Origin: Cupriavidus sp. IDO
GTDB taxonomy: Bacteria; Pseudomonadota; Gammaproteobacteria; Burkholderiales; Burkholderiaceae
DNA length: 64,000 nt
NCBI RefSeq assembly: GCF_000812465.1
Contig: NZ_JWMA01000114.1
Span: forward strand, 1-64,000
Direction: 5' to 3'
Below are positions 1 to 64,000 of this stretch, in pieces. How positions within the stretch are numbered: the first letter of the stretch is position 1; each line of letters begins with the position of its first letter. The notes below the pieces were generated by a model. That model did no database searches and was not told where the DNA came from. It was given only the letters and a program-made list of their open reading frames with translations. The translations under genes were made by a program, and so were the position numbers.

Positions 1-724
1 AACAAACTCAAGAGCGCTCAGCACCGACCTTCGATCATCGCCGCGTGCTGGGTTCAGGCAACGTTGTGGTGATGTCATGATTTACGGAAAGATCAATAGC
101 CAGGATCAAGGTCTCGATTCCCGCTATTGGCGTGCACCACCGTCGAGCGCGAGTCTCGCACTATCGTAATCTCAGTATAGAAGCGAAGCAGAGTCGGCCA
201 GTGGTGCCATTGGAGAAGTACTTCAGCTATTGGCGAACAAACCTTGCGCCAGGCAATAGAATCCCTTCTCTTGCCCCTGTCCGGGCGCACGCGCGGGATT
301 GCGCATTGGCAACTTGCCCCGAACACCACCAGCGTGGCCGCAACGGAATCGCTTGTGCCAAGCGCGATCGCTCAGCGAACGGCCGCTCAACCAGAAACTG
401 GCCTCCGAGGTTATGACAAGTTGTATGGCTGCAACGGGGTCGATCTGGGACCGCCGCAGTTTCGCGGCGGGCATCCGTCCGAACAGTTTGAGTCAGCCGG
501 TCTCGGATTGCCGATGACCGACACGGCCGACAAACCACCCTTCGACCCACGACGGCGCGAAGGGCAGTTCCCGGTCGTGAAGCGGTCGGTGATCCTCAGC
601 AATTGGAGCGCTGCCAATCTCGGGGCGGCGACATCCAGGACTCGCTTGCCCTTGATCCAGCGCAAAGCACCCACGGCCCTTCATTACTATTCATCCAAGT
701 ACCCACCTTTCGGGGGAGCCGGCT
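1..724. other. No supportable gene; upstream region of the carboxylesterase
   Basis: Open frames here overlap on both strands, have no recognisable family signature and no convincing ribosome site, so none is called. The only functional element seen is a purine-rich GGGGGAG just before the ATG at 725, which fits a ribosome binding site for the next gene. The GC-rich, palindrome-rich texture resembles the other non-coding stretches of this window. Confidence 0.5.
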
Positions 725-2212
725 ATGTACCCGATTGTCGAAACCCGTCTTGGCAAGCTGCGAGGCCTCCGGCGTGACGGCGTCTATGCGTTCAAGGGCA
801 TCCCATATGCTGCCCCACCGTTCGGCATTAACAGACTGCGACGGCCGCAGTCCGCAGCACCCTGGAGTGGCGTCCGGGATGCGCTCTCGTTTGGGCCGAA
901 GTCGCCACAGGTTGCGTACCCGCCCGGCATCGCGGAAGCACTCGGAGAACTCGTTGGCGAAGGCGAGGACTGCCTGACGCTCAACATCTGGACGCCCGAA
1001 CTCGGAGCACCCGGGCGCCCGGTGTTGGTCTGGATTCCTGGTGGGATGTTCGAGTTCCATGCAACCGGGGCGACCCCTATCTATGACGGCCGCCGCTTCG
1101 CGCGCGACGGGGTGGTGTGCGTCACTATCAACTACAGGGTGGGCGCGGAGGGCTTCCTGTATCTGGGCGACGGTCTTTCCAATCTCGGGCTCCTTGACCA
1201 GATCGCCGCGCTCGAGTGGGTGCAGCAGAACATTGATGCATTTGGCGGGGATCCAGGTCAGGTCACCATTTTCGGGCAGTCGGCCGGCGGGATGAGCGTC
1301 GCAACCCTCCTTACCGTGCCACGCGCGCAAGGGCTGTTTCGGCGGGCAATCGTGGAAAGCGGGAACACACCGCATGTCACTTCTGCCGCCACGGCGGAAC
1401 GCATTGGCCGCAGGCTGGCGACTCTCCTGAAAGTCGACGCCGCCAGAGAGGCGATTGCCTCGACCACGCCCGGGCAGGTTCTCCAGGCCCAGGCGCAATT
1501 GCGCGAGGAACTGATTGCGGATCCGGACCCGGCCTTCTGGGGAGAGGTTGCGCTTAGCAGCCTCCCGTGGGCGCCCACGGTCGATGGAGCAATTCTTCCT
1601 GCCCCCCCGATCGACGCCATTCGCGCGGGAGCAGCCGCGAACACAGCACTGTTGGTCGGCTCGAATACCGAGGAGACCCAGCTTTTCCTGGTCCCCGGCG
1701 GAGCCATAGATCGCATCACCGAGGCATCACTGCTAGCGATGGTGGCGGCCTACGGCCTGTCGGCCGAGGGCTTGATCGGCTACCGCGCAGCCCATCCTGC
1801 GGCCACCGCCGGTGACCTGTTCTCGGAGATCCAGACGGACTGGTACTGGCGCATCCCTGCCGTTCGACTCGCGGACGCCCACGCGGCGAATGCCTGGGCT
1901 TCGACGTACATGTATGAGTTCGCCTGGCGCTCGCCACAGTTGGGAGGTCGTCTGGGCGCGGCGCATGGGGTGGAGATACCATTCGTCTTCGATACTCTGG
2001 GCCCCGGCACGGAGGCGCTCGTCGGGCCAACACCGCCACAGTCGCTCGCCGACGCAATGCACGGGGCCTGGGTTGCGTTCGCCGTCAATGGCGATTGCGG
2101 CTGGCCTACCTACAATCCGGTCCACAGGTCAACGATGCGCTTCGATACGCCGTCTGCCGTCGTAGACGATCCGTTGGCCGGGAGGCTTGCGCTCTGGCAC
2201 GGCGTGCATTAG
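725..2212 (+). CDS. Carboxylesterase type B family protein
   Basis: This 495-residue protein is an alpha/beta hydrolase of the carboxylesterase type B family, which hydrolyses carboxylic esters. The nucleophile elbow GQSAGG places the catalytic serine at about residue 186, the oxyanion motif IPGG lies near residue 104, and the GAAHGVEIPF segment supplies the likely catalytic histidine near 414. The N-terminal GIPYAAPP block is also typical. No signal peptide is evident, so it is probably cytoplasmic. The length matches the family. GGGGGAG lies a few bases upstream of the ATG. A flavodoxin-fold reductase gene follows 41 bases downstream on the same strand. The substrate cannot be deduced. Confidence 0.9.
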   Translation: MYPIVETRLGKLRGLRRDGVYAFKGIPYAAPPFGINRLRRPQSAAPWSGVRDALSFGPKSPQVAYPPGIAEALGELVGEGEDCLTLNIWTPELGAPGRPVLVWIPGGMFEFHATGATPIYDGRRFARDGVVCVTINYRVGAEGFLYLGDGLSNLGLLDQIAALEWVQQNIDAFGGDPGQVTIFGQSAGGMSVATLLTVPRAQGLFRRAIVESGNTPHVTSAATAERIGRRLATLLKVDAAREAIASTTPGQVLQAQAQLREELIADPDPAFWGEVALSSLPWAPTVDGAILPAPPIDAIRAGAAANTALLVGSNTEETQLFLVPGGAIDRITEASLLAMVAAYGLSAEGLIGYRAAHPAATAGDLFSEIQTDWYWRIPAVRLADAHAANAWASTYMYEFAWRSPQLGGRLGAAHGVEIPFVFDTLGPGTEALVGPTPPQSLADAMHGAWVAFAVNGDCGWPTYNPVHRSTMRFDTPSAVVDDPLAGRLALWHGVH

Positions 2213-2253
2213 CGCGTTGTACCGCTGGTCTCCCCAACAGCTTCGCCCGCAGC

Positions 2254-2835
2254 ATGTCCAGGCGCATCGTGATCATCCAGGGGCATCCAGACCCGTCGGG
2301 CCATCATTTGCTGCATGCACTGGCCGACGCCTACGCTCAAGGCGCGACCACGGCGGGACACGACGTACGGCGCATCGAGGTGGCGAAGCTCGACTTCTCG
2401 CTGCTTCGCACGCAGGCTGAGTTCGAGACTGGCACAGTGCCTCCTGCTTTGGAGCAGCCAAGGCAAGACATGCGCTGGGCAGAGCATTGGGTCTTTCTTT
2501 TTCCGCTATGGCACGGAACCATGCCGGCGCTGTTCAAGGGTTTTCTCGAACACATCTTTCGGCCCGGCTTTGCCATGGATTACAAGAAGAAAGGGTTCCC
2601 CAGACGACTGCTCGCTGGCCGCTCGGCACGCATCGTCGTGACCATGGGAATGCCGGCGCTGCTGTATCGCTGGTACTTTGGCGCATACGGAGTCCGCGGC
2701 TTCGAGCGCAGTATGCTGAGTTTCGCCGGGATCAAGCCGATCCGCGAGAACCTCTATGGGCTTACCTTTGCCAACGAGAGGAGACGTGCCCGCTGGATGG
2801 AGAACATGCGTACATATGGTGCGCACGGGAACTGA
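2254..2835 (+). CDS. NAD(P)H dehydrogenase (quinone)-like flavodoxin-fold protein
   Basis: This 193-residue protein belongs to the flavodoxin-like NAD(P)H:quinone reductase family (KefF/MdaB/NQO relatives), cytosolic FMN enzymes that reduce quinones by two electrons. Visible support is the N-terminal beta strand and phosphate-binding segment IIQGHPDPSGHH and the FPLWHGTMPALFKGFLEHIF block, which corresponds to the conserved FPLYW..PA.LK.w.D.v motif. The frame is open further upstream, into the esterase gene, but the family fold begins at MSRRIVII, so the ATG at 2254 was chosen. It probably forms a short operon with the esterase. The substrate is unknown. Confidence 0.82.
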   Translation: MSRRIVIIQGHPDPSGHHLLHALADAYAQGATTAGHDVRRIEVAKLDFSLLRTQAEFETGTVPPALEQPRQDMRWAEHWVFLFPLWHGTMPALFKGFLEHIFRPGFAMDYKKKGFPRRLLAGRSARIVVTMGMPALLYRWYFGAYGVRGFERSMLSFAGIKPIRENLYGLTFANERRRARWMENMRTYGAHGN

Positions 2836-3391
2836 CCTGAGCTTGGCAGACACATGCGTTGGATGTCCGCTTCCCGGACAGTTGCTGTCGTTGTGGTGGC
2901 TCCCTGCGACCGGCCGTTCATCGGCCCAGCTTGTGCCGTTCGCTTTCGGGCTCGGTTGGCCATTCAAGCGGCCGCTTCGCATCAAAGAACGGACATTCGT
3001 GCCCGGATCGCGTCGGACGGCCCATCAGCCGATCCGGTCAACCCAAATTCAGTCACTTGTAATATTTATTCGCGTGCTCCAGTGTGAAGGCAGCCACCAG
3101 CCCATTGTGGGATCGTGAAGCCCCCCGCCAAGCCGACGTCCTCAACCCGCTGAGCCGCTGCGGCATCTGGCCGCACTAGCGGTTCCGGCATGACCAATCA
3201 AGCCAAATTCGAATCCATCCACGCGGGATCGCCGCGGGACGGACAATATCCGTGGCATTCTGCGCCGAGGCTGCAACGCAGTAAGCAGCGCCGGCAGTGG
3301 CTAGCGATGCGTCCGATCCCTGAGCCAGTTGTTCGCTGCGTACAGTGAAAAGGATCGCACTACTCCCGTACGTACCTTTTGCCAACAATCG
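2836..3391. other. Intergenic region with a dispersed repeat, no gene
   Basis: No convincing gene is present. The stretch contains one copy of a dispersed GC-rich repeat (2941-3031). It lies between two convergently ending genes, the quinone reductase and the GlxA-type regulator. Confidence 0.5.
2941..3031. repeat. Dispersed intergenic repeat, copy 1
   Basis: A core CCATTCAAGCGGCCGCT followed by AACGGAC and GTCGGACGG is shared with 30481-30561, with matching order and spacing and scattered substitutions. It encodes nothing recognisable. Both copies sit in non-coding DNA between transcription units. It is probably an old, degenerate intergenic repeat family rather than an insertion sequence. 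Confidence 0.6.
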
Positions 3392-4351
3392 TCAGGATGC
3401 GCGCAGTTCACGTACGCCCTTGCCCAGTCTCCGGCGCAGCAGCGTGCGCAGCGTCACCCCATCCGCGTAGCCAACCTGCTCGGCGATTCGATCGACGCTG
3501 TCTTTGCTGGTCTTCAGCAAATGAACGGCACGCTCGATCCGCAGCGTTTGAATGTATTCGATCGGCGTCTTGCCGAGCACTTCATTCAGGCGTCGCGTCA
3601 ATGTCCGCTTGCTGGTTGCCAGCGCTTCGGCGGCCGAATCGAGCGTGATCGCCGTGTCGAGGTGGTCGCGCACCCAGCGGTCGAAACGCTCGACCAGCGG
3701 GTCCGAATGGCTGAGGTGATCGGTGATCGCATAGGCGGACTGCGACAGTCGCGTATCGAATACGAGGTACCTGGCAACGAGCGCTGCAAGCTCAGGGCTG
3801 TTATTGCGGATCAACCAGAGCGCAAGGTCGAGATGGCTGAGCGCGGCCCCTGCCGTCACCGTTGCGCCGCTGGGGACGATGATTCGATTCGCATCCAGGT
3901 GCACGTCCGGGTAGCGCTGCCGGAACAACGGTGTAAGCCACCAGGTCGTCGTTGCTTCGTATCCATTGAGCATGCCGCTTTCTGCCAGCACAAACGTACC
4001 CGTACAAGCGGCTGCAATGCGGGCGCCGGCATTCTGCCACGTACGCAAAGCGCCCAACGCATCGAACACGTCGTCCTGGCCAAGCGCAGGCACGAGCTGA
4101 TCGGCCGTGATTGCGCCGAGCGCCGGTACGATGACCCAATCCGGGCGGGGGGCGTCCGCGATATCGCGGACGGGCACCTGCAGCCCAAGTGCCGTGCGTA
4201 CTTGTGGCCGCACACCCACCACGGTGATTTCGAAGCCCGGCGTGGCCATCCCTGTTGCGTGCGCAAGTTTGTTGGCTGTCGTCAAGGCATCGAGGACGGA
4301 GGTGAGGCCGGTATCGAACACGCCTTCCAGCGCGAGAACAGAAACTCGCAT
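3392..4351 (-). CDS. GlxA family transcriptional regulator (DJ-1/PfpI domain plus AraC HTH)
   Basis: This 319-residue regulator has an N-terminal DJ-1/PfpI (class I glutamine amidotransferase-like) domain, about residues 1-190, starting MRVSVLALEGVFD and including AACTGTFVLAESG. A C-terminal AraC helix-turn-helix pair follows (SKRTLTRRLNEVLG and DRIAEQVGYADGVTLRTLL). This architecture defines GlxA-type activators, which sense an unknown ligand. The frame stays open 30 codons upstream of the ATG at 4351, but the domain begins at that Met. It is divergent from the monooxygenase/hydrolase pair at 4463-5562, with about 110 bases between, and is the likely regulator of that pair. Confidence 0.9.
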   Translation of the reverse strand: MRVSVLALEGVFDTGLTSVLDALTTANKLAHATGMATPGFEITVVGVRPQVRTALGLQVPVRDIADAPRPDWVIVPALGAITADQLVPALGQDDVFDALGALRTWQNAGARIAAACTGTFVLAESGMLNGYEATTTWWLTPLFRQRYPDVHLDANRIIVPSGATVTAGAALSHLDLALWLIRNNSPELAALVARYLVFDTRLSQSAYAITDHLSHSDPLVERFDRWVRDHLDTAITLDSAAEALATSKRTLTRRLNEVLGKTPIEYIQTLRIERAVHLLKTSKDSVDRIAEQVGYADGVTLRTLLRRRLGKGVRELRAS

Positions 4352-4462
4352 GGCAGCATTGATATCAAAGTTGTCAATCCGGTCAGTGTTTCCCAGCGCG
4401 CTCCGTTTGTAAAGTCCCCCCTCAACGCGAGCCTCCCGCACGCGGACACTGGAGAAACGAAG

Positions 4463-4768
4463 ATGATCAGGAAAGCACTATTTGTCCGGCTTGAGGCCAA
4501 GCCGGGAAAAGAGCAGGCGGTAGCGGACTTTCTTGCCGCCGGCCTGGAAATGACAAATCGGGAGACGACCACGCCGATCTGGTTCGCCCTCAGGCTATCG
4601 CCGGCCACGTTCGGCGTGTTCGACGCCTTTGCGAGTGAAGAGGATCGCCAGGCACACCTCGTCGGCAACATGGCCCAGACCCTGATGGCGCGGGTCGACG
4701 AGATGCTGGCATGCCCGCCTTCGGTCGAGCAGTTCGACGTTCTGGCCATGAAGAACAAGCTGGTCTGA
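4463..4768 (+). CDS. Antibiotic biosynthesis monooxygenase (ABM) domain protein
   Basis: This 101-residue single-domain protein looks like the ABM/quinol monooxygenase family, small ferredoxin-like dimeric enzymes that oxidise aromatic or quinol substrates without a metal. Typical features are the first strand (IRKALFVRLEAKPGK), the ADFLAAGLEM helix and the FGVFDAFASEEDRQAHL segment. A longer frame runs upstream through the antisense regulator, but the ATG at 4463 has GGAGA six bases upstream and matches family length. It starts a probable two-gene operon with the secreted hydrolase 29 bases downstream. Confidence 0.85.
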   Translation: MIRKALFVRLEAKPGKEQAVADFLAAGLEMTNRETTTPIWFALRLSPATFGVFDAFASEEDRQAHLVGNMAQTLMARVDEMLACPPSVEQFDVLAMKNKLV

Positions 4769-4797
4769 CGTCCTGTCCATAGAACCTGGAGATTCAA

Positions 4798-5562
4798 ATG
4801 TTTACGCTGCAAAAGAAGTTTGCGATTGCCATCATGATCGCCATGGGCGGTGCGATGGCTCACGCCGAGTCAAAGCCGGCTGCGAAAGAGAAAGATATCG
4901 TTATCGTCCACGGCGCACTGGTGGATGGCTCGGGCTGGCGGGCCGTTTACGACATCCTGTCCAAGGATGGTTACCACGTGACCATGGTGCAAGAGCCGCT
5001 CACTGGCCTCACCGAGGACATCGACGCCACCAAGCGCGCTATTGATCAGCAGAAGGGGCCTGTCGTGCTGGTCGGCCATAGCTATGGCGGCTCCGTGATC
5101 ACGGGCGCAGGCGTCGACCCCAAGGTCAAAATGCTCGTCTATGTCGCCGCACTCCAACCCGATGCAGGGGAAGCCAGCGGTCAACTGCTGTCAAAGTTCG
5201 CTCCGCCCAACGATGCCATGCGAGCGACTCCAGACAAGTTCTTCTTCCTCCCCCCAGCGAAATTCCGCGAGACCTATGCATCGGATGTCTCACCGGCGGA
5301 CGCGCAATTCCTGGCGGACTCGCAGCAGCAACTCGCTGAGAAAGCCCTGGGGGCACCTGTGTCCGTCGCGGCATGGCGGAACAAGCCTAGCTACGCCATT
5401 CTGACCACCCAGGACCACGTAGTGAGCCCTCAGCTTCAGCGCTGGATGTATCAACGGTCGGGTGCCAAGGTAACCGAAGTCAACGCAAGCCACGCTGTCT
5501 TCATCTCTCAGCCAGCCACGGTTGCTCGAGTGATCGAAACGGCTGCGAATCAGGCGAATTGA
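4798..5562 (+). CDS. Secreted alpha/beta hydrolase (EstC/salicylate-esterase-like)
   Basis: This 254-residue alpha/beta hydrolase has an N-terminal signal peptide (MFTLQKKFAIAIMIAMGGAMAHA), so it is probably periplasmic. The first strand ends in IVHGALVDGSGW, the nucleophile elbow is VGHSYGG, and VNASHAVFISQP supplies the C-terminal catalytic histidine. Members of this family hydrolyse small esters. It lies 29 bases after the ABM protein, opposite the GlxA regulator. A paralogue with the same layout is at 10898-11671, so this window carries two versions of the enzyme in different regulatory contexts. The substrate is unknown. Confidence 0.88.
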   Translation: MFTLQKKFAIAIMIAMGGAMAHAESKPAAKEKDIVIVHGALVDGSGWRAVYDILSKDGYHVTMVQEPLTGLTEDIDATKRAIDQQKGPVVLVGHSYGGSVITGAGVDPKVKMLVYVAALQPDAGEASGQLLSKFAPPNDAMRATPDKFFFLPPAKFRETYASDVSPADAQFLADSQQQLAEKALGAPVSVAAWRNKPSYAILTTQDHVVSPQLQRWMYQRSGAKVTEVNASHAVFISQPATVARVIETAANQAN

Positions 5563-5715
5563 CCGCTGATCAACCCAGTGAGGGTGCCCACTCCGGCCCG
5601 AAGGCTGACACCGTGGCCAGTCGGCATGCCCCCCATGGCCTCGCGCACGCTGGGACATAACCCAAGCGCGGGGCCGTGCGATCAGCACCACGAACCTGCC
5701 GCGGAGGTTGCCTTC

Positions 5716-6411
5716 ATGCTTTTACTGATCCTTGCCTACCTCGGGGGTGTATTGACCATCCTTAGTCCGTGCATCCTGCCGGTGCTGCCTTTCGTATTCG
5801 CGCGGGCAGACCGCCCGTTCGCGCGCAATGGACTGCCCATGCTGATGGGCATGGCACTCACCTTCGCTGTGGTCGCCACGCTGGCCGCCATTGGCGGCGG
5901 CTGGGCCGTCCGCGCCAACCAGTACGGCCGCATCGTCGCCCTGGCCGTGCTCGCCGTGCTTGGCCTTACCTTGCTTTCCAACCAGGTTGCCGAATGGATC
6001 AGCCGGCCGCTCGTGGCCCTCGGCAGCAAGCTCACCCGGCACAGCGAAAGCGAGAACGATTCGGTGCTCTCGGCGGCGGGTCTGGGGGTCGCTACCGGGC
6101 TGCTGTGGGCACCACGCGCGGGCCCCATTCTGGGGCTGCTGCTCACGGGTGCGGCCCTCAACGGGGCCAGCGTCCAGACCACCCTATTGTTGCTCGCCTA
6201 CGCGGCTGGAGCTGCTACGTCGCTCGCGCTGGCGCTGCTGATTGGTGGGCGCGTCTTTTGCCGTGATGAAGCGCTCGCTTAGCGCCGGCGAGTGGTTTGC
6301 CATGCCCTGGGTGTGCCGGTACTGGCGGGCGTGGCCGCCATCGCACAGGGGCTGGATACCGGATTGCTGACACAGGTGCCGCTGGCCAGCACCGGCGACC
6401 TCGAACAGAAG
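5716..6411 (+). pseudogene. Frameshifted dipZ/CcdA-type thiol:disulfide transporter remnant
   Basis: The frame from 5716 begins as a membrane protein of the DipZ/CcdA family, which passes reducing power across the inner membrane for cytochrome c maturation. The family hallmark LSPCILPVLPFVF is present near residues 17-29, followed by several hydrophobic segments. At about 6258 the frame is lost (GGRVF continues as AVMKRSLSAGEW in the next frame) and a stop falls at 6282. Family-like sequence returns to the original frame near 6292 (HALGVPVLAGVAAIAQGLDTGLLTQ) and ends abruptly near 6411, where unrelated sequence begins. The cytosolic or periplasmic thioredoxin part is missing. It is a broken gene. 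Confidence 0.8.
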
Positions 6412-6730
6412 CCACGCTCACGCGACTCAAGTCATATGCGGCGGCTGGCGCCGACTGTCTCTACGCACCGGGAATAAAGACGCGAGAGCAGATCGCCGCG
6501 TAGTCGCAGCAGTCGCGCCGAAGCCCGTCAATGTGCTGGTGGGCTCGAACGCTGAATTCACAATGAATGACTTCGCCGCCCTGGGCGTACGGCGCATCAG
6601 CGTCGGCGGCGCATTGGCGAGGGCCGCATGGGGTGGCTTCATGCGGGCTGCGCAATCCTTGGCTAGTGGACGGTTTGACGGGTTCGCAGATGCCGCTTGC
6701 GGTGCACAGCTCAACTCACTTTTCCTCTGA
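6411..6730 (+). pseudogene. Truncated, frameshifted isocitrate lyase/PEP mutase family remnant
   Basis: Directly after the dipZ remnant, a different frame reads TLTRLKSYAAAGADCLYAPG and IKTREQIAA, then hits a stop at 6501-6503. One base shifted, the homology continues VVAAVAPKPVNVLVGSN, then LGVRRISVGGALARAAWGGF, to a stop at 6730. Together these match the C-terminal half of the isocitrate lyase/phosphoenolpyruvate mutase family (carbon-carbon or carbon-phosphorus lyases of small 2-oxo acids). The N-terminal half with the metal site is absent, and a one-base loss near 6502 disrupts the rest. It is not expected to make a functional product. Confidence 0.82.
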
Positions 6731-6774
6731 CATTGCCTGTTACTCATGGTCGAGTTGGCGCGCGGCCATGAATC

Positions 6775-7098
6775 TCATAGCTTCAAGAGGCTTCTCTTGT
6801 CGCTCCTGGATGCCCAGACCTCGGCGTCGGGAAGGGGCTGCGATGCAGTCGTGACTACAGGCCATTGCTCTGCCATGCGGCGATTGATTTCGACAAACTC
6901 TACCTCGTGAGGTGCCAAATCAAAGTCGCTCTTGATGGCAGACACCGGACATACGACCTCGCAGATTGAGCAGTTAATACACACCTCGGCATCGATGACC
7001 ATGAAGTTTGGTCCCTGGTGGAAAGCCTGAACCGGACAAACTTCGATGCAGTCTCCGTGGCGGCAATTGATACAGGGCTCGGTGACGACATACGTCAT
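6775..7098 (-). CDS. FdxA-type 7Fe ferredoxin
   Basis: This 107-residue ferredoxin begins MTYVVTEPCINCRHGDCIEV and carries two cysteine clusters, C9-x2-C12-x4-C17-x3-C21 and C40-x2-C43-x2-C46-x3-C50. That is the FdxA layout for one 3Fe-4S/4Fe-4S and one 4Fe-4S centre. It would carry electrons in the cytosol. The frame is open upstream of the Met at 7098, but family alignment fixes that start. A cupin gene lies upstream on the same strand, and the shared promoter region faces an MHS transporter. A redox partner cannot be named. Confidence 0.9.
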   Translation of the reverse strand: MTYVVTEPCINCRHGDCIEVCPVQAFHQGPNFMVIDAEVCINCSICEVVCPVSAIKSDFDLAPHEVEFVEINRRMAEQWPVVTTASQPLPDAEVWASRSDKRSLLKL

Positions 7099-7158
7099 GG
7101 TTTCCTCCGATGAAGCTATGAGGGCTATCCACCTGGATCGCCCTGTCCTCAACCGACT

Positions 7159-7575
7159 TCAGGACGCCTTGCGGAAGCCCGCCGTACCGAAGAACACATT
7201 GGGCTTGCGATAGACAGCAAGCAAGAGGCAGCCTTCATCCGATCGCGTCTCATGCAGCGAACCGGGTTGCCGCCAAACGAATTGGCCGGCGCGGCAGATG
7301 CCGTCGTGGTCGTAAAAGGACCCTTCCAGGACATAGCTCTGCTCGATCTCCGGATGCTTATGGAAAGGCAGGACCGCACCCGGTTCCCACTTCAGCAGCA
7401 CCGTCATCTCGCCCGCTTCGTCATTGCGATACAAGACCTTCATGGAGATCTTCTCGAACTGGGACGGTTCCCATTCGAGCGTGTTCGGATCGATATAGAC
7501 GGATCCGCCGGCGGTCGGTTCCAGTTTGCCTTTGAGGCGCTCGACAAAGTGCTTGTTCTCGGTCTGAGTTGTCAT
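7159..7575 (-). CDS. Cupin domain protein (ChrR-like)
   Basis: This 138-residue single-domain cupin shows metal-binding motif 1 as FHKHPEIEQSYVLEG and motif 2 as GQFVWRQPGSLHET, the usual double-stranded beta-helix signatures with histidine and glutamate ligands. ChrR-type and dihydroxyacetophenone-dioxygenase-type cupins have this size, but an enzymatic role cannot be assigned. The Met at 7575 was chosen because the upstream extension has no family similarity and AGGAGACA lies just upstream on this strand. It is probably co-transcribed with the ferredoxin and divergent from the MHS transporter at 7829. Confidence 0.82.
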   Translation of the reverse strand: MTTQTENKHFVERLKGKLEPTAGGSVYIDPNTLEWEPSQFEKISMKVLYRNDEAGEMTVLLKWEPGAVLPFHKHPEIEQSYVLEGSFYDHDGICRAGQFVWRQPGSLHETRSDEGCLLLAVYRKPNVFFGTAGFRKAS

Positions 7576-7717
7576 GACTTGTCTCCTTGGTATGGAAGAT
7601 GGGAAGAGCGCGCACACAAAGTCTGCGATGCCGCTGTGGATCAATGTAGTCCGATGTTTCCCTACAGTCAACCTGCAGGCCACTATTTGTAATAGATGTA
7701 CCGTTTTATACTCTTAT

Positions 7718-7756
7718 GTTTCCCTCGTTTACCCTTGTTTGGTTGAATAAGTTTCC
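7718..7756. promoter_or_regulatory. GTTTCC half-sites upstream of the MHS transporter
   Basis: GTTTCC occurs at 7718-7723 and 7751-7756 in the AT-rich gap between the divergent cupin and transporter genes. The same half-site, as GGAAAC or GTTTCC, recurs in front of the XRE regulator and the PfpI-family gene, so these are probably operators for that regulator. Confidence 0.55.
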
Positions 7757-7828
7757 TTTTTGTCTAACATCAACGCGCAGGCAAAGGAAACCCAGTGGCC
7801 TCAGGCTACGACGAACAGGAGACAAGGA

Positions 7829-9163
7829 ATGGACATCTACAATTCCGATGCGGCCGGACTAGCCCCCACGGCCCACCCGACAAGCAGCACCAACAGCATG
7901 GGGAAGGTGGTGACGGCAAGTGTCATCGGCACCATGGTCGAGTGGTACGATTTTTTGCTTTACGGTACGGCAGCGGCGCTCGTATTCAACAAGCTCTTCT
8001 TTCCCGCGCTAGACCCTTTGATGGGCACCCTTGCAGCACTTGGATCGTTTGCCGTGGGGTTCATCGCCCGGCCCTTGGGCGGTGTGATCTTCGGTCATTT
8101 CGGCGACAAGATTGGACGGAAGACAATGCTAATGACCACCATGTTTCTCATGGGTGGCGGCACGTTTTCCATTGGATTGCTGCCTACGTACGCACAAATG
8201 GGCATCTGGGCGCCCGCGCTGCTGATTCTGCTGCGCATTGTCCAAGGCATCGGAATCGGCGGTGAATGGGGCGGAGCCGCACTGATGGTCATCGAGCACT
8301 CGCCGCGCGACAAGCGTGGCTTCTACGGAAGTCTGGTGCAGATGGGTTTCCCGCTGGGGATGCTCGCGTCTACTGGAATCTTTGCCTATCTATCGCGCAT
8401 GCCCGATGCAGATTTCCTGGCATGGGGATGGCGCATTCCATTCCTGCTCAGTGCTGTACTCGTGGTGCTGGGTTTCTACATCCGACTCAAGGTAACTGAA
8501 TCGCCCGTGTTTGCTGCGGCATCCGGCGATGGGCAGGAAAGTCCAAAGATTCCGCTCTTCGAGGTTCTTACCAAGCATCGGCGCAACCTGCTCATCAGCA
8601 TTGGACTGAAGGTCTGTGAGGTTGCCTGGGTCTACATTCTGACCGTGTTCGTAGTGGTCTACGGCACGACGGTTCTGCACCTTCCCAAGGCGGTCATCCT
8701 GGATGGCGTATTGCTGGGTGCGGCTCTGGAGCTCTTCACGATTCCACTGTTTGGCTGGCTATCTGACCGGTGGGGACGCCGCCCGCTCTATTTCTTGGGC
8801 TCGCTCTTTACCATCGCTGCAGCGTATCCGCTCTTTCTAGGCATCCAGACTGGCAATCCCGTCGTGATCGCCCTAGCTGTGGCACTCTGCATGAACCTGG
8901 GCCACGGATCGATGTATGGACCACAGGCCGCACTGCTGCCCGAGCTCTTTGGCACCAAAATTCGCTACAGCGGCTCGTCACTTGGATGCCAGGTCGCCGC
9001 CGGCATCGGCGGCGGGCTAGCCCCCATGTTGGCCACGGCTCTGCTTGCCAGGCAGGGACATTTTGTCGGCGTAGCCATCATGATTGCTGTACTTGGAATC
9101 GTGACGCTGATAGCCACGGCGGCTAGCCCCGAAACCCATCGCGACAATCTTTACGACTCCTGA
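7829..9163 (+). CDS. MFS transporter, metabolite:H+ symporter (MHS) family
   Basis: This 444-residue, twelve-helix major facilitator resembles the MHS family (ShiA, KgtP, ProP relatives), proton symporters for shikimate, oxoglutarate, betaine and similar acids. Supporting features are the first-helix signature GTMVEWYDFLLYGTAAALVF, the loop motif GHFGDKIGRKTML, GIGIGGEWGGAALMV in helix 4, and the repeated loop motif GWLSDRWGRRPLY after helix 7. The start at 7829 has AGGAGACA upstream and avoids a 23-codon extension with no homology. It precedes the XRE-cupin regulator, and GGAAAC-type half-sites lie upstream, suggesting ligand-dependent control. Confidence 0.9.
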   Translation: MDIYNSDAAGLAPTAHPTSSTNSMGKVVTASVIGTMVEWYDFLLYGTAAALVFNKLFFPALDPLMGTLAALGSFAVGFIARPLGGVIFGHFGDKIGRKTMLMTTMFLMGGGTFSIGLLPTYAQMGIWAPALLILLRIVQGIGIGGEWGGAALMVIEHSPRDKRGFYGSLVQMGFPLGMLASTGIFAYLSRMPDADFLAWGWRIPFLLSAVLVVLGFYIRLKVTESPVFAAASGDGQESPKIPLFEVLTKHRRNLLISIGLKVCEVAWVYILTVFVVVYGTTVLHLPKAVILDGVLLGAALELFTIPLFGWLSDRWGRRPLYFLGSLFTIAAAYPLFLGIQTGNPVVIALAVALCMNLGHGSMYGPQAALLPELFGTKIRYSGSSLGCQVAAGIGGGLAPMLATALLARQGHFVGVAIMIAVLGIVTLIATAASPETHRDNLYDS

Positions 9164-9232
9164 GCAAGAGGTCTCCCCAGATAAGGGGCAGCCATTTTGG
9201 GCCGGCTCGCAAATCCGCATACAATCTTCCGT

Positions 9233-9251
9233 AGGAAACTATACGTTTCCT
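9233..9251. promoter_or_regulatory. Perfect inverted repeat before the XRE regulator (autoregulatory operator)
   Basis: AGGAAAC, a five-base TATAC spacer, then GTTTCCT form an exact 7-bp inverted repeat just upstream of the XRE gene. The half-sites recur upstream of the flanking transporter and PfpI genes, which supports a shared operator. Confidence 0.7.
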
Positions 9252-9261
9252 GAATCCTCCC

Positions 9262-9987
9262 TTGAACGGACGACCGGATTTGCGAGCCATGTCGGCAAAA
9301 GCCTTCCAGAGAAACACGCCCCCTGCCCCAGTTCCCCGAGTCTCCGCGCAGGCGCCGCAGAACACCAGCGCAGGACTGGATGACGAAGAAATCGTGTGCC
9401 AGCGATTGCGCATGGCACGGATAGAGCACGGCCTTACCCTGGATGCACTAGCCGAGAAATCCGGCTTCACCAAGGGATACCTTTCCAAGATTGAGAATGG
9501 CAAGAAGGCCCCTCCCATCGGCTCGCTCGCCCGTATCGCGCGGGCCATGGGCATGGAGCTTAGCTATTTCTTCACGGATCCTGCTCAGGCAGAGACCACG
9601 GCCATCGAAGAGGTCGATCGCCCTGTTTCGGTAGTCCATCACTGGGAACGGAAGCCCGTTGTTCGTGGCGGAAGCGCCTATGGATATGACTACGTGAGCC
9701 TCGCCCATAAGAGGCAGCACAAGCTGATGGATCCGTTCATGTTCACATTCCCCTCAGCAACCGATCTGGACTTTTTCTTCGAGCACACTGGAGAAGAGTT
9801 CGTCTTCTTGCTTTCTGGCAAGGTGGAATTCGAGTTCAAGCTAAACGGCAAACTCCAGCGCTACGTTCTGGAAGCCGGCGACAGCCTGTATTTCGAATCT
9901 GGCACACCTCATCGGGGCCGCGCCCTCGAAGGCGACGCACAGGCCATCGTCGTGGTTACGGAACCCTCAGAACCGAAAGCTGAGTAA
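9262..9987 (+). CDS. XRE family transcriptional regulator with C-terminal cupin domain
   Basis: This 241-residue regulator has a lambda-Cro-type helix-turn-helix at about residues 53-107 (LRMARIEHGLTLDALAEKSG, then KGYLSKIENGKKAPP) and a C-terminal cupin sensor domain (about 150-235; HTGEEFVFLLSGKVEFEF and ESGTPHRGRAL). XRE-cupin proteins usually repress or activate a neighbouring transport or catabolic gene in response to a small ligand. An alternative ATG at 9289 is possible, as the first 30 residues are low complexity. A perfect palindrome lies directly upstream, and related half-sites precede the flanking genes. Confidence 0.88.
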   Translation: MNGRPDLRAMSAKAFQRNTPPAPVPRVSAQAPQNTSAGLDDEEIVCQRLRMARIEHGLTLDALAEKSGFTKGYLSKIENGKKAPPIGSLARIARAMGMELSYFFTDPAQAETTAIEEVDRPVSVVHHWERKPVVRGGSAYGYDYVSLAHKRQHKLMDPFMFTFPSATDLDFFFEHTGEEFVFLLSGKVEFEFKLNGKLQRYVLEAGDSLYFESGTPHRGRALEGDAQAIVVVTEPSEPKAE

Positions 9988-10003
9988 GTCAACTTATGTT
10001 GAC
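9988..10003. promoter_or_regulatory. Perfect GTCAAC-TTAT-GTTGAC palindrome
   Basis: This exact 6-bp inverted repeat with a TTAT centre begins right after the XRE stop codon and lies about 50 bases before the PfpI-family gene. It differs from the GGAAAC sites, so it may bind a second regulator or act at the RNA level. Confidence 0.5.
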
Positions 10004-10008
10004 TGTTG

Positions 10009-10034
10009 GGAAACTTCTCCTAAAATTAGGAAAC
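10009..10034. promoter_or_regulatory. Two direct GGAAAC half-sites, 20 bp apart
   Basis: GGAAAC at 10009-10014 and again at 10029-10034 repeat the half-site of the XRE palindrome in direct orientation, two helical turns apart, immediately upstream of the PfpI-family gene. They are probably bound by the same regulator. Confidence 0.55.
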
Positions 10035-10053
10035 CTACCAACAGGAGACACCC

Positions 10054-10695
10054 ATGCGCGTTGCCGTCGTCTTATATCCCCATGTTGAGCCCATCGATCT
10101 AGCCGTTGTCGGCACCCTTTCGATGGCCAAGCGTGTGACAGACAAGCTGTCCTACTTCACCGTGTCTGAGAATGGCGGCCAGGTGGAGCTGCAAAACGGA
10201 CTGCGTGTCCAGACCGATTTCTCATTTGCTGACGCCCCTGTGGCTGACGTCATTGTCGTAACGGGCGGACCAGGTTGGCGCAATGAACTCGAGAACACGA
10301 AAATGCACGCGTTCCTCAAGCATCGCCATGCTCGGGGCGAGGTCATCTCGAGCGTCTGCACTGGGGCGATGATTCTCGGAGCATCGGGGCTACTCGATGG
10401 CAAACGCGCGACAACCAAGGCGCCTGTAGCGAGCCCGGAGGAGCGTCCCATCACTACGATGGGACGTCTTTGCTCGACGACAGACGCTGTCGAGGCGCTC
10501 GTCGTGGATGAAGGCGATATCGTGACGGGCGGTGGCGTAACACTTGGCATCGATACGACTCTCTACTTGCTGGAGCGATTCCTGGGGGCGCATGTTTGCA
10601 ACGAGACAGCACGGATCATGGAATACAGTGCAGCGCTCGCAGCGAATCGCCATCGACTATCGACACTTAAAACAGAGGCCATGGCCCCTGTTTAA
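10054..10695 (+). CDS. DJ-1/PfpI family protein
   Basis: This 213-residue protein is a stand-alone DJ-1/PfpI domain. It begins MRVAVVLYPHVEPIDLAVVG, and the nucleophile elbow SVCTGAMILGASG carries the characteristic cysteine near residue 103. It lacks the AraC helix-turn-helix seen in the GlxA regulator at 3392-4351, so it is more likely an enzyme of the isonitrile hydratase/amidase-like branch than a regulator. CAGGAGACA precedes the ATG. GGAAAC half-sites upstream place it in the XRE-cupin regulon with the ferredoxin, cupin and transporter. The exact reaction is unknown. Confidence 0.82.
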   Translation: MRVAVVLYPHVEPIDLAVVGTLSMAKRVTDKLSYFTVSENGGQVELQNGLRVQTDFSFADAPVADVIVVTGGPGWRNELENTKMHAFLKHRHARGEVISSVCTGAMILGASGLLDGKRATTKAPVASPEERPITTMGRLCSTTDAVEALVVDEGDIVTGGGVTLGIDTTLYLLERFLGAHVCNETARIMEYSAALAANRHRLSTLKTEAMAPV

Positions 10696-10897
10696 CACGC
10701 CAGGACGCCGTCGTTGACTGGGACATTGATGGAATCTTGCATACGGAAACAGATAGTGTCGAGAACGGCGCCTGCTCGCAACTGGCCCCCGCTCACCGCT
10801 TTCGGGGTCGGCTATTCGCCCGATGCCCACCTGCAGCAGAAATTCGCAAACTCACGCTGTCACGCACAGTTGCCGTGAAACCAATTGGAGAAAAATG

Positions 10898-11671
10898 ATG
10901 CTGAATCTTAACGCAATCGCCCTTGCACTGGGCGTCTTGAGCGTGGCGGCAAGCGGGGTTGCCATGTCCGCCACCAACGTCGAAACCAAGCCTTCCGTCG
11001 TTATCGTGCATGGGGCATTCGCGGATGGCTCCGACTGGGCGAAGGTTATTCCCCTGTTGCAGGCCAAAGGTATCAAAGTGCAGGCGGTCCAGAACGGACT
11101 GAACTCGCTTGGCGAGGACGTCGCCGCAACGCGACGCGCCATCAATAACCAGCCAGGCAAAGTTGTGCTCGTTGGACACTCGTGGGGCGGCACTGTAATT
11201 ACCGAGGCCGGCAATAGCGATAAGGTGGCATCGTTGGTGTACGTCGCCGCATTCGCCCCCAGCGCCGGCCAGTCGACCGAGGAAGCTGGTAAAGGTTACC
11301 CGCCAGCGCCCGGCATCACGAAGCTTGTCGCAGACTCCGAGGGTTATCTGACACTCCCGGCTAACGCGCTCGCGGAAGATTTCGCCCAGGACGTGCCAAC
11401 AGCCCAAGCCCGCATCATGGCAGCCACACAGGGCCCGATTCAGTCGAAGGCATTTGGCGAGAAAGTCAGCACAGCAGCCTGGATGACCAAGCCATCCTGG
11501 TACATCGTCAGCCAGAAAGATCGCATGATCCAGCCGGAGCTGGAGCTTGCCATGGCGAAGAAGATTGGTGCCAAGGTCACAACCTTGCCGACGAGCCACG
11601 TCCCTCAGCAGTCGCGTCCGAATGATGTTGCCAAAGTCATTCTCGACGCCGTCAAATCGAGTGGCAAGTGA
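10898..11671 (+). CDS. Secreted alpha/beta hydrolase, paralogue of the one at 4798
   Basis: This 257-residue hydrolase has a signal peptide (cleavage near VAMSA), the opening strand VVIVHGAFADGSDW, the nucleophile elbow VGHSWGG and a late LPTSHVPQQS histidine. The order of motifs is the same as in the protein at 4798-5562. Both are EstC/salicylate-esterase-like and probably periplasmic. Two adjacent ATGs exist at 10895 and 10898; the second is seven bases from GGAG and was preferred. A long perfect hairpin starts six bases after the stop. It seems to stand alone as a transcription unit. Confidence 0.86.
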   Translation: MLNLNAIALALGVLSVAASGVAMSATNVETKPSVVIVHGAFADGSDWAKVIPLLQAKGIKVQAVQNGLNSLGEDVAATRRAINNQPGKVVLVGHSWGGTVITEAGNSDKVASLVYVAAFAPSAGQSTEEAGKGYPPAPGITKLVADSEGYLTLPANALAEDFAQDVPTAQARIMAATQGPIQSKAFGEKVSTAAWMTKPSWYIVSQKDRMIQPELELAMAKKIGAKVTTLPTSHVPQQSRPNDVAKVILDAVKSSGK

Positions 11672-11676
11672 TGACA

Positions 11677-11721
11677 CTTGGTATTCAAGGTGCGTCCTTT
11701 CGTTGCACCTTGAATACCAAG
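11677..11721. repeat. 17-bp perfect inverted repeat (hairpin) after the hydrolase gene
   Basis: CTTGGTATTCAAGGTGC and its exact reverse complement are separated by 11 bases. The stem is unusually long and perfect. No T-run follows on either strand, so it is not a textbook intrinsic terminator, although it may protect or end the transcript. Confidence 0.75.
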
Positions 11722-11858
11722 GCGTGAGTTCGCGCGCGGATAGGTTTGGTTCCGACAGCAATTGTCAAACATTGCCCCGCTGCCTTCGGTATGAGAACCA
11801 TCTGCTTCCAGCACACTAATACGTGTTTCAGGGGAACTCTCAAGCATTGAGTCGTCAG

Positions 11859-12065
11859 CTAACCGAAGCATTTCGTTGCCTCGAAGGGCTTCCCGTCGCG
11901 AAGTATGTAATAGGCTGCACGCGCAAGCTTGTGCGCGAGCGCCTTCATCGCGACGACAGGCATGCGCCGAGCTTTCTTGCGTTCATAGACGCGTCTGGCC
12001 GGCGGGCAGCTACGCAGAGCGATGCCGGCTGCCTCGATGAAGGCCCAAGCGAGTTGCTCCGGCAC
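11859..12065 (-). pseudogene. IS110-family transposase C-terminal remnant
   Basis: The minus-strand frame reads LAWAFIEAAGIALRSCPPAR then MPVVAMKALAHKLARAAYYI and ends in LRDGKPF. This is the C-terminal pattern of IS110/IS1111-type transposases (WAFVEAA..., VVATKALACKLAKA..., then a short tail). About 69 codons remain of a protein normally longer than 300 residues, and the N-terminal RuvC-like DEDD domain is absent. No terminal repeats were found. It is a dead fragment marking an old insertion beside the GntR/lyase module. Confidence 0.72.
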
Positions 12066-12234
12066 CGAGTCGCTGGGTACCCGATGCCTCGAGACGGAAA
12101 CACCGAAACTGGACGAATGGCCGTTGTACTTTGGAAGCCGTCCTCACGGTACAGCGCGCTCGAGTGACCGAGAGGGGAAGCGCCACCCAAACCGAAGATG
12201 CAAAGGTCGCTCCCCGCCCAAAGCAGCATTCGCC

Positions 12235-13020
12235 CTACGAAGTGGCACGCTTCAACCGCATCGACACTGAAAAGCTGTCCGCCGGATGCACCGTCGCCGT
12301 AACCTCGAAGGTCTGCCCGTCGGCGTCCAGATAGCGCCGGACGATTTTCAATACCGACGCACCCGGTTCGAGCCTCAGCGCCTTCGCCACGGTTTCGTCG
12401 GCGAGGGTCGACGCGCTTACGTCCTGCTCGATCTCGGCGATCTGCCGCCCGTAGCGCGACTCGATCAGCGTGCTGACCAGTGAGTCCGGCGACGCGCGCA
12501 CCATGTCGCCAATGTCCGTGTAGGCGGGGTCGATATAGACATCTGTCCAGGCTATCGGCACATCGGCGCGGCCATCGCGACCATCGTTCAGGCGCACGCT
12601 CGAGATGCGTAGCCACGTGGTCCCGTCCGCGCAGCCGATCTCGCGCGCCACGCCTCCGGCCACCTTCACCTTTTCCACCGACTGCACCAGGCGCAGGTGC
12701 TCCGCACCGAACTGCACGAGGTCATCCACCGACGCCAGCGTGGGCCGGAACACGGCCTTGGGCCGCGACGCCTCCACGCGCGTGCCCACGTTCTTCCGCC
12801 GCGACACCAGCCCCTGCTCCTGCAACTCCTGCAGCACCGCGCGAATGGTGTAGCGGCTGGCGTTGAACTGCTCGCACAGCTCGAATTCCGTTGGCAGCAG
12901 CGTGCCGACCGGGAAGCGCCCGGTGGCGATCCCGTCCAGAAGTTGCCTGGTGATCTCTGCCGAATTGGTTTTACTCATTTGGATCGATTGCATCACATTT
13001 CCGTGAGACCGGGTAAACAC
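12235..13020 (-). CDS. GntR family transcriptional regulator (HutC/UTRA type)
   Basis: This 261-residue regulator has an N-terminal winged helix (QLLDGIATGRFPVGTLLPTE, then ASRYTIRAVLQELQEQGLVS) and a C-terminal UTRA ligand-binding domain (about residues 105-255, with SVRLNDGR and the ISASTLA-like VSASTLADETVAKAL). It belongs to the HutC subfamily, which senses small acids or their derivatives. Alternative Met starts exist at 12993 and 12978; the latter, MSKTNSAEI, gives a typical family N terminus. It is divergent from the lyase operon, and two identical palindromes in the gap are its probable operators. Confidence 0.9.
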   Translation of the reverse strand: MFTRSHGNVMQSIQMSKTNSAEITRQLLDGIATGRFPVGTLLPTEFELCEQFNASRYTIRAVLQELQEQGLVSRRKNVGTRVEASRPKAVFRPTLASVDDLVQFGAEHLRLVQSVEKVKVAGGVAREIGCADGTTWLRISSVRLNDGRDGRADVPIAWTDVYIDPAYTDIGDMVRASPDSLVSTLIESRYGRQIAEIEQDVSASTLADETVAKALRLEPGASVLKIVRRYLDADGQTFEVTATVHPADSFSVSMRLKRATS

Positions 13021-13031
13021 GCATTTGCTAA

Positions 13032-13073
13032 ATATGTTCGAACATATCTAATGCTGGATATGTTCGAACATAT
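13032..13073. promoter_or_regulatory. Tandem ATATGTTCGAACATAT palindromes (GntR operators)
   Basis: Two identical, perfect 16-bp palindromes lie at 13032-13047 and 13058-13073, with a 26-bp centre-to-centre distance, between the divergent GntR gene and the lyase gene. Their symmetry and position make them very likely binding sites of the GntR protein. Confidence 0.85.
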
Positions 13074-13107
13074 TAACGAACCCGACTCACCACCACAAGG
13101 TAGCACC

Positions 13108-14502
13108 ATGTCCACCTACTCCATTCCTGCGATCCCCGCCGCCAGCACCGTTGTCGACTCCGCCCTCTTCCGCGACGCCTTTGGCACGAAGAAGATGCGC
13201 CAGATCTTCTCCGACGGTGCGCTGGTGCAGCGCTATATCGACGTCGAGGTCGCGCTGGCCAAGGCCGAGGCCCGGGCAGGCGTGATCCCGGCGGAGGCGG
13301 CCGAGGCCATTGCCCGCGAATCGCGCATCGAGCGCATCGACTTCGACCACATGCGCGAGGAAACCGACATCGTCGGCTACCCGATCCTGCCGCTCGTGCA
13401 CCAGCTCGTGGCAATGTGCGGGGAGGCCGGACGCTACGTGCACTGGGGCGCCACCACGCAGGACATCATGGACACCGCCGTGGCACTCCAGGTGCGCGAC
13501 GCGCTCGACAGCATCGACGCCGACATCCGCGAGCTGCGCGCCATTCTCGCCGATCTCTCGGCCAGGCACCGCAACACGCCGATGGCCGGCCGCACCCACC
13601 TGCAGCAGGCGCTGCCGGTGACGTTCGGCTACAAGACCGCCATCTGGCTGGCCATGTTCGACCGCCACCAGCAGCGTATCGCCGAACTGCGCCCGCGCGT
13701 GGCGGTGGTGGAGTTCGCCGGCGCGGCCGGCACGCTGGCGTCGCTGGGCGGACAAGGCGACAACAAGGGCTTTGCGGTGCAAGAGGCGCTGGCCGCCGAG
13801 CTAGGCCTGGGCGTGCCCGCCACCACCTGGCACGTGGCGCGCGATGGCTTCGCCGAGGCGGTCAACCTGCTAGCGCTGGTCACCGGTTCGCTGGGCAAGA
13901 TCGCGCTCGACATCATGATCATGGCCTCGACGGAATTCGCCGAAGTCTACGAGCCCTTCGTCAAGGGACGCGGCGCGAGCAGCACCATGCCGCAGAAGCG
14001 CAACCCGATCTCAAGTGAACTGATGCTCGCAGCCTCGAAGGCGGTGCGCCAGCACGCGGGCCTGATGGTCGACGCGATGGTGCAGGACTTCGAGCGTGCC
14101 ACCGGTCCCTGGCACGCCGAATGGATCGCCATTCCGGAGAGCTTCATCCTCACCTCGGGCGCGCTGCACCAGGCGAAGTTCGCGCTGGGCGGGCTGATCG
14201 TCGACGAAGCCCGCATGCAGCACAACCTCGGCATCTCGCGCGGCCTGATCGTGGCCGAGGCCGTGATGATGGGCATGGCCCCGTACATCGGCCGTCAGCA
14301 GGCCCACGATGTGGTCTACGACGCCTGCCGCGCCGTCAACGAGAGCGGCGGCACGCTGGCCGACGCGCTCGCCGCGCTGCCAGAAGTCACGAAGCACTTC
14401 GACCGCGCCGCCATCGAGCGCATGACCGACCCGGCGAACTATCTCGGCCTCGCACCGCAAATGGTCGACCGCGCCCTCGAATTGTCCCGCAAAGTAGCCT
14501 GA
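13108..14502 (+). CDS. Lyase 1 family protein (PurB/PcaB-type fumarase superfamily)
   Basis: This 464-residue enzyme belongs to the fumarase/aspartase superfamily, closest in look to the adenylosuccinate lyase / 3-carboxymuconate cycloisomerase branch. Signatures are FSDGALVQRYIDVEVALAKA at the N terminus, HWGATTQDIMDT, GRTHLQQALPVTFG and the signature loop GASSTMPQKRNPISSEL with the catalytic serine. Such enzymes eliminate fumarate from N-succinyl compounds or cycloisomerise muconates. The ATG at 13108 follows the operator pair. The next genes are a dicarboxylate symporter and fumarase, so a fumarate-releasing C-N lyase reaction is more plausible here than the muconate one, but this is inference. 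Confidence 0.85.
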   Translation: MSTYSIPAIPAASTVVDSALFRDAFGTKKMRQIFSDGALVQRYIDVEVALAKAEARAGVIPAEAAEAIARESRIERIDFDHMREETDIVGYPILPLVHQLVAMCGEAGRYVHWGATTQDIMDTAVALQVRDALDSIDADIRELRAILADLSARHRNTPMAGRTHLQQALPVTFGYKTAIWLAMFDRHQQRIAELRPRVAVVEFAGAAGTLASLGGQGDNKGFAVQEALAAELGLGVPATTWHVARDGFAEAVNLLALVTGSLGKIALDIMIMASTEFAEVYEPFVKGRGASSTMPQKRNPISSELMLAASKAVRQHAGLMVDAMVQDFERATGPWHAEWIAIPESFILTSGALHQAKFALGGLIVDEARMQHNLGISRGLIVAEAVMMGMAPYIGRQQAHDVVYDACRAVNESGGTLADALAALPEVTKHFDRAAIERMTDPANYLGLAPQMVDRALELSRKVA

Positions 14503-14529
14503 CACAGGCCCACGGTGGAGGAAGACATC

Positions 14530-15951
14530 ATGCACAACGAAACCATCCATACTCCCGCTGTTCCGCCCGCACCGCCTGTGGCCCCGCGACTGCCCTGGTA
14601 CCGCAAGCTCGGCATGCAGGTGCTCGTCTCGCTGATCCTCGGCATCGCCGTGGGCTTCGCGTTTCCAAAGTTCGCCTCGCAGCTCAAGCTGCTGGGTGAC
14701 ATGTTCCTGTCACTGATCAAGGCCGGCGTGGCGCCGCTGGTGTTTCTGACCATCGTCCACGGCATCGCCTCGGCGGGGGACGTGAAGAGCGCCGGGCGCG
14801 TGGGCTGGCGGTCGATCCTGTATTTCGAGGTGATCTCCACCATCGCGCTGGTGGTCGGCATGTTCGCCGGCAACCTGCTGGAGATCGGCAAGGGCATGTC
14901 GCACGTCGCCGGCAGCGCCGCCACGCCGGTCGCGGCCAAGACCGCCGCACCGCAGGGTTTCCTCGAGTTCATGATGCACATCGTGCCCGACAACTTCGTC
15001 GGCGCCTTCGCCAAGGGCGAGTTGCTGCAGGTGGTTGTGCTGGCGGTAATGGTGGGCATCGGCATCCTCGCCATTCCCGAGAGCCGCCGGGCGAAGATCA
15101 ACGACGGCCTCGACTCCATCTCGGAAGTCCTGTTCTCGTTCATCAACCTGGTGATGAAGCTGGCGCCGATCGGCACCTTCGGCGCGGTGGCGTACTCGGT
15201 GGGCAGCAACGGCGCCTCCGTGCTGGTCGCGCTGGCGCAGTTCGTGGTGAGCTTCTATGCGGTGGTGGTGCTGTTCATCGCCGTGGTACTCGGCATCGTC
15301 GCGAAAGTGGCGGGCTTGAGCCTGTGGCGCTTCCTGCGCTATATCAAGGACGAGATCCTGATCGTGCTTGGCACGGCGTCGTCGGAGAGCGCGCTGCCGC
15401 GCCTGCTGATCAAGCTCCAGCGCCTGGGCTGCGCCAAGCAGACCGTCGGCCTGGTGCTGCCGACCGGCTATGCGTTCAACCTCGACGGCACCTCGATCTT
15501 CATGGCCATGGGCGTGATGTTCATCTCGCATGCCTACGGGGTGCCGCTGACGCTGGACCATCAGCTCGGGATCCTGGTACTCATGCTGCTGACGTCTAAA
15601 GGCGCGGCCACGGTGTCGGGCGGGTCGTTCGTGGTGTTCGCTGCCACGGTGACGTCCACCGGGATGCTGCCGGTGGAAGGGCTGGCGGTGATCTTCGGCG
15701 TGTACCGCTTCCTGTCGATGGCCATCTCGACGTGCAACACCATCGGCAACAGCGTGGCGACCGTGGTCGTGGCCAAGTGGTCGGGCACCTTCGACGCGGA
15801 AACCGCGAAGCGCCACCTCTATCCCGAGCGCTACCCCGACATCGCCGCCGCCGACGCCGCGCTCGACGACGGCACCCTGCTGGGCGAGGACGCCGACGCC
15901 GCCAACCCGCATTCGTCCGGTATCCCGATAAAGCGCGCGACCGCGGCCTGA
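14530..15951 (+). CDS. Dicarboxylate/amino acid:cation symporter (DctA/GltP family)
   Basis: This 473-residue inner-membrane carrier belongs to the DAACS family, which imports C4-dicarboxylates or acidic amino acids with protons or sodium. Typical elements are the serine-rich re-entrant loop (LGTASSESALPRLL), the helix 7 motif LPTGYAFNLDGTSI, the second loop with TSKGAATVSGGSFVV, and the AISTCNTIGNSVATVVVAKW stretch of helix 8. A GGAGGAAG site lies six bases before the ATG at 14530. It sits between a fumarate-forming lyase and fumarase, so it may import the lyase substrate or exchange dicarboxylates. It is probably under GntR control. Confidence 0.9.
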   Translation: MHNETIHTPAVPPAPPVAPRLPWYRKLGMQVLVSLILGIAVGFAFPKFASQLKLLGDMFLSLIKAGVAPLVFLTIVHGIASAGDVKSAGRVGWRSILYFEVISTIALVVGMFAGNLLEIGKGMSHVAGSAATPVAAKTAAPQGFLEFMMHIVPDNFVGAFAKGELLQVVVLAVMVGIGILAIPESRRAKINDGLDSISEVLFSFINLVMKLAPIGTFGAVAYSVGSNGASVLVALAQFVVSFYAVVVLFIAVVLGIVAKVAGLSLWRFLRYIKDEILIVLGTASSESALPRLLIKLQRLGCAKQTVGLVLPTGYAFNLDGTSIFMAMGVMFISHAYGVPLTLDHQLGILVLMLLTSKGAATVSGGSFVVFAATVTSTGMLPVEGLAVIFGVYRFLSMAISTCNTIGNSVATVVVAKWSGTFDAETAKRHLYPERYPDIAAADAALDDGTLLGEDADAANPHSSGIPIKRATAA

Positions 15952-15984
15952 GCCGGACCCCGAGGACGACAGAGGAGACAACCC

Positions 15985-16137
15985 ATGAAGAACATCCCGG
16001 CCTTCGCCCGCCATGCACAGGCGATCCAGATGCTGCCACCGGAGCAGTACACGGCAGTGGCCCTCGGCAAGCACACCGAGGCCGAGGTGGTGCGCTGGAA
16101 AGCGGTCGCCGCGAAGGCCAATATCTCGCTGGACTGA
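15985..16137 (+). CDS. Small ORF of 50 residues in the lyase-fumarase operon
   Basis: This short frame starts at an ATG with GAGGAGACA upstream and stops two bases before the fumarase ATG, so it is probably translated. Its second half (EAEVVRWKAVAAKANISLD) resembles the C-terminal tail of Bug/TctC periplasmic binding proteins, which end W-x-K-V-[IA]-x-x-A-[NG]-[IV]-x-[LI]-[DE]. It has no signal peptide. It may be the residue of a deleted binding-protein gene that kept its ribosome site, or a small operon protein of unknown role. Confidence 0.55.
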   Translation: MKNIPAFARHAQAIQMLPPEQYTAVALGKHTEAEVVRWKAVAAKANISLD

Positions 16138-16139
16138 CA

Positions 16140-17528
16140 ATGGCAACGCACCGTATAGAACATGACGCCTTCGGTCCGGTGGACATTCCGGCGGACCGGT
16201 ACTGGGGCGCGCAGACGCAGCGCGCCCTGGCCATATTCGAGGTCGGCGAGGAGCGCTTCCCCGAATGCCTGCTCCACGCATTCGGCCTGCACAAGATGGC
16301 CGCTGCCCATGCGAACATGCGCTGCAGCGTACTCGACGCCCGGCTCGGCGAGGCCATCGTCGCGGCTGCCGCCGAGCTGCGCAGCGGCCGGTTCGACGAC
16401 CACTTCCCGCTGACCATCTGGCAAACCGGCTCCGGCACGCAGACCAACATGAACGCCAACGAGGTCATTGCGAACCGGGCCAACGAATGCCTGGGCCGGC
16501 CGCTGGGCACGAAGTCGCCCGTCCATCCGAACGACCACGTCAACGCCTCGCAGTCATCCAACGACAGCTTTCCCTCGGTCATGCACATGACCGCCGCCAT
16601 CGAACTGGACGACCGGCTGGCTCCGGCCCTCGAACGCCTGCGCGCCAGCCTGCAGGAACGCGCCATCGCCTTCGCCGACGTGCTGAAGATCGCGCGCACG
16701 CACCTGATGGATGCCGTCCCCACGACTCTGGGCCAGACCTTCGACGGCTTTGCGGCGCAGGTCGGCAACGCGCTGGCACGCGTTCATGACGCCATGCCGC
16801 GCCTGCTGGTGCTGCCGCAAGGCGGCACGGCGGCCGGCACCGGCCTCAACGCGCCGCCTGGCTTCGACGCCGCCTTCTGCGAGGAAGCCGCCCGGCTCAG
16901 CGGGCTGGCGTTCCGGCCCAACCCCTGCAAGGTCGAGGGGATGGCGGCGCACGACGCGCTGCTGGAGCTGTCAGGCGTACTTAACGTGATCGCGGTGTCG
17001 CTCATCAAGATCGCCAACGACCTGCGCTGGATGGGCTCCGGCCCCCACTGCGGCCTGGGGGAGCTGGTGCTGCCGGAAGATGGCCTGACGTCATCGATCA
17101 TGCCCGGCAAGCGCAACCCGACCATCGCCGAGGTCATGGTGCAGGCGGCAATGCAGGTCGCAGGCAATCACGTGACGGTGACGATGGCGGCCGCCTCCGG
17201 CAACTTCGAGCTGAACGTGGCGAAGCCGGTGCTGATCTACAACGTGCTGCAGTCGATCCGATTGCTGGCAGACAGCGCCGACATGGTCGCGCGCCGCCTG
17301 CTTCCCGGCCTGCAGCCGGCCCGGGAGCGGCTGGCACGCCAGCTCGAAAGCCCGCTGCTGGCCGTGACCGCGCTGAACCCGGAGCTGGGGTACGACACGG
17401 CCGCCCGCATCACCCGCCACGCCACAGCGAATGGGATCACGCCGCGCGAGGCGGCCATTGCGCTCGGGCTGCTGGACGGCGAGACGTTCGACCGGCTGGT
17501 GGATCTCCGGCGCATGGCAGGCGGATGA
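16140..17528 (+). CDS. fumC: Fumarate hydratase class II
   Basis: This 462-residue fumarase hydrates fumarate to L-malate. The class II hallmarks are GPVDIPADRYWGAQTQR, IWQTGSGTQTNMNANEVIAN, HPNDHVNASQSSNDSFPSVM, ARTHLMDAVPTTLGQ with the active-site histidine, and a signature loop SSIMPGKRNP with the catalytic serine. The residue before SS is threonine instead of the usual glycine, and KRNP replaces KVNP, so it is a divergent accessory copy rather than the housekeeping enzyme. The ATG is two bases after the preceding small ORF. It would carry lyase-derived fumarate into the TCA cycle. Confidence 0.9.
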   Translation: MATHRIEHDAFGPVDIPADRYWGAQTQRALAIFEVGEERFPECLLHAFGLHKMAAAHANMRCSVLDARLGEAIVAAAAELRSGRFDDHFPLTIWQTGSGTQTNMNANEVIANRANECLGRPLGTKSPVHPNDHVNASQSSNDSFPSVMHMTAAIELDDRLAPALERLRASLQERAIAFADVLKIARTHLMDAVPTTLGQTFDGFAAQVGNALARVHDAMPRLLVLPQGGTAAGTGLNAPPGFDAAFCEEAARLSGLAFRPNPCKVEGMAAHDALLELSGVLNVIAVSLIKIANDLRWMGSGPHCGLGELVLPEDGLTSSIMPGKRNPTIAEVMVQAAMQVAGNHVTVTMAAASGNFELNVAKPVLIYNVLQSIRLLADSADMVARRLLPGLQPARERLARQLESPLLAVTALNPELGYDTAARITRHATANGITPREAAIALGLLDGETFDRLVDLRRMAGG

Positions 17529-17779
17529 GGAAAAGGGCCGAGACGGGGGCATTCGAGGTCGGCGGGTTGGCCGACGCATACCGGCCAATCTCGGCCATCC
17601 GCCCTCACATCGCCGGACAGCCGACTTGGCCGAAAAGGCAACGTTCAAGGCAGGAACGGGGAAGGCCGTAGCCAACCGCTTAGCAGACATTCCGCCCCCG
17701 TCGGCAGATGATCGAATTCCCCGTTACGATGGTCCCGTCCTGCCGGTCACCCGACGGTCCGGCTCGTCGCCCCGTCAGC

Positions 17780-18670
17780 CTAAGCGACTTCGCACTGGAA
17801 CGGATTCCTTGCATCGAATTCCCGTGCAATAGCCTCCAGTGTGGTGAAATGCACTCCCGTATGGCGCAGCATGTGTTCGATGAGGCGCGACAGCATGCGC
17901 AGTACCTGCGGACGGCCTGCGACATCCGGATGCAGGCAAAAGGTGAAGACGGCGTCATCCATATTCTCGTAGACCCAGTCGAACTGCTCCCGCCAAAGCT
18001 CCTCGATGTCACGCGGATTCATGAAGCCATGGCTGTTGGGCGCCTTCTTGATGAACATCATCGGAGGCAGATCGTCGAGATACCAGCTCACTGGGATCTC
18101 GATCAGGCGCGACACCTTGCCGCGGACCAGCGGCTTCATCCAAGATGAGGCGGGCTGCCGGTAGTCGATGGGGGTCCACTGGTCGCCCGTGCGGAGCCTA
18201 TAGCACGAGAAATCGCGATGCATCATGCTGTGATCGTAGAGGATCCCCCGCTCCAGCAGCAGATCAGGCGTACGGGCGCTCAGTTCCCACCAGGGAGCTG
18301 CATAGCCGACAGGCTTCCTGCCGGTCAGGCCATGGATCAGATCGATGCATTTGTCGAGAACATCGGCCTCCTGCGTCGGCGACATCGCCAGCGGATTTTC
18401 ATGCGTGTAGCCATGCAGACCCACCTCGTGACCACGGTCTGCCACCATCGCCATTTCGCGCGGGAAGGTCTCGATCGAGTGCCCCGGGATGAACCACGTG
18501 GTCTTGAGATCGTACTGGTCAAACAGGTCAAGCAGACGCAGGCTGCCCACCTCCCCCGCGAATACTCCGCGTGAAATGTCATGAGGCGAATCGGCGCCGC
18601 CGAATGTACCAATCCAGCCGGCCACAGCATCCACGTCCACGCCAAACGCACATGTGATGTTCTTGGTCAT
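17780..18670 (-). CDS. Polysaccharide deacetylase-family (NodB/PuuE-fold) hydrolase
   Basis: This 296-residue enzyme has NodB motifs: the aspartate strand [11 protein letters not shown], the metal-binding HGYTHENP near residue 84, and the RxPW-like AAPWWELS. It lacks a signal peptide. In this subfamily (PuuE, cyclic-imide and allantoin-type hydrolases) the substrate is usually a C-N bond of a small cyclic amide rather than a polysaccharide. It is the last gene of the minus-strand operon with the reductase, LivMHFG, MOSC protein and binding protein. An amidase lies upstream, so cyclic-imide or amide breakdown is plausible but not shown. Confidence 0.83.
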
Positions 18671-18697
18671 GCTCTACGACTCCCAGGTCAATCTCGT

Positions 18698-19672
18698 TCA
18701 AATATCCAGCACCAGCCGGCCGCCATCACCACAACGCGCGGTGCAGACGGCCACATAGCGGCCGCGATCCTCTTCCGACAGGCAGGTATCCCGATGAATC
18801 GGGGTCCCCTCGCTCCAGCGCGTCAGACACGTACCGCACCAGCCTTCCTTGCATGAGTGATCGACCTCCACGCCAGCATCCACCAATGCATCGAGAATCG
18901 ACTTGTCTGGTTGAACCTGCACGGTGATATCACTGAGGCGGCAGGCCACCTCGAACGGCGCTTGATTGACGTCGGCCTTGACCGGAGCGTTCGACATTGC
19001 CCCGAAGGCCTCAAAATGAAGATCGAGGTTCGCGCCGTGACTTCCGGCTGCGCGGACGGCGTCCATCAGGGAGTTGGGACCACAGCAATAGACTTGCGTG
19101 CCCGGCGCGGCGGCGGCCAGCAGCGCGCGTGCATCGAGACCGTGCTCGGGCTTCCCATTGTCGAGGACGAATCGGACATGGTTGGCCAGCGGTGCGTTGA
19201 GCAGTTCACCGGCATAAATCAACCGGCTTTCGTCGCGCGCGCAGACGACCAATTCGAACGGATCGCCACGGTCCAGCAGTTCCTGCGCCATACAAAGCAG
19301 CGGTGTCAGACCGATGCCGCCCGCAATCAGGATTCGACGCGCACTACCAGGCGTCAGGGCAAACAGATTGCGTGGCTGGCCGATCTCGACGACGGCGCCG
19401 GTGCGCAGGTGCTCGTGGATCCAACCAGAGCCCCCTCGTCCATTGCGCTCCCGTTGCACGGCGATCACGAGCGGCGCGCCCTGCCGCCATGGCCGGATGA
19501 GCGAATACTGCCTGGCGCCATGCTGCGGCAGGAAGACATCAATATGGGCGCCCGCCGCGTAGGGTTCCGGCAGGCCTCCGTCGGAGAGCGCCAGTTCGTA
19601 CTCATTGACGTTGGGACTCAGCATGCGGACGCGCTGAACCTGCGCGATCAATCTATTCTGTGTGGATTTCAT
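18698..19672 (-). CDS. PDR/VanB family oxidoreductase (FMN, NADH, 2Fe-2S)
   Basis: This 324-residue protein has the phthalate dioxygenase reductase order: an FMN/FAD-binding domain (RQYSLIR, residues about 55-62), an NAD-binding domain (AGGIGLTPLLCMAQELL) and a C-terminal plant-type 2Fe-2S ferredoxin with CKEGWCGTC and a distal cysteine. It passes electrons from NADH to an oxygenase or other redox enzyme. No Rieske oxygenase is present in the window. The nearest candidate acceptor is the MOSC protein of the same operon. An in-frame Met lies nine codons upstream; 19672 gives the usual N terminus. Confidence 0.88.
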   Translation of the reverse strand: MKSTQNRLIAQVQRVRMLSPNVNEYELALSDGGLPEPYAAGAHIDVFLPQHGARQYSLIRPWRQGAPLVIAVQRERNGRGGSGWIHEHLRTGAVVEIGQPRNLFALTPGSARRILIAGGIGLTPLLCMAQELLDRGDPFELVVCARDESRLIYAGELLNAPLANHVRFVLDNGKPEHGLDARALLAAAAPGTQVYCCGPNSLMDAVRAAGSHGANLDLHFEAFGAMSNAPVKADVNQAPFEVACRLSDITVQVQPDKSILDALVDAGVEVDHSCKEGWCGTCLTRWSEGTPIHRDTCLSEEDRGRYVAVCTARCGDGGRLVLDI

Positions 19673-19705
19673 TTCGGTGTCTGACTGGCCGAAGAACATG
19701 TTGGG

Positions 19706-20680
19706 TCATGAATGGCTTTGGCTCGTACGCGGGCACGCACGCGTCGCAGGACCGGGACGCACGCGTCGCCACCACCCTGCAACCGTGCCGACGATTCCCT
19801 GGCGGAACCCGCTGACGCAAAGCATGAAGACGATGCCGAGAATGACCTGCCCCCAGGAGCCCGCAGTGCTGGCAAGCTGGTTCTCCAATGCGACGACCAG
19901 CAGCGCCCCCAGAATCGGGCCGTACAGCGTGCCGATGCCACCGAGAAGCGTCATCAGGATGATTTCCCCGGACATCGTCCAGTGCACATCCGTCAAAGAA
20001 GCAAGCTGGAATACGATGCCCTTGGTAGCACCCGCCACGCCGGCCAGCGCAGCGGAGATGACGAAGGCCGCCAGCTTGTACTTTTGCACGTCGTAGCCCA
20101 GCGAGATGGCTCGCGGCTCGTTTTGCCGGATGGACTGCAGCGCCTGTCCGAACGGCGAGTCGATGATGCGCAAGATCAGCAGGAAGCCGGCCAGGAACAC
20201 GGCAAACACCACATAGTAGAGATGGGTGTTGTCGGCGAGGTTCAGCACATGGAGGATCTCTCCGCGCGGAATGCCCTGCAGCCCATCTTCCCCCCCGGTT
20301 GCCGGAAGCTGCACGGCCAGGAAGTAGACCATCTGCGCGAGCGCCAGCGTCACCATCGAGAAATAGATGCCCTTCCTTCGCACGGCCAGGAAGCCGATCG
20401 CGCAGCCGATGAGTGCGCCAAATATGCCCCCTGCCGCGATCCCGAGCAGATTCGGAAGACCGAGCGACTTCATCAGATAGCCGCCGAAATAGGCACCTCC
20501 ACCGAAAAACGCCGCATGTCCGAAGGACATGAGCCCACCGTAGCCTGCGAGCAGATTGAAGGCGCAAGCGAACAGCGCGAAGCACCAGAACTTCATCAGG
20601 AAGGTCGGATAGATACCGATCCAGGGTCCCGCCAGACCAAAGGCCACGAGGGCGAGCAGCGAGATGCGTCGCGTGTTCAT
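19706..20680 (-). CDS. livM: Branched-chain amino acid ABC transporter permease LivM-like
   Basis: This 324-residue inner-membrane permease of the LivM type carries the family block AGYGGLMSFGHAAFFGGGAY and the cytosolic coupling loop RIIDSPFGQALQSIRQNEPR. It pairs with the LivH permease, whose gene overlaps by four bases (ATGA). The C-terminal tail is arginine-rich. These transporters import branched-chain amino acids, amides, urea or other small carboxylates. The amidase and hydrolase neighbours suggest an amide or imide, but specificity is set by the binding protein. Confidence 0.92.
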   Translation of the reverse strand: MNTRRISLLALVAFGLAGPWIGIYPTFLMKFWCFALFACAFNLLAGYGGLMSFGHAAFFGGGAYFGGYLMKSLGLPNLLGIAAGGIFGALIGCAIGFLAVRRKGIYFSMVTLALAQMVYFLAVQLPATGGEDGLQGIPRGEILHVLNLADNTHLYYVVFAVFLAGFLLILRIIDSPFGQALQSIRQNEPRAISLGYDVQKYKLAAFVISAALAGVAGATKGIVFQLASLTDVHWTMSGEIILMTLLGGIGTLYGPILGALLVVALENQLASTAGSWGQVILGIVFMLCVSGFRQGIVGTVAGWWRRVRPGPATRACPRTSQSHS

Positions 20681-21567
20681 GCTTCTTTCCCGAAGAGTCC
20701 GGCAGGCTTGAACAGCAGCACGACGGACATGATGACGAAGATCACGATTGCGGCCGCTTCCGGATAGATGATCGTAACGACCGCCTCCAGAAGTCCGAGA
20801 CCCAGGCCGGTCAGAATGGCGCCGCCGATGGACCCCATTCCACCCACCACGACCACCGCAAAGATGATGATGTTCAGTTCCGATCCCATGCCGGAACTGA
20901 CCTGCAGAATCGGTGCGGCCAATACGCCGGTCAGGGCAGCCAGCGCAACACCCACCCCATAGGTAAGAGACACGAGCAGCGGGACGTTGATCCCAAGTGC
21001 CTGTGCAATGGCAGCGTTCTCCGTGCCGGCACGCAGATAGCTCCCCAGCCGGGTACGTTCGATGAAGTACCAGACTGCGGCGCAAACCACCAACGATGCC
21101 ACAACCACCCAGAGACGATACTTGGGCACAAACATGAACCCAACGTCGACGGCGCCCCGGAACTGCGCCGGCAATGCGTACGGCTGGCCGGAGACCCCGA
21201 AGTAGTTGCGGAACAGCCCCTCGAGAACGAGTGCGAACCCGAATGTCAGCAGCATTCCGTAGACCGGGTCGACCTGGCGCAGGCGCCGTAGGAACACACG
21301 CTCGAAGACCATACCGAGCGCGCCGACAACGATCGGCACAACCAACAGCGCCCACCAGTAGTTGAGGCTCAGGCCTTCGACGCCCGTCCACGTGCCCAAT
21401 TGCGTCAGGCAAATCCATCCGAAGAAGGCACCAAGCATATACAACGCGCCGTGGGCGAAGTTGACGATGTTGAGCATGCCGAAGATGATCGCCAGGCCCA
21501 GGCTGAGCACGGCGTAGAAGCAGCCATTAATAAGGCCGAGAAATAGCTGACTGAGGATGATCATCAT
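20677..21567 (-). CDS. livH: Branched-chain amino acid ABC transporter permease LivH-like
   Basis: This 296-residue permease starts MMIILSQLFLGLINGCFYAV and contains GMLNIVNFAHGALYMLGAFF and the ERTRLGSYLRAGTENAAIAQ coupling segment, all typical of LivH. It forms the membrane channel with LivM. Its stop overlaps the livM start by four bases, so the two are translationally coupled. The livF gene ends one base upstream. Two tandem ATGs exist at the start; either is possible. Confidence 0.92.
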   Translation of the reverse strand: MMIILSQLFLGLINGCFYAVLSLGLAIIFGMLNIVNFAHGALYMLGAFFGWICLTQLGTWTGVEGLSLNYWWALLVVPIVVGALGMVFERVFLRRLRQVDPVYGMLLTFGFALVLEGLFRNYFGVSGQPYALPAQFRGAVDVGFMFVPKYRLWVVVASLVVCAAVWYFIERTRLGSYLRAGTENAAIAQALGINVPLLVSLTYGVGVALAALTGVLAAPILQVSSGMGSELNIIIFAVVVVGGMGSIGGAILTGLGLGLLEAVVTIIYPEAAAIVIFVIMSVVLLFKPAGLFGKEA

Positions 21568-21568
21568 T

Positions 21569-22282
21569 TCAAACTCCCAACCTGGATTCCAGTTCCTCGC
21601 GGCGGCGCTCCACGTCGCCGGCTGCCACTGTCATGACGGTCTTGCCATGCTCGAGCACGTAATGCCGATCTGCGACGCGGCGTGCAAAGCCAAAGTTCTG
21701 TTCCGCGAGAACGATGGTGAAATGGCGCTCCTTGAGCTTCATGACGGCTGACTCGAGCGCCTGGACGATGACAGGCGCCAGGCCCTCGGTGATCTCGTCG
21801 AGCAGCAGCGTGCGCGCTCCGGTGCGCAGGATCCGCGCGAGTGCGAGCATTTGCTGCTCACCGCCAGAGAGACGGCCGCCCGGGCTGCGCCGGCGTTCGC
21901 GCAGGTTCGGGAAGAGTTCATAGATCTCGCCGACGGAGAGGCCACCCTCCGCGACGACCGGCGGCAGCAGCAGGTTCTCCTCCGTGGAAAGGCAACTGAA
22001 GATGCCGCGCTCCTCGGGGCAATAGCCAATGCCAAGTCTGGCGATCTCGTGGGGCGCCACGCCTGCCGCATTGGCGCCGCCAATCTCGATCGTGCCGCCG
22101 CGTCGGCCGGTGAGCCCCATGATCGCCCGCAACGTGGTCGTCCGACCCGAGCCGTTGCGGCCGAGCAAGGTGACCACCTCTCCGGCGCGCGCGAAGAACT
22201 CCACGCCGTGCAGGATGTGGGAGTCGCCGTAATACGCGTTGAGATTGGCGACGCGCAGCGCGTATACCTGATTAGCCTGCAT
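21569..22282 (-). CDS. livF: Branched-chain ABC transporter ATPase LivF-like, with Arg in Walker A
   Basis: This 237-residue ATPase of the LivF type has a signature LSGGEQQMLALARIL, Walker B RTLLLDEITEGLAP and the LivF-style switch AEQN. The Walker A sequence reads GRNGSGRTT at residues 41-49: the invariant lysine is an arginine (codon CGG, plus-strand 22142-22144). Lys-to-Arg here normally cripples ATP hydrolysis in ABC proteins, so this subunit may be degenerate, with LivG doing the hydrolysis, or the site may be a true defect. The gene overlaps livG by 11 bases. Confidence 0.9.
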   Translation of the reverse strand: MQANQVYALRVANLNAYYGDSHILHGVEFFARAGEVVTLLGRNGSGRTTTLRAIMGLTGRRGGTIEIGGANAAGVAPHEIARLGIGYCPEERGIFSCLSTEENLLLPPVVAEGGLSVGEIYELFPNLRERRRSPGGRLSGGEQQMLALARILRTGARTLLLDEITEGLAPVIVQALESAVMKLKERHFTIVLAEQNFGFARRVADRHYVLEHGKTVMTVAAGDVERRREELESRLGV

Positions 22283-23051
22283 GATCGGCCCCGATGTAAG
22301 CGGTCAGGACCCGTGAGTCCTTTGAGATATCGGCGTAGCTGCCTTCGGCGAGCACGCTGCCACGGGCAAGAACGGTCACCTGGTCGGACAATGACGCGAC
22401 GACCTTGAGGTTGTGCTCCACGATCACCACGGTGCGGTTGACGGCGACCTTGCGGATCAGGGCAGCGACGGCCTCGACGTCCTCCACACCCATGCCCTGG
22501 GTCGGCTCGTCGAGAAGCATCACGCGCGGGTCCATCGCCAGCGTTGTGGCAAGCTCCACGCTGCGCCGCTGGCCATATGGCAGATCGCGCGCGACAAGGC
22601 TGGCCGATCCGGCGAGCCCCAACTGGTCTAGCAGGGCCATGGCAGGCTCGTCGAGATGTCGTGTCGCACCGGAACCAGCCAGGGCCTTGTGGGCGAGGCC
22701 GTGCTTGGCTTGCAGCGCGATCTTCACGTTGTCGAGCACGGTCAGTTCGGGAAAGATGGCCGAGATCTGGAAGGACCGGATCATGCCCGCGCGAGCGACC
22801 TTGGCTGGCGGATCTCCGGTGATGTCGCGGCCATCGAGGAGTATCGAGCCGGTGGTCGATGGCGTGAAGCGCGTCAAGAGATTGAACATCGTCGTCTTGC
22901 CGGCGCCGTTAGGCCCGATCAGCGCGTGAATCGTGCCGCGCCTGACCTTGAGATTGACGTCCGTGACAGCCTTGAAGCCCACGAACTCCTTGCCTAGGTT
23001 TCTGGTTTCGAGGGCCCATGGGGAGCGTTCAGATGCGACTGCTTCCATCAC
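22272..23051 (-). CDS. livG: Branched-chain ABC transporter ATPase LivG-like
   Basis: This 259-residue ATPase has a canonical Walker A (IGPNGAGKTT), a Q-loop (RSFQISAIFPELTVLDNV), Walker B (VMLLDEPTQGM) and a histidine switch (VEHNLKV). The signature is LPYGQRRSVELA, with proline where LSYGQ is usual, a minor divergence. It is the intact ATPase partner of the arginine-containing LivF. Its start overlaps the end of the MOSC gene by four bases, suggesting translational coupling. Confidence 0.92.
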   Translation of the reverse strand: MMEAVASERSPWALETRNLGKEFVGFKAVTDVNLKVRRGTIHALIGPNGAGKTTMFNLLTRFTPSTTGSILLDGRDITGDPPAKVARAGMIRSFQISAIFPELTVLDNVKIALQAKHGLAHKALAGSGATRHLDEPAMALLDQLGLAGSASLVARDLPYGQRRSVELATTLAMDPRVMLLDEPTQGMGVEDVEAVAALIRKVAVNRTVVIVEHNLKVVASLSDQVTVLARGSVLAEGSYADISKDSRVLTAYIGADHAG

Positions 23052-23821
23052 GCATCCCCAAGCTGGATGGCATCTCCCGGCTTGATCTGCCCGCCGCGGA
23101 CAACTTCAGCGTAGACACCAAGGTCGCCATGATCGGCATATTCCCGCAAGGACAGCGGCAAGTTCATGTCACGGCTCCCGGTCACCGGATCCACGCTGGT
23201 CGCGGCACAGCGCTTCGTGCGCCGGACGACCTTCAACATTACCTCTCCGATCGTCAGGTGCCGCCCCACCCACTCCATCTCCGACCACGCCGGCGTGCCA
23301 TCGAAATAGAGATTGGCGCGAAAACGCAGCGGGTTGAGCGTCTTGCCCAGGTGCTTGCCGAGATCAGCCACGGTATCGAGATTGATCAACGAGATGCTGC
23401 GCATCAAGGCCACCGAGTGAACGCTGACATCTGTGAACTGGTGGCCGGTGGCGCTGACTACACGGGGCGTGCCGGGCAGTGGCACGCCAAGGAATGACTG
23501 CAGGAAGGTAGCCAGCCTTTCCCGGTCTGCTCCGTTGGCCAGGTCATACCGCTGCGATGTGCCGTCGACCGAGACTTCCAGTTCTTTGGATGCCTCGAGG
23601 AAGCTGGTCCCGAGTCTTGCCAGCTTCTCGTACTTGGCCAGCATCAGGAACTGCGTCTTGGGTGCCGGTACGGGGCGATGCTCGTCGAAGTCGAGCGAGC
23701 CGTCAGTGACGGCGTATGCACGGTCCATGGGAAACCCCTGGGCTTCCTGCAGATCAACGCCTGGCAGGCTCTCTGCGGAAAGGCCCTTGACGGGATAGCG
23801 GTATAACGCCCGGATATTCAT
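23048..23821 (-). CDS. MOSC domain protein (MOSC-N plus MOSC, YcbX/mARC-like)
   Basis: This 257-residue protein starts with the MOSC N-terminal beta-barrel pattern (IRALYRYPVKGLSAESL) and continues with a MOSC domain containing RFRANLYFDG and KRCAATSVDPVTG. Cys205 in the latter matches the molybdenum-ligand cysteine of YcbX and eukaryotic mARC, which reduce N-hydroxylated compounds. The C-terminal ferredoxin domain of YcbX is missing. A PDR-type reductase with its own 2Fe-2S domain is encoded in the same operon and could replace it. The start at 23821 fits the fold; a 16-residue extension lacks similarity. Confidence 0.87.
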   Translation of the reverse strand: MNIRALYRYPVKGLSAESLPGVDLQEAQGFPMDRAYAVTDGSLDFDEHRPVPAPKTQFLMLAKYEKLARLGTSFLEASKELEVSVDGTSQRYDLANGADRERLATFLQSFLGVPLPGTPRVVSATGHQFTDVSVHSVALMRSISLINLDTVADLGKHLGKTLNPLRFRANLYFDGTPAWSEMEWVGRHLTIGEVMLKVVRRTKRCAATSVDPVTGSRDMNLPLSLREYADHGDLGVYAEVVRGGQIKPGDAIQLGDA

Positions 23822-23846
23822 GATGGCGATGACTCCTCTGATTGGC

Positions 23847-25079
23847 TCACTTCGCGCTGGCGCAGGCACTGTTGGCGGCCATTGGCGAGAATGCGTTCGC
23901 CGCGGACACCGTGGCGACGTGGCGATAGTAGTCCCAGGGCGCCTTGGATTCGGCGGGCTTTTTCACCTGCATCAGGTACATGTCATGAACATGGAGACCA
24001 TCGGCGCGGATATGACCGTTCCGGGCGAAGAAGTCATTGACCGGCGTGCTCTTCATCTTTGCCATGACAATCTTCGTGTCATCCGTGCCGCTTGCCGCGA
24101 TACTCTGCAGGTAGTGCCGCACGGCCGAGTACATGCCCGCCTGAACCATCGTCGGCATGCGCTTGGTCTTCTCGAAGAAGCGTTTGGAGAACTTGCGGCT
24201 CTCGTCGTCGTTGTCCCAGTAGAACGGAGTGCTGAGGATCAGCCCCTGCGCCTGCTCCAGTCCCATGCTCTGCACGTCGGTGATGAATGTGAGGAGCGAG
24301 GCCACGCGCTGCTTGCCACCGGCTGCGATGCCGAACTCGTTCGAGCCCTTGATGGCATTGATGGTATCGGTGCCCGCATTCGCCAGGCCGATGACCTTTG
24401 CCCCCGAAGCCTGCGCCTTGAGCAGGTATTGCGAGAAGTCCGTAGTGTTCAATGGATGCCTCACGGAGCCAAGCACCTTGGCACCGGATTTCTCGACCAC
24501 TTCCGAGGTCGCCTTCTCCAGGCCAAGGCCAAAGGCGAAGTCCACCGTGATGAAGTACCAGCTATTGCCGCCCTGCTGCGTGAGCGCCTTGCCCACGACA
24601 TTGGACAGCGCGTTGGCGTCATAGATGTACTGGATGCTGTTGGGCGTACAGGCATCGCCGGTCACGCGTGGCGTGCTGACACCGCCGAGCACGACGATCT
24701 TGTCCTTTTCCTTCGTAAGCCCCATGACGGCCAGCGCCACGGATGAGTTCGAGATGTCGAAGATCGCATCCACCTTTTCCTGCTCATACCATTTGCGGGC
24801 AATGCCAAGCCCGATGTCGGTCTTGTTCTGGTGGTCGGCGGAGACAACCTGCACTGGTTTGCCGAGCACCTGGCTGCCTGCGTCTTCTACGGCCATCTTC
24901 GTTGCGACGACCGAGCCGTTGCCGGACCAGTCGGAGAATGGTCCCGACAGATCGGTCAGCACGCCGATCTTGACGACGCCGTCCGACACCGTCGGCGCGG
25001 CCTGCGCTCCAACGGCAATCCCCAATGCGGAACACAGTACCGCAGCCTTCAATGCGATCGAATTGATGCGTCCTGGCAT
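23847..25079 (-). CDS. Branched-chain amino acid-type ABC substrate-binding protein
   Basis: This 410-residue periplasmic protein has a signal peptide ending AVGAQA and the type I periplasmic-binding fold (VVKIGVLTDLSGPFSDWSGN, later TTDFSQYLLKAQASGAKVIG). It should capture the ligand for the LivFGHM complex downstream. Members near amidases often bind amides, urea or aromatic acids. It begins the minus-strand operon. The TTGTTC-17-TAGACT promoter upstream is duplicated in front of the amidase, so the two transcription units are probably co-regulated. Confidence 0.9.
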   Translation of the reverse strand: MPGRINSIALKAAVLCSALGIAVGAQAAPTVSDGVVKIGVLTDLSGPFSDWSGNGSVVATKMAVEDAGSQVLGKPVQVVSADHQNKTDIGLGIARKWYEQEKVDAIFDISNSSVALAVMGLTKEKDKIVVLGGVSTPRVTGDACTPNSIQYIYDANALSNVVGKALTQQGGNSWYFITVDFAFGLGLEKATSEVVEKSGAKVLGSVRHPLNTTDFSQYLLKAQASGAKVIGLANAGTDTINAIKGSNEFGIAAGGKQRVASLLTFITDVQSMGLEQAQGLILSTPFYWDNDDESRKFSKRFFEKTKRMPTMVQAGMYSAVRHYLQSIAASGTDDTKIVMAKMKSTPVNDFFARNGHIRADGLHVHDMYLMQVKKPAESKAPWDYYRHVATVSAANAFSPMAANSACASAK

Positions 25080-25148
25080 AGCTACCTTCTCCTAACCGTC
25101 TGTCGTGAATATGGCTGCGGCGATGTCTTTGTATCGCGGCTGGTGAGC

Positions 25149-25177
25149 AGTCTATGCAGGCGAGATTCGGCGAACAA
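25149..25177 (-). promoter_or_regulatory. Promoter of the Liv operon (copy 1 of a duplicated element)
   Basis: On the minus strand, TTGTTC (25172-25177) and TAGACT (25149-25154) are separated by exactly 17 bases, a good sigma-70 arrangement. About 40 bases upstream of the -35 are conserved with the copy at 26837-26865, including GAGTCATGCGTGCG, suggesting a common activator site. Confidence 0.7.
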
Positions 25178-25298
25178 ACCATTAGTTTTCTCGCACGCAT
25201 GACTCAGAATGATGTGTAGCCATGGTGCATGCGGAAGCCCCGTGACGAGGCGTCATGCCATCCGCATTGACATGAATTGGTGCGGGGGCGAGCAGCGC

Positions 25299-26663
25299 TC
25301 ACCGGGTCTTATGTTCCGCGAGGACCAGCAATGCGGCGTCTTTCCCCGCTCCGGCAACGAGCTGCAGTCCAACAGGCAGGCCGTCGACAAAGCCCGCTGG
25401 CAAACTGATTGCGGGCAGGCCGAGCGCGTTCCACGGATTGGTGAGCGCGAGGAGCGTCTCGCGGACACCGGCGCCGGCCACGAGGCGCTGGTTCAATGCG
25501 GGCGCGGTGATGGCCACCGTTGGCAATGCCAGCACATCGGCGCTCTCGAAGATGGCCTCGAACTCCCTCAGCAGACGCTCGCGGGTCTTTCGCGCCCGTA
25601 CGAGTTCCCAGCCCCGGACCTCGCGAGATGCCTGGAGACGCTCGAGAACCTCCGGGTCGAACTTCTCCGGCGCCTGCTCGACGCGCTCGGCATGCGTCTC
25701 GTAGGCTTCGGATTTCTGGATGGCTGCCAACACATTCTGCAACGCAGGCGCTCGGGCATTGACTGCATCGCCATTGCCCAACTCGCCGAAGAGTCGTTCC
25801 GCATAGGTGCGTACGATAGCCGTCACCGCGGGGTCGTCAATGGCAAACGGAGCGTTCTGCACCCACAAGACACGCGGCATCGCCGGGCGTTGCGGAACTG
25901 GTAGGGTGCCGGAACCGCCGGTCATGACCTCCATGACGATCCGGCAATCTTCCACGCCATGCGCGAGTACCCCGACGTCCTCGATGGAGGGGGCCAGGGG
26001 AAACACCCCTTGAGCGGATACCCGGCCATGTGAAGGCTTGAAGCCCACGAGATTGCACAGGGCCGACGGGACACGCACGGAGCCGCCGGTATCTGTGCCG
26101 AGTGCAATGGGCACCATGCCCGCGGCGACGGCCACGGCACTGCCCGCGCTGGACCCACCGGACATCTGCGTGATTCGCCATGGGTTGCGTACCGGCCCCT
26201 GCACGGCGCGATCGCCAGTCGACCCGTAGGCAAGCTCATGCGTCACTGCCTTGCCGAGAATAATGGCGCCGGCGTCGCGCAGCCGTGCCACGCACACTGC
26301 GTCACCGGGCGGCATATGGCCGACGAAGTGGGCGGAGCCGACGGTCGTAGGCATACCGGCTACGTCGATGTTGTCCTTGATCGCCACCGGGATCCCGTGC
26401 AGCGGGCCGCGCAGCATTCCGCCAGCACGTTCGGCGTCGAGCTGTCGTGCCATAGCCAGCGCGCCATCGAGATCGACATGAGCGAAGGCGTTCAGCACGG
26501 GATTGAGCCTTGCGATAGCGTCGGCGGCATGTCGCACCAGCGCTTCCGCGTCGATCTCGCCCGTTTGTTGCGCAGCGAGAAGATCGCGAATGGTACGGCT
26601 AGCGAAATAGCCTGATGGATGGGCTTGTGATCGTACTTTCACTGAACTCTCGGTGGTGGTCAT
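25299..26663 (-). CDS. Amidase signature family enzyme
   Basis: This 454-residue enzyme hydrolyses a carboxamide to acid and ammonia. The amidase signature Ser-cisSer-Lys triad is visible: lysine in [14 protein letters not shown], the glycine/serine stretch [19 protein letters not shown] and the nucleophile serine in [14 protein letters not shown]. No signal peptide is seen. The Met at 26663 follows an untranslated leader after the promoter at 26837-26865. Its promoter is a copy of that of the Liv operon immediately downstream, so it likely acts on the imported substrate or its breakdown product. Confidence 0.92.
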
Positions 26664-26836
26664 GCGGGAATCCGGATTCAGCGATTGCGTCGACCTGGCC
26701 GGCACGAGCCATGCAATGCCGCGCAATGCCGAATGCGCATCATAAGTACCTTCTGCCGACACCAAGTCCCCAGCCTTGCGGCCAGTGACGATGCCGCACC
26801 TGCCTTTCCCGAAGGGCCTGTCGGCCTGCGCAAAGC

Positions 26837-26865
26837 AGTCTATGCGGGTTGGCTTCGGCGAACAA
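26837..26865 (-). promoter_or_regulatory. Promoter of the amidase gene (copy 2 of the duplicated element)
   Basis: TTGTTC (26860-26865) and TAGACT (26837-26842) on the minus strand have the same 17-base spacer as copy 1, with the upstream GTCATGCGTGCGGGAAAA block also kept. The transcript would run about 170 bases before the amidase ATG. Confidence 0.7.
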
Positions 26866-26953
26866 ACCATTATTTTTCCCGCACGCATGACTCAGACTGA
26901 TGGATAGCACGGCGCGCGCGAAGCGCTTACGATGAGGCCTGAAATGCGAGCCA

Positions 26954-27262
26954 GTGGAGGGAATCCGAATGTGTGGGATGTGTGGGGTATATCAGGGCGG
27001 CGCACACTGGGCGAGCATGTCAATGCCAGAAACGGGGCATGGCTTGCAGAGACAGCGCTATATCCTCGTAGACATGGCGAATGCCGTGCTGGCGCCGTTT
27101 CATCTGTCGGTGAGCGATTTTCAGGGACAGTCGTTCGTGCTGTCGTCACCGACGGGTACCATGGAACTGGTCGATAACATCACGGGCCTGTGGAGTGCCG
27201 TCGAGCGACTGCTTGGCTATCCCCTGGATCCCCTCGCCATGTTCAGCGAGGGACGTCAATGA
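26954..27262 (+). CDS. Small conserved-looking protein with CGMCG motif, coupled to CobW GTPase
   Basis: This 102-residue protein has no family I can name. It opens with MCGMCGVYQGGAHW, a CxxC pair that could bind zinc or another metal, followed by a mixed region with several hydrophobic strands. A Met at 26969 immediately before the CGMCG motif is an alternative start. Its stop overlaps the ATG of the CobW GTPase (ATGA, 27259-27262), so the two are translationally coupled and a metal-handling partnership is likely. It may be a metallochaperone client or accessory protein. The assignment of function is open. Confidence 0.7.
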   Translation: MEGIRMCGMCGVYQGGAHWASMSMPETGHGLQRQRYILVDMANAVLAPFHLSVSDFQGQSFVLSSPTGTMELVDNITGLWSAVERLLGYPLDPLAMFSEGRQ

Positions 27263-28335
27263 CCTCCGCCCGCGACGTGCTGCCGGTCACCATCGTTACC
27301 GGCTTCCTTGGCAGCGGCAAGTCGACGATCCTCAACCAGGTCCTGCATGGCGAAATCGGACGTGACACGGCGGTGCTTGTGAACGAGTTCGGCGAGGTCG
27401 GCCTCGACCATCTGCTCATCGAAGCTGTCGAGACCAACGCCGTGCTCCTCGACAATGGCTGTGTCTGCTGCTCCATCCGTGGAGAATTGCGCGAGGCGCT
27501 AGTCGATCTTCTTGCGCGGCGCGCCAATGGAGATATCCCTCCGTTTTCCCGCGTCGTGCTGGAGACAACGGGCCTCGCCATGCCGGCACCCATCATCGCG
27601 ACCATCCTGACGGACCCTGCATTGCGCAGTCACTACGCGCTCCGCAACGTCGTCACGGTCGTCGATTCGGCTCAGGCGCGGAGGCATGGCGTCGAACATG
27701 CGGAATGGCGGGCGCAGATCGCAGTTGCCGACCGCCTCGTCGTCACGAAGTCAGATCTCGTCGATGGGGCTACCTTGGCGAAGGTACGCACGATGCTGGA
27801 GCGCGCCAACCCCACGGCGACCATCCACATGCGCGGTATCTCCGACAGCGCTTCCGCGCTGGCTGAAGTCCTGTTTGGCGAAGGACATGCCAGCGATATG
27901 CTTCACATGGCCCTGCTTCAGAGACTGGGTCGCCTGCAGCCTGTTCTTGGCCTGTCAGAAATCGGGGAATCGGGAGGTCGGCTGGCGCATCGTGGCCCGT
28001 CCGCACCGGGCGAAGCCCCTGGGGTGGAAGCGTTCTGCATGACGATCGACGAGCCAATCGAATGGGAAGTCTTCACGCTCTGGTTCACGATGCTGCTGCA
28101 CCGCCATGGCGATGCACTCCTGCGGTTCAAGGGCATCCTCAATATCATGGGTTCCGCGCGGCCAGCGGTGGTTCACGCAGTCCAGAACCTGGTGCATCCG
28201 GTATCGCATCTCGACAGGGCGATTTCGCCGGGTACGCCGTCCCAGCTCGTTTTCATCGGCATCGGCCTGGAGAGCGATGCGATTGAAGCGTCGTATCATC
28301 GCTTTTGCTCACGGCTCCAACCTGCGGGCGCCTGA
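27259..28335 (+). CDS. CobW/COG0523 family metallochaperone GTPase
   Basis: This 358-residue P-loop GTPase of the COG0523 family has Walker A GFLGSGKST (residues 16-23), the metal-binding CxCC motif CVCC at 68-71, and the G-domain element VTKSDLVD. A C-terminal CobW_C domain includes HRHGDALLRFKGILNIMG. COG0523 proteins deliver zinc, cobalt or iron to client enzymes. The likely client is a nearby metalloenzyme such as the NodB-fold hydrolase, or the small CGMCG protein whose gene overlaps it. LysR follows 93 bases downstream on the same strand. Confidence 0.92.
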   Translation: MTSARDVLPVTIVTGFLGSGKSTILNQVLHGEIGRDTAVLVNEFGEVGLDHLLIEAVETNAVLLDNGCVCCSIRGELREALVDLLARRANGDIPPFSRVVLETTGLAMPAPIIATILTDPALRSHYALRNVVTVVDSAQARRHGVEHAEWRAQIAVADRLVVTKSDLVDGATLAKVRTMLERANPTATIHMRGISDSASALAEVLFGEGHASDMLHMALLQRLGRLQPVLGLSEIGESGGRLAHRGPSAPGEAPGVEAFCMTIDEPIEWEVFTLWFTMLLHRHGDALLRFKGILNIMGSARPAVVHAVQNLVHPVSHLDRAISPGTPSQLVFIGIGLESDAIEASYHRFCSRLQPAGA

Positions 28336-28428
28336 GCACATGGAGAATAACTGGGTGGCATGGTCCATGCTCTGCAAGCGGGCATTCCATTCCACACAAG
28401 TTGCGTCATCGTTCCCTGTCTCGCACTC

Positions 28429-29397
28429 ATGAAACGCAGACTTCCTCCCTTGCTCGCGTTGCGCGCGTTTGAATCCGCCGGTCGGCATATGAGCTTTTCC
28501 AAGGCTGCGGAAGAACTCAATGTCACGCAAGGCGCGATAAGCCGGCAAATCAAATTGCTTGAAGATTTCCTTCATGCGCCACTATTCCGCCGGCTGACCA
28601 GGCGGGTGGAACTCACGCCATTCGGGCAGAGCTACCTTGCTGCCGCCACGGCAGCGCTCGACGGCATCGAGCGGGCCACCCTGCAGAGCCTACAGGAGGC
28701 GCGGGCACTTTCGGTCAGCCTCCTGCCAACGCTTGGCGTGCTATGGCTCATGCAACGGCTCGGTTCGTTCATGACCGAGTATCCGTCCATCCGATTGCAG
28801 GTGTCGTCGTCGCTTGAGCCTGTCGACTTCAAGCATGAGGGCGTCGACGTGGCGCTGCGCGTCGGGCAGGTACCCGGGGCCGTCTATCCCGAGAACGGCT
28901 CGCAGATCACGTTCAGGATGACCGAGTCTTGGGCCGACGTGACCGCGATGCATCTCTGGGATGACTTCATTACGCCAGTTTGTAGTCGCCGCTTTCTTGA
29001 GGAACACGGGCCGGTCTCGACGGCGTCAGATCTCACACGGCTCCCATTGATCCACAATCTTCGGCGCCCGGATTGCTGGGACGCCTGGTTCCGCGCGAAT
29101 GGGATAGAAGAATGCAGCGGTGCCGGGCGCGTTGACGTCGGACACTCGTTCATGGCGATCATCGCCGCGCGCGAGAGCCGCGGAGTGGCATGCGTGCCGA
29201 CAATTGAGATCGACAATCTCGATTGGCGCGACGAGATGGTGCAGCCGTTCGATTTGAAGTTGCGTAGTGCCGGTGCTTACTATCTGCTATGCCCGCGCGA
29301 CAAGGCACTCTCAACCGAGGTCAAGCTGTTCTCTAACTGGCTGGCTGCACAATATCAGCCAGCCCAAGTCGACGCTGACATTGAAACGAGCGAGTAG
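28429..29397 (+). CDS. LysR family transcriptional regulator (GcvA-like)
   Basis: This 322-residue LysR regulator has an N-terminal winged helix (RAFESAGRHMSFSKAAEELN, VTQGAISRQIKLLEDFL) and a C-terminal two-lobed effector domain. The subgroup resembles GcvA/AmpR. Starting at MKRRLPPLLAL, at 28429, gives the standard N terminus; upstream codons are open but lack family similarity. It lies after the CobW gene and could control the amidase/Liv promoters, whose shared upstream block is a possible LysR site, but this is inference. Confidence 0.9.
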   Translation: MKRRLPPLLALRAFESAGRHMSFSKAAEELNVTQGAISRQIKLLEDFLHAPLFRRLTRRVELTPFGQSYLAAATAALDGIERATLQSLQEARALSVSLLPTLGVLWLMQRLGSFMTEYPSIRLQVSSSLEPVDFKHEGVDVALRVGQVPGAVYPENGSQITFRMTESWADVTAMHLWDDFITPVCSRRFLEEHGPVSTASDLTRLPLIHNLRRPDCWDAWFRANGIEECSGAGRVDVGHSFMAIIAARESRGVACVPTIEIDNLDWRDEMVQPFDLKLRSAGAYYLLCPRDKALSTEVKLFSNWLAAQYQPAQVDADIETSE

Positions 29398-29597
29398 CTG
29401 AGCGGAGGCGAGCCTCCAGCACCATCATTACCGACGACGTACTTCAGCGCCTGGTTTCTTTCCCGAACGGGGTCGGTCAGAGACGGCCGCAGCCTCGCGG
29501 CGAGCGCGACCGGATTGCCCCATACTTCGAACAATGATGGAGTCCACGTTCACAGTGGGGGTGGGGAATTTCTGACCGATCAGAGGCAGGCAGTCTT

Positions 29598-30260
29598 CTA
29601 GCCATCCGTTAGGACTTTGAGTGCGAGGGGATTTGTCGCCGCAGTCCGGGTTGATCCAATCGCGACCACGCTGTAGTTGAACGCGGCATTGGCGGTCAAT
29701 GTCGTCTGGATCACTGTCGTCGGCGTCCCCGCAACATTGACCTTGACGTCGTACGTACCGGCCGCCAGGTTCAGATAGCCACTATTCGCCCCGAACAGCA
29801 TGTTGGCGAACACCACCTGGCCGTTGACCAGCACATCGACGGGCCCGGCGTCAGGCGCCGCATGGATCACACGTACGGCCGCCTGTCCTGCCGGTGGCGC
29901 CAGGGTCTGGTCCGTGACAGTTAGTCCCTGGATACTGGCCGCGAAATTCGCTGCGATGATTGTATAAGCCGCCGCGTTCGCCAGATTCTGCGATACATCG
30001 ATTAGCGTCGTCGCCGTACCGGCCACGTTGAATGCGATCCGGTGCGTACCCGTGGGGAAGATCAGGTAAGCGGAAGCAGCCGAATAAGGCACGTTCGAGA
30101 GTACTCGCGCGCCGTCGAAGAGAACATCGAGGTTCGGTGCATCTGGAGAAACATGAAGCACACGAACGCGCGCCGTGCTGTCGTCGCGCTCGTCGGTAAC
30201 GCAACTGCCGAGCTGCGCAACAAGCAAGACGGATAACAGAAGACCGATAAGGCGCCGCAT
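29598..30260 (-). CDS. DUF4397 domain lipoprotein
   Basis: This 220-residue protein has a signal peptide with a lipobox-like LGSC cleavage site (residues 17-20), so it is probably a membrane-anchored periplasmic or outer-membrane lipoprotein. Two tandem DUF4397 beta-repeats follow, each beginning VRVLHVSPDAPNLDVLFDG or VRVIHAAPDAGPVDVLVNG. DUF4397 proteins are of unknown function and often surface-associated. It stands alone between the LysR and IclR genes. Confidence 0.86.
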   Translation of the reverse strand: MRRLIGLLLSVLLVAQLGSCVTDERDDSTARVRVLHVSPDAPNLDVLFDGARVLSNVPYSAASAYLIFPTGTHRIAFNVAGTATTLIDVSQNLANAAAYTIIAANFAASIQGLTVTDQTLAPPAGQAAVRVIHAAPDAGPVDVLVNGQVVFANMLFGANSGYLNLAAGTYDVKVNVAGTPTTVIQTTLTANAAFNYSVVAIGSTRTAATNPLALKVLTDG

Positions 30261-30701
30261 CCTTGCCTCCTCGCAGGGTCGCCAGTCTTCAAGATAGTGC
30301 GACGATCACCCTATCGTCATTGAAAGTTGCCGAGCTGGCTTGTCATGGTTGGCGGCCCGGGCGAGAAGCGCTCAGGGCGATCGGCCAAGAGGCAAGGCCA
30401 AAGTTGCGCGGCTGGTTCTGCTCGGCTCCCAAGATACAACTGGCCGGCCGTCCACGTCCGGCCATCTTCAGCCGTGCGCCTTCGCGCTCAGACAGCCATT
30501 CAAGCGGCCGCTCCGCTCAAACAACGGACGTCCGTACTGGGTGTCGGACGGTCATCGGCCGTTTCTGCCGCTCGTCCAATCCCACGTGCAAGCGCCCGCA
30601 TCGCACAAGCCTTAGGATAGATGGACCGTCGTCGAACAAGAAATGGCCGCTCATGGAAACGACCATTTCAGCCCCCTGAAGCTAGACGCCTGTAAGCACT
30701 T
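30261..30701. other. Intergenic region with a dispersed repeat
   Basis: No gene is supported. The stretch holds copy 2 of the repeat found at 2941-3031, and further GGCCGGCCGT-rich sequence with partial symmetry. Confidence 0.5.
30481..30561. repeat. Dispersed intergenic repeat, copy 2
   Basis: Shares CCATTCAAGCGGCCGCT, AACGGAC and GTCGGACGG in the same order as 2941-3031, with substitutions. Confidence 0.6.
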
Positions 30702-31499
30702 CTACGAGCCCCTGTAGCCGAGGCGCTTCGAAACCGCCTGCGCACAAGCATCCAATGCTTTGGCCACCGGCCCCTCCCAATCGGTATCAACAGTGCCGGT
30801 CGGTCCCATGATGGTGATCGTCAGCGCAATGTTTCCCGAATAATCGAACACCGGCGCAGAAAAGGCGACGATCCCTGGTGTGGGATGGTTGATGCTGCGG
30901 GACATGTGGCGCGCCCGCGCTTCCTTGATCATTTCCTCGACCACGGCGGCGTCTAGCGGATGCGCAATATCGGGGCCGAGCCGTATGCGATCGTCCAGCA
31001 ACAGCTTTTCGGTGAACTGTCGTGGCAGGAATGCCGAGAAAACCCTGCCGGTCGCCGTATTGGCGAGCGACATGACCGTGCCGGTGCGGATGTTCGTGTG
31101 GATGGGATAGGACGCATCGATCAGCCGCACGATGACCGGCCCAAGGTTTCCCCAAACAGCGAGCGCAACCGCGTGCGACGTTTCTTCCGAAAGCGCTTCG
31201 GCGAACGGCGTGGCCTCGCGGATCGGGTTCAGCGTCTGCAGGCTGGTCAGCCCGAGCTGGATGGCCATCGGGCCGAGCAGGTAGTGACCCGTGACCGGGT
31301 CCTGGGCGACGAGCCCGATCTTGCCAAAGCTCACCAGATACGGATGGATCTTGCCGGACGGCATGTTCGCCGCCTTCACGAGATCGCGGAGTGCCATCGG
31401 CCTGGCCTCGGAGGCCAGCACCTTCAGGATTTCTCCTCCCACTTCAATCGACTGGATGCCGCGGCGCTCTCGCTCGGGTGCCTGGTCGGTCTGGTCCAC
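30702..31499 (-). CDS. IclR family transcriptional regulator
   Basis: This protein (265 residues from a GTG at 31499) has an IclR winged helix (IQSIEVGGEILKVLASEARP, SGKIHPYLVSFGKIGLV) and the IclR effector domain (about 100-255). A longer frame reaches an ATG at 31550, but a near-consensus TATACT (minus strand, 31534-31539) would start the transcript inside that extension, so the GTG, preceded by AGGGA, is preferred. It is divergent from the FAD dehydrogenase cluster and is its probable regulator. Confidence 0.85.
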   Translation of the reverse strand: MDQTDQAPERERRGIQSIEVGGEILKVLASEARPMALRDLVKAANMPSGKIHPYLVSFGKIGLVAQDPVTGHYLLGPMAIQLGLTSLQTLNPIREATPFAEALSEETSHAVALAVWGNLGPVIVRLIDASYPIHTNIRTGTVMSLANTATGRVFSAFLPRQFTEKLLLDDRIRLGPDIAHPLDAAVVEEMIKEARARHMSRSINHPTPGIVAFSAPVFDYSGNIALTITIMGPTGTVDTDWEGPVAKALDACAQAVSKRLGYRGS

Positions 31500-31564
31500 G
31501 ATATGTCCCTGCCATGAGATGGATAGTGCGCGCAGTATAGCACTAGACATTATCTAATGAACAA

Positions 31565-31618
31565 GCGTAGGGTTAACATGTAGATTATTTCAAGCGCGCT
31601 AGTACTAATCTAGCAAAC
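31565..31618. promoter_or_regulatory. TAGATTA/TAATCTA repeats between iclR-type gene and FAD cluster
   Basis: TAGATTA and its reverse complement TAATCTA flank a GC-rich centre, and GCTAG-N7-CTAGC overlaps the right half. A related TAGACATTATCTA lies just to the left (31544-31556). This AT-rich symmetric region in the divergent promoter gap is the probable IclR operator. Confidence 0.5.
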
Positions 31619-31671
31619 ATGGTGACGCCGCTCTTCGCGGCCGTACCGCCCGCACTTGAATGGAGAAGTCG

Positions 31672-33429
31672 ATGTCTACACTGCAACAGGAAAAATGTGA
31701 TGTTCTGATCATCGGATCAGGCGTCGCCGGTATGTCCGCGGCCATTACCGCCGCCAGCCGGGGGCTGAAGGTCATCGTGGCGGAGAAGGCGAGCTACTAC
31801 GGCGGCACGACGGCCCGCTCTGGCGGCTGGCTCTGGGTGCCGAACACCCATCTGGGCAAGGCATATGGCCATCACGAACTACCGGACCAGGCGCTGACCT
31901 ATATCCGGAATCAGGCCGGCGCCGGCTTCGATGAGGCGCGTGTACGCGCCTTTCTGGCGAACGGCCCGAAAGCGATCGAGTTCTTCATGACGAAGACCGC
32001 CGTCCAGTTCGACATGCCGCTCACGTTCCCGGACTACCACGCCGAGGCGCCCGGCGCCGCACAGGGTGGCCGCTCGATGGTGACGCGCCCATACGACGCG
32101 CGCGAGCTCGGCCCGCTGCTCAAAACCCTCGGCCCCGTGCTGCCCGAACTGACGGTCTTCGGCGTAACGATCGGCTCCGGCAAGGAGATCGTTCACTTCA
32201 TGCGGGTGACACGATCGCTGCAGTCCGCTTGGTATGTCACCAAACGTCTGACCAAACATTTCCTGGAGGTGATGAAGTACGGGCGGGGCATGACGCTGAC
32301 CAACGGCAACGCGCTGGCCGCGCGGCTCGCGAAGTCGGCAGCCGACCTGTCGATCCCGGTATGGCTGTCGTCGCCTGCCGTGCAATTGTTGCAGGAGGGG
32401 GGGCGCGTCACCGGAGCGGTACTTGAGCGCGACGGCCAGCGGGTCAGCGTGAAGGCGCGTCACGGTGTGGTGCTGGCCAGCGGCGGATTCCCGCACAACC
32501 TCGAGCGGCGCAGGGAGACTTACCCGCACGTGAAGGCCGGGCACGGCCACTTCTCGCCAACGCCGCAGACCAATGTGGGCGACGGCTTGCGCATGGCCGA
32601 AGAGATGGGCGGTGTGTTCGACAAGACCCTGTCGAATGCCGCCGCGTGGACGCCCATGTCACTCGTGCCGCGCAATGACGGCACGACCGGCATCATGCCC
32701 CACTTCATCGACCGGGCGAAGCCAGGCGTGATTGCCGTCAGCCTGGATGGCAAGCGCTTCGCCAACGAGGCGAACTCGTACCACGATCTCGTGCAGGCAA
32801 TGATCGCCGCCTCGAAGGGCAAACCGGAGACGGCGTGCTGGCTGATCGCCGACCATGCGGCGATCCGGCACTACGGTCTCGGCTTCGTGAAGCCGTTCCC
32901 GATGCCGCTCGGGCCGCATCTGCGCAACGGCTACCTCAAGCGCGGCAAGACGATCGAGGACCTTGCGAAGCAGATCGGTGTCGATCCGGCGACACTCGCC
33001 GCCACCGTTCGCCAGTACAACGAAACGGCGCAGTACGGCCGTGATCCCGAGTTTGGGCGCGGCAGCAAAGCCTACAACCGCTACCAGGGCGACGCGCTGC
33101 ACACGCCCAATCCCTGCGTCGCGCCGCTGGCCAGCGGTCCGTTCTATGCGCTCAAGCTCGTACCGGGCGACCTTGGCTCATTCATGGGCATCCGTACGAA
33201 CGAGCATGCCCAAGTCGTCTCCCGGGACGCCGATCCGATCCCCGGCCTCTATGCAGCGGGCAACGATGCGGCAAGCATCATGGGCGGCGAGTACAACGGT
33301 GCGGGCATCACGCTCGGCCCGGGTCTGACCTTTGGCTATGTCGCGGGCAACCACATCGCCGATCACGTTCAGGCCACGCTCCCGAAAGCGAGCGCGGCCG
33401 CCGCGCGCGAGCCTCTGGCCATGCACTGA
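31672..33429 (+). CDS. FAD-dependent oxidoreductase (KstD/fumarate-reductase flavoprotein type)
   Basis: This 585-residue flavoprotein has the Rossmann FAD motif LIIGSGVAGMSAAITAASRG near residue 14-33, the GGTTARSGGWLWVPN segment, and a C-terminal YNGAGITLGPGLTFGYVAGN block. These mark the 3-ketosteroid-dehydrogenase/fumarate-reductase flavoprotein family. It would introduce or reduce a C=C bond next to a carbonyl. No signal peptide is visible. The ATG at 31672 has GGAGA upstream. It opens a five-gene cluster with SDR, two MFS carriers and a porin. Confidence 0.9.
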   Translation: MSTLQQEKCDVLIIGSGVAGMSAAITAASRGLKVIVAEKASYYGGTTARSGGWLWVPNTHLGKAYGHHELPDQALTYIRNQAGAGFDEARVRAFLANGPKAIEFFMTKTAVQFDMPLTFPDYHAEAPGAAQGGRSMVTRPYDARELGPLLKTLGPVLPELTVFGVTIGSGKEIVHFMRVTRSLQSAWYVTKRLTKHFLEVMKYGRGMTLTNGNALAARLAKSAADLSIPVWLSSPAVQLLQEGGRVTGAVLERDGQRVSVKARHGVVLASGGFPHNLERRRETYPHVKAGHGHFSPTPQTNVGDGLRMAEEMGGVFDKTLSNAAAWTPMSLVPRNDGTTGIMPHFIDRAKPGVIAVSLDGKRFANEANSYHDLVQAMIAASKGKPETACWLIADHAAIRHYGLGFVKPFPMPLGPHLRNGYLKRGKTIEDLAKQIGVDPATLAATVRQYNETAQYGRDPEFGRGSKAYNRYQGDALHTPNPCVAPLASGPFYALKLVPGDLGSFMGIRTNEHAQVVSRDADPIPGLYAAGNDAASIMGGEYNGAGITLGPGLTFGYVAGNHIADHVQATLPKASAAAAREPLAMH

Positions 33430-33452
33430 ATTCCCTACCCGATTTTTGTCAC

Positions 33453-33482
33453 CCACGCGGCCGCATTGCGGCGGCCGCGTGG
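33453..33482. repeat. 12-bp GC-rich hairpin between FAD gene and SDR gene
   Basis: CCACGCGGCCGC and its exact complement are separated by ATTGCG. It lies inside the operon with no T-run downstream, so it could stabilise the upstream message or set the ratio of the two genes rather than end transcription. Confidence 0.65.
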
Positions 33483-33516
33483 CGGCGTTCACCCTGAATT
33501 TCCCTCGATTGCAATC

Positions 33517-34278
33517 ATGATGATTCCTCAACTCCTGACCGGGAAGGTCGCTTTCATAACCGGCGCGGGCCAGGGCAACGGCCGGGCCATCGCCATCGGC
33601 CTCGCAGAAGCCGGCGCGACGGTCGTCGTGACCGACATGAACGAAGCCAATGCCGACGAGACGGCGGCGATGATCGATGCCCGTGGACATGCGGCACGCG
33701 CCTGCGCGCTGGACGTGACCGATGCCGCGCAATGCCGCGCCGTCGCCGAAGAGATCACCGCCTGCGTCGGCCCCGTCGACGTGCTGGTGAACAACGCCGG
33801 CATCCTCATTCGCGAGGGCATCGACAGCGAAAAGGCGCTGGCCAACCTGCAGCGGGTGATGAAGGTCAACCACGAAGGGACGTTCAACGTCTGCCACGCG
33901 TGGCTGCCGGCCCTGCGGCAGACCCGTGGCGCCATTGTCAACGTCGCGTCCATCGCGTCGCTTTCGGGCCAGCCGAACACGCTCGGCTACTCGCCCTCGA
34001 AGGGCGCGGTGAAGATGCTCACCCAGTCGCTGGCAGCGGACCTCGCGCGCGACGGTGTGCGCGTCAATGCCATTGCACCGGGCGTCATCGAAACGCCCAT
34101 GACCGTTTCCACGCGCACGGACCCGGCGAAGCTCGAACGCTTCATGTCCCGCATCCCGATGAACCGGGTTGGGCAACCCGAAGAACTGGTGGGCGCGGTG
34201 CTCTTTCTCGCCTCCTCGATGTCCACCTATGTGACCGGCGTGACCCTGCCCGTGGACGGCGGGTACCTCGCCGCCTGA
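33517..34278 (+). CDS. SDR family NAD(P)-dependent oxidoreductase
   Basis: This 253-residue short-chain dehydrogenase has the cofactor motif TGAGQGNGRAIAIG, the NNAG motif, the catalytic serine region (VNVASIASL) and YSPSK catalytic Tyr-Lys. It oxidises or reduces a hydroxyl or carbonyl group. The ATG at 33517 gives a family-length protein. Being directly after the FAD dehydrogenase, it probably acts in the same pathway, for example on a hydroxy or keto intermediate. The substrate is not evident. Confidence 0.9.
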   Translation: MMIPQLLTGKVAFITGAGQGNGRAIAIGLAEAGATVVVTDMNEANADETAAMIDARGHAARACALDVTDAAQCRAVAEEITACVGPVDVLVNNAGILIREGIDSEKALANLQRVMKVNHEGTFNVCHAWLPALRQTRGAIVNVASIASLSGQPNTLGYSPSKGAVKMLTQSLAADLARDGVRVNAIAPGVIETPMTVSTRTDPAKLERFMSRIPMNRVGQPEELVGAVLFLASSMSTYVTGVTLPVDGGYLAA

Positions 34279-34336
34279 CCCTCACAAACGAGGCAAGCGC
34301 GCACAGAGCGCTTGCCCGCCCATCCAGGAGACAACG

Positions 34337-35692
34337 ATGAAACAGGCATCCCGCACGATCGACGTGCAGTCCTTCATCGACGCCGAACGCTTTTCCCCTT
34401 GCCAGTGGCTGGTCCTCGCCTTCTGCTTCCTGGTCGTGGCGGCCGACGGCTATGACACGGCGGCAATCGGTTTTATCGCACCGTCGCTGGCGCACGAGTG
34501 GGGCATCGGCCGCGGCGAACTCGGTGTCGTCATGAGCGCAGCACTGGCTGGCCTGAGCCTGGGCGCGATCTTCGCCGGACCCGTGGCGGATCGCATCGGC
34601 CGCAAGACGGTACTGGTGGCGGCTGTCACGTGTTTCGGAGGATGGACACTCGCTGCCGCCCATGCGCAGACCGTCGGCACATTGACCGTCCTGCGCTTCC
34701 TGACCGGACTCGGGCTCGGTGCGGCCATGCCGACGACCATCACGATGATGTCGGAATACGCGCCGTCGCGTCTGCGTTCCCTTGCGGTGAATGCCATGTA
34801 CTGCGGCTTCTCCGTTGGGCTGGTGGCGGGCGGCGCGGCATCGGCCTGGCTGATTCCTCATTTCGGCTGGCGAAGCGTGTTGACGGCTGGCGGCATCGCG
34901 CCGCTGATGCTCGCCGTGCTGCTCCTTGCGCTGCTCCCGGAGTCGGCCCAGTTCCTGGCGGTGCGCGCCGGAGCGCCCGAGCGGATTGCGCGCATCCTGA
35001 AGCGCATTGCACCTCGGCAATCGCTCGAACACTGCGTGTTCGTCGCGCCGATGGCTTCGGCAGGCAAGGCGGGAAAGGCTTCAGCTCTTGCACTCGTCCT
35101 GTCGGCCGGATACCGGCGGCGCACGTTCCTGCTCTGGCTGTCGTGCTTCATGGGTCTGGTGATCTATTACCTGATGACGAACTGGATGCCGACGCTGTTC
35201 CGTGAAGCCGGATTCAGCATGGAACGTGGCGCGTTGCTGGCCTCCCTGTTCCCCCTTGGCGGCTTGCTCGGCAACCTTGTTGCGGGCTGGCTCATGGACC
35301 GCTTCAATGCCAACCGTACCATCGTCGTAGCGTACCTGCTGGCCGCGGTGCTCGTCATCGTGGTGGGACGCGGTGTCGATCATCCGGAGTTCCTCGGCAT
35401 CTCGCTTTTCCTTTGTGGCACCCTGGTCACGAGCGCGGCAACTTCGATGTCCACCTATGCCGCAGGCCTCTATCCGACCGAGGCACGCACGACGGGCGTG
35501 GCGTGGATGCAGGGCATCGGGCGGATCGGTGGCATGGCCGGCGCCTTCATCGGCGCAGGCCTTCTCGGTCTTGGCTGGGGCTTCGGCGATGTATTCGGCC
35601 TGCTCGCCGTGCCGGCGCTGCTCGCGGCAGGGTCGGTCTTCATGATCGCAAAGCCCCGGCACGCCTATCCGATGGCAAGGGTGGCGGAGTGA
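34337..35692 (+). CDS. MFS transporter, aromatic acid:H+ symporter (AAHS) type
   Basis: This 451-residue, twelve-helix permease resembles the AAHS family (PcaK, BenK, MhpT). The first-helix motif DGYDTAAIGFIAPSLAHEWG and the loop motif GPVADRIGRKTVLVAA are characteristic, with a second cytosolic loop GWLMDRFNANRTIVV. Such carriers import aromatic acids with protons. The gene ends in an overlap with the next MFS gene (GTGA). CAGGAGACAACG precedes the ATG. Confidence 0.9.
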   Translation: MKQASRTIDVQSFIDAERFSPCQWLVLAFCFLVVAADGYDTAAIGFIAPSLAHEWGIGRGELGVVMSAALAGLSLGAIFAGPVADRIGRKTVLVAAVTCFGGWTLAAAHAQTVGTLTVLRFLTGLGLGAAMPTTITMMSEYAPSRLRSLAVNAMYCGFSVGLVAGGAASAWLIPHFGWRSVLTAGGIAPLMLAVLLLALLPESAQFLAVRAGAPERIARILKRIAPRQSLEHCVFVAPMASAGKAGKASALALVLSAGYRRRTFLLWLSCFMGLVIYYLMTNWMPTLFREAGFSMERGALLASLFPLGGLLGNLVAGWLMDRFNANRTIVVAYLLAAVLVIVVGRGVDHPEFLGISLFLCGTLVTSAATSMSTYAAGLYPTEARTTGVAWMQGIGRIGGMAGAFIGAGLLGLGWGFGDVFGLLAVPALLAAGSVFMIAKPRHAYPMARVAE

Positions 35693-36858
35693 GGCAGTTC
35701 GGAGCTCTCGCCATTGCGGCGGTCATGAGCATGGCGTCCATGCGCGCCTGTGACGCCGTGCTTCCGGTCCTGTCGTCGGACTTCGATGTACCCATTGGCA
35801 TGACGGCGTGGTCCATCTCCGCGTTCGCCCTGGCCTATGGCCTGATGCAGCTCGTATATGGACCGCTCGGCGACCGCTTCGGCAAACTCCGCGTCGTCAG
35901 CCTTGCACTGACAGGCTGCGCCGTTGCGAACGTCATGGCCGCCGTGGCCCCGACCATGCCCGCCCTCGCGCTGGCCCGGGGACTCTCGGGCGCAGCCGCG
36001 GCGGGTGTCATCCCCATGAGCATGGCGATGATCGGAGATACGGTACCGGTCGGGGACCGGCAGCAGGTACTTGCCCGCTTCTTCCTCGCGACCATCGGCG
36101 GGATGATCGGTGGCCAGTGGATGTCCGGGCTGATCGCTGACTGGCTGCACTGGCGCATTGTCTTCTGGGTGCTAGCGGCGGGCTCCGGCGTCGCGGCGCT
36201 CGTCGTGCGGATGCAGGGATCGGGCATGGTCTCCGACCTGATTGCCAGGCGTTCACTCTGGGAGCAGTTCCGCAGCGTGCTGGGTCAGCCGCGCGCCAGA
36301 CTGGTGTTCGCAGTGACGGCGATCGAAGGCCTGTTCACCCTGACGGGATTTGCCTTTGTGCCGACCTATCTGCACGGCCGCTTCGGGCTCGGCATGGGTA
36401 CGGCCGGCGCGGTGATGGCGATGTATGGCGTCGGTGGCCTGGCATATGTGGCGCTGTCCGGCGTGCTGATCAGGCGTCTGGGCTCTGATGCGCTGGCCGC
36501 CCTCGGAGGCGCGCTCCTGGGTGCCGCCTTTGCCATCGTGGCGGTCGGACCACGGTGGGAATGGAGCGTGCCCGGATGCTTCCTCGGCGGACTCGGCTTC
36601 TACATGCTTCACAACACCTTGCAGACCCAGGCGACCGAGGTGTTCCCGCCATCGCGCGGTACGGCGGTCGGGCTGTTTGCCGCGAGCCTGTTCCTTGGGC
36701 AGGCGCTCGGCATGAGCGGCGCTGCGGCCGTCGCCGGCACCCTCGGCGAGCGATGGCTGTTTGCCGCCGCCGCCGTGGCTCTTCCCCTTCTCGGCATGGC
36801 ATTTGGAGGACGGCTCCGCACAGACGGTCCGCGTCCCCGTCCGGGATCGCTGCCATAG
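35689..36858 (+). CDS. MFS transporter, second carrier in the FAD cluster
   Basis: This 389-residue permease begins at a GTG that overlaps the preceding stop as GTGA, so it is translationally coupled to the AAHS carrier. It shows the loop motif GPLGDRFGKLRVVSLA and eleven to twelve hydrophobic segments, resembling the drug/efflux branch of the MFS. Having an importer and a likely exporter coupled is notable. The ATG at 35725 is a weaker alternative start. The substrate is unknown. Confidence 0.86.
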   Translation: MRQFGALAIAAVMSMASMRACDAVLPVLSSDFDVPIGMTAWSISAFALAYGLMQLVYGPLGDRFGKLRVVSLALTGCAVANVMAAVAPTMPALALARGLSGAAAAGVIPMSMAMIGDTVPVGDRQQVLARFFLATIGGMIGGQWMSGLIADWLHWRIVFWVLAAGSGVAALVVRMQGSGMVSDLIARRSLWEQFRSVLGQPRARLVFAVTAIEGLFTLTGFAFVPTYLHGRFGLGMGTAGAVMAMYGVGGLAYVALSGVLIRRLGSDALAALGGALLGAAFAIVAVGPRWEWSVPGCFLGGLGFYMLHNTLQTQATEVFPPSRGTAVGLFAASLFLGQALGMSGAAAVAGTLGERWLFAAAAVALPLLGMAFGGRLRTDGPRPRPGSLP

Positions 36859-37031
36859 ATGCCTGCCACCTGCCAGCCATCGAACCAGTTTGCCCTGAAG
36901 CGATCACGACGCTAATCGCTGCTGGCTTCCACTTCCCGATTCACCTGACGACGTGCTGTTCGGCGCGTCGAGGAAATCCCTCTATTACAAAACCCGAACG
37001 AACACGCATCAAGACAACTGGAGGATCCAAG

Positions 37032-38135
37032 ATGCAAGACTTGAAGACAAGAAGCGGTATCACCTGCTGCGTGGCGCTCTCCCTGCTGGGAGCCACAGGA
37101 TTGGCCCATTCCGAAGTGACCCTGTATGGCGTAGTCGATAGTGGCATCGAGTACGCCAATCACCAGCCCGGGAATGGAGACAGCGTCTATCGCGTGACTT
37201 CCGGAAATATCGCGGGCTCCCGCTGGGGACTTCGGGGTACCGAAAACCTCGGAAACGGTGTGCAAGGCGTGTTCGTACTGGAGAGCGGGTTCGACGTCGA
37301 CACCGGAAAATCCGGCCAGGGTGGCCGCCTCTTCGGCCGCATGGCCTATGTCGGACTGCAGGGATCGTGGGGCGGAATCCTGCTGGGAAGGCAGCAAAGC
37401 GCGTTCTTCGACTTCGTCGGCAACTACGATCCCATGACGCTGGCGACCAAGTATTCGATCTTTACCCAGGATCTCGCATACATCCAGCGGGCCGACAATA
37501 CGGTCAAATATGTCGGCACCTTTGGCGGCCTGACCGCGTCGGCGTTCTACAGCTTCGGCGCGGACAGCAGCGTGGTCAATGGCAGTGAAGTGCCCGGCCA
37601 TGCGAGCCTGGGGCGCGAGTACGGCGGCTTCCTGACCTATGACGCCGGCCCGTTTGGTGTCGCCGCCGCATATGACGAAATCAACACCGGCACTGTCACC
37701 GTCACGCCGGATGCCAAGGTGAGGCGAGCTTCAACGGCAGCGACCTACAGGATCGGCCCGGCCAAGCTGTTTGCCGGTTATCGCTGGGCAAGAGGCTATG
37801 ACGGCGGCCTCGTACCCGGGTCCGTCGCGGGCGTAGCCAACCAGGGCTCCAACCTGTACTGGCTTGGCGCCAACTGGCAACTCACGCCTGCTATCACGCT
37901 GGCTGGTGCCGCCTATTTCCAGGATTTCAGAAATACGGGCAGTGATCCCTGGCTGTTCGCATTCAATGCCGACTATGCCTTCTCGAAGCGGACACACGCG
38001 TATACCTCCCTCGGCTATACAAAGAACAAGGGCGTCGCGAATCTCGGCTTCTTCGACTCCGGCAAGTCGTTCGGAAATGCCAATCCCGGCCAGAATCAGC
38101 TAGGAGCCGTCGTGGGGGTGCGACACATCTTTTGA
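37032..38135 (+). CDS. Gram-negative porin (Burkholderiales type)
   Basis: This 367-residue outer-membrane porin has a signal peptide ending LAHS, the opening VTLYGVVDSGIEYANH, the conserved SRWGLRGTENLGNGVQGVF and FGRMAYVGLQGSWGGILLGRQ segments, and a terminal phenylalanine (VVGVRHIF) for outer-membrane assembly. It should form a trimeric 16-strand channel admitting small anionic compounds. It follows the two MFS genes, completing uptake across both membranes. GAGGATCCAAG is the probable ribosome site. Confidence 0.9.
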   Translation: MQDLKTRSGITCCVALSLLGATGLAHSEVTLYGVVDSGIEYANHQPGNGDSVYRVTSGNIAGSRWGLRGTENLGNGVQGVFVLESGFDVDTGKSGQGGRLFGRMAYVGLQGSWGGILLGRQQSAFFDFVGNYDPMTLATKYSIFTQDLAYIQRADNTVKYVGTFGGLTASAFYSFGADSSVVNGSEVPGHASLGREYGGFLTYDAGPFGVAAAYDEINTGTVTVTPDAKVRRASTAATYRIGPAKLFAGYRWARGYDGGLVPGSVAGVANQGSNLYWLGANWQLTPAITLAGAAYFQDFRNTGSDPWLFAFNADYAFSKRTHAYTSLGYTKNKGVANLGFFDSGKSFGNANPGQNQLGAVVGVRHIF

Positions 38136-38736
38136 AGTCCGCAGGTAGTTCCTTCCTTCTGCTTCTGCCTCTGCCTGCCTCGCTCCCACGTCTGGGGAGC
38201 AGGCACGCGCCAGCGCTCGTACTCTGGCAGAGGGCTTTGCAGGCCTGAAAGGGAAGGGGTTGGCCTGCTGACTGACACCTTGTCTCGCTACATTGGCGAC
38301 GTCACCTAGTGGGTTCGCCGACGATCGCACGCAGCCGGCGGTCAAGCCTCTGCGAACTTCCGCAACGGCCGAGCACTTGCCGGCCGGCGGGAAGGCTCGG
38401 ACGAGCGCTGTAGCCTGGAAGCCGCCATCTGCCCATCCGATCCGCGAAAGGCAGAGGAGGGCAAGAGCCAGTGAGCAATCGGTCAGGAGCAGTCCAACGA
38501 ATTCGAATCGCTCTATCCATACACGCCACGACTGGCAGACCTGCCGCGACGGGTCGCCTTCAGACGACAGAGCATAAGGTCCGCTAGCCCTGCTGCGCTC
38601 AGATGGCTTATACTGCACCCAACATATCACCAAAGTATGTCGTTACGGGTTGGCTGCCATGCTATAGCTTTCTTTCATTTGCGCCACTCTGTATCTGACT
38701 TGCGCCTGGTCGCATGGCGGGAAAGCCGGATTCGGG
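38136..38736. other. Intergenic region, no protein gene seen
   Basis: No supported coding gene. It contains a GCCT-c-GCTCCC / GGGAGC-AGGC hairpin near 38175-38205 downstream of the porin, which may end the porin transcript although no strong T-run follows, and GC-rich sequence of the same character as other gaps. Confidence 0.45.
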
Positions 38737-38764
38737 TTGACCCAACCATCGGCTGTCCTATAAT
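38737..38764 (+). promoter_or_regulatory. Near-consensus sigma-70 promoter before the candidate sRNA
   Basis: TTGACC (38737-38742), a 16-base spacer and a perfect TATAAT (38759-38764). No protein gene starts within 280 bases downstream. The predicted transcript start is about 38771. Confidence 0.8.
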
Positions 38765-38770
38765 TTAAGT

Positions 38771-38949
38771 GCTGACTGAGACACGCCGTAGCAAAGCGAA
38801 GGTAGGTCAGTGAGACGATCATGTGTCCTAGATGGAATGTGGTCGTGGCAGGCCGACAACCTGCAAGCCCGAACCGGATCAGGAACGCTGACCCGGTTCG
38901 GACGCGTCGAGGGCCGAACGCGCCGAGCACCTGTGAAAGGTGCTTTTTG
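38771..38949 (+). ncRNA. Candidate structured small RNA (about 175 nt)
   Basis: The segment starts at the predicted transcription start of the promoter at 38737-38764 and ends in a Rho-independent terminator. Inside it are a GCAGG-loop-CCTGC stem (38848-38864) and a long hairpin CCGAACCGG ... CCGGTTCGG (38869-38901) with an inner TCAG/CTGA stem. No open frame with a ribosome site fits. It could be a free small RNA or a leader with attenuator for the methyltransferase-like gene at 39054. I do not recognise an RNA family. Confidence 0.65.
38926..38949 (+). terminator. Rho-independent terminator of the candidate sRNA
   Basis: AGCACCT, loop GTGAA, AGGTGCT, then TTTTG. It is a perfect 7-bp stem with a T-run. 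Confidence 0.8.
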
Positions 38950-39053
38950 TTGCTCATCGACTGCGACCAGCGATCAGCCCACGGACCAGATCGACTTGTG
39001 GACGAGCAACGCCGTTCGCTCGAGCCAGCGACGTTTGCACCACCTTCGTTGCA

Positions 39054-39515
39054 ATGGACTCGCTTGAACTGAGAATCCCGCCACCGCTCGTGGCGCTACT
39101 GGTCGGCTTGCTTATGTGGCTGGCATCCGCATTGATTGCCCCAATTGAAGTTCCGGTCGGACCTCGCGTAGGTGTCGCAGTGGCCCTTGCTTGCACTGGC
39201 GCGGCTATCGGGGGCGCGGCCATGGTTTCATTCTGGCAGGCAAAGACCACAATGAACCCAGTCAAGCCCGGTGCTGCTTCGCTGCTGGTCACTGGCGGGG
39301 TATTTCGTTTCACGCGTAATCCCATGTACCTGAGCCTGCTGCTGTACCTGTTCGCGTGGGCAGTGTACTTGTCAAACTGGCTGGCTCTGCTATTCCTACC
39401 TCTGTTCGTGCTCTACATCAACCGATTCCAAATCACGCCCGAGGAGCGCGCGCTATCCTCGCTCTTCGGTCCACAGTACGTCGCATACAAGGGGAGCGTT
39501 CGCCGGTGGCTATGA
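39054..39515 (+). CDS. Isoprenylcysteine carboxyl methyltransferase-like membrane protein
   Basis: This 153-residue membrane protein has about four hydrophobic segments and the family motifs GVFRFTRNPMYLSLLLYLFA and a C-terminal EERALSSLFGPQYVAYKGSV. They match the ICMT/PEMT-like methyltransferase family of bacteria, whose substrates are mostly unknown. The start at 39054 matches family length. It lies 105 bases beyond the terminator of the candidate small RNA, which could therefore act as an attenuating leader. Confidence 0.85.
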   Translation: MDSLELRIPPPLVALLVGLLMWLASALIAPIEVPVGPRVGVAVALACTGAAIGGAAMVSFWQAKTTMNPVKPGAASLLVTGGVFRFTRNPMYLSLLLYLFAWAVYLSNWLALLFLPLFVLYINRFQITPEERALSSLFGPQYVAYKGSVRRWL

Positions 39516-39932
39516 GGCAAAACCGTCGAACAGCGCCGAACGAGCAGCGGCTGGTGGTCGCTTACCGGCCAAAATGCGACATTCGTCAATCGCGTCGGTC
39601 GGAAGTTCAGATGTCCGCACTGTGCTGCAATCGGCCATTGGGCTCCAAAAGGCGAGCACTGCCCGTATCTGGCCAGCCATAAACGGCGGCTGAAGTGTGA
39701 AGCATGATTTCGCTGCGGTATGCCGGGCCACCGATCTGAACCAAACCAAGTCAGCGACGCGCTCCGTACGAGCCGCTCATGTAGGCGTCAATCACAAGGC
39801 TTGAGGCAACTGCCTGTTCGAACGGTCTGACCAATCGCGTCAATCATAGCCTGCCCCCTCAAACGGCGTGGGCGTCTTCCGCGCGGCCGGTGGCAGGTCG
39901 CCCCCTTCAAGTGGACTTGCACGACGCACACC
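39516..39932. other. Intergenic region, no gene seen
   Basis: GC-rich stretch between the methyltransferase-like gene and the SDR on the opposite strand. Only short unsupported frames occur. Confidence 0.45.
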
Positions 39933-40679
39933 CTATTGGGCGGCATAGCCGCCATCCACCATCAAGCTGGCCCCCGCCATGAACGAGGCATCGTCGCTGG
40001 CCAGGAACGTGATAGCGGCGGCGATTTCCTCTGCCCGTCCGAGCCTGCCGATTGGATGGAGGCCGGTGACCTGCGCGAGGCTCTCGTCGCTGGCACCGGC
40101 GATCAGCGGTGTCTCGATGAAGCCCGGGCACACGGCATTGACCCGAATGCCTTCCTTTGCGCAGGCGACACCGAGCGAGCGCGTCATGTTCACCACGCCG
40201 CCCTTGGCGGCGTTGTATGCCGTGGCGCCCGGTCTTCCGACATGGCCAAGCACCGAGGCGATATTGACGACCGCGCCGCCGCCCCCCTGCCTCTTCATCT
40301 GCGCGATGGCGTACTTGTTGCTGAAGAATACGCCAGTAAGGTTCACGTCCAGCATCTGGTGCCAGGCCTCGCTGGTGAGCGATTCGACCGGCAGGGCCTG
40401 CTGTGCGATGCCGGCATTCGCGACCATGATGTCGAGCTGGCCGAATTCCAGCGCCACCGCCGCCACCAATTCGCGCACCTCGTGCTCGCGCGTGACATCC
40501 ACGCGCGAGAATCGCACCGCATGCCCCGCTCCGGCCAACTCGTGGGCCAGCAGTTCACCGCGCTCTGACAGGTCCGTCAGCACGACCGTCGCACCTTCGG
40601 CCACGAACCGCCGCACGGTCGCCGCGCCAATCCCGCTGGCGCCTCCGGTGACAATCGCCACCCTGTTCTTCAGCTTCAT
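39933..40679 (-). CDS. SDR family oxidoreductase, last gene of set A
   Basis: This 248-residue short-chain dehydrogenase has TGGASGIGAATVRRF, NAGIAQQA, and YNAAKGG as its catalytic Tyr-Lys block, with NVASVLGHVG carrying the serine. It is FabG-like. The start at 40679 precedes the fold directly. It is the last gene of the minus-strand series with hydrolase, porin, dioxygenase, TctC, quinone reductase, second SDR and two BKACE genes. It may oxidise a hydroxylated intermediate to a beta-keto acid, but cannot be distinguished from the second SDR by sequence alone. Confidence 0.89.
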   Translation of the reverse strand: MKLKNRVAIVTGGASGIGAATVRRFVAEGATVVLTDLSERGELLAHELAGAGHAVRFSRVDVTREHEVRELVAAVALEFGQLDIMVANAGIAQQALPVESLTSEAWHQMLDVNLTGVFFSNKYAIAQMKRQGGGGAVVNIASVLGHVGRPGATAYNAAKGGVVNMTRSLGVACAKEGIRVNAVCPGFIETPLIAGASDESLAQVTGLHPIGRLGRAEEIAAAITFLASDDASFMAGASLMVDGGYAAQ

Positions 40680-40838
40680 GGATCCCTCCGCGGCTATCCG
40701 CGCACTTGTTGCCTGTTGAAAACAAAGAAGAGGTTCCGCAGGCGTTGCCCTTGGAACCTCCGAAACCCGGCTGCCGTGGAAAGTGTCATCAAGACCGGAG
40801 GTCGGCACCCGGGGTGGAGACGCAATGAATGGTGAATC

Positions 40839-41408
40839 TCACAGCTCGCGGAGCAACTCCGCGGCCTTCGGCCAGTTGCCATATCCGTCGGACGGCGAGA
40901 GATGACCGATGTCGCCGCCATCGACGAAGCGGCTCCCCCAGGCCTGCGCAAGGGCTTGGACCTGCTCGAATCCTCCGATCGGGTCGTTGCGGCTGCCGAC
41001 CACGATGCTCGGGAACGGCAGGCGCGCCCTGGGCAGCGGTGTCCAGCCGCTGGCAGCCAGGGTCTGCGGATCGGAGTAGCCGGCGGGCAGGCGCGTGTCG
41101 AGGTCGGCGGGGGCGGCAAGCAATGCGCCCTCGACCTCGCGCGTCGTCTGCTGTGCCCAGTGAACAGTGATGCAGCACCCCATGCTATGGGCCACCAGGA
41201 CGATCGGCCCTTCGATGCTGCTGACGACGCGCTCGAGGTTCGCCACCCTGGCGCTGCGCAGCGCCTTGTCGTGGTCGATCTGCGGCACGATCTGCACCGC
41301 CCTTCCCTGCGCTTGCAGTTGTTCGGCGAGCAGCGTTTGCCAGTGCTCCGGCATGTGGTCGCGAAGACCGGGAACAATCACGACCGTCGGCAGGTTGGTA
41401 GAAGTCAT
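40839..41408 (-). CDS. RBBP9/YdeN-type alpha/beta hydrolase
   Basis: This 189-residue serine hydrolase has the family opening TVVIVPGLRDHMPEHWQTLL, the nucleophile elbow AHSMGC and the late aspartate/histidine region (GSRNDPIGG and GGDIGHLSPSDGYG). Its natural substrate is unknown. It lies between the porin and SDR of set A. A broken copy occurs in set C at 57206-57770, so it was an original part of the repeated pathway and is dispensable in at least one copy. Confidence 0.88.
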   Translation of the reverse strand: MTSTNLPTVVIVPGLRDHMPEHWQTLLAEQLQAQGRAVQIVPQIDHDKALRSARVANLERVVSSIEGPIVLVAHSMGCCITVHWAQQTTREVEGALLAAPADLDTRLPAGYSDPQTLAASGWTPLPRARLPFPSIVVGSRNDPIGGFEQVQALAQAWGSRFVDGGDIGHLSPSDGYGNWPKAAELLREL

Positions 41409-41565
41409 GGAATTCGATTTCCTCGGTTGAGATCCGGAGCGTGATCGCCCTGCGCCCCGGATGAACGTGCCACGCTCCCCTGCGCACGAAGCGTGACACG
41501 TCGCGGGGCGAGGTGCCGTGAGCGCAGGATGCTACCTGCCCGCGGCACCGCCACCACGCGGGTCG

Positions 41566-42723
41566 TCAGAAGATATGGCGGATGCCCGCGGCCGCGCCAA
41601 ACATGGACGTCTGCCCGTTGGACAGCGCGTAGCTATTGCCCAGTGCCAGGCTGGAGGCAAAGCCACTCGCCGCCGAGTCCATGCTCAGTCCTGCGTTGCG
41701 GGTATACGCCGTGGTCAGGTAGACGTCGGTCCGCTTCGAGAACGCGTAGTCGACGATCAGGGCGATCTGCCACGGATTGGCCGCGTGCGTGTTGCCGCCG
41801 AGGTTCTTCAGGTTCTGGTAGTCATACTCCAGCGTGAAGTCCAGCGCCTGCGACAGGCGGTACTGGCCACCGACCCAGTAGAAGTCGTCGCGCAGGATCT
41901 CCTTGCCCGTCTGGTCCTTGTTCTGCCCCCAGCGGTAGCCGCCCATCACCTTGGCCGCGCCAATCGAATAGCTGGCCATCACGGCCGCCTTCTTCAAGGT
42001 GCCGTTGCTCGTGCCGATCGTCGGGTTCCACTGGTCGTAGGCAAGGCCCAGGCCGAGCGGGCCGTTCATGTAGGTCACGCCAGCACCGTAGGCCGAATCG
42101 CGGCGAAACTGGCCTGGCACTTCGCCGGTGCCGCCCAACGTGGGAATACCGGGATTGACCTGCGGCAGCGTCGTGCCGACGCCGAACGACCAGTGTGCCA
42201 TCGCGGTCACGGGACCGAACGTGCCGGTGTACTGTGCCACGTTGTCCTCGCGGAAGTTCGCGCCGGCGATGACGCCCGCCGGTTCATACTGCGTGGCGAA
42301 GCGGGCCGGCACGAAGTTGGCCATCGACACGAACAGCGACGTGTATTGGCGGCCGAAGGTGCCCTGTCCGTAGTTCGACCGGAGGCCGACAAAAGCCTGG
42401 CGGCCGAACATGCGTCCGCCTTGCTGCAGGGTGCCGGTATCGGCGTTGAAGCCATTTTCCAGCACGAAGATGGACTTCAGCCCGCCACCGAGGTCTTCCG
42501 TGCCGCGCAGGCCCCAGCGCGAGCCGGAGTAGCCGCCGGAGTTCTCGCGGACCACCGAATGGCCGGTGCCGGGATTGAAGCCGTTGGCCGCCGACGGCAC
42601 GACGCCGACCTTGTTGACGTATTCGATGTTGACGTCAGCCACGCCGTACAGCGTGACGCTGGACTGCGCCTGGGCTGCACCACATGCCATCGCAGCGGCC
42701 AGGGCAAGCATGGCTCTTTTCAT
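41566..42723 (-). CDS. Gram-negative porin of set A
   Basis: This 385-residue outer-membrane porin has a signal peptide ending CGAAQAQ, starts SSVTLYGVADVNIEYVNK, contains GSRWGLRGTEDLGGGLKSIF and FGRQAFVGLRSNYGQGTFG, and ends GIRHIF. It is the same family as the porin at 37032-38135. It sits between the dioxygenase and hydrolase genes of set A and probably admits the pathway substrate. Confidence 0.91.
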   Translation of the reverse strand: MKRAMLALAAAMACGAAQAQSSVTLYGVADVNIEYVNKVGVVPSAANGFNPGTGHSVVRENSGGYSGSRWGLRGTEDLGGGLKSIFVLENGFNADTGTLQQGGRMFGRQAFVGLRSNYGQGTFGRQYTSLFVSMANFVPARFATQYEPAGVIAGANFREDNVAQYTGTFGPVTAMAHWSFGVGTTLPQVNPGIPTLGGTGEVPGQFRRDSAYGAGVTYMNGPLGLGLAYDQWNPTIGTSNGTLKKAAVMASYSIGAAKVMGGYRWGQNKDQTGKEILRDDFYWVGGQYRLSQALDFTLEYDYQNLKNLGGNTHAANPWQIALIVDYAFSKRTDVYLTTAYTRNAGLSMDSAASGFASSLALGNSYALSNGQTSMFGAAAGIRHIF

Positions 42724-42893
42724 CTACTCCCATCCTCCATGGTTCATCGTTTTCATTTGATTGCTTTCACGCTCAGTCACTACGACCTCCGGCGCCTGGC
42801 GCGCCTTTACTACAAGGGGGCGGAAAATCCGCCACCCTTGCACAACGATCACCAGCCCGGCCCTCCCGGTACGCGAGCCGGCCCGTCCCCTGA

Positions 42894-43742
42894 TCAGAAT
42901 GGACGGTCTCCGATGATCGTTGCGCGGTCCATCCTGCGGTGGCACGGCGGATAGTCCATGACGGCGTAATGCGTGGTCGACCGGTTGTCCCAGATGGCCA
43001 CGCTGTTCATCTTCCAGCGCCAGCGGACCTGATATTCGGGAATGCAGGCCTGAGTGACCAGGTAGCGCAGCAGGTCTGCCGCCCCGGGGTTGTTGTCCTG
43101 CCCGAAACGCACGCGCGCCGGCGTGTGGAAGTTGGTGAAGTGAGTGGTGAACCCGTTGACGAACAGCACCTTCTCGCCGGTCTCCGGGTGGGTCCGCACC
43201 ACCGGGTGCTCGGCGTCTGGGAACTGACTCCTCAGCGCCAGGCGCCGCTCGATTGGCATGGCGGCACCAAAGCTCGCCTCGATGCTGTGTCGCGCCCGAA
43301 GGTCGGCGATCTGCTCCTTGACGTGGGCCGGCAGGTTTTCGTACGCAAGCACCATGTTGGCCCACATGGTGTCGCCCCCGACGGGCGGGCACTCCCAGCA
43401 CCGCAGGACGGCGCCAAGCGGCGGTACTTCGCGCCAGGTCGCGTCCGTGTGCCAGGCGTTCTCGTAACGATCCGGCGGGTTGGCGGGCGTCTTGTAGATC
43501 TGCACCAGCCCCGGATTCTCCGGGTCGCTACCCGTCACGGGGTGGTCCTCCAGATCCCCGAAGCGGCGCGCAAAGGCCACGTGCTGGGCGGCCGTGATGT
43601 CCTGATCGCGCAGGAACAGCACGCGGTGCCTGAGCAGCGCTTCGCGGATGGCGGCGAACAGGCCGTCATCATGGATCGCATCGGCCAGGCTGACCCCAAT
43701 GAGTTCCGCGCCGATTGCGCAGGTAAGTTGTTCAACTCGCAT
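42894..43742 (-). CDS. TauD/TfdA family 2-oxoglutarate dioxygenase (set A)
   Basis: This 282-residue Fe(II)/2-oxoglutarate dioxygenase of the TauD/TfdA family has an iron-binding HTD at His98 and Asp100 (NAWHTDATWR) and a distal His258 (WDNRSTTHYAVMDY), with the 2-oxoglutarate arginine near RRMDR. The enzyme hydroxylates a C-H bond of a small organic acid, sulfonate or ether. It is close to the set B dioxygenase and more distant from the set C one. It follows the orphan TctC protein, 12 bases away, suggesting that the TctC ligand is its substrate or is related to it. Confidence 0.9.
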   Translation of the reverse strand: MRVEQLTCAIGAELIGVSLADAIHDDGLFAAIREALLRHRVLFLRDQDITAAQHVAFARRFGDLEDHPVTGSDPENPGLVQIYKTPANPPDRYENAWHTDATWREVPPLGAVLRCWECPPVGGDTMWANMVLAYENLPAHVKEQIADLRARHSIEASFGAAMPIERRLALRSQFPDAEHPVVRTHPETGEKVLFVNGFTTHFTNFHTPARVRFGQDNNPGAADLLRYLVTQACIPEYQVRWRWKMNSVAIWDNRSTTHYAVMDYPPCHRRMDRATIIGDRPF

Positions 43743-43754
43743 GGTCGACGGGTG

Positions 43755-44735
43755 TCATTCCGGCTGGATTTTGAAGGTCTTCACGATGCCGGCATTCCGA
43801 TCGAAATCGGCGCGCAAGTCGTGGCTGAGCTGGGGAAGTCCTTGTGGCTCCAGCGGCTCGAACCCGAGTGCAGAAATCCGCTCCTTCACGCTGGCTCTCG
43901 AGGCGGCCTTGTAGACGGCCGCCTGGATCTTCTCGGTCAGGTCTGCCGGCAGCCTGGACGACACGAACACGCCGGTCCAGTTGCTGAAGTCAACTTCCGG
44001 ATAACCCAGCTCGGCGAACGTCGGCACCTGCGGGAGCATCGGTGACCGCTGCTTCGCGGCGACGGCATAGGCTTTCAGCTTGCCAGCCTTGAGATAAGGC
44101 AGCGAGGTCACCATGCCGTCATACATCACGGCAATCTGCCCGCCCATCACCTGCGCCAAGGCCGGCGGCGACCCCGGGAACGGAATGTTCTGGAGGTCCA
44201 TGCCGGCCTTCTGGTTCATGATCATGCCGGCATACTGCGAAGCCGTGCCCGGGCCATAGTTCGCGAAGCTCAGGGTGCCCGGATGCGCCTTCACATAGCT
44301 GATCAGCCCCGGCAGGTCCTTCGCCGGCAGGCTGGGCGCTCCGACGAGCAGCAGCGTCGATTTGGCCACGGCCGCAACCGGCTTCACATCCTTCATCGGA
44401 TCGTAGGGCACCTTCATCACATGCGGGATCTCCGCAAACACGTTGGTCGCCGACACCAGGATGGTCTGCCCATCGGGCGGCGCCGCCAGCATTGCGCCGA
44501 CCGCGATGGCGCCGCCAGCTCCCGGCTTGTTGTCGACGATCACCGGCTGCCCCAGGTCTGCCGTGAGCTGTTCGGACAGCATGCGGGCCATCACATCCAT
44601 CGTGCCGCCGGCAGGCGCGGGCACCAGCACCCGCACCGGTTTGTTGGTCCACGCCATGGCGGCAGGCATGGCAAGCGCCAGGAGCGTCGCGGCGACGACG
44701 CGGCGCACGCGCAGGAAGGCAGGTCGATTCGACAT
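43755..44735 (-). CDS. Bug/TctC family periplasmic solute-binding protein (orphan)
   Basis: This 326-residue periplasmic protein has a signal peptide ending AAMA and TctC motifs (PVRVLVPAPAGGTMDVMARM, LGQPVIVDNKPGAGGAIAVG). It should bind a carboxylate. No TctA or TctB gene is present in the window, as is usual for Burkholderiales Bug proteins, so it may work with an unlinked permease or as a sensor. The Met at 44735 starts the signal peptide; the frame upstream lacks similarity. Confidence 0.9.
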   Translation of the reverse strand: MSNRPAFLRVRRVVAATLLALAMPAAMAWTNKPVRVLVPAPAGGTMDVMARMLSEQLTADLGQPVIVDNKPGAGGAIAVGAMLAAPPDGQTILVSATNVFAEIPHVMKVPYDPMKDVKPVAAVAKSTLLLVGAPSLPAKDLPGLISYVKAHPGTLSFANYGPGTASQYAGMIMNQKAGMDLQNIPFPGSPPALAQVMGGQIAVMYDGMVTSLPYLKAGKLKAYAVAAKQRSPMLPQVPTFAELGYPEVDFSNWTGVFVSSRLPADLTEKIQAAVYKAASRASVKERISALGFEPLEPQGLPQLSHDLRADFDRNAGIVKTFKIQPE

Positions 44736-44882
44736 CAGTAGTCTCCGTTGTGGAACTTCCGGCAATGTGCACTTGCCTTGTTTGAAGCAGCCGCCTTCCG
44801 GCAACCTGGCCAAGCCAGGTGGGCGAAGCGACTGCCGGGTGGATTGCGTAACTGCCGCAATCGCTTGAAAAGCTGCCTTGCC

Positions 44883-45854
44883 TTACGGCACCAGTACCGT
44901 CGCGCCGCTCGTCTGCCTGTTCTCCAGGGCGCGATGGGCCTGCGCGGCGTCTTCCAGCGCGAACGACTGCTTCGGCTCGCTGGTGATCTTTCCAGCCATC
45001 ACCATGTCGAACACCTCGTTGGCCATGGCGAGCATGTGCGAGCGCGGCGTGGCGTAGTGCACCATAGCCGGACGCGTGACCCAGAGCGAGCCTTTCGCCG
45101 CGAGCGTGCGGCTGTCGATCTCGACGGGACCTGAAGTCGTGCCGTTGCTGACGAGCGTGCCGCGTACCTGCAGGCAGGACAGCGAGGCGTCCAGCGTCGA
45201 CTTGCCTACCGAATCGAACACCACCGGGACCTTCTTGCCATCGGTGATTTCCATCACGCGGTCGACGATGTTCTCGCGCGAGGTGACGATGACATGCGAG
45301 CAGCCGTTGGCCTTGGCAAGCTCTGCCTTCTCGTCGGTGCTGACCGTCCCGATCATGTTCACGCCAAGGGCGCGTGCCCACTGGCAGGCGATCAGGCCCA
45401 CGCCGCCGGCTGCGGCGTGATAGAGGATGGACTCGCCGCCCTTGAGCGGGTAGACCTGGCGGAACAGGTATTGCGCCGTCATCCCCTTCATGATGAGCGT
45501 GGAGGCGACGCGGTCGGAGACGCCGTCCGGCAGCGGGATCAGCCACTCGGCAGGCATGACCCGCACGTCCGAGTAGGCGCCTTGCGGGCCGAGCAGGTAG
45601 CCCACGCGGTCACCCACGCGGATGTCCGTCACGCCGGGACCCACCGCCTCGACGACGCCAACGGCGTCGGAGCCCAGGCCGTTAGGCAGTTCCAGGGGAT
45701 AGTGGCCGGTCCGAAAATAAATGTCGATGAAGTTAACGGCGATATAGGTGTGCCGCACGCGAGCCTGGCCCGGGCCGGGATCACCTACCTCCACAGACTC
45801 GAGCTTGAGGACATCAGCGCTGCCCGTCTCGTAAAACCGAATTGCTTTTGCCAT
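44883..45854 (-). CDS. NADPH:quinone oxidoreductase family protein (QOR, set A)
   Basis: This 323-residue medium-chain dehydrogenase of the zinc-free quinone oxidoreductase branch shows the typical start MAKAIRFYETGSADVLKLES and the cofactor motif AAAGGVGLIACQWA. It would reduce a quinone or an enoyl/enone with NADPH. A paralogue with the same pattern is at 62870-63850, and a more distant one at 57841-58830. It lies between SDR and TctC genes. Its place in the pathway is uncertain. Confidence 0.89.
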   Translation of the reverse strand: MAKAIRFYETGSADVLKLESVEVGDPGPGQARVRHTYIAVNFIDIYFRTGHYPLELPNGLGSDAVGVVEAVGPGVTDIRVGDRVGYLLGPQGAYSDVRVMPAEWLIPLPDGVSDRVASTLIMKGMTAQYLFRQVYPLKGGESILYHAAAGGVGLIACQWARALGVNMIGTVSTDEKAELAKANGCSHVIVTSRENIVDRVMEITDGKKVPVVFDSVGKSTLDASLSCLQVRGTLVSNGTTSGPVEIDSRTLAAKGSLWVTRPAMVHYATPRSHMLAMANEVFDMVMAGKITSEPKQSFALEDAAQAHRALENRQTSGATVLVP

Positions 45855-45926
45855 GACTTGTCTCCTGAAACACTTTATTCATTACGTCTGAGCGCGCCTG
45901 GGGCAAGCCCAGCGTGCCGGCGACGA

Positions 45927-46673
45927 CTACATTGCTGTCTTGCCGCCATTGACTCCGAGAATCTGACCCGTTATGTACCTGGACCGGGCGGACGCCAGGA
46001 ACACAATGGCGTCGGCGACCTCCTCCGGGGTCCCGATGCGACCCGCGGGGATCGTCGCGGCAACTGCCGCAATGTTCTCGGCGCCTCCCGCAATGCGGTC
46101 CAGCATCCCGGTATCGATAGGGCCAGGCGCAACCGCATTCACTCGCACATTCGATCTGGCAGCCTCGAGTGCTGCAGCCTTGGTCAAGCCCTCGATCGCG
46201 TGCTTGCTAGCCACATACATTGGATTCTGTGCGTTGCCGCGGCTTCCCATGGTGGAGGAGAGGTTGATAACAACGCCCTCCTTCTGCTCCAGCATGACGC
46301 GCAACTCGTGCTTCATGCTAAGGAACGTCCCAAGGACATTCGCGTCGAAGGTCGCCGCATAGGATTCAACTGTCTGTGCAACGATCGACCCTGGCGTGCC
46401 TTCAGTCCCTGCACTGTTCACTGCGACATCGAGCCGTCCAAAGCGGGCGACGGTATGCTCCACGAGCTGGCGGACCTGCTCCTCATTGCCTACGTCGGCG
46501 GGCACGAAGTCGGCCTCGGCACCGAGTTCCCGGAGCTGAGACACAAGTGCAGCGCCTGCAGTAGCATTGCGGCCGGAGCAAACCAGCCGTGCCCCTTCAC
46601 GGCCAAACGCAAGCGCAGTTGCGCGGCCAATTCCAGACGTGGCTCCCGTAACGAGTACGACGGTATGAGTCAT
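45927..46673 (-). CDS. SDR family oxidoreductase (set A, second copy type)
   Basis: This 248-residue short-chain dehydrogenase has VTGATSGIGRATALAFG, VNSAGTEGTPG, INLSSTMGSRG and YVASKHA. The catalytic residues are intact. A close paralogue is at 54884-55630 in set C, in each case next to a BKACE gene, so the SDR is the best candidate for making the beta-keto acid that the cleavage enzyme uses. The Met at 46673 was chosen because the seven-residue extension lacks similarity. Confidence 0.9.
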   Translation of the reverse strand: MTHTVVLVTGATSGIGRATALAFGREGARLVCSGRNATAGAALVSQLRELGAEADFVPADVGNEEQVRQLVEHTVARFGRLDVAVNSAGTEGTPGSIVAQTVESYAATFDANVLGTFLSMKHELRVMLEQKEGVVINLSSTMGSRGNAQNPMYVASKHAIEGLTKAAALEAARSNVRVNAVAPGPIDTGMLDRIAGGAENIAAVAATIPAGRIGTPEEVADAIVFLASARSRYITGQILGVNGGKTAM

Positions 46674-46780
46674 GAAACTCCTTACTTGAATCAAGGCGAA
46701 ACAAACCGATCCAGTTGCAGCAATTCAGGCTGGAATGCACGCATCAATTGGATCGATTCTTTGTCTGGGCCGTAGCCGGC

Positions 46781-47839
46781 TCAGGCTACGCGGCGCAGCG
46801 GCACGTTCTTGACACCAGGTTTGCGGTTCGGGGTCATACCGTTGGCGGCCAAGGTTTCGTCGACATCGCTGTACCAGGTGCCGATACGGTAGATTTCCCG
46901 CGCTTCCTTGCCATCGGCGATCTCACGGCCCAACTCCTTGGCGATTCGCACAAGCTGCTGAACCTGCTGTACGGAGGTAAAGCGCTTGCCATGCTGATCG
47001 ATGAGGGTGTCCTCAATGCCGCAGCGCACATGCATACCCATTGCCAGCGCCATCGTGTTCCACGGAAGTACGTTCTTGAACAGCGACTCAGCGGTAATGG
47101 TGCAGCCATCCGGTGCACGTTGGATAAAGTCGAACAGGTTGTACGGATGTGGTCCATGGTGGCCGCCACCGATGCCGATGCAGGTCAGGTTCAGCGGGCC
47201 TTTGTAGAGGCCCCTGCGCACCATGCGGTCCAGCGTTTCAAGCGCATGCATGCCAACCAGCTGAAAGTGCGGCTGGATGCCGGCTTCTTGCAGGCGGCGC
47301 AAGTGCTCTTCCGCCCAGGTCGGGCCGGCCGGAACAATCATTTCACGGTACGCGTCGTAGACGGCCGGGTTGGCCATGTGCGTACTCTCGTAGTACTCCG
47401 GATAGATCAACTCCATGATGTTCATCTGGATGGTGTTGAGTGCTACCGTCACCTGATCCGGCTTCGGGTCGAGGTCGGCCAGTGCATGACGGGTATCGTC
47501 TGACAGCCATTTGGCAGCCTGGCCTTCGTCTTCCGGTGCAAAGGAAATCGAGCCGCCGACCTGAATGATCATGTCCGGCACCGCCTTGCGCACGCCGGCG
47601 ATCAGTTCGTTGAACATGGACAGGCGCTTGGAGCCCTTGCCATCCGGCTCACGCACGTGCAGGTGCAGCACACTGGCGCCGGCTTCATAGCAATCCACCG
47701 CCTTCTGGATCTGCTCTTCCATGGTCACAGGGATGTCTTCCGGGAAATCTTCCGGCATCCACTCCGGGCCGTACGGGGCCACGGTGATTACCACCTTGTC
47801 CATGTTCTCCGGGTGCAGCGAATCATCCAAAAATTGCAT
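46781..47839 (-). CDS. BKACE family beta-keto acid cleavage enzyme, 352-residue type (set A)
   Basis: This 352-residue TIM-barrel enzyme belongs to DUF849, the beta-keto acid cleavage family (Kce-like). These enzymes react a beta-keto acid with acetyl-CoA to make acetoacetate and a shortened CoA ester. The zinc-binding VLHLHVRE contains His59 and His61, and RCGIED supplies Arg272, Glu276 and Asp277 matching the Kce active site. It has a close paralogue at 51639-52700. The next gene upstream is a shorter BKACE, so set A has two non-identical cleavage enzymes, perhaps for successive or alternate substrates. Confidence 0.9.
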   Translation of the reverse strand: MQFLDDSLHPENMDKVVITVAPYGPEWMPEDFPEDIPVTMEEQIQKAVDCYEAGASVLHLHVREPDGKGSKRLSMFNELIAGVRKAVPDMIIQVGGSISFAPEDEGQAAKWLSDDTRHALADLDPKPDQVTVALNTIQMNIMELIYPEYYESTHMANPAVYDAYREMIVPAGPTWAEEHLRRLQEAGIQPHFQLVGMHALETLDRMVRRGLYKGPLNLTCIGIGGGHHGPHPYNLFDFIQRAPDGCTITAESLFKNVLPWNTMALAMGMHVRCGIEDTLIDQHGKRFTSVQQVQQLVRIAKELGREIADGKEAREIYRIGTWYSDVDETLAANGMTPNRKPGVKNVPLRRVA

Positions 47840-47939
47840 TTGTTTCTCCTCGATAAGGACTTTAGTTATCGGCCTCGCAACGAATGGTGGCGGCCGGGTC
47901 GGGCATCAATTAACGAATGGCTTGTCGCCGATGGACTAC

Positions 47940-48875
47940 TCAGAATGCAATCGCATGCTTGCCCTTCAGTTGGAGCATGTCGCGCGTCTCATCCGGCGTG
48001 GCCACCTCCAGGTTCAGGGATTTCAGGATCCCGACGATGCGCCTGACTTGATCGGCGTTGCTGGTCGAAAGCCGGCCCGGACCATCCCAAAGCGAGTCCT
48101 CCAGGCCCACGCGGACATTTCCGCCCATCGCAGCCGCCATGGAAGCGATCGGCATCTGACTGCGGCCCGCACCCAGCACGGACCAGTAGTAGTCCTTGCC
48201 AAACAGCCGTTCGGCGGTGCGGCGCATATGCATGACATCGTCGGGATGCGTGCCGATGCCGCCGAGCAAGCCGAAGACGGACTGTATGAAGAACGGCGGC
48301 TTGAGGATGCCGCGGTCAATGAAGTGCGCCGCCGTGTAGAGATGGCTGGTGTCGTAGCATTCGATCTCGAAGCGAGTCCCATTGCCGGCGCACGATTCCA
48401 GGATGTAGCGAATTTCCTTGAACGTGTTGCGGAAGACGCGGTCTTCGGAGCCCTCGAGGTAAGGACGTTCCCAGTCGTACTTGAACTCTTTGTGCCTGCC
48501 GAGCATCGGGTACAGCCCAAAGTTCATCGACCCCATGTTCAGCGAAGCGACTTCGGGCTTGAGTTGCAGCGCCGGTTGCAGTCGTTCCTCGACGAGCATG
48601 TTGGGTGCGCCACCCGTCGTGAGGTTGATGATGACGTCGGTACGCGCGGCGATCTCCGGGAGGAATTCCCGGAAGAGCGCGGGATCCTGGGACGGCTGGC
48701 CATTCTCCGGCTTGCGCGCGTGCAGATGGACGATCGAGGCCCCGGCTTGAGCCGCACCGATTGCCTCGCCGGCGATGTCTGCTGCCGTGATGGGCAGGTA
48801 GGGGGACATCGTTGGTGTGTGAATGCCGCCCGTTACGGCGCAGGTGACTATGACCTTGTTCTGAGGGGCTGCCAT
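47940..48875 (-). CDS. BKACE family beta-keto acid cleavage enzyme, 311-residue type (set A)
   Basis: This 311-residue member of DUF849 has IVHLHARKPE (His50, His52) and RVGLED (Arg255, Glu259, Asp260), the zinc and catalytic pattern of Kce-type enzymes. It is shorter than and only distantly similar to the 352-residue enzyme next to it, and nearly identical to the copy at 55880-56815. It is the first gene of set A. An AraC gene starts divergently upstream, and direct-repeat operator sites lie between. Confidence 0.9.
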   Translation of the reverse strand: MAAPQNKVIVTCAVTGGIHTPTMSPYLPITAADIAGEAIGAAQAGASIVHLHARKPENGQPSQDPALFREFLPEIAARTDVIINLTTGGAPNMLVEERLQPALQLKPEVASLNMGSMNFGLYPMLGRHKEFKYDWERPYLEGSEDRVFRNTFKEIRYILESCAGNGTRFEIECYDTSHLYTAAHFIDRGILKPPFFIQSVFGLLGGIGTHPDDVMHMRRTAERLFGKDYYWSVLGAGRSQMPIASMAAAMGGNVRVGLEDSLWDGPGRLSTSNADQVRRIVGILKSLNLEVATPDETRDMLQLKGKHAIAF

Positions 48876-48935
48876 CGGGTTCCGTCCGTCGTCGATTTAC
48901 GGGATCAGTCTAGTAATCTCGGAGCAACCGTTGTC

Positions 48936-48971
48936 TCTCATTTCACGACATTCATGTCTCATTTCGTGACA
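48936..48971. promoter_or_regulatory. Direct repeats (AraC-type operator) in the set A divergent region
   Basis: TCTCATTTCACGACA (48936-48950) and TCTCATTTCGTGACA (48957-48971) are direct repeats 21 bp apart, two helical turns, which is typical for AraC-type regulators. They lie between the divergent BKACE and AraC genes. Confidence 0.7.
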
Positions 48972-49040
48972 AAATATCGGCGTATTCGGGTTTCCCCGGA
49001 ACGAGCGGATCCGGGCTACCCACCGGGTGAAGGAGAAGCA

Positions 49041-50051
49041 ATGGGCACACTGATTCGTACTGGCGTGCTGACCAACTATTTCAAGGTTGCGCAGCAATTG
49101 GGCCTTGAACCGCAGCCGTTGCTGCGCAAGCTCGGGTTGAGTAGCGAGATGCTTGCGGACCCGGAACACTGGATTTCCGGAAGTGGTGCCGTTACCTTGC
49201 TGGAAGAGTCAGCGCGACTCACGCAATGCCCGACATTTGGGCTGCGTATGGCCGACCTGTGGCAACTGTCCGACCTCGGAGTCGTTAGCGTGTTGCTCAC
49301 GCATCAAAAAACTCTGCGCGACGCTCTTGGAACCTTGATTCAGTATCGGCACCTGATGAATGAGTTCCTGGTCATCCGTATTGAGGAGACCGGCAAGAAG
49401 GTCATCGTGCGGGAGGACGTCGTCGCGGATGATGCCGGGCCGTCCATGCAGTCAATTGAGCTGGCACTGGGCTCACTGTCACGCATGTGCAGCACACTGC
49501 TGGGCACGTCCTGGCACCCCCTGGGCGTCAATTTCACCCATGACGCTCCCCCTGATCTACGGCTGCACCGCCGCATCTTCGGCGGGAAGCTGGAGTTCGC
49601 AAGCTCTTTCAATGGCCTGATTTGCCGCGCTGCCGACCTGGACTTGCCCAACCCTATTGCCGACCCTGTCATGGCACGCCATGCGCAACGCCTGCTTGCC
49701 GGTCTGCCGGGAGCCAACGAGCCGTCAATCGTGCTCGAGGTGCGCAAGGCGATCTATCTGATGCTTCCGGCAGGACGCGCGACGATTGAGCAGGTTGCTC
49801 AAGGCCTGGGGATGAACGTGCGTACACTGCAGCGCCACCTCGAAGGCGCTGGAAAAGTCTTCTCAGACATGGTCAATGGCGTACGGCGCGATCTCGTTAT
49901 CCACTATATGGACAACAGAAGCTACTCGCTTGGACGCATTGCCGAATCGCTTGGCTACTCCACTTATGGCTCGTTCGTACGTTGGTTCGCGGCGCAGTTC
50001 GGCATGACGCCGACGCGGTGGCGCAGTACCAAGCCAGCAAATATAAGGTAA
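49041..50051 (+). CDS. AraC family transcriptional regulator (set A)
   Basis: This 336-residue regulator has an N-terminal arabinose-binding-like (PF12625-type) domain and a C-terminal AraC double helix-turn-helix (IEQVAQGLGMNVRTLQRHLE; LGRIAESLGYSTYGSFVRWF). The ATG at 49041 has AGGAGAAGC upstream; longer upstream frames are shadow of the opposite BKACE gene. It is divergent from set A and is the likely activator of that operon. A related but not identical AraC gene ends set C. Confidence 0.9.
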   Translation: MGTLIRTGVLTNYFKVAQQLGLEPQPLLRKLGLSSEMLADPEHWISGSGAVTLLEESARLTQCPTFGLRMADLWQLSDLGVVSVLLTHQKTLRDALGTLIQYRHLMNEFLVIRIEETGKKVIVREDVVADDAGPSMQSIELALGSLSRMCSTLLGTSWHPLGVNFTHDAPPDLRLHRRIFGGKLEFASSFNGLICRAADLDLPNPIADPVMARHAQRLLAGLPGANEPSIVLEVRKAIYLMLPAGRATIEQVAQGLGMNVRTLQRHLEGAGKVFSDMVNGVRRDLVIHYMDNRSYSLGRIAESLGYSTYGSFVRWFAAQFGMTPTRWRSTKPANIR

Positions 50052-50204
50052 GCCGCGTGTCTTTGTGCCCGTGGGCTTCCGCGGAGCCGGCATTGAATGG
50101 AGGAAGACTGCTAGCCGCGAAGGCGCTGGTCACGAGAGGTGTAGCGAGATGCTTGGCCCCGGGCACGACGTGCTTGACCCCATTGGCGATCCCCTGGTAG
50201 ACGG

Positions 50205-50428
50205 CTATCGATGGAGACATGACCAAGCCACGCCCGTACTGTGCTGATATCGACGCCGGATCGAAGCAGGTGGGTCGCTGTTGAATGTCTAATGCTGTGC
50301 GGGCTGACGCGCTTGGATGCGAGCGAGGGCATATTGGCTCGCGCCTTGACAGCGTAACGCTCTACGACCGCGTGAATACCGAAACGCGTCAGGGGTTTTT
50401 CGCTAGCCAACAATTCAAGTCGCATCAT
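50205..50428 (-). pseudogene. Tyrosine recombinase (integrase) C-terminal remnant
   Basis: The minus-strand frame reads VSPHSIRHSTATHLLRSGVD and ISTVRAWLGHVSIDS, the box II arginine/histidine (HxxR) and LGH of tyrosine recombinases. It then leaves the family (RLPGDRQW) just where the catalytic tyrosine would be. The N-terminal part is also missing. It is the fragment of an old integrase between sets A and B and is presumably non-functional. Confidence 0.78.
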
Positions 50429-50613
50429 CGGCCGACCACTGGCAGGCTGACGATTCGAGTTTGACCATAATCAAGTCCGAGCCATCCGGCACCGTTCCCT
50501 GGCACGAAACGCAAGGCTTCTGGCACGGAAAGTAAAGTCCAGATTGACCCGCAACTCCTATCTTAATGGCAACGCGATGTGCGTTGGAAGCCCATATAAA
50601 GAGGAGACATAGA

Positions 50614-50715
50614 ATGGCTACACCCAGTCTTTCCATTACGGACCATGGTGCCGCGGTCTGGCTTGCGGATACCGCACGTTCCGATTCAGTCTTAGTGCGT
50701 TCGGAGGCTGAATGA
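50614..50715 (+). CDS. 33-residue ORF coupled to the set B dioxygenase
   Basis: A short frame with GAGGAGACA six bases upstream of ATG and a TGA that overlaps the dioxygenase ATG (ATGA). The product MATPSLSITDHGAAVWLADT plus 13 more residues resembles no family I know. Good ribosome site and coupling suggest it is translated, so it may act as a leader that couples ribosomes into the dioxygenase, or is the stub of a deleted gene. Confidence 0.5.
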   Translation: MATPSLSITDHGAAVWLADTARSDSVLVRSEAE

Positions 50716-51614
50716 TGCGCGTAGAACAATTGACCGCCAGCATCGGCGCCGAACTCGTAGGCATGAAGCTCTCCGATGCCATTCATGACGACGGCCTGTT
50801 CAACGAGATCCGCGCCGCCTTGCTACGGCACAAGGTCCTCTTCCTGCGGGACCAGGACTTTTCCCGCGCCGAGCATGTCGCATTTGCCGAGCGCTTTGGC
50901 AAGCTGGAAGATCACCCGGTAGCCGGCAGCCATCCGGAGCACCCAGGGCTCGTGCAGATCTACAAGCGGCCGGACCAGCCGGTCGACCGTTACGAGAACG
51001 CCTGGCACACCGATGCGACCTGGCGTGAGGCACCTCCGATGGGTTGTGTCCTGCGCTGCGTGGAAACGCCCGCGGTCGGGGGCGACACGATGTGGGCGAA
51101 CATGGTTCTCGCCTACGAGAACCTGCCCGCGCACGTCAAGGCGGACATTGCTGGCCTGCGGGCAAGGCACAGCATCGAGGCGAGCTTCGGCGCAGCCATG
51201 CCGATCGAGAAGCGCCTGGCGCTGAAGGCACAGTACCCGGATGCCGAGCATCCGGTCGTACGGGTTCACCCGGAAACCGGCGAGAAGATCCTCTTCGTCA
51301 ACGCGTTCACCACGCACTTCACCAATCTCCATACGCCCGCATACGTGCGTTACGGTCAAGATTACAACCCGGGGGCGGCCGACTTGCTGCGTTACCTGGT
51401 AACCCAGGCCTTCATTCCCGAATACCAGGTGCGCTGGCGCTGGAAAGCCAACAGCATGGCGATCTGGGACAACCGCAGCACCCAGCATTATGCAGTGATG
51501 GACTACGCGCCCTGCCATCGCAAGATGGAGCGCGCCGGCATCATCGGCGACAAGCCCTTCAGCATTGGCGAAGGCGAAGTCAAGGCGCATATGGCCCAGC
51601 CGATTCTGGCCTGA
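50712..51614 (+). CDS. TauD/TfdA family 2-oxoglutarate dioxygenase (set B)
   Basis: This 300-residue dioxygenase is a close relative of the set A enzyme, with NAWHTDATWRE for the iron site, GGDTMWANMVLAYENLPAHV, and WDNRSTQHYAVMDY for the distal histidine. It has a C-terminal tail of about 20 residues longer than set A. The start has two adjacent ATGs at 50712 and 50715; the first overlaps the preceding TGA. It is followed 24 bases later by a BKACE gene, giving a minimal hydroxylation/cleavage pair. Confidence 0.9.
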   Translation: MMRVEQLTASIGAELVGMKLSDAIHDDGLFNEIRAALLRHKVLFLRDQDFSRAEHVAFAERFGKLEDHPVAGSHPEHPGLVQIYKRPDQPVDRYENAWHTDATWREAPPMGCVLRCVETPAVGGDTMWANMVLAYENLPAHVKADIAGLRARHSIEASFGAAMPIEKRLALKAQYPDAEHPVVRVHPETGEKILFVNAFTTHFTNLHTPAYVRYGQDYNPGAADLLRYLVTQAFIPEYQVRWRWKANSMAIWDNRSTQHYAVMDYAPCHRKMERAGIIGDKPFSIGEGEVKAHMAQPILA

Positions 51615-51638
51615 ACGATTTATCCCAAGGAGAGAGAC

Positions 51639-52700
51639 ATGGATTTCATCGACGGTTCGCTGTTTCCTGAAAATCAGCAGAAGCTTGTCATTACCGCAGC
51701 GCCTTATGGTCCGGAATGGATGCCCTCCGATTTTCCGGAAGACATCCCGGTGACGATGGAGGAACAGATCCAGAAGGCGGTGGACTGCTACAACGCCGGC
51801 GCTACCGTGCTGCACGTTCACGTGCGCGAAGCGGATGGTAAGGGCTCGAAGCGCCTGTCCAAGTTCAATGAACTGCTTGCCGGCATCCGCGCCCGGGTGC
51901 CGGACATGATTCTGCAGGTTGGCGGGTCTATCTCGTTTGCGCCGGAAAACGAAGGGGACATGGCCAAGTGGCTGTCGGACGATACCCGCCACATGCTGGC
52001 GGACCTGAAGCCGACGCCGGACCAGGTGACGATCGCGATCAATACCAACCAGATGAACGTGGTCGAACAGATGTGCGCAGCCGACGTTGCCGGCACCTCC
52101 CTCGCCGAGCCGGCGAACTACCGCGCCTATCGCGAGATGACCATCCCCGCCGGACCGGAATGGGTGGAAGAGCATATCCGCCGGCTCAGCAGCAATGGCA
52201 TCCAGACACACTTCCAGCTTGCCAACATCGCGCAACTGGAGACGGTGGAACGGATGATGCGCCGGGGCACCTGCAATGTGCCCCTGATCCTGACTTGGGT
52301 AGCGATCGGCGGCGGTTTCGAGGCACCCAACCTCTACAACCTGGCGAACTTCGTGCGGGCTTGTCCGAACGGCTCGGTGCTGACCCTGGAAACCTCGATG
52401 CTCAACGTGCTGCCCCTCAACATGATGGCTGTCGCCATGGGCCTGCACGTGCGTTGTGGTATCGAGGACAACATCTGGACGCAGCGACGGGACCGCAAGA
52501 TGGGCACGGTCGAACAGATCGAGCAGCTCGTGCGCATTTCGCGTGAATTCGGCCGGGACGTCGCCAGCGCGACGGAAGCGCGTGAGATCTACAAGATCGG
52601 CACGTTCTACGACAGCGTTGATGAGACGCTGGCGGAGAATGGCTTTGCGCCGAACCGCAAGACCGGTCAGGTCGGCTTCACGCAGCACGCGCGCCGTTGA
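51639..52700 (+). CDS. BKACE family beta-keto acid cleavage enzyme, 353-residue type (set B)
   Basis: This 353-residue DUF849 enzyme is paralogous to 46781-47839. The zinc site (VLHVHVRE, His59 and His61) and catalytic RCGIED (Arg272, Glu276, Asp277) are conserved. Substitutions concentrate near residues 143-160 and 215-235, which may line the substrate pocket: TCIGIGGGHHGPHPY in set A against TWVAIGGGFEAPNLY here. The two enzymes may therefore prefer different beta-keto acids. Confidence 0.91.
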   Translation: MDFIDGSLFPENQQKLVITAAPYGPEWMPSDFPEDIPVTMEEQIQKAVDCYNAGATVLHVHVREADGKGSKRLSKFNELLAGIRARVPDMILQVGGSISFAPENEGDMAKWLSDDTRHMLADLKPTPDQVTIAINTNQMNVVEQMCAADVAGTSLAEPANYRAYREMTIPAGPEWVEEHIRRLSSNGIQTHFQLANIAQLETVERMMRRGTCNVPLILTWVAIGGGFEAPNLYNLANFVRACPNGSVLTLETSMLNVLPLNMMAVAMGLHVRCGIEDNIWTQRRDRKMGTVEQIEQLVRISREFGRDVASATEAREIYKIGTFYDSVDETLAENGFAPNRKTGQVGFTQHARR

Positions 52701-52846
52701 TGTGCTTCGCCCGGCTCGCTTGGCTTAGGGACTGCCTCGGTATCGGATCGCCCGGCCCGGTCCGGGGCGATCCGGTGGCGAATTGCCTCCAATTCGGCCT
52801 TTGCCGAAATTTTCCAAGGCGGGCGATCCTCGAAAACGCGGAGACG

Positions 52847-52957
52847 GAGCTCGTGCCGGGTAATGTGGTAATCCAGCGCGGTACCAACCATGCCGGGACC
52901 GCGATTGACGGCACTGCGCTGTTTCTGGCGATTATGGTCGACCGCCATCGCGTCTAG
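52847..52957 (+). pseudogene. Cupin C-terminal remnant
   Basis: The frame reads ELVPGNVVIQRGTNHAGT and ends a little later in VDRHRV. The string PGDVVIQRGTNHAW is a hallmark of cupin family proteins, and here only the last quarter survives, with a lost tryptophan and a degraded tail. No start and no N-terminal cupin motif. Dead fragment. Confidence 0.65.
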
Positions 52958-53110
52958 ACGCCTGTCAGCGAGGCGTCGTGCGAGGGTAGGTGGGCAGGCG
53001 GAATCACCTCATGTCGCTCGCGCCTCTCAGGAACAGGAACGCGGTTTTGCTGCGGCGCCGGCTGACTCACGCTCTGGCGTTGAGCATGGCCAACGTCAGT
53101 CGACACGTCA

Positions 53111-53332
53111 TTACGACGGCATCCGCTTTAGTTCATCGATGCGGAGATGATAGCTTCGTAGTAGACAAGCTTTATCGCCACACACATTGCGATAATTGCG
53201 AAGCCATGCTCGCTGATCCGCTCGTAACCGCGTCTTGTTAGCCGATGTTTTCATCTTTTGATGATAGATTTCTGTCAATGTTTTATCGACACGGAAAAGT
53301 TCCGCATCCCGACAAATAAGCTGCGCTTGCAC
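53111..53332 (-). pseudogene. LprI-domain (lysozyme-inhibitor-like) remnant
   Basis: The frame reads QAQLICRDAELFRVDKTLTE then DQRAWLRNYRNVCGDKACLL and ends SYHLRIDELK. That is the LprI/DUF1311 pattern (LICxDxxLxxLD, QRxWLxxRxxCxxxxCL, YxxRIxxL). The normal secretion signal and first cysteine are missing upstream, with a stop five codons before the GTG at 53332. The best reading is a truncated gene copy, though a short protein from the GTG cannot be excluded. Confidence 0.65.
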
Positions 53333-53521
53333 AGATATGTGCCGTCAGGAGGCGACACCGGCTGCGCGCGCTTCGCTCTACCGCAAACTGCTCGCTACTC
53401 GCTTCTCGGCCTAGCGCGAATTCACCGGACTCACCCAAATTCCGTCTGCCACCTTCTGAGCAATGGGCACGCTAGCCACTAATCCGGTTCCCGCTAAGTT
53501 GCCAACGCCGGAGGCGGAGAA

Positions 53522-54577
53522 TCATGAAGTTCGGCTGGCAGCGCTCGCCCGTGAAGCTGCTGTCTGTCGGCGCACGGCGCCGCTTACGGCCCGGCTCTCC
53601 TTGGGACTGCAACCGAACTGCACGTGATACCAGCGCGAGAATCCGCTTAGCGCAGAAAAGCCGAGCAGGGTCGCCACTTCAGTCAACGGACGATCGCTCT
53701 CCATGACATGACGCGTCGCGAGCTCCGCGCGGATTTCGTTAACGATCGACGAGAAGCTCTGCCCCTGGTCTGCCAGCCGGCGCTGAACCGTGCGGCAAAC
53801 CACGCCCAGGTGTTCGGCGACCTGTTCGACGTTGCAGCGCCCACTGGGCAACAGCAACAGGATCGTGCGCCGCACGTCCTCAAGCATTGTCGCCTGCTGC
53901 GACACACAAGACTCGTCGATCAACTGCTGCGTGTAGCGCACCATAGCCGGATCGGCCCACGGGTTGCGCGCATCGAGATCGGTCTTCGTGCAGATGATGC
54001 CGTTGAAGTCACAATCGAATTCGACGTGAGGGCCAAAAAACCGTTGGTGCGTACTGAGGTCGCGCGGCGCCGGGTGCTCGAAGCATACGCGCTGCGGCTG
54101 CCAGTCGGGCTTGAGGAGCTGGCGTATCAAGCGCACCATGACTCCGAGCGCCAGTTCAACCCTTTGGCGAGTTGGCTGATGTGCACTTCCAGCAATTAGC
54201 GCCCCGCGGATAATGACTAGTTCGCCACACTCTTCGACGGCCAGCGACTGTGCACCATTGAGCATCGGCTGGTAGCGCAATAGCATGCCAAGCGAGTCGC
54301 GTAACGTCGCCTGGTCGCGTATCAGCATTCCTACCGCCCCAAGATTGGACAACAGGCGCGACTCGGCCATACACAACCCGAAACTCTCATTGCCTGACAT
54401 GTCCGCGGAAGCCTGTAGCAGGCGTCCGAAACGCTCGACAGGAATCATGAGGTCCGGCTCGCGAAGTGCGCTCGGACTTAACCCTGCGTCCAGTAGCATC
54501 CGCACCGGATCCAGCCCGGCGGCACGAGCAACCTCGCTGTAGTTGGTCAGGGCCGCAGCACGGACAAGTAACGACAT
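53522..54577 (-). CDS. AraC family transcriptional regulator (set C)
   Basis: This 351-residue regulator has an arabinose-binding-like N-terminal domain beginning MSLLVRAAALTNYSEVARAA and a C-terminal AraC helix-turn-helix (VEQVAEHLGVVCRTVQRRLA; LTEVATLLGFSALSGFSRWY). It shares layout with the set A AraC regulator but with low identity. It lies downstream of the SDR/BKACE pair of set C on the same strand, so it is not divergent from its probable target. Confidence 0.9.
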   Translation of the reverse strand: MSLLVRAAALTNYSEVARAAGLDPVRMLLDAGLSPSALREPDLMIPVERFGRLLQASADMSGNESFGLCMAESRLLSNLGAVGMLIRDQATLRDSLGMLLRYQPMLNGAQSLAVEECGELVIIRGALIAGSAHQPTRQRVELALGVMVRLIRQLLKPDWQPQRVCFEHPAPRDLSTHQRFFGPHVEFDCDFNGIICTKTDLDARNPWADPAMVRYTQQLIDESCVSQQATMLEDVRRTILLLLPSGRCNVEQVAEHLGVVCRTVQRRLADQGQSFSSIVNEIRAELATRHVMESDRPLTEVATLLGFSALSGFSRWYHVQFGCSPKESRAVSGAVRRQTAASRASAASRTS

Positions 54578-54883
54578 CGGGAACTGACGCAGAAAATTAA
54601 CGGTTTATGGTAAATCGCTGTTATGTATTGTAAAGGGAGATAACCCGCGTCGTTCATCCTCTTAAGGTTGCGGGGACCACACCGGAGTGAGGCGCTTAAT
54701 CCTCTCGGGCAACTCAATCCGGGCTTAGCCAGTCAATTGCACGATCTGTGCGGAACTCAGCAACGTCAATCTGGTTCAGTTCGACTGCGCTAAGCTGACA
54801 ACGCCGGTTGGCAAATTCACTTTAGCCCCGCCGCCCGTCAGGGCGGCAGGAAGCACGCCAGATGATCTTGACAGTCCCCTCCA
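54578..54883. other. Intergenic region before set C SDR stop
   Basis: No gene. A GCCGCCC-GTCA-GGGCGGC hairpin (54830-54847) lies downstream of the SDR gene on the minus strand. No T-run follows, so it is at most a Rho-dependent or RNA-stabilising end. The AT-rich part near 54600-54640 is the probable AraC promoter. Confidence 0.5.
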
Positions 54884-55630
54884 CTACGCGGCTGTCTTCC
54901 CACCATTCACGTGAAGAATCTGGCCCGTGATGTATGCGGACTGTTCGGATGCCAGGAAGATAATCGCATCGGCGACCTCTTCCGGCGTGCCAACACGTCC
55001 GGCGGGGATCGTTGCGGCGACAGCCGCGACCCGATCCGCGCCACCGGCAATGCGTCCGAGCATGCCCGTTTCAATCGGGCCTGGCGCCACGGCGTTGACG
55101 CGGACATTCGATTTGATGACGTCGAGCGCCGCCGATTTGGTGAAGCCCTCGATCGCGTGCTTGCTTGCCACGTACATCGGATTTCTCGAGTTGCCACGGC
55201 TGCCCATCGTGGAGGAGAGATTGACAACCGTCCCACGCTTTTGCGAGATCATCGCGCGCAGTTCGTGCTTCATGCAAAGGAACGTCCCAAGGACATTCGC
55301 ATCGAAAACCGTCGTGTACGACTGGACTGTCTGCTCGACGATCGATCCCGGTGTTCCTTCCGTTCCGGCACTGTTCACTGCAATATCAAGGCATCCAAAG
55401 CGCTCGACGGCATGACCGACAAGACGGATGACATCGTCTTCACGGCAGATATCGGCCGCCACGAAATCCGCTTCCGCGCCCATCTGCCGCAGTTCCGAGA
55501 TGAGAGCTTCTCCGGCAGCAGCGTTCCGCCCCGAACAGACCAGTCGTGCGCCTTTGGCTGCAAAGGCAAGTGCCGTCGCGCGGCCAATGCCAGCCGTCGC
55601 ACCGGTAATCAAGACAACAGGATGAGACAT
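54884..55630 (-). CDS. SDR family oxidoreductase (set C)
   Basis: This 248-residue short-chain dehydrogenase is a close paralogue of the set A SDR at 45927-46673: ITGATAGIGRATALAFA, VNSAGTEGTPGSIVEQ, VNLSSTMGSRGNSRNPMY and YVASKHAIEGFTKSA. Catalytic residues are intact. It lies next to the BKACE copy at 55880 in the same relation as in set A, minus the 352-residue BKACE. It probably makes the beta-keto acid substrate for that enzyme. Confidence 0.9.
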   Translation of the reverse strand: MSHPVVLITGATAGIGRATALAFAAKGARLVCSGRNAAAGEALISELRQMGAEADFVAADICREDDVIRLVGHAVERFGCLDIAVNSAGTEGTPGSIVEQTVQSYTTVFDANVLGTFLCMKHELRAMISQKRGTVVNLSSTMGSRGNSRNPMYVASKHAIEGFTKSAALDVIKSNVRVNAVAPGPIETGMLGRIAGGADRVAAVAATIPAGRVGTPEEVADAIIFLASEQSAYITGQILHVNGGKTAA

Positions 55631-55879
55631 GAGAAATTCCTTGGACGAGTTTAGGGGAAGCTATTCGTGCGCCTGGGGAAGAGGTTCAGAACCCACACAT
55701 GCCGGATGCTCAGCCAGGGTCTGCCCTGCCAGGCACAAGGCGTGCATGAAGCAGACTGAAATAGGCCCGGACTTGAGCAACCGGCGCACACGCAATCGCG
55801 TGTTTCTCAACGCGATAGAACGCACGGTGCGACTGCGCCCGTGACCAGGACGCCTGGCCTGCGAGGGACATCTTCACTG

Positions 55880-56815
55880 TCAAAACGCGACAGCGTTCCT
55901 GCCCTTCAGTTGAAGCATGTCACGCGCCTCGTCCGGCGTCGCCACCTCGAGGTTCAGCGATTTCAGAACGCCAACGACGTGCTTGACCTGGTCGGCATTG
56001 CTCTTCGACAGGCGGCCCGGGCCATCCCAGAGCGAGTCCTCCAGCCCCACGCGGACGTTTCCGCCCATGGCAGCCGCCATCGAGGCAATCGGTATCTGGC
56101 TGCGGCCGGCGCCGAGCACCGACCAGTAGTAGTCCTTGCCGAACAGCCGCTCGGCGGTGCGGCGCATGTGCATGACGTCCTCGGGATGCGTGCCGATGCC
56201 GCCGAGCAGGCCGAACACCGACTGGATGAAGAACGGCGCCTTGAGGATGCCGCGGTCAGCGAAGTGCGCGGCGGTATAGAGATGACTGGTGTCGTAGCAT
56301 TCGACTTCGAAGCGAGTGCCATTGTCGGCACACGACTCCAGGATGTAGCGGATCTCCTTGAACGTGTTGCGGAAGACGCGGTCCTCGGAGCCCTCTAGGT
56401 AGGGACGCTCCCAGTCGTGCTTGAACTCCTTGTGGCGGGCGAGCATCGGATACAGGCCGAAGTTCATTGAACCCATGTTCAGCGAGGCCACTTCTGGCTT
56501 GAGCTGCAGCGCCGGCTGGAGGCGCTCTTCGACCAGCATGTTGGGAGCGCCGCCGGTCGTGAGGTTAACCACCACGTCAGAGCGCGCCGCGATCTCCGGC
56601 AGGAAGTCGCGGAACAGCGCGGGGTCCTGCGACGGCTGGCCATTCTCCGGCTTGCGCGCATGCAGGTGGACGATCGACGCGCCGGCCTCGGCGGCAGCAA
56701 TGGCCTCGCTGGCGATTTCCTGCGCGGTAATGGGGAGATACGGCGACATCGTCGGAGTGTGAATGCCGCCCGTCACGGCGCACGTGACGATGACCTTGCT
56801 CTGGGGTGCTGCCAT
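55880..56815 (-). CDS. BKACE family beta-keto acid cleavage enzyme, 311-residue type (set C)
   Basis: This 311-residue DUF849 enzyme is nearly identical to 47940-48875 (for example VLGAGRSQIPIASMAAAM here, VLGAGRSQMPIASMAAAM there), with the same His50/His52 and RVGLED residues. A recent duplication is the simplest explanation. It heads the minus-strand pair with the set C SDR. Confidence 0.9.
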   Translation of the reverse strand: MAAPQSKVIVTCAVTGGIHTPTMSPYLPITAQEIASEAIAAAEAGASIVHLHARKPENGQPSQDPALFRDFLPEIAARSDVVVNLTTGGAPNMLVEERLQPALQLKPEVASLNMGSMNFGLYPMLARHKEFKHDWERPYLEGSEDRVFRNTFKEIRYILESCADNGTRFEVECYDTSHLYTAAHFADRGILKAPFFIQSVFGLLGGIGTHPEDVMHMRRTAERLFGKDYYWSVLGAGRSQIPIASMAAAMGGNVRVGLEDSLWDGPGRLSKSNADQVKHVVGVLKSLNLEVATPDEARDMLQLKGRNAVAF

Positions 56816-56884
56816 GGTGGATTTCCTTCGTTCTCTGGCTGGGAGATGAATTGCTTCGTGCGACGACGCAATGCTACGGAAGTT

Positions 56885-56932
56885 CGCCGTCGATTACTGC
56901 GGCCGCGCCCTGAATGTCGCAAATTGGCAAGT
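56885..56932. repeat. Inverted copy of the leader before the set C dioxygenase
   Basis: On the plus strand, CGCCGTCG-N7-GCGGCCGC followed by CCTGAATG and CAAATTGGCAAGT is the reverse complement, with a few changes, of 59843-59890, which lies upstream of the set C dioxygenase. It shows that an inverted duplicate of that locus once stood here. Confidence 0.75.
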
Positions 56933-56965
56933 GAATGTCCTACATGGAAGCCGGGACACCGGAGC

Positions 56966-57071
56966 GTGCGGTACGGCGTTGACAAGTCGCCCGGCGCTAC
57001 CAATCAACGACTACTTTCCAGCACCGTCCAAGTTGGAGCGCGCCCGCATCGTGGGCGATATCCCCTACTGA
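56966..57071 (+). pseudogene. Deletion-riddled TauD/TfdA dioxygenase remnant (inverted copy)
   Basis: VRYGVDKSPGA, then after a collapse NDYFPAPSKLERARIVGDIP and the stop, match two parts of the set C dioxygenase (VRYGIDKSPGAS and NDYYPAPRKLERAGIVGDIPY) separated by about 45 residues there. Most of the gene is gone, and the two pieces are in different frames. With the leader repeat at 56885-56932 it forms the ends of an internally deleted inverted copy of 58890-59890. Confidence 0.85.
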
Positions 57072-57205
57072 TTCGCGATCAGGTCGAGGACAAGGTCTGT
57101 TGTTTCATGCGCCTATTACGTCCGGACGTACATGCAGGCGCATGAGTTTTGAACACCGTCCCTGGCACACAGCGTAGGACTACCAACGCCGATCCACGCT
57201 CCCAC

Positions 57206-57770
57206 TCAGAGTTGCTGAACGAGTTCCTCTGCCAGCGGCCACGGTCCATATCCGTCTGCCGGTCCGAGATCCCCACTCCCCCGGCATCGACCAAACGGCT
57301 GCCCCAGGCCTGCGCCAGCTCGCGGATTCGTTCGAACTTCCCGAGAGGATCATTGCGGCTCGCAACCACGATGCTTGGGAATTTCAGCGGCCGCCGCGAA
57401 ATGGGGGTCCGGCCCTCGTCTGCCAGCGTCTGCGGATCCTTGTTTCCGGCAGACAACGGGCTGTCGTAGTCGGTCGGCCCGGCAAGTAGTACACCCTGCA
57501 CGGCGCGCTCCATCTGCTGTGCCCAGTGAACCGTGATCGACAGCCCACACTATGAGCAACGAGGATCACCGGCCCTGCAATGCTTACGACACGGTCAACG
57601 TTTGCCAACCTGGCACTGCGCAACCGCTTGTCCTGATCAATCTGGGGCACGATGCGCACCGCTCGTCCCTGCTGCTGCAATCGCTCCGCCAGTAGCGATT
57701 GTCAGTGCTCCGGCATGTGATCGCGAAAGCCAGGAACAATCACAACCGTTGGCTGATTTCCGGATGTCAT
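57206..57770 (-). pseudogene. Broken RBBP9/YdeN-type hydrolase (set C copy)
   Basis: The translated pieces match the set A hydrolase at 40839-41408 along its length: MTSGNQPTVVIVPGFRDHMP, then LQQQGRAVRIVPQIDQDKRL, ILVAHSVGC, and FPSIVVASRNDPLGKF. The Trp codon at HWQ is TGA, a nonsense change near 57702; the frame shifts after AHSVGC, and again after GGVG near 57270, before recovering GYGPWPLAEELVQQL and the stop. Three independent lesions mean it is not functional. It lies 70 bases after the quinone reductase gene. Confidence 0.88.
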
Positions 57771-57840
57771 AAGATTAGAATTCCTCGTTTGGCTTTGAAG
57801 ACCCGCCAGCGAGCGACCTGCCAACGGCCGGCAGCATGAC

Positions 57841-58830
57841 CTATTCGGTATCACACCGAACAACAACGGTGCCCAGCTTAGTGCCCGCTTCGACAGCCAG
57901 ATGAGCCTTCACTGTGTCTCGCAAGTCGAAGATACTATCGACAGCGTGAATGGCATCCGGGACGTCTTTCATCCAGCGCGACAATCCCTCCTGGATTATC
58001 CAGCGCACCTCGCAGGGCAACCCTGGCAGGTATAGTCCCTGCAGGCAGAGATTCTTGCGAATCAGCGCGACCAGGGGAAGCGCCTGGTGGGCACCGCTGG
58101 CATACGAGACCCACTGCGCATGATTAGCGGCGACCTGCAGACAAAGCCCTGCGTTGTCGACCGCATTGACATCGACAATGTGATCGACACCTCGTCCCTG
58201 AGTGGCATCGAGAACCTGCAGCGCGGCATCCGCTGATGCGTAGTCGATCACTACATCGGCGCCGCCGAGTGTGGCGTGTGCCGCCTTGCGCTCGGAACTG
58301 GTGGTGGCAACGACATACGCACCTCCCCACTTGGCGAGCTGCACCGCGTAGTGCCCGACGGCCCCGGCACCGCCGGTCACGAGGATCCGCTTTCCCTTGA
58401 TCGCGCCATGCTGAAACAGGCTCCAGTAGGCGGTCATGGCCGGAATGCCCAGGGATGCGCCCTGCGCGAAGTCCAGGTGCTCCGGCAGTGGTGACGTCAA
58501 CTCGTGCGGGAGGCAGATGTATTCCGCTGCCGTACCAAAAGGACGCCCTCGCTGTCCGAAATGCAGCCAGACTCGCGACCCGAGCATCCTGCGGTCGACT
58601 CCGTCACCAAGCCTGTCGATCACACCCGCACCATCGCTGTTCGGAATAATGCGCGGGAACTCCATGCCGCCATGCATGCGTCCGGCTCGCCGGTTCACAT
58701 CTCCCGGGTTAACGGCCGACGCATGGAGTCGCACGCGTACTTCGCCCGGTGCTGGTTGCGGTGCGGGAAGATCGCCGAATTGCAATACCTCCTCAGCCCG
58801 CCCTTGTTTCTCGTACCAAATCGCCTTCAT
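57841..58830 (-). CDS. NADPH:quinone reductase-type medium-chain dehydrogenase (set C)
   Basis: This 329-residue medium-chain dehydrogenase begins MKAIWYEKQGRAEEVLQFGD and has a GGAGAVGHYAVQLAKWGGA cofactor loop. It lacks the structural-zinc cysteines, as expected for quinone oxidoreductases. It is more distant from the two QOR proteins at 44883 and 62870. It follows the set C dioxygenase by 59 bases, so it is probably in the same transcript. Confidence 0.89.
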   Translation of the reverse strand: MKAIWYEKQGRAEEVLQFGDLPAPQPAPGEVRVRLHASAVNPGDVNRRAGRMHGGMEFPRIIPNSDGAGVIDRLGDGVDRRMLGSRVWLHFGQRGRPFGTAAEYICLPHELTSPLPEHLDFAQGASLGIPAMTAYWSLFQHGAIKGKRILVTGGAGAVGHYAVQLAKWGGAYVVATTSSERKAAHATLGGADVVIDYASADAALQVLDATQGRGVDHIVDVNAVDNAGLCLQVAANHAQWVSYASGAHQALPLVALIRKNLCLQGLYLPGLPCEVRWIIQEGLSRWMKDVPDAIHAVDSIFDLRDTVKAHLAVEAGTKLGTVVVRCDTE

Positions 58831-58889
58831 AGTGCCCTTGCACCCTTGCGCATGGAGAGCGGCACGTGATCCTGCCGCCCGCTTGCTAA

Positions 58890-59735
58890 TCAGTAGGGGA
58901 TATCGCCCACGATGCCAGCGCGCTCCAACTTACGGGGTGCTGGATAGTAGTCGTTGACGGCGTAGTGCTGTGTGCTGCGGTTGTCCCATACCGCCACGTC
59001 GCCCTCCTGCCATGCCCAGCGCACCTGGTACTCGGGAATGGTAGCGCGGCTGGTCAGGTAGTTGAGCAGCAGCGAGGCGCCGGGCGACTTGTCGATGCCG
59101 TAGCGCACGTTGTCCGGCGTGCTGTAATTGGTGAAGTGCGTCGTGAACGAGGCGCCGACGAACAGGATCTTCTCCCCGGTCTCCGGATGGGTGCGTACCA
59201 CTGGATGCTCCACCGGCGGATGATCGCTGGCCAGCTTTGCGCGGTTTTCCGGCGTCATGACCGCCCCGAAGCTGTGCTCGATGCTGGCCCTGGCGCGCAG
59301 GCCGTCGATCTTCCTCTTGATGTCTTCCGGCAGTTCCTCGTACGCCTTCACCATGTTGACCCAGATGGTGTCGCCGCCGATCTCGGGGCATTCGATGCAA
59401 CGCAGCACTGCCCCCATGGCCGGATTGGGGCGCCACAGGCCGTCGCAGTGATAGCTGTTCTCGAAGCTGTGCGGGTTGTCGCTGCGGTAGACCCTCACGA
59501 GGCCCGGATGTTCGGGAACACTGCCGACCACCGGATGGTCTTCCAGCTTGCCGAAGCCGCTGGCGAAGGCCACGTGATCGGCGCGCGTGATCTCCTGCTT
59601 GCGAAAGAAGAGGACCCGGTGCCTGAGCAGCGCCGCCCGGATCTCGGCGAAGACTGCCGGATCGCGCGCCGCCTCGCCGAGGTTGACGCCAGAAATCTCG
59701 GCCCCGATGGCGGGGGTGATTTGCCTGATTTTCAT
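58890..59735 (-). CDS. TauD/TfdA family 2-oxoglutarate dioxygenase (set C)
   Basis: This 281-residue Fe(II)/2-oxoglutarate dioxygenase has the iron site SYHCDGLWR (His96, Asp98) and WDNRSTQHYAVNDYYP for the distal histidine. It is the more divergent of three such enzymes here, and the DGLWRPN segment replaces DATWREVP, so its substrate may differ. The Met at 59735 was chosen; a ten-residue extension has no family match. It follows an MFS carrier in the minus-strand order. Confidence 0.9.
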   Translation of the reverse strand: MKIRQITPAIGAEISGVNLGEAARDPAVFAEIRAALLRHRVLFFRKQEITRADHVAFASGFGKLEDHPVVGSVPEHPGLVRVYRSDNPHSFENSYHCDGLWRPNPAMGAVLRCIECPEIGGDTIWVNMVKAYEELPEDIKRKIDGLRARASIEHSFGAVMTPENRAKLASDHPPVEHPVVRTHPETGEKILFVGASFTTHFTNYSTPDNVRYGIDKSPGASLLLNYLTSRATIPEYQVRWAWQEGDVAVWDNRSTQHYAVNDYYPAPRKLERAGIVGDIPY

Positions 59736-59842
59736 TGCTACGCTCCAAAAACCCTGTGAATCCATGGATAATTCAACACCTGGCTTCTTGCAGGCCAGGT
59801 ATCTGCGCCCCCGGCTTTTATGCCTACTTTATTGAGCCTTTT

Positions 59843-59890
59843 ACTTGCCAATTTGCCCATTCAGGGTGCGGCCGCGGCAAGCGACGGCGG
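59843..59890. repeat. Leader segment upstream of the set C dioxygenase, other half of the inverted repeat
   Basis: Matches the reverse complement of 56885-56932. It lies between the MFS stop and the dioxygenase start. Confidence 0.75.
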
Positions 59891-59893
59891 TAT

Positions 59894-61246
59894 TCATTTC
59901 CCGACGATGTCGCAAGTCGCCTTTTCCGCGACGTGACACCACCTGCCAATGACGAACACGGCAAAGGGAGGAACTGCCGCGAGCGGTAGCCAGCGCAAGG
60001 CAACCTCAAGGCCAACCGCGTCCGCAACCATACCGGTAACGAGGGGGCCTGCGGCGAGGCCCAGGATATTGTTGAACAAGGTCAGCGTGGCAAATACCGA
60101 GCCATGAATGGCTGGCGGGGTGCCTTCGGCAATGATCGGGTTACAGGTGCCGAACGTGCTGGCGAGGAAAAACACCCCGGGCGCAAGGAACGCCAGTTGC
60201 AGATTGCCATGTGGCAAGCGGAACGCGACAGCAAGCAGCGCGCCTAGCGCAAGGCAATAGCAAATGGCCATGTTCCAGCGCTTAAGCACCGAATCCCCGC
60301 TGATGCGGTCGGTCATTACCCCGCAGAGGAGTTGGCCCAGGCCGCTGACAAGGAGAAGGCAGGCCGCCAGGACGGCCGCCTTTTCGACAGGCATACCCCA
60401 GTAGCGATGCAGGTAGCTGGGCAGCCAAACAAAAAGGGTGCCCTGGACGAAGAGCTGCAGGGCGCTGCCGAGGTACGCACAAAAGACGGAACGGGACGGA
60501 AACAGGCCTGAGACAAACGCACGGGGTGTCAGTTTCACACGCCCGTACTTCGGAGTTGGGTTTGCATTGTTCGGTTGCACACTGGCGAGTTTCTCCTCCG
60601 TGACCACGGCGCAATAGATGATCACCAGCACAAAGCCAATGATTGCCATCACGCCCATCGACCACCGCCAGCCAAAATGCGTAGCGATGAGGCCGGAAAG
60701 CGAAACGCCGAGCACGGACCCAAATGCAGCCGCCGACGTGAAGCCGCCGGCAACAGTAGACCGCATATGCCGCGGAAAGATACTCAGGAGCATCGCGAAT
60801 CCGACGCTTCCATAAGCGGCCTCGCCGACACCAACGAAGAAGCGTGCGACGAACATCTCGTGGTAGTTGCTGGCGATGGCGCACCCAGCCGTGGCAGCAC
60901 TCCACACTGCTACCATCAATGCAATGCTTCTGACACGTCCCCAGCGGTCCGCGATGATGGAGAACGGGAGAGTCAGCACTCCGACCATCAACGGCACTAC
61001 GCTGCTGATCGAACCGAGTTGTGTGTCGGTAATCTGCCACTGCGCTTTCAGAAGCGGAAACAAGGCATTGAGCGCCTGCCGCGACATGTAATCAGACAGC
61101 AACAGGCAAAACATCAAGGAAAATACCACCCATGCGTAACCCTTGGCGCCGGCGGTGGCGGTGGCGGTGGCGGTGGCGGTGGCGGTGGCGGTGGCGGTGG
61201 GTGAAGCCGACTCAACCGGCATTGCGTTATTCGAATACGGGTTCAA
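59894..61246 (-). CDS. MFS transporter with an N-terminal Thr-Ala repeat (set C)
   Basis: This major facilitator of about 450 residues has a normal twelve-helix core: VVFSLMFCLLLSDYMSRQAL in helix 1, the loop PFSIIADRWGRVRSIALMVA and GVGEAAYGSVGFAML in helix 4. It probably imports the set C substrate. Preceding helix 1 is a run of eight Thr-Ala units encoded by a hexanucleotide repeat. The likely start is TTG at 61246, since AGGAGACAGAA lies just upstream; ATGs at 61294 and 61222 lack a good ribosome site. Repeat number changes keep the frame. Confidence 0.87.
   Translation of the reverse strand: MNPYSNNAMPVESASPTATATATATATATATAGAKGYAWVVFSLMFCLLLSDYMSRQALNALFPLLKAQWQITDTQLGSISSVVPLMVGVLTLPFSIIADRWGRVRSIALMVAVWSAATAGCAIASNYHEMFVARFFVGVGEAAYGSVGFAMLLSIFPRHMRSTVAGGFTSAAAFGSVLGVSLSGLIATHFGWRWSMGVMAIIGFVLVIIYCAVVTEEKLASVQPNNANPTPKYGRVKLTPRAFVSGLFPSRSVFCAYLGSALQLFVQGTLFVWLPSYLHRYWGMPVEKAAVLAACLLLVSGLGQLLCGVMTDRISGDSVLKRWNMAICYCLALGALLAVAFRLPHGNLQLAFLAPGVFFLASTFGTCNPIIAEGTPPAIHGSVFATLTLFNNILGLAAGPLVTGMVADAVGLEVALRWLPLAAVPPFAVFVIGRWCHVAEKATCDIVGK
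61151..61200. repeat. Hexanucleotide GGCGGT tandem repeat within the MFS gene
   Basis: Eight consecutive GGCGGT units (plus strand) encode the Thr-Ala repeat at the N terminus of the MFS carrier on the minus strand. The unit length is a multiple of three, so slipped-strand changes alter length without frameshift. Confidence 0.9.
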
Positions 61247-61418
61247 TTCTGTCTCCTGCAATGGTTCGCGAAACTCAGGACTTCCGCCAACCATCGACCT
61301 TGTGATACATCCACGCTCGTTCTATTCTCGGATCGCACCGTGTCCCCGGGCTTAACCGATCTCCACAAATTCTTGCCGTTTTGCGCAAACAGAGGGAAAT
61401 CCCTGTCGAGGACGGCCT

Positions 61419-62645
61419 TTAGATAGCCTTTCTATCCCGCAAATCATGCAGGTCAGCCGTTGTGAGTTGCAGCCAGTCTTGAAGGACCTCATCGGTATGC
61501 TGGCCCAAGGTAGGTGGGCTTGAGCGGTACGTGACTGGCGAGCCGGACATACGAATGGGGTTGGCTACGAGCGGAACGCTGCCTGCCACAGGATGGGGTA
61601 CGCCAACTTGCATCTCCCGGTGGCGGACATGCTCGTCAGCAAACACTCTGTCGAGCGTGTTGATAGGTCCGCAAGGAACGCCGACTGATTCCATCGCGGC
61701 TATCCATTCGTCGGTTGTGCGCTTCACGGTGACTTCGCGAATCAGGGCAATCAGTGCTTCGCGGTTCGCGACTCGCTGAGCGTTCGTGACGAAACGGATA
61801 TCTTCCGCCCATGCCGCATGCCCGAGTACCTGGCAAAGCTTCGTGAACTGAAAGTCATTTCCGACAGCAATAATCATGTAGCCGTCGGCGGTCGAAAAAT
61901 CCTGATAGGGCACGATATTCGGATGAGCATTGCCCATCCGCTGTGGGACAGCGTTGCCGACCAGGAAGTTGGATGCCTGATTTGCCAGGTAGGCGATCTG
62001 GACGTCAAGCAATGCCAGGTCGATGTGCTGCCCTTCACCCGACTTTTGCCGGTGTGCCAATGCAGCCAGGATTGCGACGGTCGCATAGAGGCCGGTCATG
62101 ACGTCGGTGACTGCAACGCCGACTTTGATAGGACCGCCGCCTTCTACCCCATCGGGTTGGCCAGTAATGCTCATCAAACCGCCCATCCCCTGCATCAGAA
62201 AGTCATATCCCGGGCGAGCGGCGTACGGCCCTGTCTGTCCAAAGCCGGTAATGGAACAGTAGACCAACCGTGGATTGGCTGCCTTCAGGCCTTCGTAGTC
62301 GAGTCCATATTGAACCAGGCCCCCTACCTTGAAATTCTCAATGACAACATCCGACTCCATTGCGAGGCGCCGGATGACGTCTTGCCCGTCAGGAGAACTT
62401 AGGTCTACCGTCACCGAGCGTTTGTTGCGGTTCGCGCACAGGTAATACGCTGATTCGCCAGTGGACTCGCCATCCTGGGTGGCGAGCCACGGAGGACCCC
62501 ACGCCCGCGTGTCATCACCTTTGCGCGGTCGTTCCACCTTCACGACGTCCGCCCCCAGGTCAGCCAGCATCTGGCCGGCCCATGGGCCGGCAAGGACTCG
62601 CGAAAGGTCGAGCACCCGTACACCGTCGAGCGCGCCACGGCTCAT
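61419..62645 (-). CDS. CaiB/BaiF family class III CoA-transferase
   Basis: This 408-residue enzyme transfers CoA between acids. Family features are LDGVRVLDLSRVLAGPWAGQ, ADLGADVVKVERP, NRNKRSVTVDLSSPDGQDV and ARPGYDFLMQGMGGLMSITG with the catalytic aspartate. AAAAGGAGCGAAG lies before the ATG at 62645. The class III family includes formyl-, carnitine- and succinyl-CoA transferases. In set C it could activate the substrate or a product of BKACE cleavage, whose shortened acyl-CoA would donate CoA. Confidence 0.91.
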   Translation of the reverse strand: MSRGALDGVRVLDLSRVLAGPWAGQMLADLGADVVKVERPRKGDDTRAWGPPWLATQDGESTGESAYYLCANRNKRSVTVDLSSPDGQDVIRRLAMESDVVIENFKVGGLVQYGLDYEGLKAANPRLVYCSITGFGQTGPYAARPGYDFLMQGMGGLMSITGQPDGVEGGGPIKVGVAVTDVMTGLYATVAILAALAHRQKSGEGQHIDLALLDVQIAYLANQASNFLVGNAVPQRMGNAHPNIVPYQDFSTADGYMIIAVGNDFQFTKLCQVLGHAAWAEDIRFVTNAQRVANREALIALIREVTVKRTTDEWIAAMESVGVPCGPINTLDRVFADEHVRHREMQVGVPHPVAGSVPLVANPIRMSGSPVTYRSSPPTLGQHTDEVLQDWLQLTTADLHDLRDRKAI

Positions 62646-62869
62646 ATCTTCGCTCCTTTTGAGAATGTTGCTGTGCGGGCCATTGCGCCCCCGAGACTCC
62701 TCTCGGATCTCCAGGTTGAGATGTGAAGCTTGAGAATGTCGAACTAGATGAGAAAGCTGCTTCGCGCGCCAGCGGATCCTGAACAACCGGACTCGACTGC
62801 CACTTTGCTGGACTATGTCCTACTGCCCTGACCTGCCTGACGGCTGGACTCTCCCACGGAGGGAAACTG

Positions 62870-63850
62870 TCAAATCACGAAAATGGACGAGCCGGTGGTC
62901 TTTCGAGACTCGAGGTCCCGATGTGCCGGCGCGGCGTCCTCCAGGGCATAGCGCTGATTGATCCCGATGCGGATGCGGCCTGCCGCCACGTGGCCGAACA
63001 GCTCATCGACCAGTTCCGCCTTTTCGACAGGATCGGCGATATAGTCGGCCAGGCCCGGGCGCGTCAGGAATGCCGAGCCTTTGCGGGCCAGAATTGCCGG
63101 ATCGAATCCGGTGACCGGGCCGGAGGCGAAACCCACGCACACCAGCAGGCCGCGGCGCTTGAGGGAGTCCAGCGAGGACATGAAGGTGTCCTTGCCCACG
63201 CTGTCGAAGACCACGTTCACGCCCACGCCATCCGTCAGTTCCCGCACGCGCGTGACCACGTCCTCATGGCTGTAATTGATCGTGTGGTCACAGCCATGAG
63301 CGCGCGCGACTTCGGCCTTAGCGTCGGTAGAAACCGTTCCGATCACCGTCAGTCCCTGCAGCTTGGCCCATTGCGAAATGATCAGGCCGGCACCGCCGGC
63401 CGCGGCATGCAACAGGATGGAGTCGCCCGCCTTGAAGGGGTAGATCCGGCGCATCAGGTAGGCCGCTGACAAGCCCCGCATGGTCATGGCCGCCGCGACT
63501 TCGCAACTGATTGCCTCCGGCAACTTGATCAACGGTTCGGCAGAGATCAACCGCTCCGTGCTGTAGGCGCCCAGCGTGTTGGTAAAGCCCGTATAGGTCA
63601 CACGGTCGCCAACCGCCAGATGGGTGACGCCGGCACCGACGGCCTCGATCAAACCGGCGGCCTCGTTGCCGATGCCGCTGGGCAGCGGCACTTTGTAAGT
63701 ACCGCTGCGGAAGTAGGTGTCGGCAAAATTCAGGCCTACGGCCACGTGACGGACGCGGACCTCCCCCGGTCCTGGCTCACCCACACGGGCGTCCTCAAAA
63801 CGGAGGACATCGGGCCCGCCTGTTTCGTAAATCTTTACGACTTTCGCCAT
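62870..63850 (-). CDS. NADPH:quinone oxidoreductase family protein (QOR, set C)
   Basis: This 326-residue medium-chain reductase has MAKVVKIYETGGPDVLRFED and AAAGGAGLIISQWA for the NADPH site. It is a paralogue of the set A enzyme at 44883-45854. It heads the visible minus-strand order of set C, followed by CoA-transferase, MFS, dioxygenase and the second quinone reductase. The window ends about 150 bases upstream, so any further genes of set C are outside it. Confidence 0.9.
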   Translation of the reverse strand: MAKVVKIYETGGPDVLRFEDARVGEPGPGEVRVRHVAVGLNFADTYFRSGTYKVPLPSGIGNEAAGLIEAVGAGVTHLAVGDRVTYTGFTNTLGAYSTERLISAEPLIKLPEAISCEVAAAMTMRGLSAAYLMRRIYPFKAGDSILLHAAAGGAGLIISQWAKLQGLTVIGTVSTDAKAEVARAHGCDHTINYSHEDVVTRVRELTDGVGVNVVFDSVGKDTFMSSLDSLKRRGLLVCVGFASGPVTGFDPAILARKGSAFLTRPGLADYIADPVEKAELVDELFGHVAAGRIRIGINQRYALEDAAPAHRDLESRKTTGSSIFVI

Positions 63851-64000
63851 GTCGTCTCCTGTTCTCTATCTGATATGACGGTTCACCGCCGGCCTGCCGC
63901 TTGATCTGAATCATCCGGCCTGGCGCAACTTTCTGCTTTGCCTTGCACGTCTTGAACTTTCCCTCCCATGACTAGACCCGCCGACGCAGGACCGGATAGC
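63851..64000. other. Window edge; no gene supported
   Basis: This stretch holds the probable promoter of the quinone reductase gene at 62870-63850. No coding sequence is supported. Confidence 0.4.

Follow-up and report, generated by a model that had tools for sequence, protein, structure and literature searches.

A gene module that joins a divergent protein of the beta-keto acid cleavage enzyme (BKACE) fold, here called BKL, to a TauD-type dioxygenase, a quinone-reductase-like protein (QOR), an MFS transporter, a serine hydrolase (SerH) and an AraC regulator is widely conserved and occurs in many soil bacteria. The unit, AraC / BKL-TauD-QOR-MFS-SerH, is also present in Actinobacteria, and its TauD, BKACE-family and QOR genes occur next to each other much more often than chance would predict. 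We judge it to be a real variant module made of known enzyme families. In the window, a stretch of 64,000 nucleotides of Cupriavidus sp. IDO (contig NZ_JWMA01000114.1), 20 genes of the region 39933..63850 were read by Pfam. The initial annotation listed the gene content correctly but missed an intact SerH gene and a broken copy of it. Present besides these are four intact BKACE-family genes of PF05853, three intact TauD genes plus a relic, three SDRs, three QOR-like genes, two AraC regulators, and one each of porin, TctC, MFS and family III CoA-transferase. The features are:

39933..40808, minus strand: SDR1 (PF13561, 2.9e-67); start probably internal
40839..41408, minus strand: SerH, PF06821-family serine hydrolase (9.3e-45)
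41566..42723, minus strand: porin (PF13609, 3.5e-51)
42894..43742, minus strand: TauD1, Fe(II)/2-oxoglutarate dioxygenase (PF02668, 9.3e-63)
43755..44813, minus strand: TctC solute-binding protein (PF03401, 2e-56)
44883..45854, minus strand: QOR1, NADPH:quinone-reductase subfamily (MDR) (PF00107, 3.1e-26)
45927..46694, minus strand: SDR2 (PF13561, 9.4e-65)
46781..47839, minus strand: BKL1, long divergent BKACE-fold protein (PF05853, 230.1 bits)
47940..48875, minus strand: BKS1, canonical BKACE, 3,5-dioxohexanoate group (NF053538, 532.1 versus cut-off 430)
49041..50051, plus strand: AraC1 regulator, Arabinose_bd + HTH_18 (PF12625, 4.9e-45; PF12833, 3.5e-14)
50712..51614, plus strand: TauD2 (PF02668, 2e-64)
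51639..52700, plus strand: BKL2, second long BKACE-fold protein with Q193 and E251 (PF05853, 1.1e-62)
53522..54577, minus strand: AraC2 regulator (PF12625, 1.3e-42)
54884..55630, minus strand: SDR3 (PF13561, 6.8e-63)
55880..56815, minus strand: BKS2, canonical BKACE (NF053538, 536.9 versus cut-off 430)
56963..57068, plus strand: TauD relic spanning 106 bases, with C-terminal fragments of just 13 and 22 residues that match TauD3 (tblastn with TauD3, E 2.9e-09)
57209..57770, minus strand: broken SerH copy, three pieces in different frames (tblastn with SerH, 77%, 63% and 59% identity)
57841..58830, minus strand: QOR2, more distant MDR reductase (PF00107, 2e-18)
58890..59765, minus strand: TauD3 (PF02668, 3.7e-65); start probably 59735
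59894..61294, minus strand: MFS transporter (PF07690, 4e-49)
61419..62786, minus strand: CoA-transferase family III (PF02515, 1.6e-135)
62870..63850, minus strand: QOR3 (PF00107, 2.8e-25)

Division of the region into three sets, as first described, is fair, but the sets are uneven. Set A is complete and extends from SDR1 to BKS1 on the minus strand, divergent from AraC1; measured between the ORF ends used, its genes lie 12-170 bases apart. Set B is only the TauD2-BKL2 pair (gap of 24), and set C, from QOR3 to AraC2, is without BKL and bears both relics (TauD and SerH). A relic consisting of TauD alone is ruled out, as the bigger broken gene is the serine hydrolase. Paralogues are 91% identical for BKS, 64% for BKL, 82% for TauD1 and TauD2, 61-63% for TauD3 and 77% for SDR2 and SDR3; QOR identities are 52% (QOR3-QOR1), 34% (QOR2-QOR1) and 30% (QOR2-QOR3). 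QOR1 exceeds the NF008024 cut-off (350 versus 348). The best NCBIfam score of SDR1, to cis-4-hydroxycyclohexanecarboxylate dehydrogenase (NF053701), is below cut-off (286.2 versus 350), as is the score of the CoA-transferase to succinate-glutarate CoA-transferase (NF052585; 535.5 versus 750). The same neighborhood recurs in other genomes: Cupriavidus sp. LEh25 (L018) repeats the order BKS1-BKL1-SDR2-QOR1-TctC-TauD1-porin gene for gene at 90-97% identity, and two more genomes (L017 and L104) repeat set A in part. Contig C59 of the window's genome carries a relative of set C in which QOR3, TauD3, BKS2, SDR3 and AraC2 match at 90-97%, a BKL is present and the serine hydrolase frame is unbroken.

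Of 80 BKL loci retained, tblastn with E of 1e-20 or better finds TauD at 70 and QOR at 71, all with at least 60% identity. Matches to MFS (67), SerH (61) and AraC (68) are less close than those to TauD and QOR. SDR (11 loci), CoA-transferase (4) and BKS-like BKACE (3) are add-ons to the module. Because these three are rare, oxidation by an SDR followed by BKACE cleavage is not its core logic, and the chain put forward in the initial annotation (hydroxylation, SDR, BKACE, CoA transfer) may hold only for an extended Cupriavidus version. The idea of an undescribed degradation pathway survives in part: the module looks catabolic, has no described substrate and is linked beyond chance, but the pathway as written does not stand. 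In 14 Cupriavidus genomes, 54 of 64 close TauD homologs are within 10 kb of BKL versus none of 23 distant ones. Among 18 stretches with BKL, TauD is missing at four, one of which is a 5.4-kb contig. Of 60 Cupriavidus genomes, 47 carry a BKL gene, as do 17 of 398 genomes sampled across the phylum. Five of eight plasmid stretches examined (from 24 matches) have the same neighbors; these plasmids are from Novosphingobium, Rhodococcus, Tsukamurella, Azoarcus and Streptomyces, and the Streptomyces operon is followed by an acetoacetate-CoA ligase gene. CMD-family and acyl-CoA-ligase genes recur next to some modules. In the open-access papers searched, we found none pairing a beta-keto acid cleavage enzyme with TauD or taurine dioxygenase, nor one pairing the name of the cleavage enzyme with dioxygenase and fitness; among the papers listed by a looser search, only PMC12482172 names the cleavage enzyme, and it lacks TauD.

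The four BKACE-family proteins are of two kinds. Residues sort them into two classes of two rather than into four, the outcome that the initial annotation would have counted against a single pathway. BKS1 and BKS2 have the Zn ligands and the catalytic Glu, Tyr and Arg, and both exceed the cut-off for 3,5-dioxohexanoate cleavage (NF053538); BKS1 matches PDB 3e49 with 473.8 bits. In the 14 Cupriavidus genomes, all 10 BKS of at least 89% identity have a BKL as well as a close TauD no more than 10 kb away, versus none of 13 BKS-like proteins of 55-71% identity near BKL. In Diaphorobacter, BKL, SDR and BKS occur together.

BKL1 and BKL2 are about 40 residues longer than BKACE and are without its usual Tyr. 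BKL1 retains Zn ligands H59, H61 and E276, but Q193 replaces the proposed catalytic Glu and E251 is new. That Glu is E171 of a Paracoccus BKACE-family enzyme (PMC11961710), whose numbering we follow. In the alignment, the His, His and Glu ligands are conserved in 92 of 92 BKL and 11 of 11 canonical rows (excluding L005, L006 and L007, which are wrong genes). The Glu171 position is Gln in 90 of 92 BKL rows, including BKL1 and BKL2, and Glu is at 251 in 91 of 92. Asp259 and Arg254, the older candidate base, are retained in all 92, ruling out a loss of Arg254 under this numbering. BKL1, the one scanned, falls short of the cut-off of each of the four listed NCBIfam models of BKACE type. Annotated records call BKL a "3-keto-5-aminohexanoate cleavage protein", a name that the score of BKL1 (139.4 versus cut-off 382) does not support. 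The predicted structure of BKL1 (mean pLDDT 75.8) has Kce as its best fold match, with no residue-level answer. BKL Glu26 aligns with Kce Glu14, and Glu is at this position in 99 of 115 BKL, including BKL1 and BKL2; BKS1 and BKS2 have Ile there (by eye), and three BKL paralogues of the window's genome have Gly, Gly and Gln. In Kce, Glu14 is in contact with the substrate's 5-amino group (PMC10470551), so the alignment hints at a cationic, rather than purely anionic, BKL substrate. Residue types of BKL and TauD paired across loci gave no clean rule. The carnitine-induced KCE of Citrobacter amalonaticus, by its coordinates in PMC12482172, is 810 bases and too short to be a BKL.

The nearest solved structure to TauD1 is 5vn6, and by deposited name the nearest are taurine dioxygenases (547.6, the score of 5vn6, 203.7 and 199.3 bits). 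PlaO1 comes next at 175.0, and phenoxypropionate enzymes reach 147.7 at best. TauD1, the one scanned, is below the taurine dioxygenase cut-off (NF007104; 261.1 versus 313). The Fe ligands, the 2-oxoglutarate Arg and the TauD His70, Arg266 and Arg270 positions are present in 77 of 77 TauD. Outside Cupriavidus, modules are often accompanied by a sulfite-resistance transporter of the YeiH type (PF03601), suggesting possible release of sulfite from an organosulfonate by the dioxygenase. In 16 genomes chosen for having BKL (G196, one of 17, was left out), seven of 23 PF03601 copies are within 5 kb of BKL, edge to edge, versus roughly 0.07 expected by our own arithmetic; three of the seven are from one genus. 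In Salmonella, sulfite resistance depends mainly on YeiH (PMC12880088). In the 14 Cupriavidus genomes, only one of 26 PF03601 matches (a remnant covering 34 profile positions) and one of 125 TauE (PF01925) matches are within 10 kb of BKL, thus showing no sulfite-transporter enrichment, and TauE was dropped as a sulfite marker in Cupriavidus. One Cupriavidus genome (L153) has a YeiH remnant about 2.5 kb from a module's QOR and TauD. Around ten further PF03601 genes (eight in genus-mates, two in the window's own genome), neither TauD nor BKL occurs for about 5-7 kb; six of the ten share 59-64% identity with the operon type.

We tentatively suggest a model that is possible rather than probable: each set would be a copy of a catabolic module, probably induced by its substrate, that is multiplied in many Cupriavidus and there at times also includes an SDR and a canonical BKACE; desulfonation by TauD would supply a keto acid to BKL. 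An anionic organic acid would enter through the porin, TctC and MFS, and the TauD-type enzyme would oxidize the carbon bearing an anionic leaving group, most likely a sulfonate. On losing sulfite, the oxidized carbon would collapse to a carbonyl, giving the keto acid directly and without an SDR. The zinc enzyme BKL, its carboxylate rearranged, would act next, and the QOR reductase and serine hydrolase would come after it. Where the module is extended, a true BKACE (BKS, of the 3,5-dioxohexanoate/beta-ketohexanoate group) and the SDR would process a further beta-keto acid to acetoacetate. The gene linkage, the BKL residue changes, YeiH near BKL outside Cupriavidus and its remnant in L153, the retained TauD residues and the Streptomyces acetoacetate-CoA ligase speak for this model. 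The Cupriavidus transporter counts, the sub-threshold score of TauD1, Glu26, the ten PF03601 neighborhoods and the four BKL stretches missing TauD all argue against it. It is distinctly doubtful that BKL is a new catalytic class in the BKACE fold, with the carboxylate moved from the Glu171 position to Glu251 on a neighboring strand, and that it regularly works with a dioxygenase dedicated to forming the BKL keto-acid substrate by desulfonation, a two-enzyme logic that would have spread across Proteobacteria and Actinobacteria and diversified into many Cupriavidus paralogues.

For the extended version alone, TauD hydroxylation could instead lead through the SDR to a beta-keto acid, which BKACE and acetyl-CoA would convert to acetoacetate and a shorter acyl-CoA, with CoA passed on. 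Canonical BKS1 and BKS2, the constant company of their orthologues with BKL and TauD, the place of SDR2 within set A and in L018, and the Diaphorobacter cluster are consistent with this chain, but the rarity of its genes across the 80 loci and the loss of the proposed catalytic Glu in BKL make it unlikely. An amino or quaternary-amine acid, carnitine-like, that TauD hydroxylates or dealkylates and whose cationic end is bound by Glu26 would fit the Kce alignment; the Gly, Gly and Gln of same-genome paralogues, the lack of any carnitine-type gene among the 20 read and the unexplained YeiH leave it decidedly unlikely. Cleavage of an aryloxy or ether acid as by TfdA, with TauD hydroxylating beside the ether oxygen and BKL, QOR and the hydrolase processing the fragments, also leaves YeiH unexplained and is quite improbable: (R)-phenoxypropionate dioxygenases are among the TauD homologues and some modules have CMD-family and acyl-CoA-ligase genes beside them, but taurine dioxygenases and PlaO1 outscore the best phenoxypropionate enzyme. 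Breakdown of a polyketide or beta-diketone acid of the triacetate type, with BKS as the end step, is very improbable because BKS accompanies so few modules and no phloroglucinol-pathway cyclohydrolase family is among the 20 genes, despite the NF053538 scores and a BKACE-family enzyme performing this step in anaerobic phloroglucinol breakdown (PMC10470551). The BKL substrate, once found, would correct many annotations, would give a well-studied fold one more catalytic variant and might reveal an unrecorded route of organic sulfur recycling by soil bacteria.

Among known systems, taurine desulfonation is similar in its dioxygenase family, with the iron/2-oxoglutarate residues and His70/Arg270 positions shared, and in the sulfite-resistance transporter beside some modules outside Cupriavidus, but TauD1 is below cut-off and Cupriavidus shows no enrichment of such transporters. 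Taurine dioxygenase systems have sulfur-starvation ABC genes; the window's module has AraC control and MFS/TctC uptake instead. Carnitine breakdown via 3-dehydrocarnitine likewise uses a BKACE-family enzyme in acid catabolism but differs in that most modules are without an SDR for the dehydrogenase step; as first noted, no carnitine dehydrogenase or betaine gene was recognized among the 20 genes read. The anaerobic phloroglucinol pathway (triacetate acetoacetate-lyase) resembles the extended version, as the BKS group covers 3,5-dioxohexanoate, whereas the module has an oxygen-dependent enzyme and the cyclohydrolase family of that pathway has no Pfam match among the 20 genes. All four window proteins belong to the BKACE fold family (DUF849, PF05853) above the Pfam cut-off; BKS1 and BKS2 are like the family in Zn ligands, Glu, Tyr, Arg and NF053538 score, whereas BKL1 and BKL2 differ in length, in Gln for the catalytic Glu and in the new Glu at 251.

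The region at 39933–63850 carries a real and conserved module of an AraC regulator, BKL (a longer, divergent BKACE-fold protein), the 2-oxoglutarate dioxygenase TauD, the quinone-reductase-like QOR, an MFS carrier and a serine hydrolase, which in its extended version is joined by an SDR and BKS (a canonical BKACE-family, PF05853, protein). No published description of the module was found in the open-access literature searched, and what the module does we infer. A scan of a genome collection identified at least 419 relatives of BKL, and the 80 best of these, hence the nearest relatives of the query (77–98%), were analyzed for neighbors using tblastn (E 1e-20), with some loci cut by contig ends. 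Among these best 80 of at least 419 loci, TauD is present in 70 and QOR in 71, every one at ≥60% identity; at the same tblastn threshold AraC is present in 68, MFS in 67 and the serine hydrolase in 61, of which MFS and AraC are broad families. An SDR is present in 11 (two at ≥50%), a CoA-transferase in four and a BKS-like BKACE in three. The single-pathway chain of the initial annotation (dioxygenase hydroxylation, SDR, BKACE cleavage with acetyl-CoA and CoA transfer) fits at most the extended version and does not hold for the module more widely. In gene clustering of the same best 80 loci, frequent extras were a Rieske ferredoxin in 49, a DsbA-like protein in 33 and acyl-CoA ligases of two types in 30 and 20; a ligase representing the first type scored above the cut-off for 3-(methylthio)propionyl-CoA ligase (895 vs. 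822).

The module is also found on plasmids. There were 24 plasmid matches to BKL and the neighborhoods of eight were examined, including a Cupriavidus P-10 stretch that lacks annotation. Plasmids of Rhodococcus, Tsukamurella and Novosphingobium have AraC / QOR-TauD-BKL with MFS and hydrolase genes, and that of Streptomyces is ordered AraC-BKL-QOR-TauD-MFS-hydrolase, followed by an acetoacetate-CoA ligase. The Azoarcus plasmid has QOR-TauD-BKL-MFS-hydrolase and is missing AraC; the Diaphorobacter stretch has BKL, SDR and BKS, with TauD and QOR not found within it; and in Ensifer, BKL is accompanied by a CMD-family gene. Across 18 further BKL stretches, a TauD relative is seen in 14 and not in the other four (L144, which is a 5.4-kb contig; L149; L150; and L151). 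BKL occurs with a small carboxymuconolactone-decarboxylase-family protein in L010 (4246–5749), L101, L145, L149 and L150. A second type of module is possible in L149 and L150, which have this small protein and in which neither TauD nor QOR was seen.

Linkage was quantified in 14 of the 47 BKL-bearing Cupriavidus genomes, chosen for low contig number and having 81 matches to BKL; because these genomes are related, the counts are not independent events. Close relatives of TauD are within 10 kb of BKL in 54 of 64 cases and within 20 kb in 60, and none of 23 distant TauD relatives is within 20 kb. Likewise, all ten BKS at ≥89% identity are within 10 kb of BKL and of a close TauD alike, and none of 13 BKS-like proteins at ≤71% identity is near BKL. 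A random point has a chance of ∼1.5% of falling within 10 kb of BKL in these genomes, and 25 of the 81 BKL matches have no close TauD inside 10 kb. The association is confined to one clade of TauD and one clade of BKACE.

A Pfam-based reading of 39933–63850 identified 20 intact genes, with all the gene families initially annotated present, as well as an intact PF06821 serine hydrolase beyond those listed. The previously reported TauD relic was confirmed as a remnant of 106 bases between BKS2 and QOR2, where there is also a frame-broken serine hydrolase. Other groups of genes in the window are:

31660–38135, a row of FAD_binding_2 protein, SDR, MFS carrier and porin genes, a catabolic-looking block adjoining the region
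27190–29397, a LysR regulator adjoining a CobW-family GTPase
19706–26888, all minus strand, a branched-chain-amino-acid-type permease, periplasmic binding protein and amidase

The 7.9 Mb genome has 18 matches to PF05853, of which four are partial and fall at contig ends or close to them. The partial matches form pairs with identical scores (C135:6–401 and C161:6–401; C111:75916–76128 and C194:82890–83102); those of C135 and C161 are at contig starts and that of C111 is near the end of its contig. Equal scores at contig edges point to repeated BKL genes as places where the assembly breaks.

Neighbors of BKL offer a clue involving sulfite. A gene of PF03601 (YeiH family) adjoins BKL in 12 of the best 80 of at least 419 loci, all in Pseudomonas or the Massilia/Rugamonas group, and YeiH-family genes are beside BKL in the Novosphingobium and Rhodococcus plasmid stretches. 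In 16 BKL-bearing genomes, seven of 23 copies of PF03601 are ≤5 kb from BKL, across four genera with one contributing three of the seven. Sulfite resistance in Salmonella needs YeiH (PMC12880088). Within Cupriavidus, L028 has a weak PF03601/YeiH match (31%) beside BKL and L153 has a YeiH remnant ∼2.5 kb from one module. That remnant is the only one of 26 PF03601 matches within 10 kb of BKL in the 14 Cupriavidus genomes, where one of 125 TauE matches is also inside that 10-kb limit; neither TauD nor BKL was seen in ten further PF03601 neighborhoods. Given these neighbors beyond Cupriavidus but their scarcity inside it, a sulfonate substrate is suggested for the module at large but has weak support within the genus. 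Another Cupriavidus locus (L152:4390–8826) has a TauD relative flanked by TauE and YeiH, with TctC and an amidase, and is a candidate sulfonate cluster without BKL.

The two kinds of BKACE-family protein differ markedly. BKS1 and BKS2 (311 residues; 91% mutual identity) pass NF053538, the model for 3,5-dioxohexanoate:acetyl-CoA acetone transferase (532.1 and 536.9 vs. a cut-off of 430). BKL1 and BKL2 have 352 and 353 residues and are only 23–34% identical to BKS. Across 92 BKL rows (85 clustered and seven from plasmids), both His residues, Glu258, Asp259 and Arg254 never vary; the position of Glu171 is Gln in 90, Met in one and Val in one, that of Tyr173 is Thr in 77 and remains Tyr in four, and 91 have an extra Glu where ten of 11 canonical rows have Leu. 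Since Arg254, the earlier candidate base, is kept, BKL may still have BKACE activity.

Position 26 is Glu in 99 of 115 BKL, Gly in paralogues L009 and L011 and Gln in L010, all three from the genome that the window belongs to. This variation suggests that the paralogues probably differ in substrate and, together with a difference between TauD3 and TauD1/2 adjacent to the iron site, that separate copies of the module may serve different compounds. The predicted structure of BKL1 (mean pLDDT 75.8) best matches Kce, a known BKACE-family enzyme (TM 0.83 on target and 0.66 on query). Glu26 of BKL aligns with Glu14 of Kce, which contacts the 5-amino group and is Trp in the triacetate enzyme (PMC10470551).
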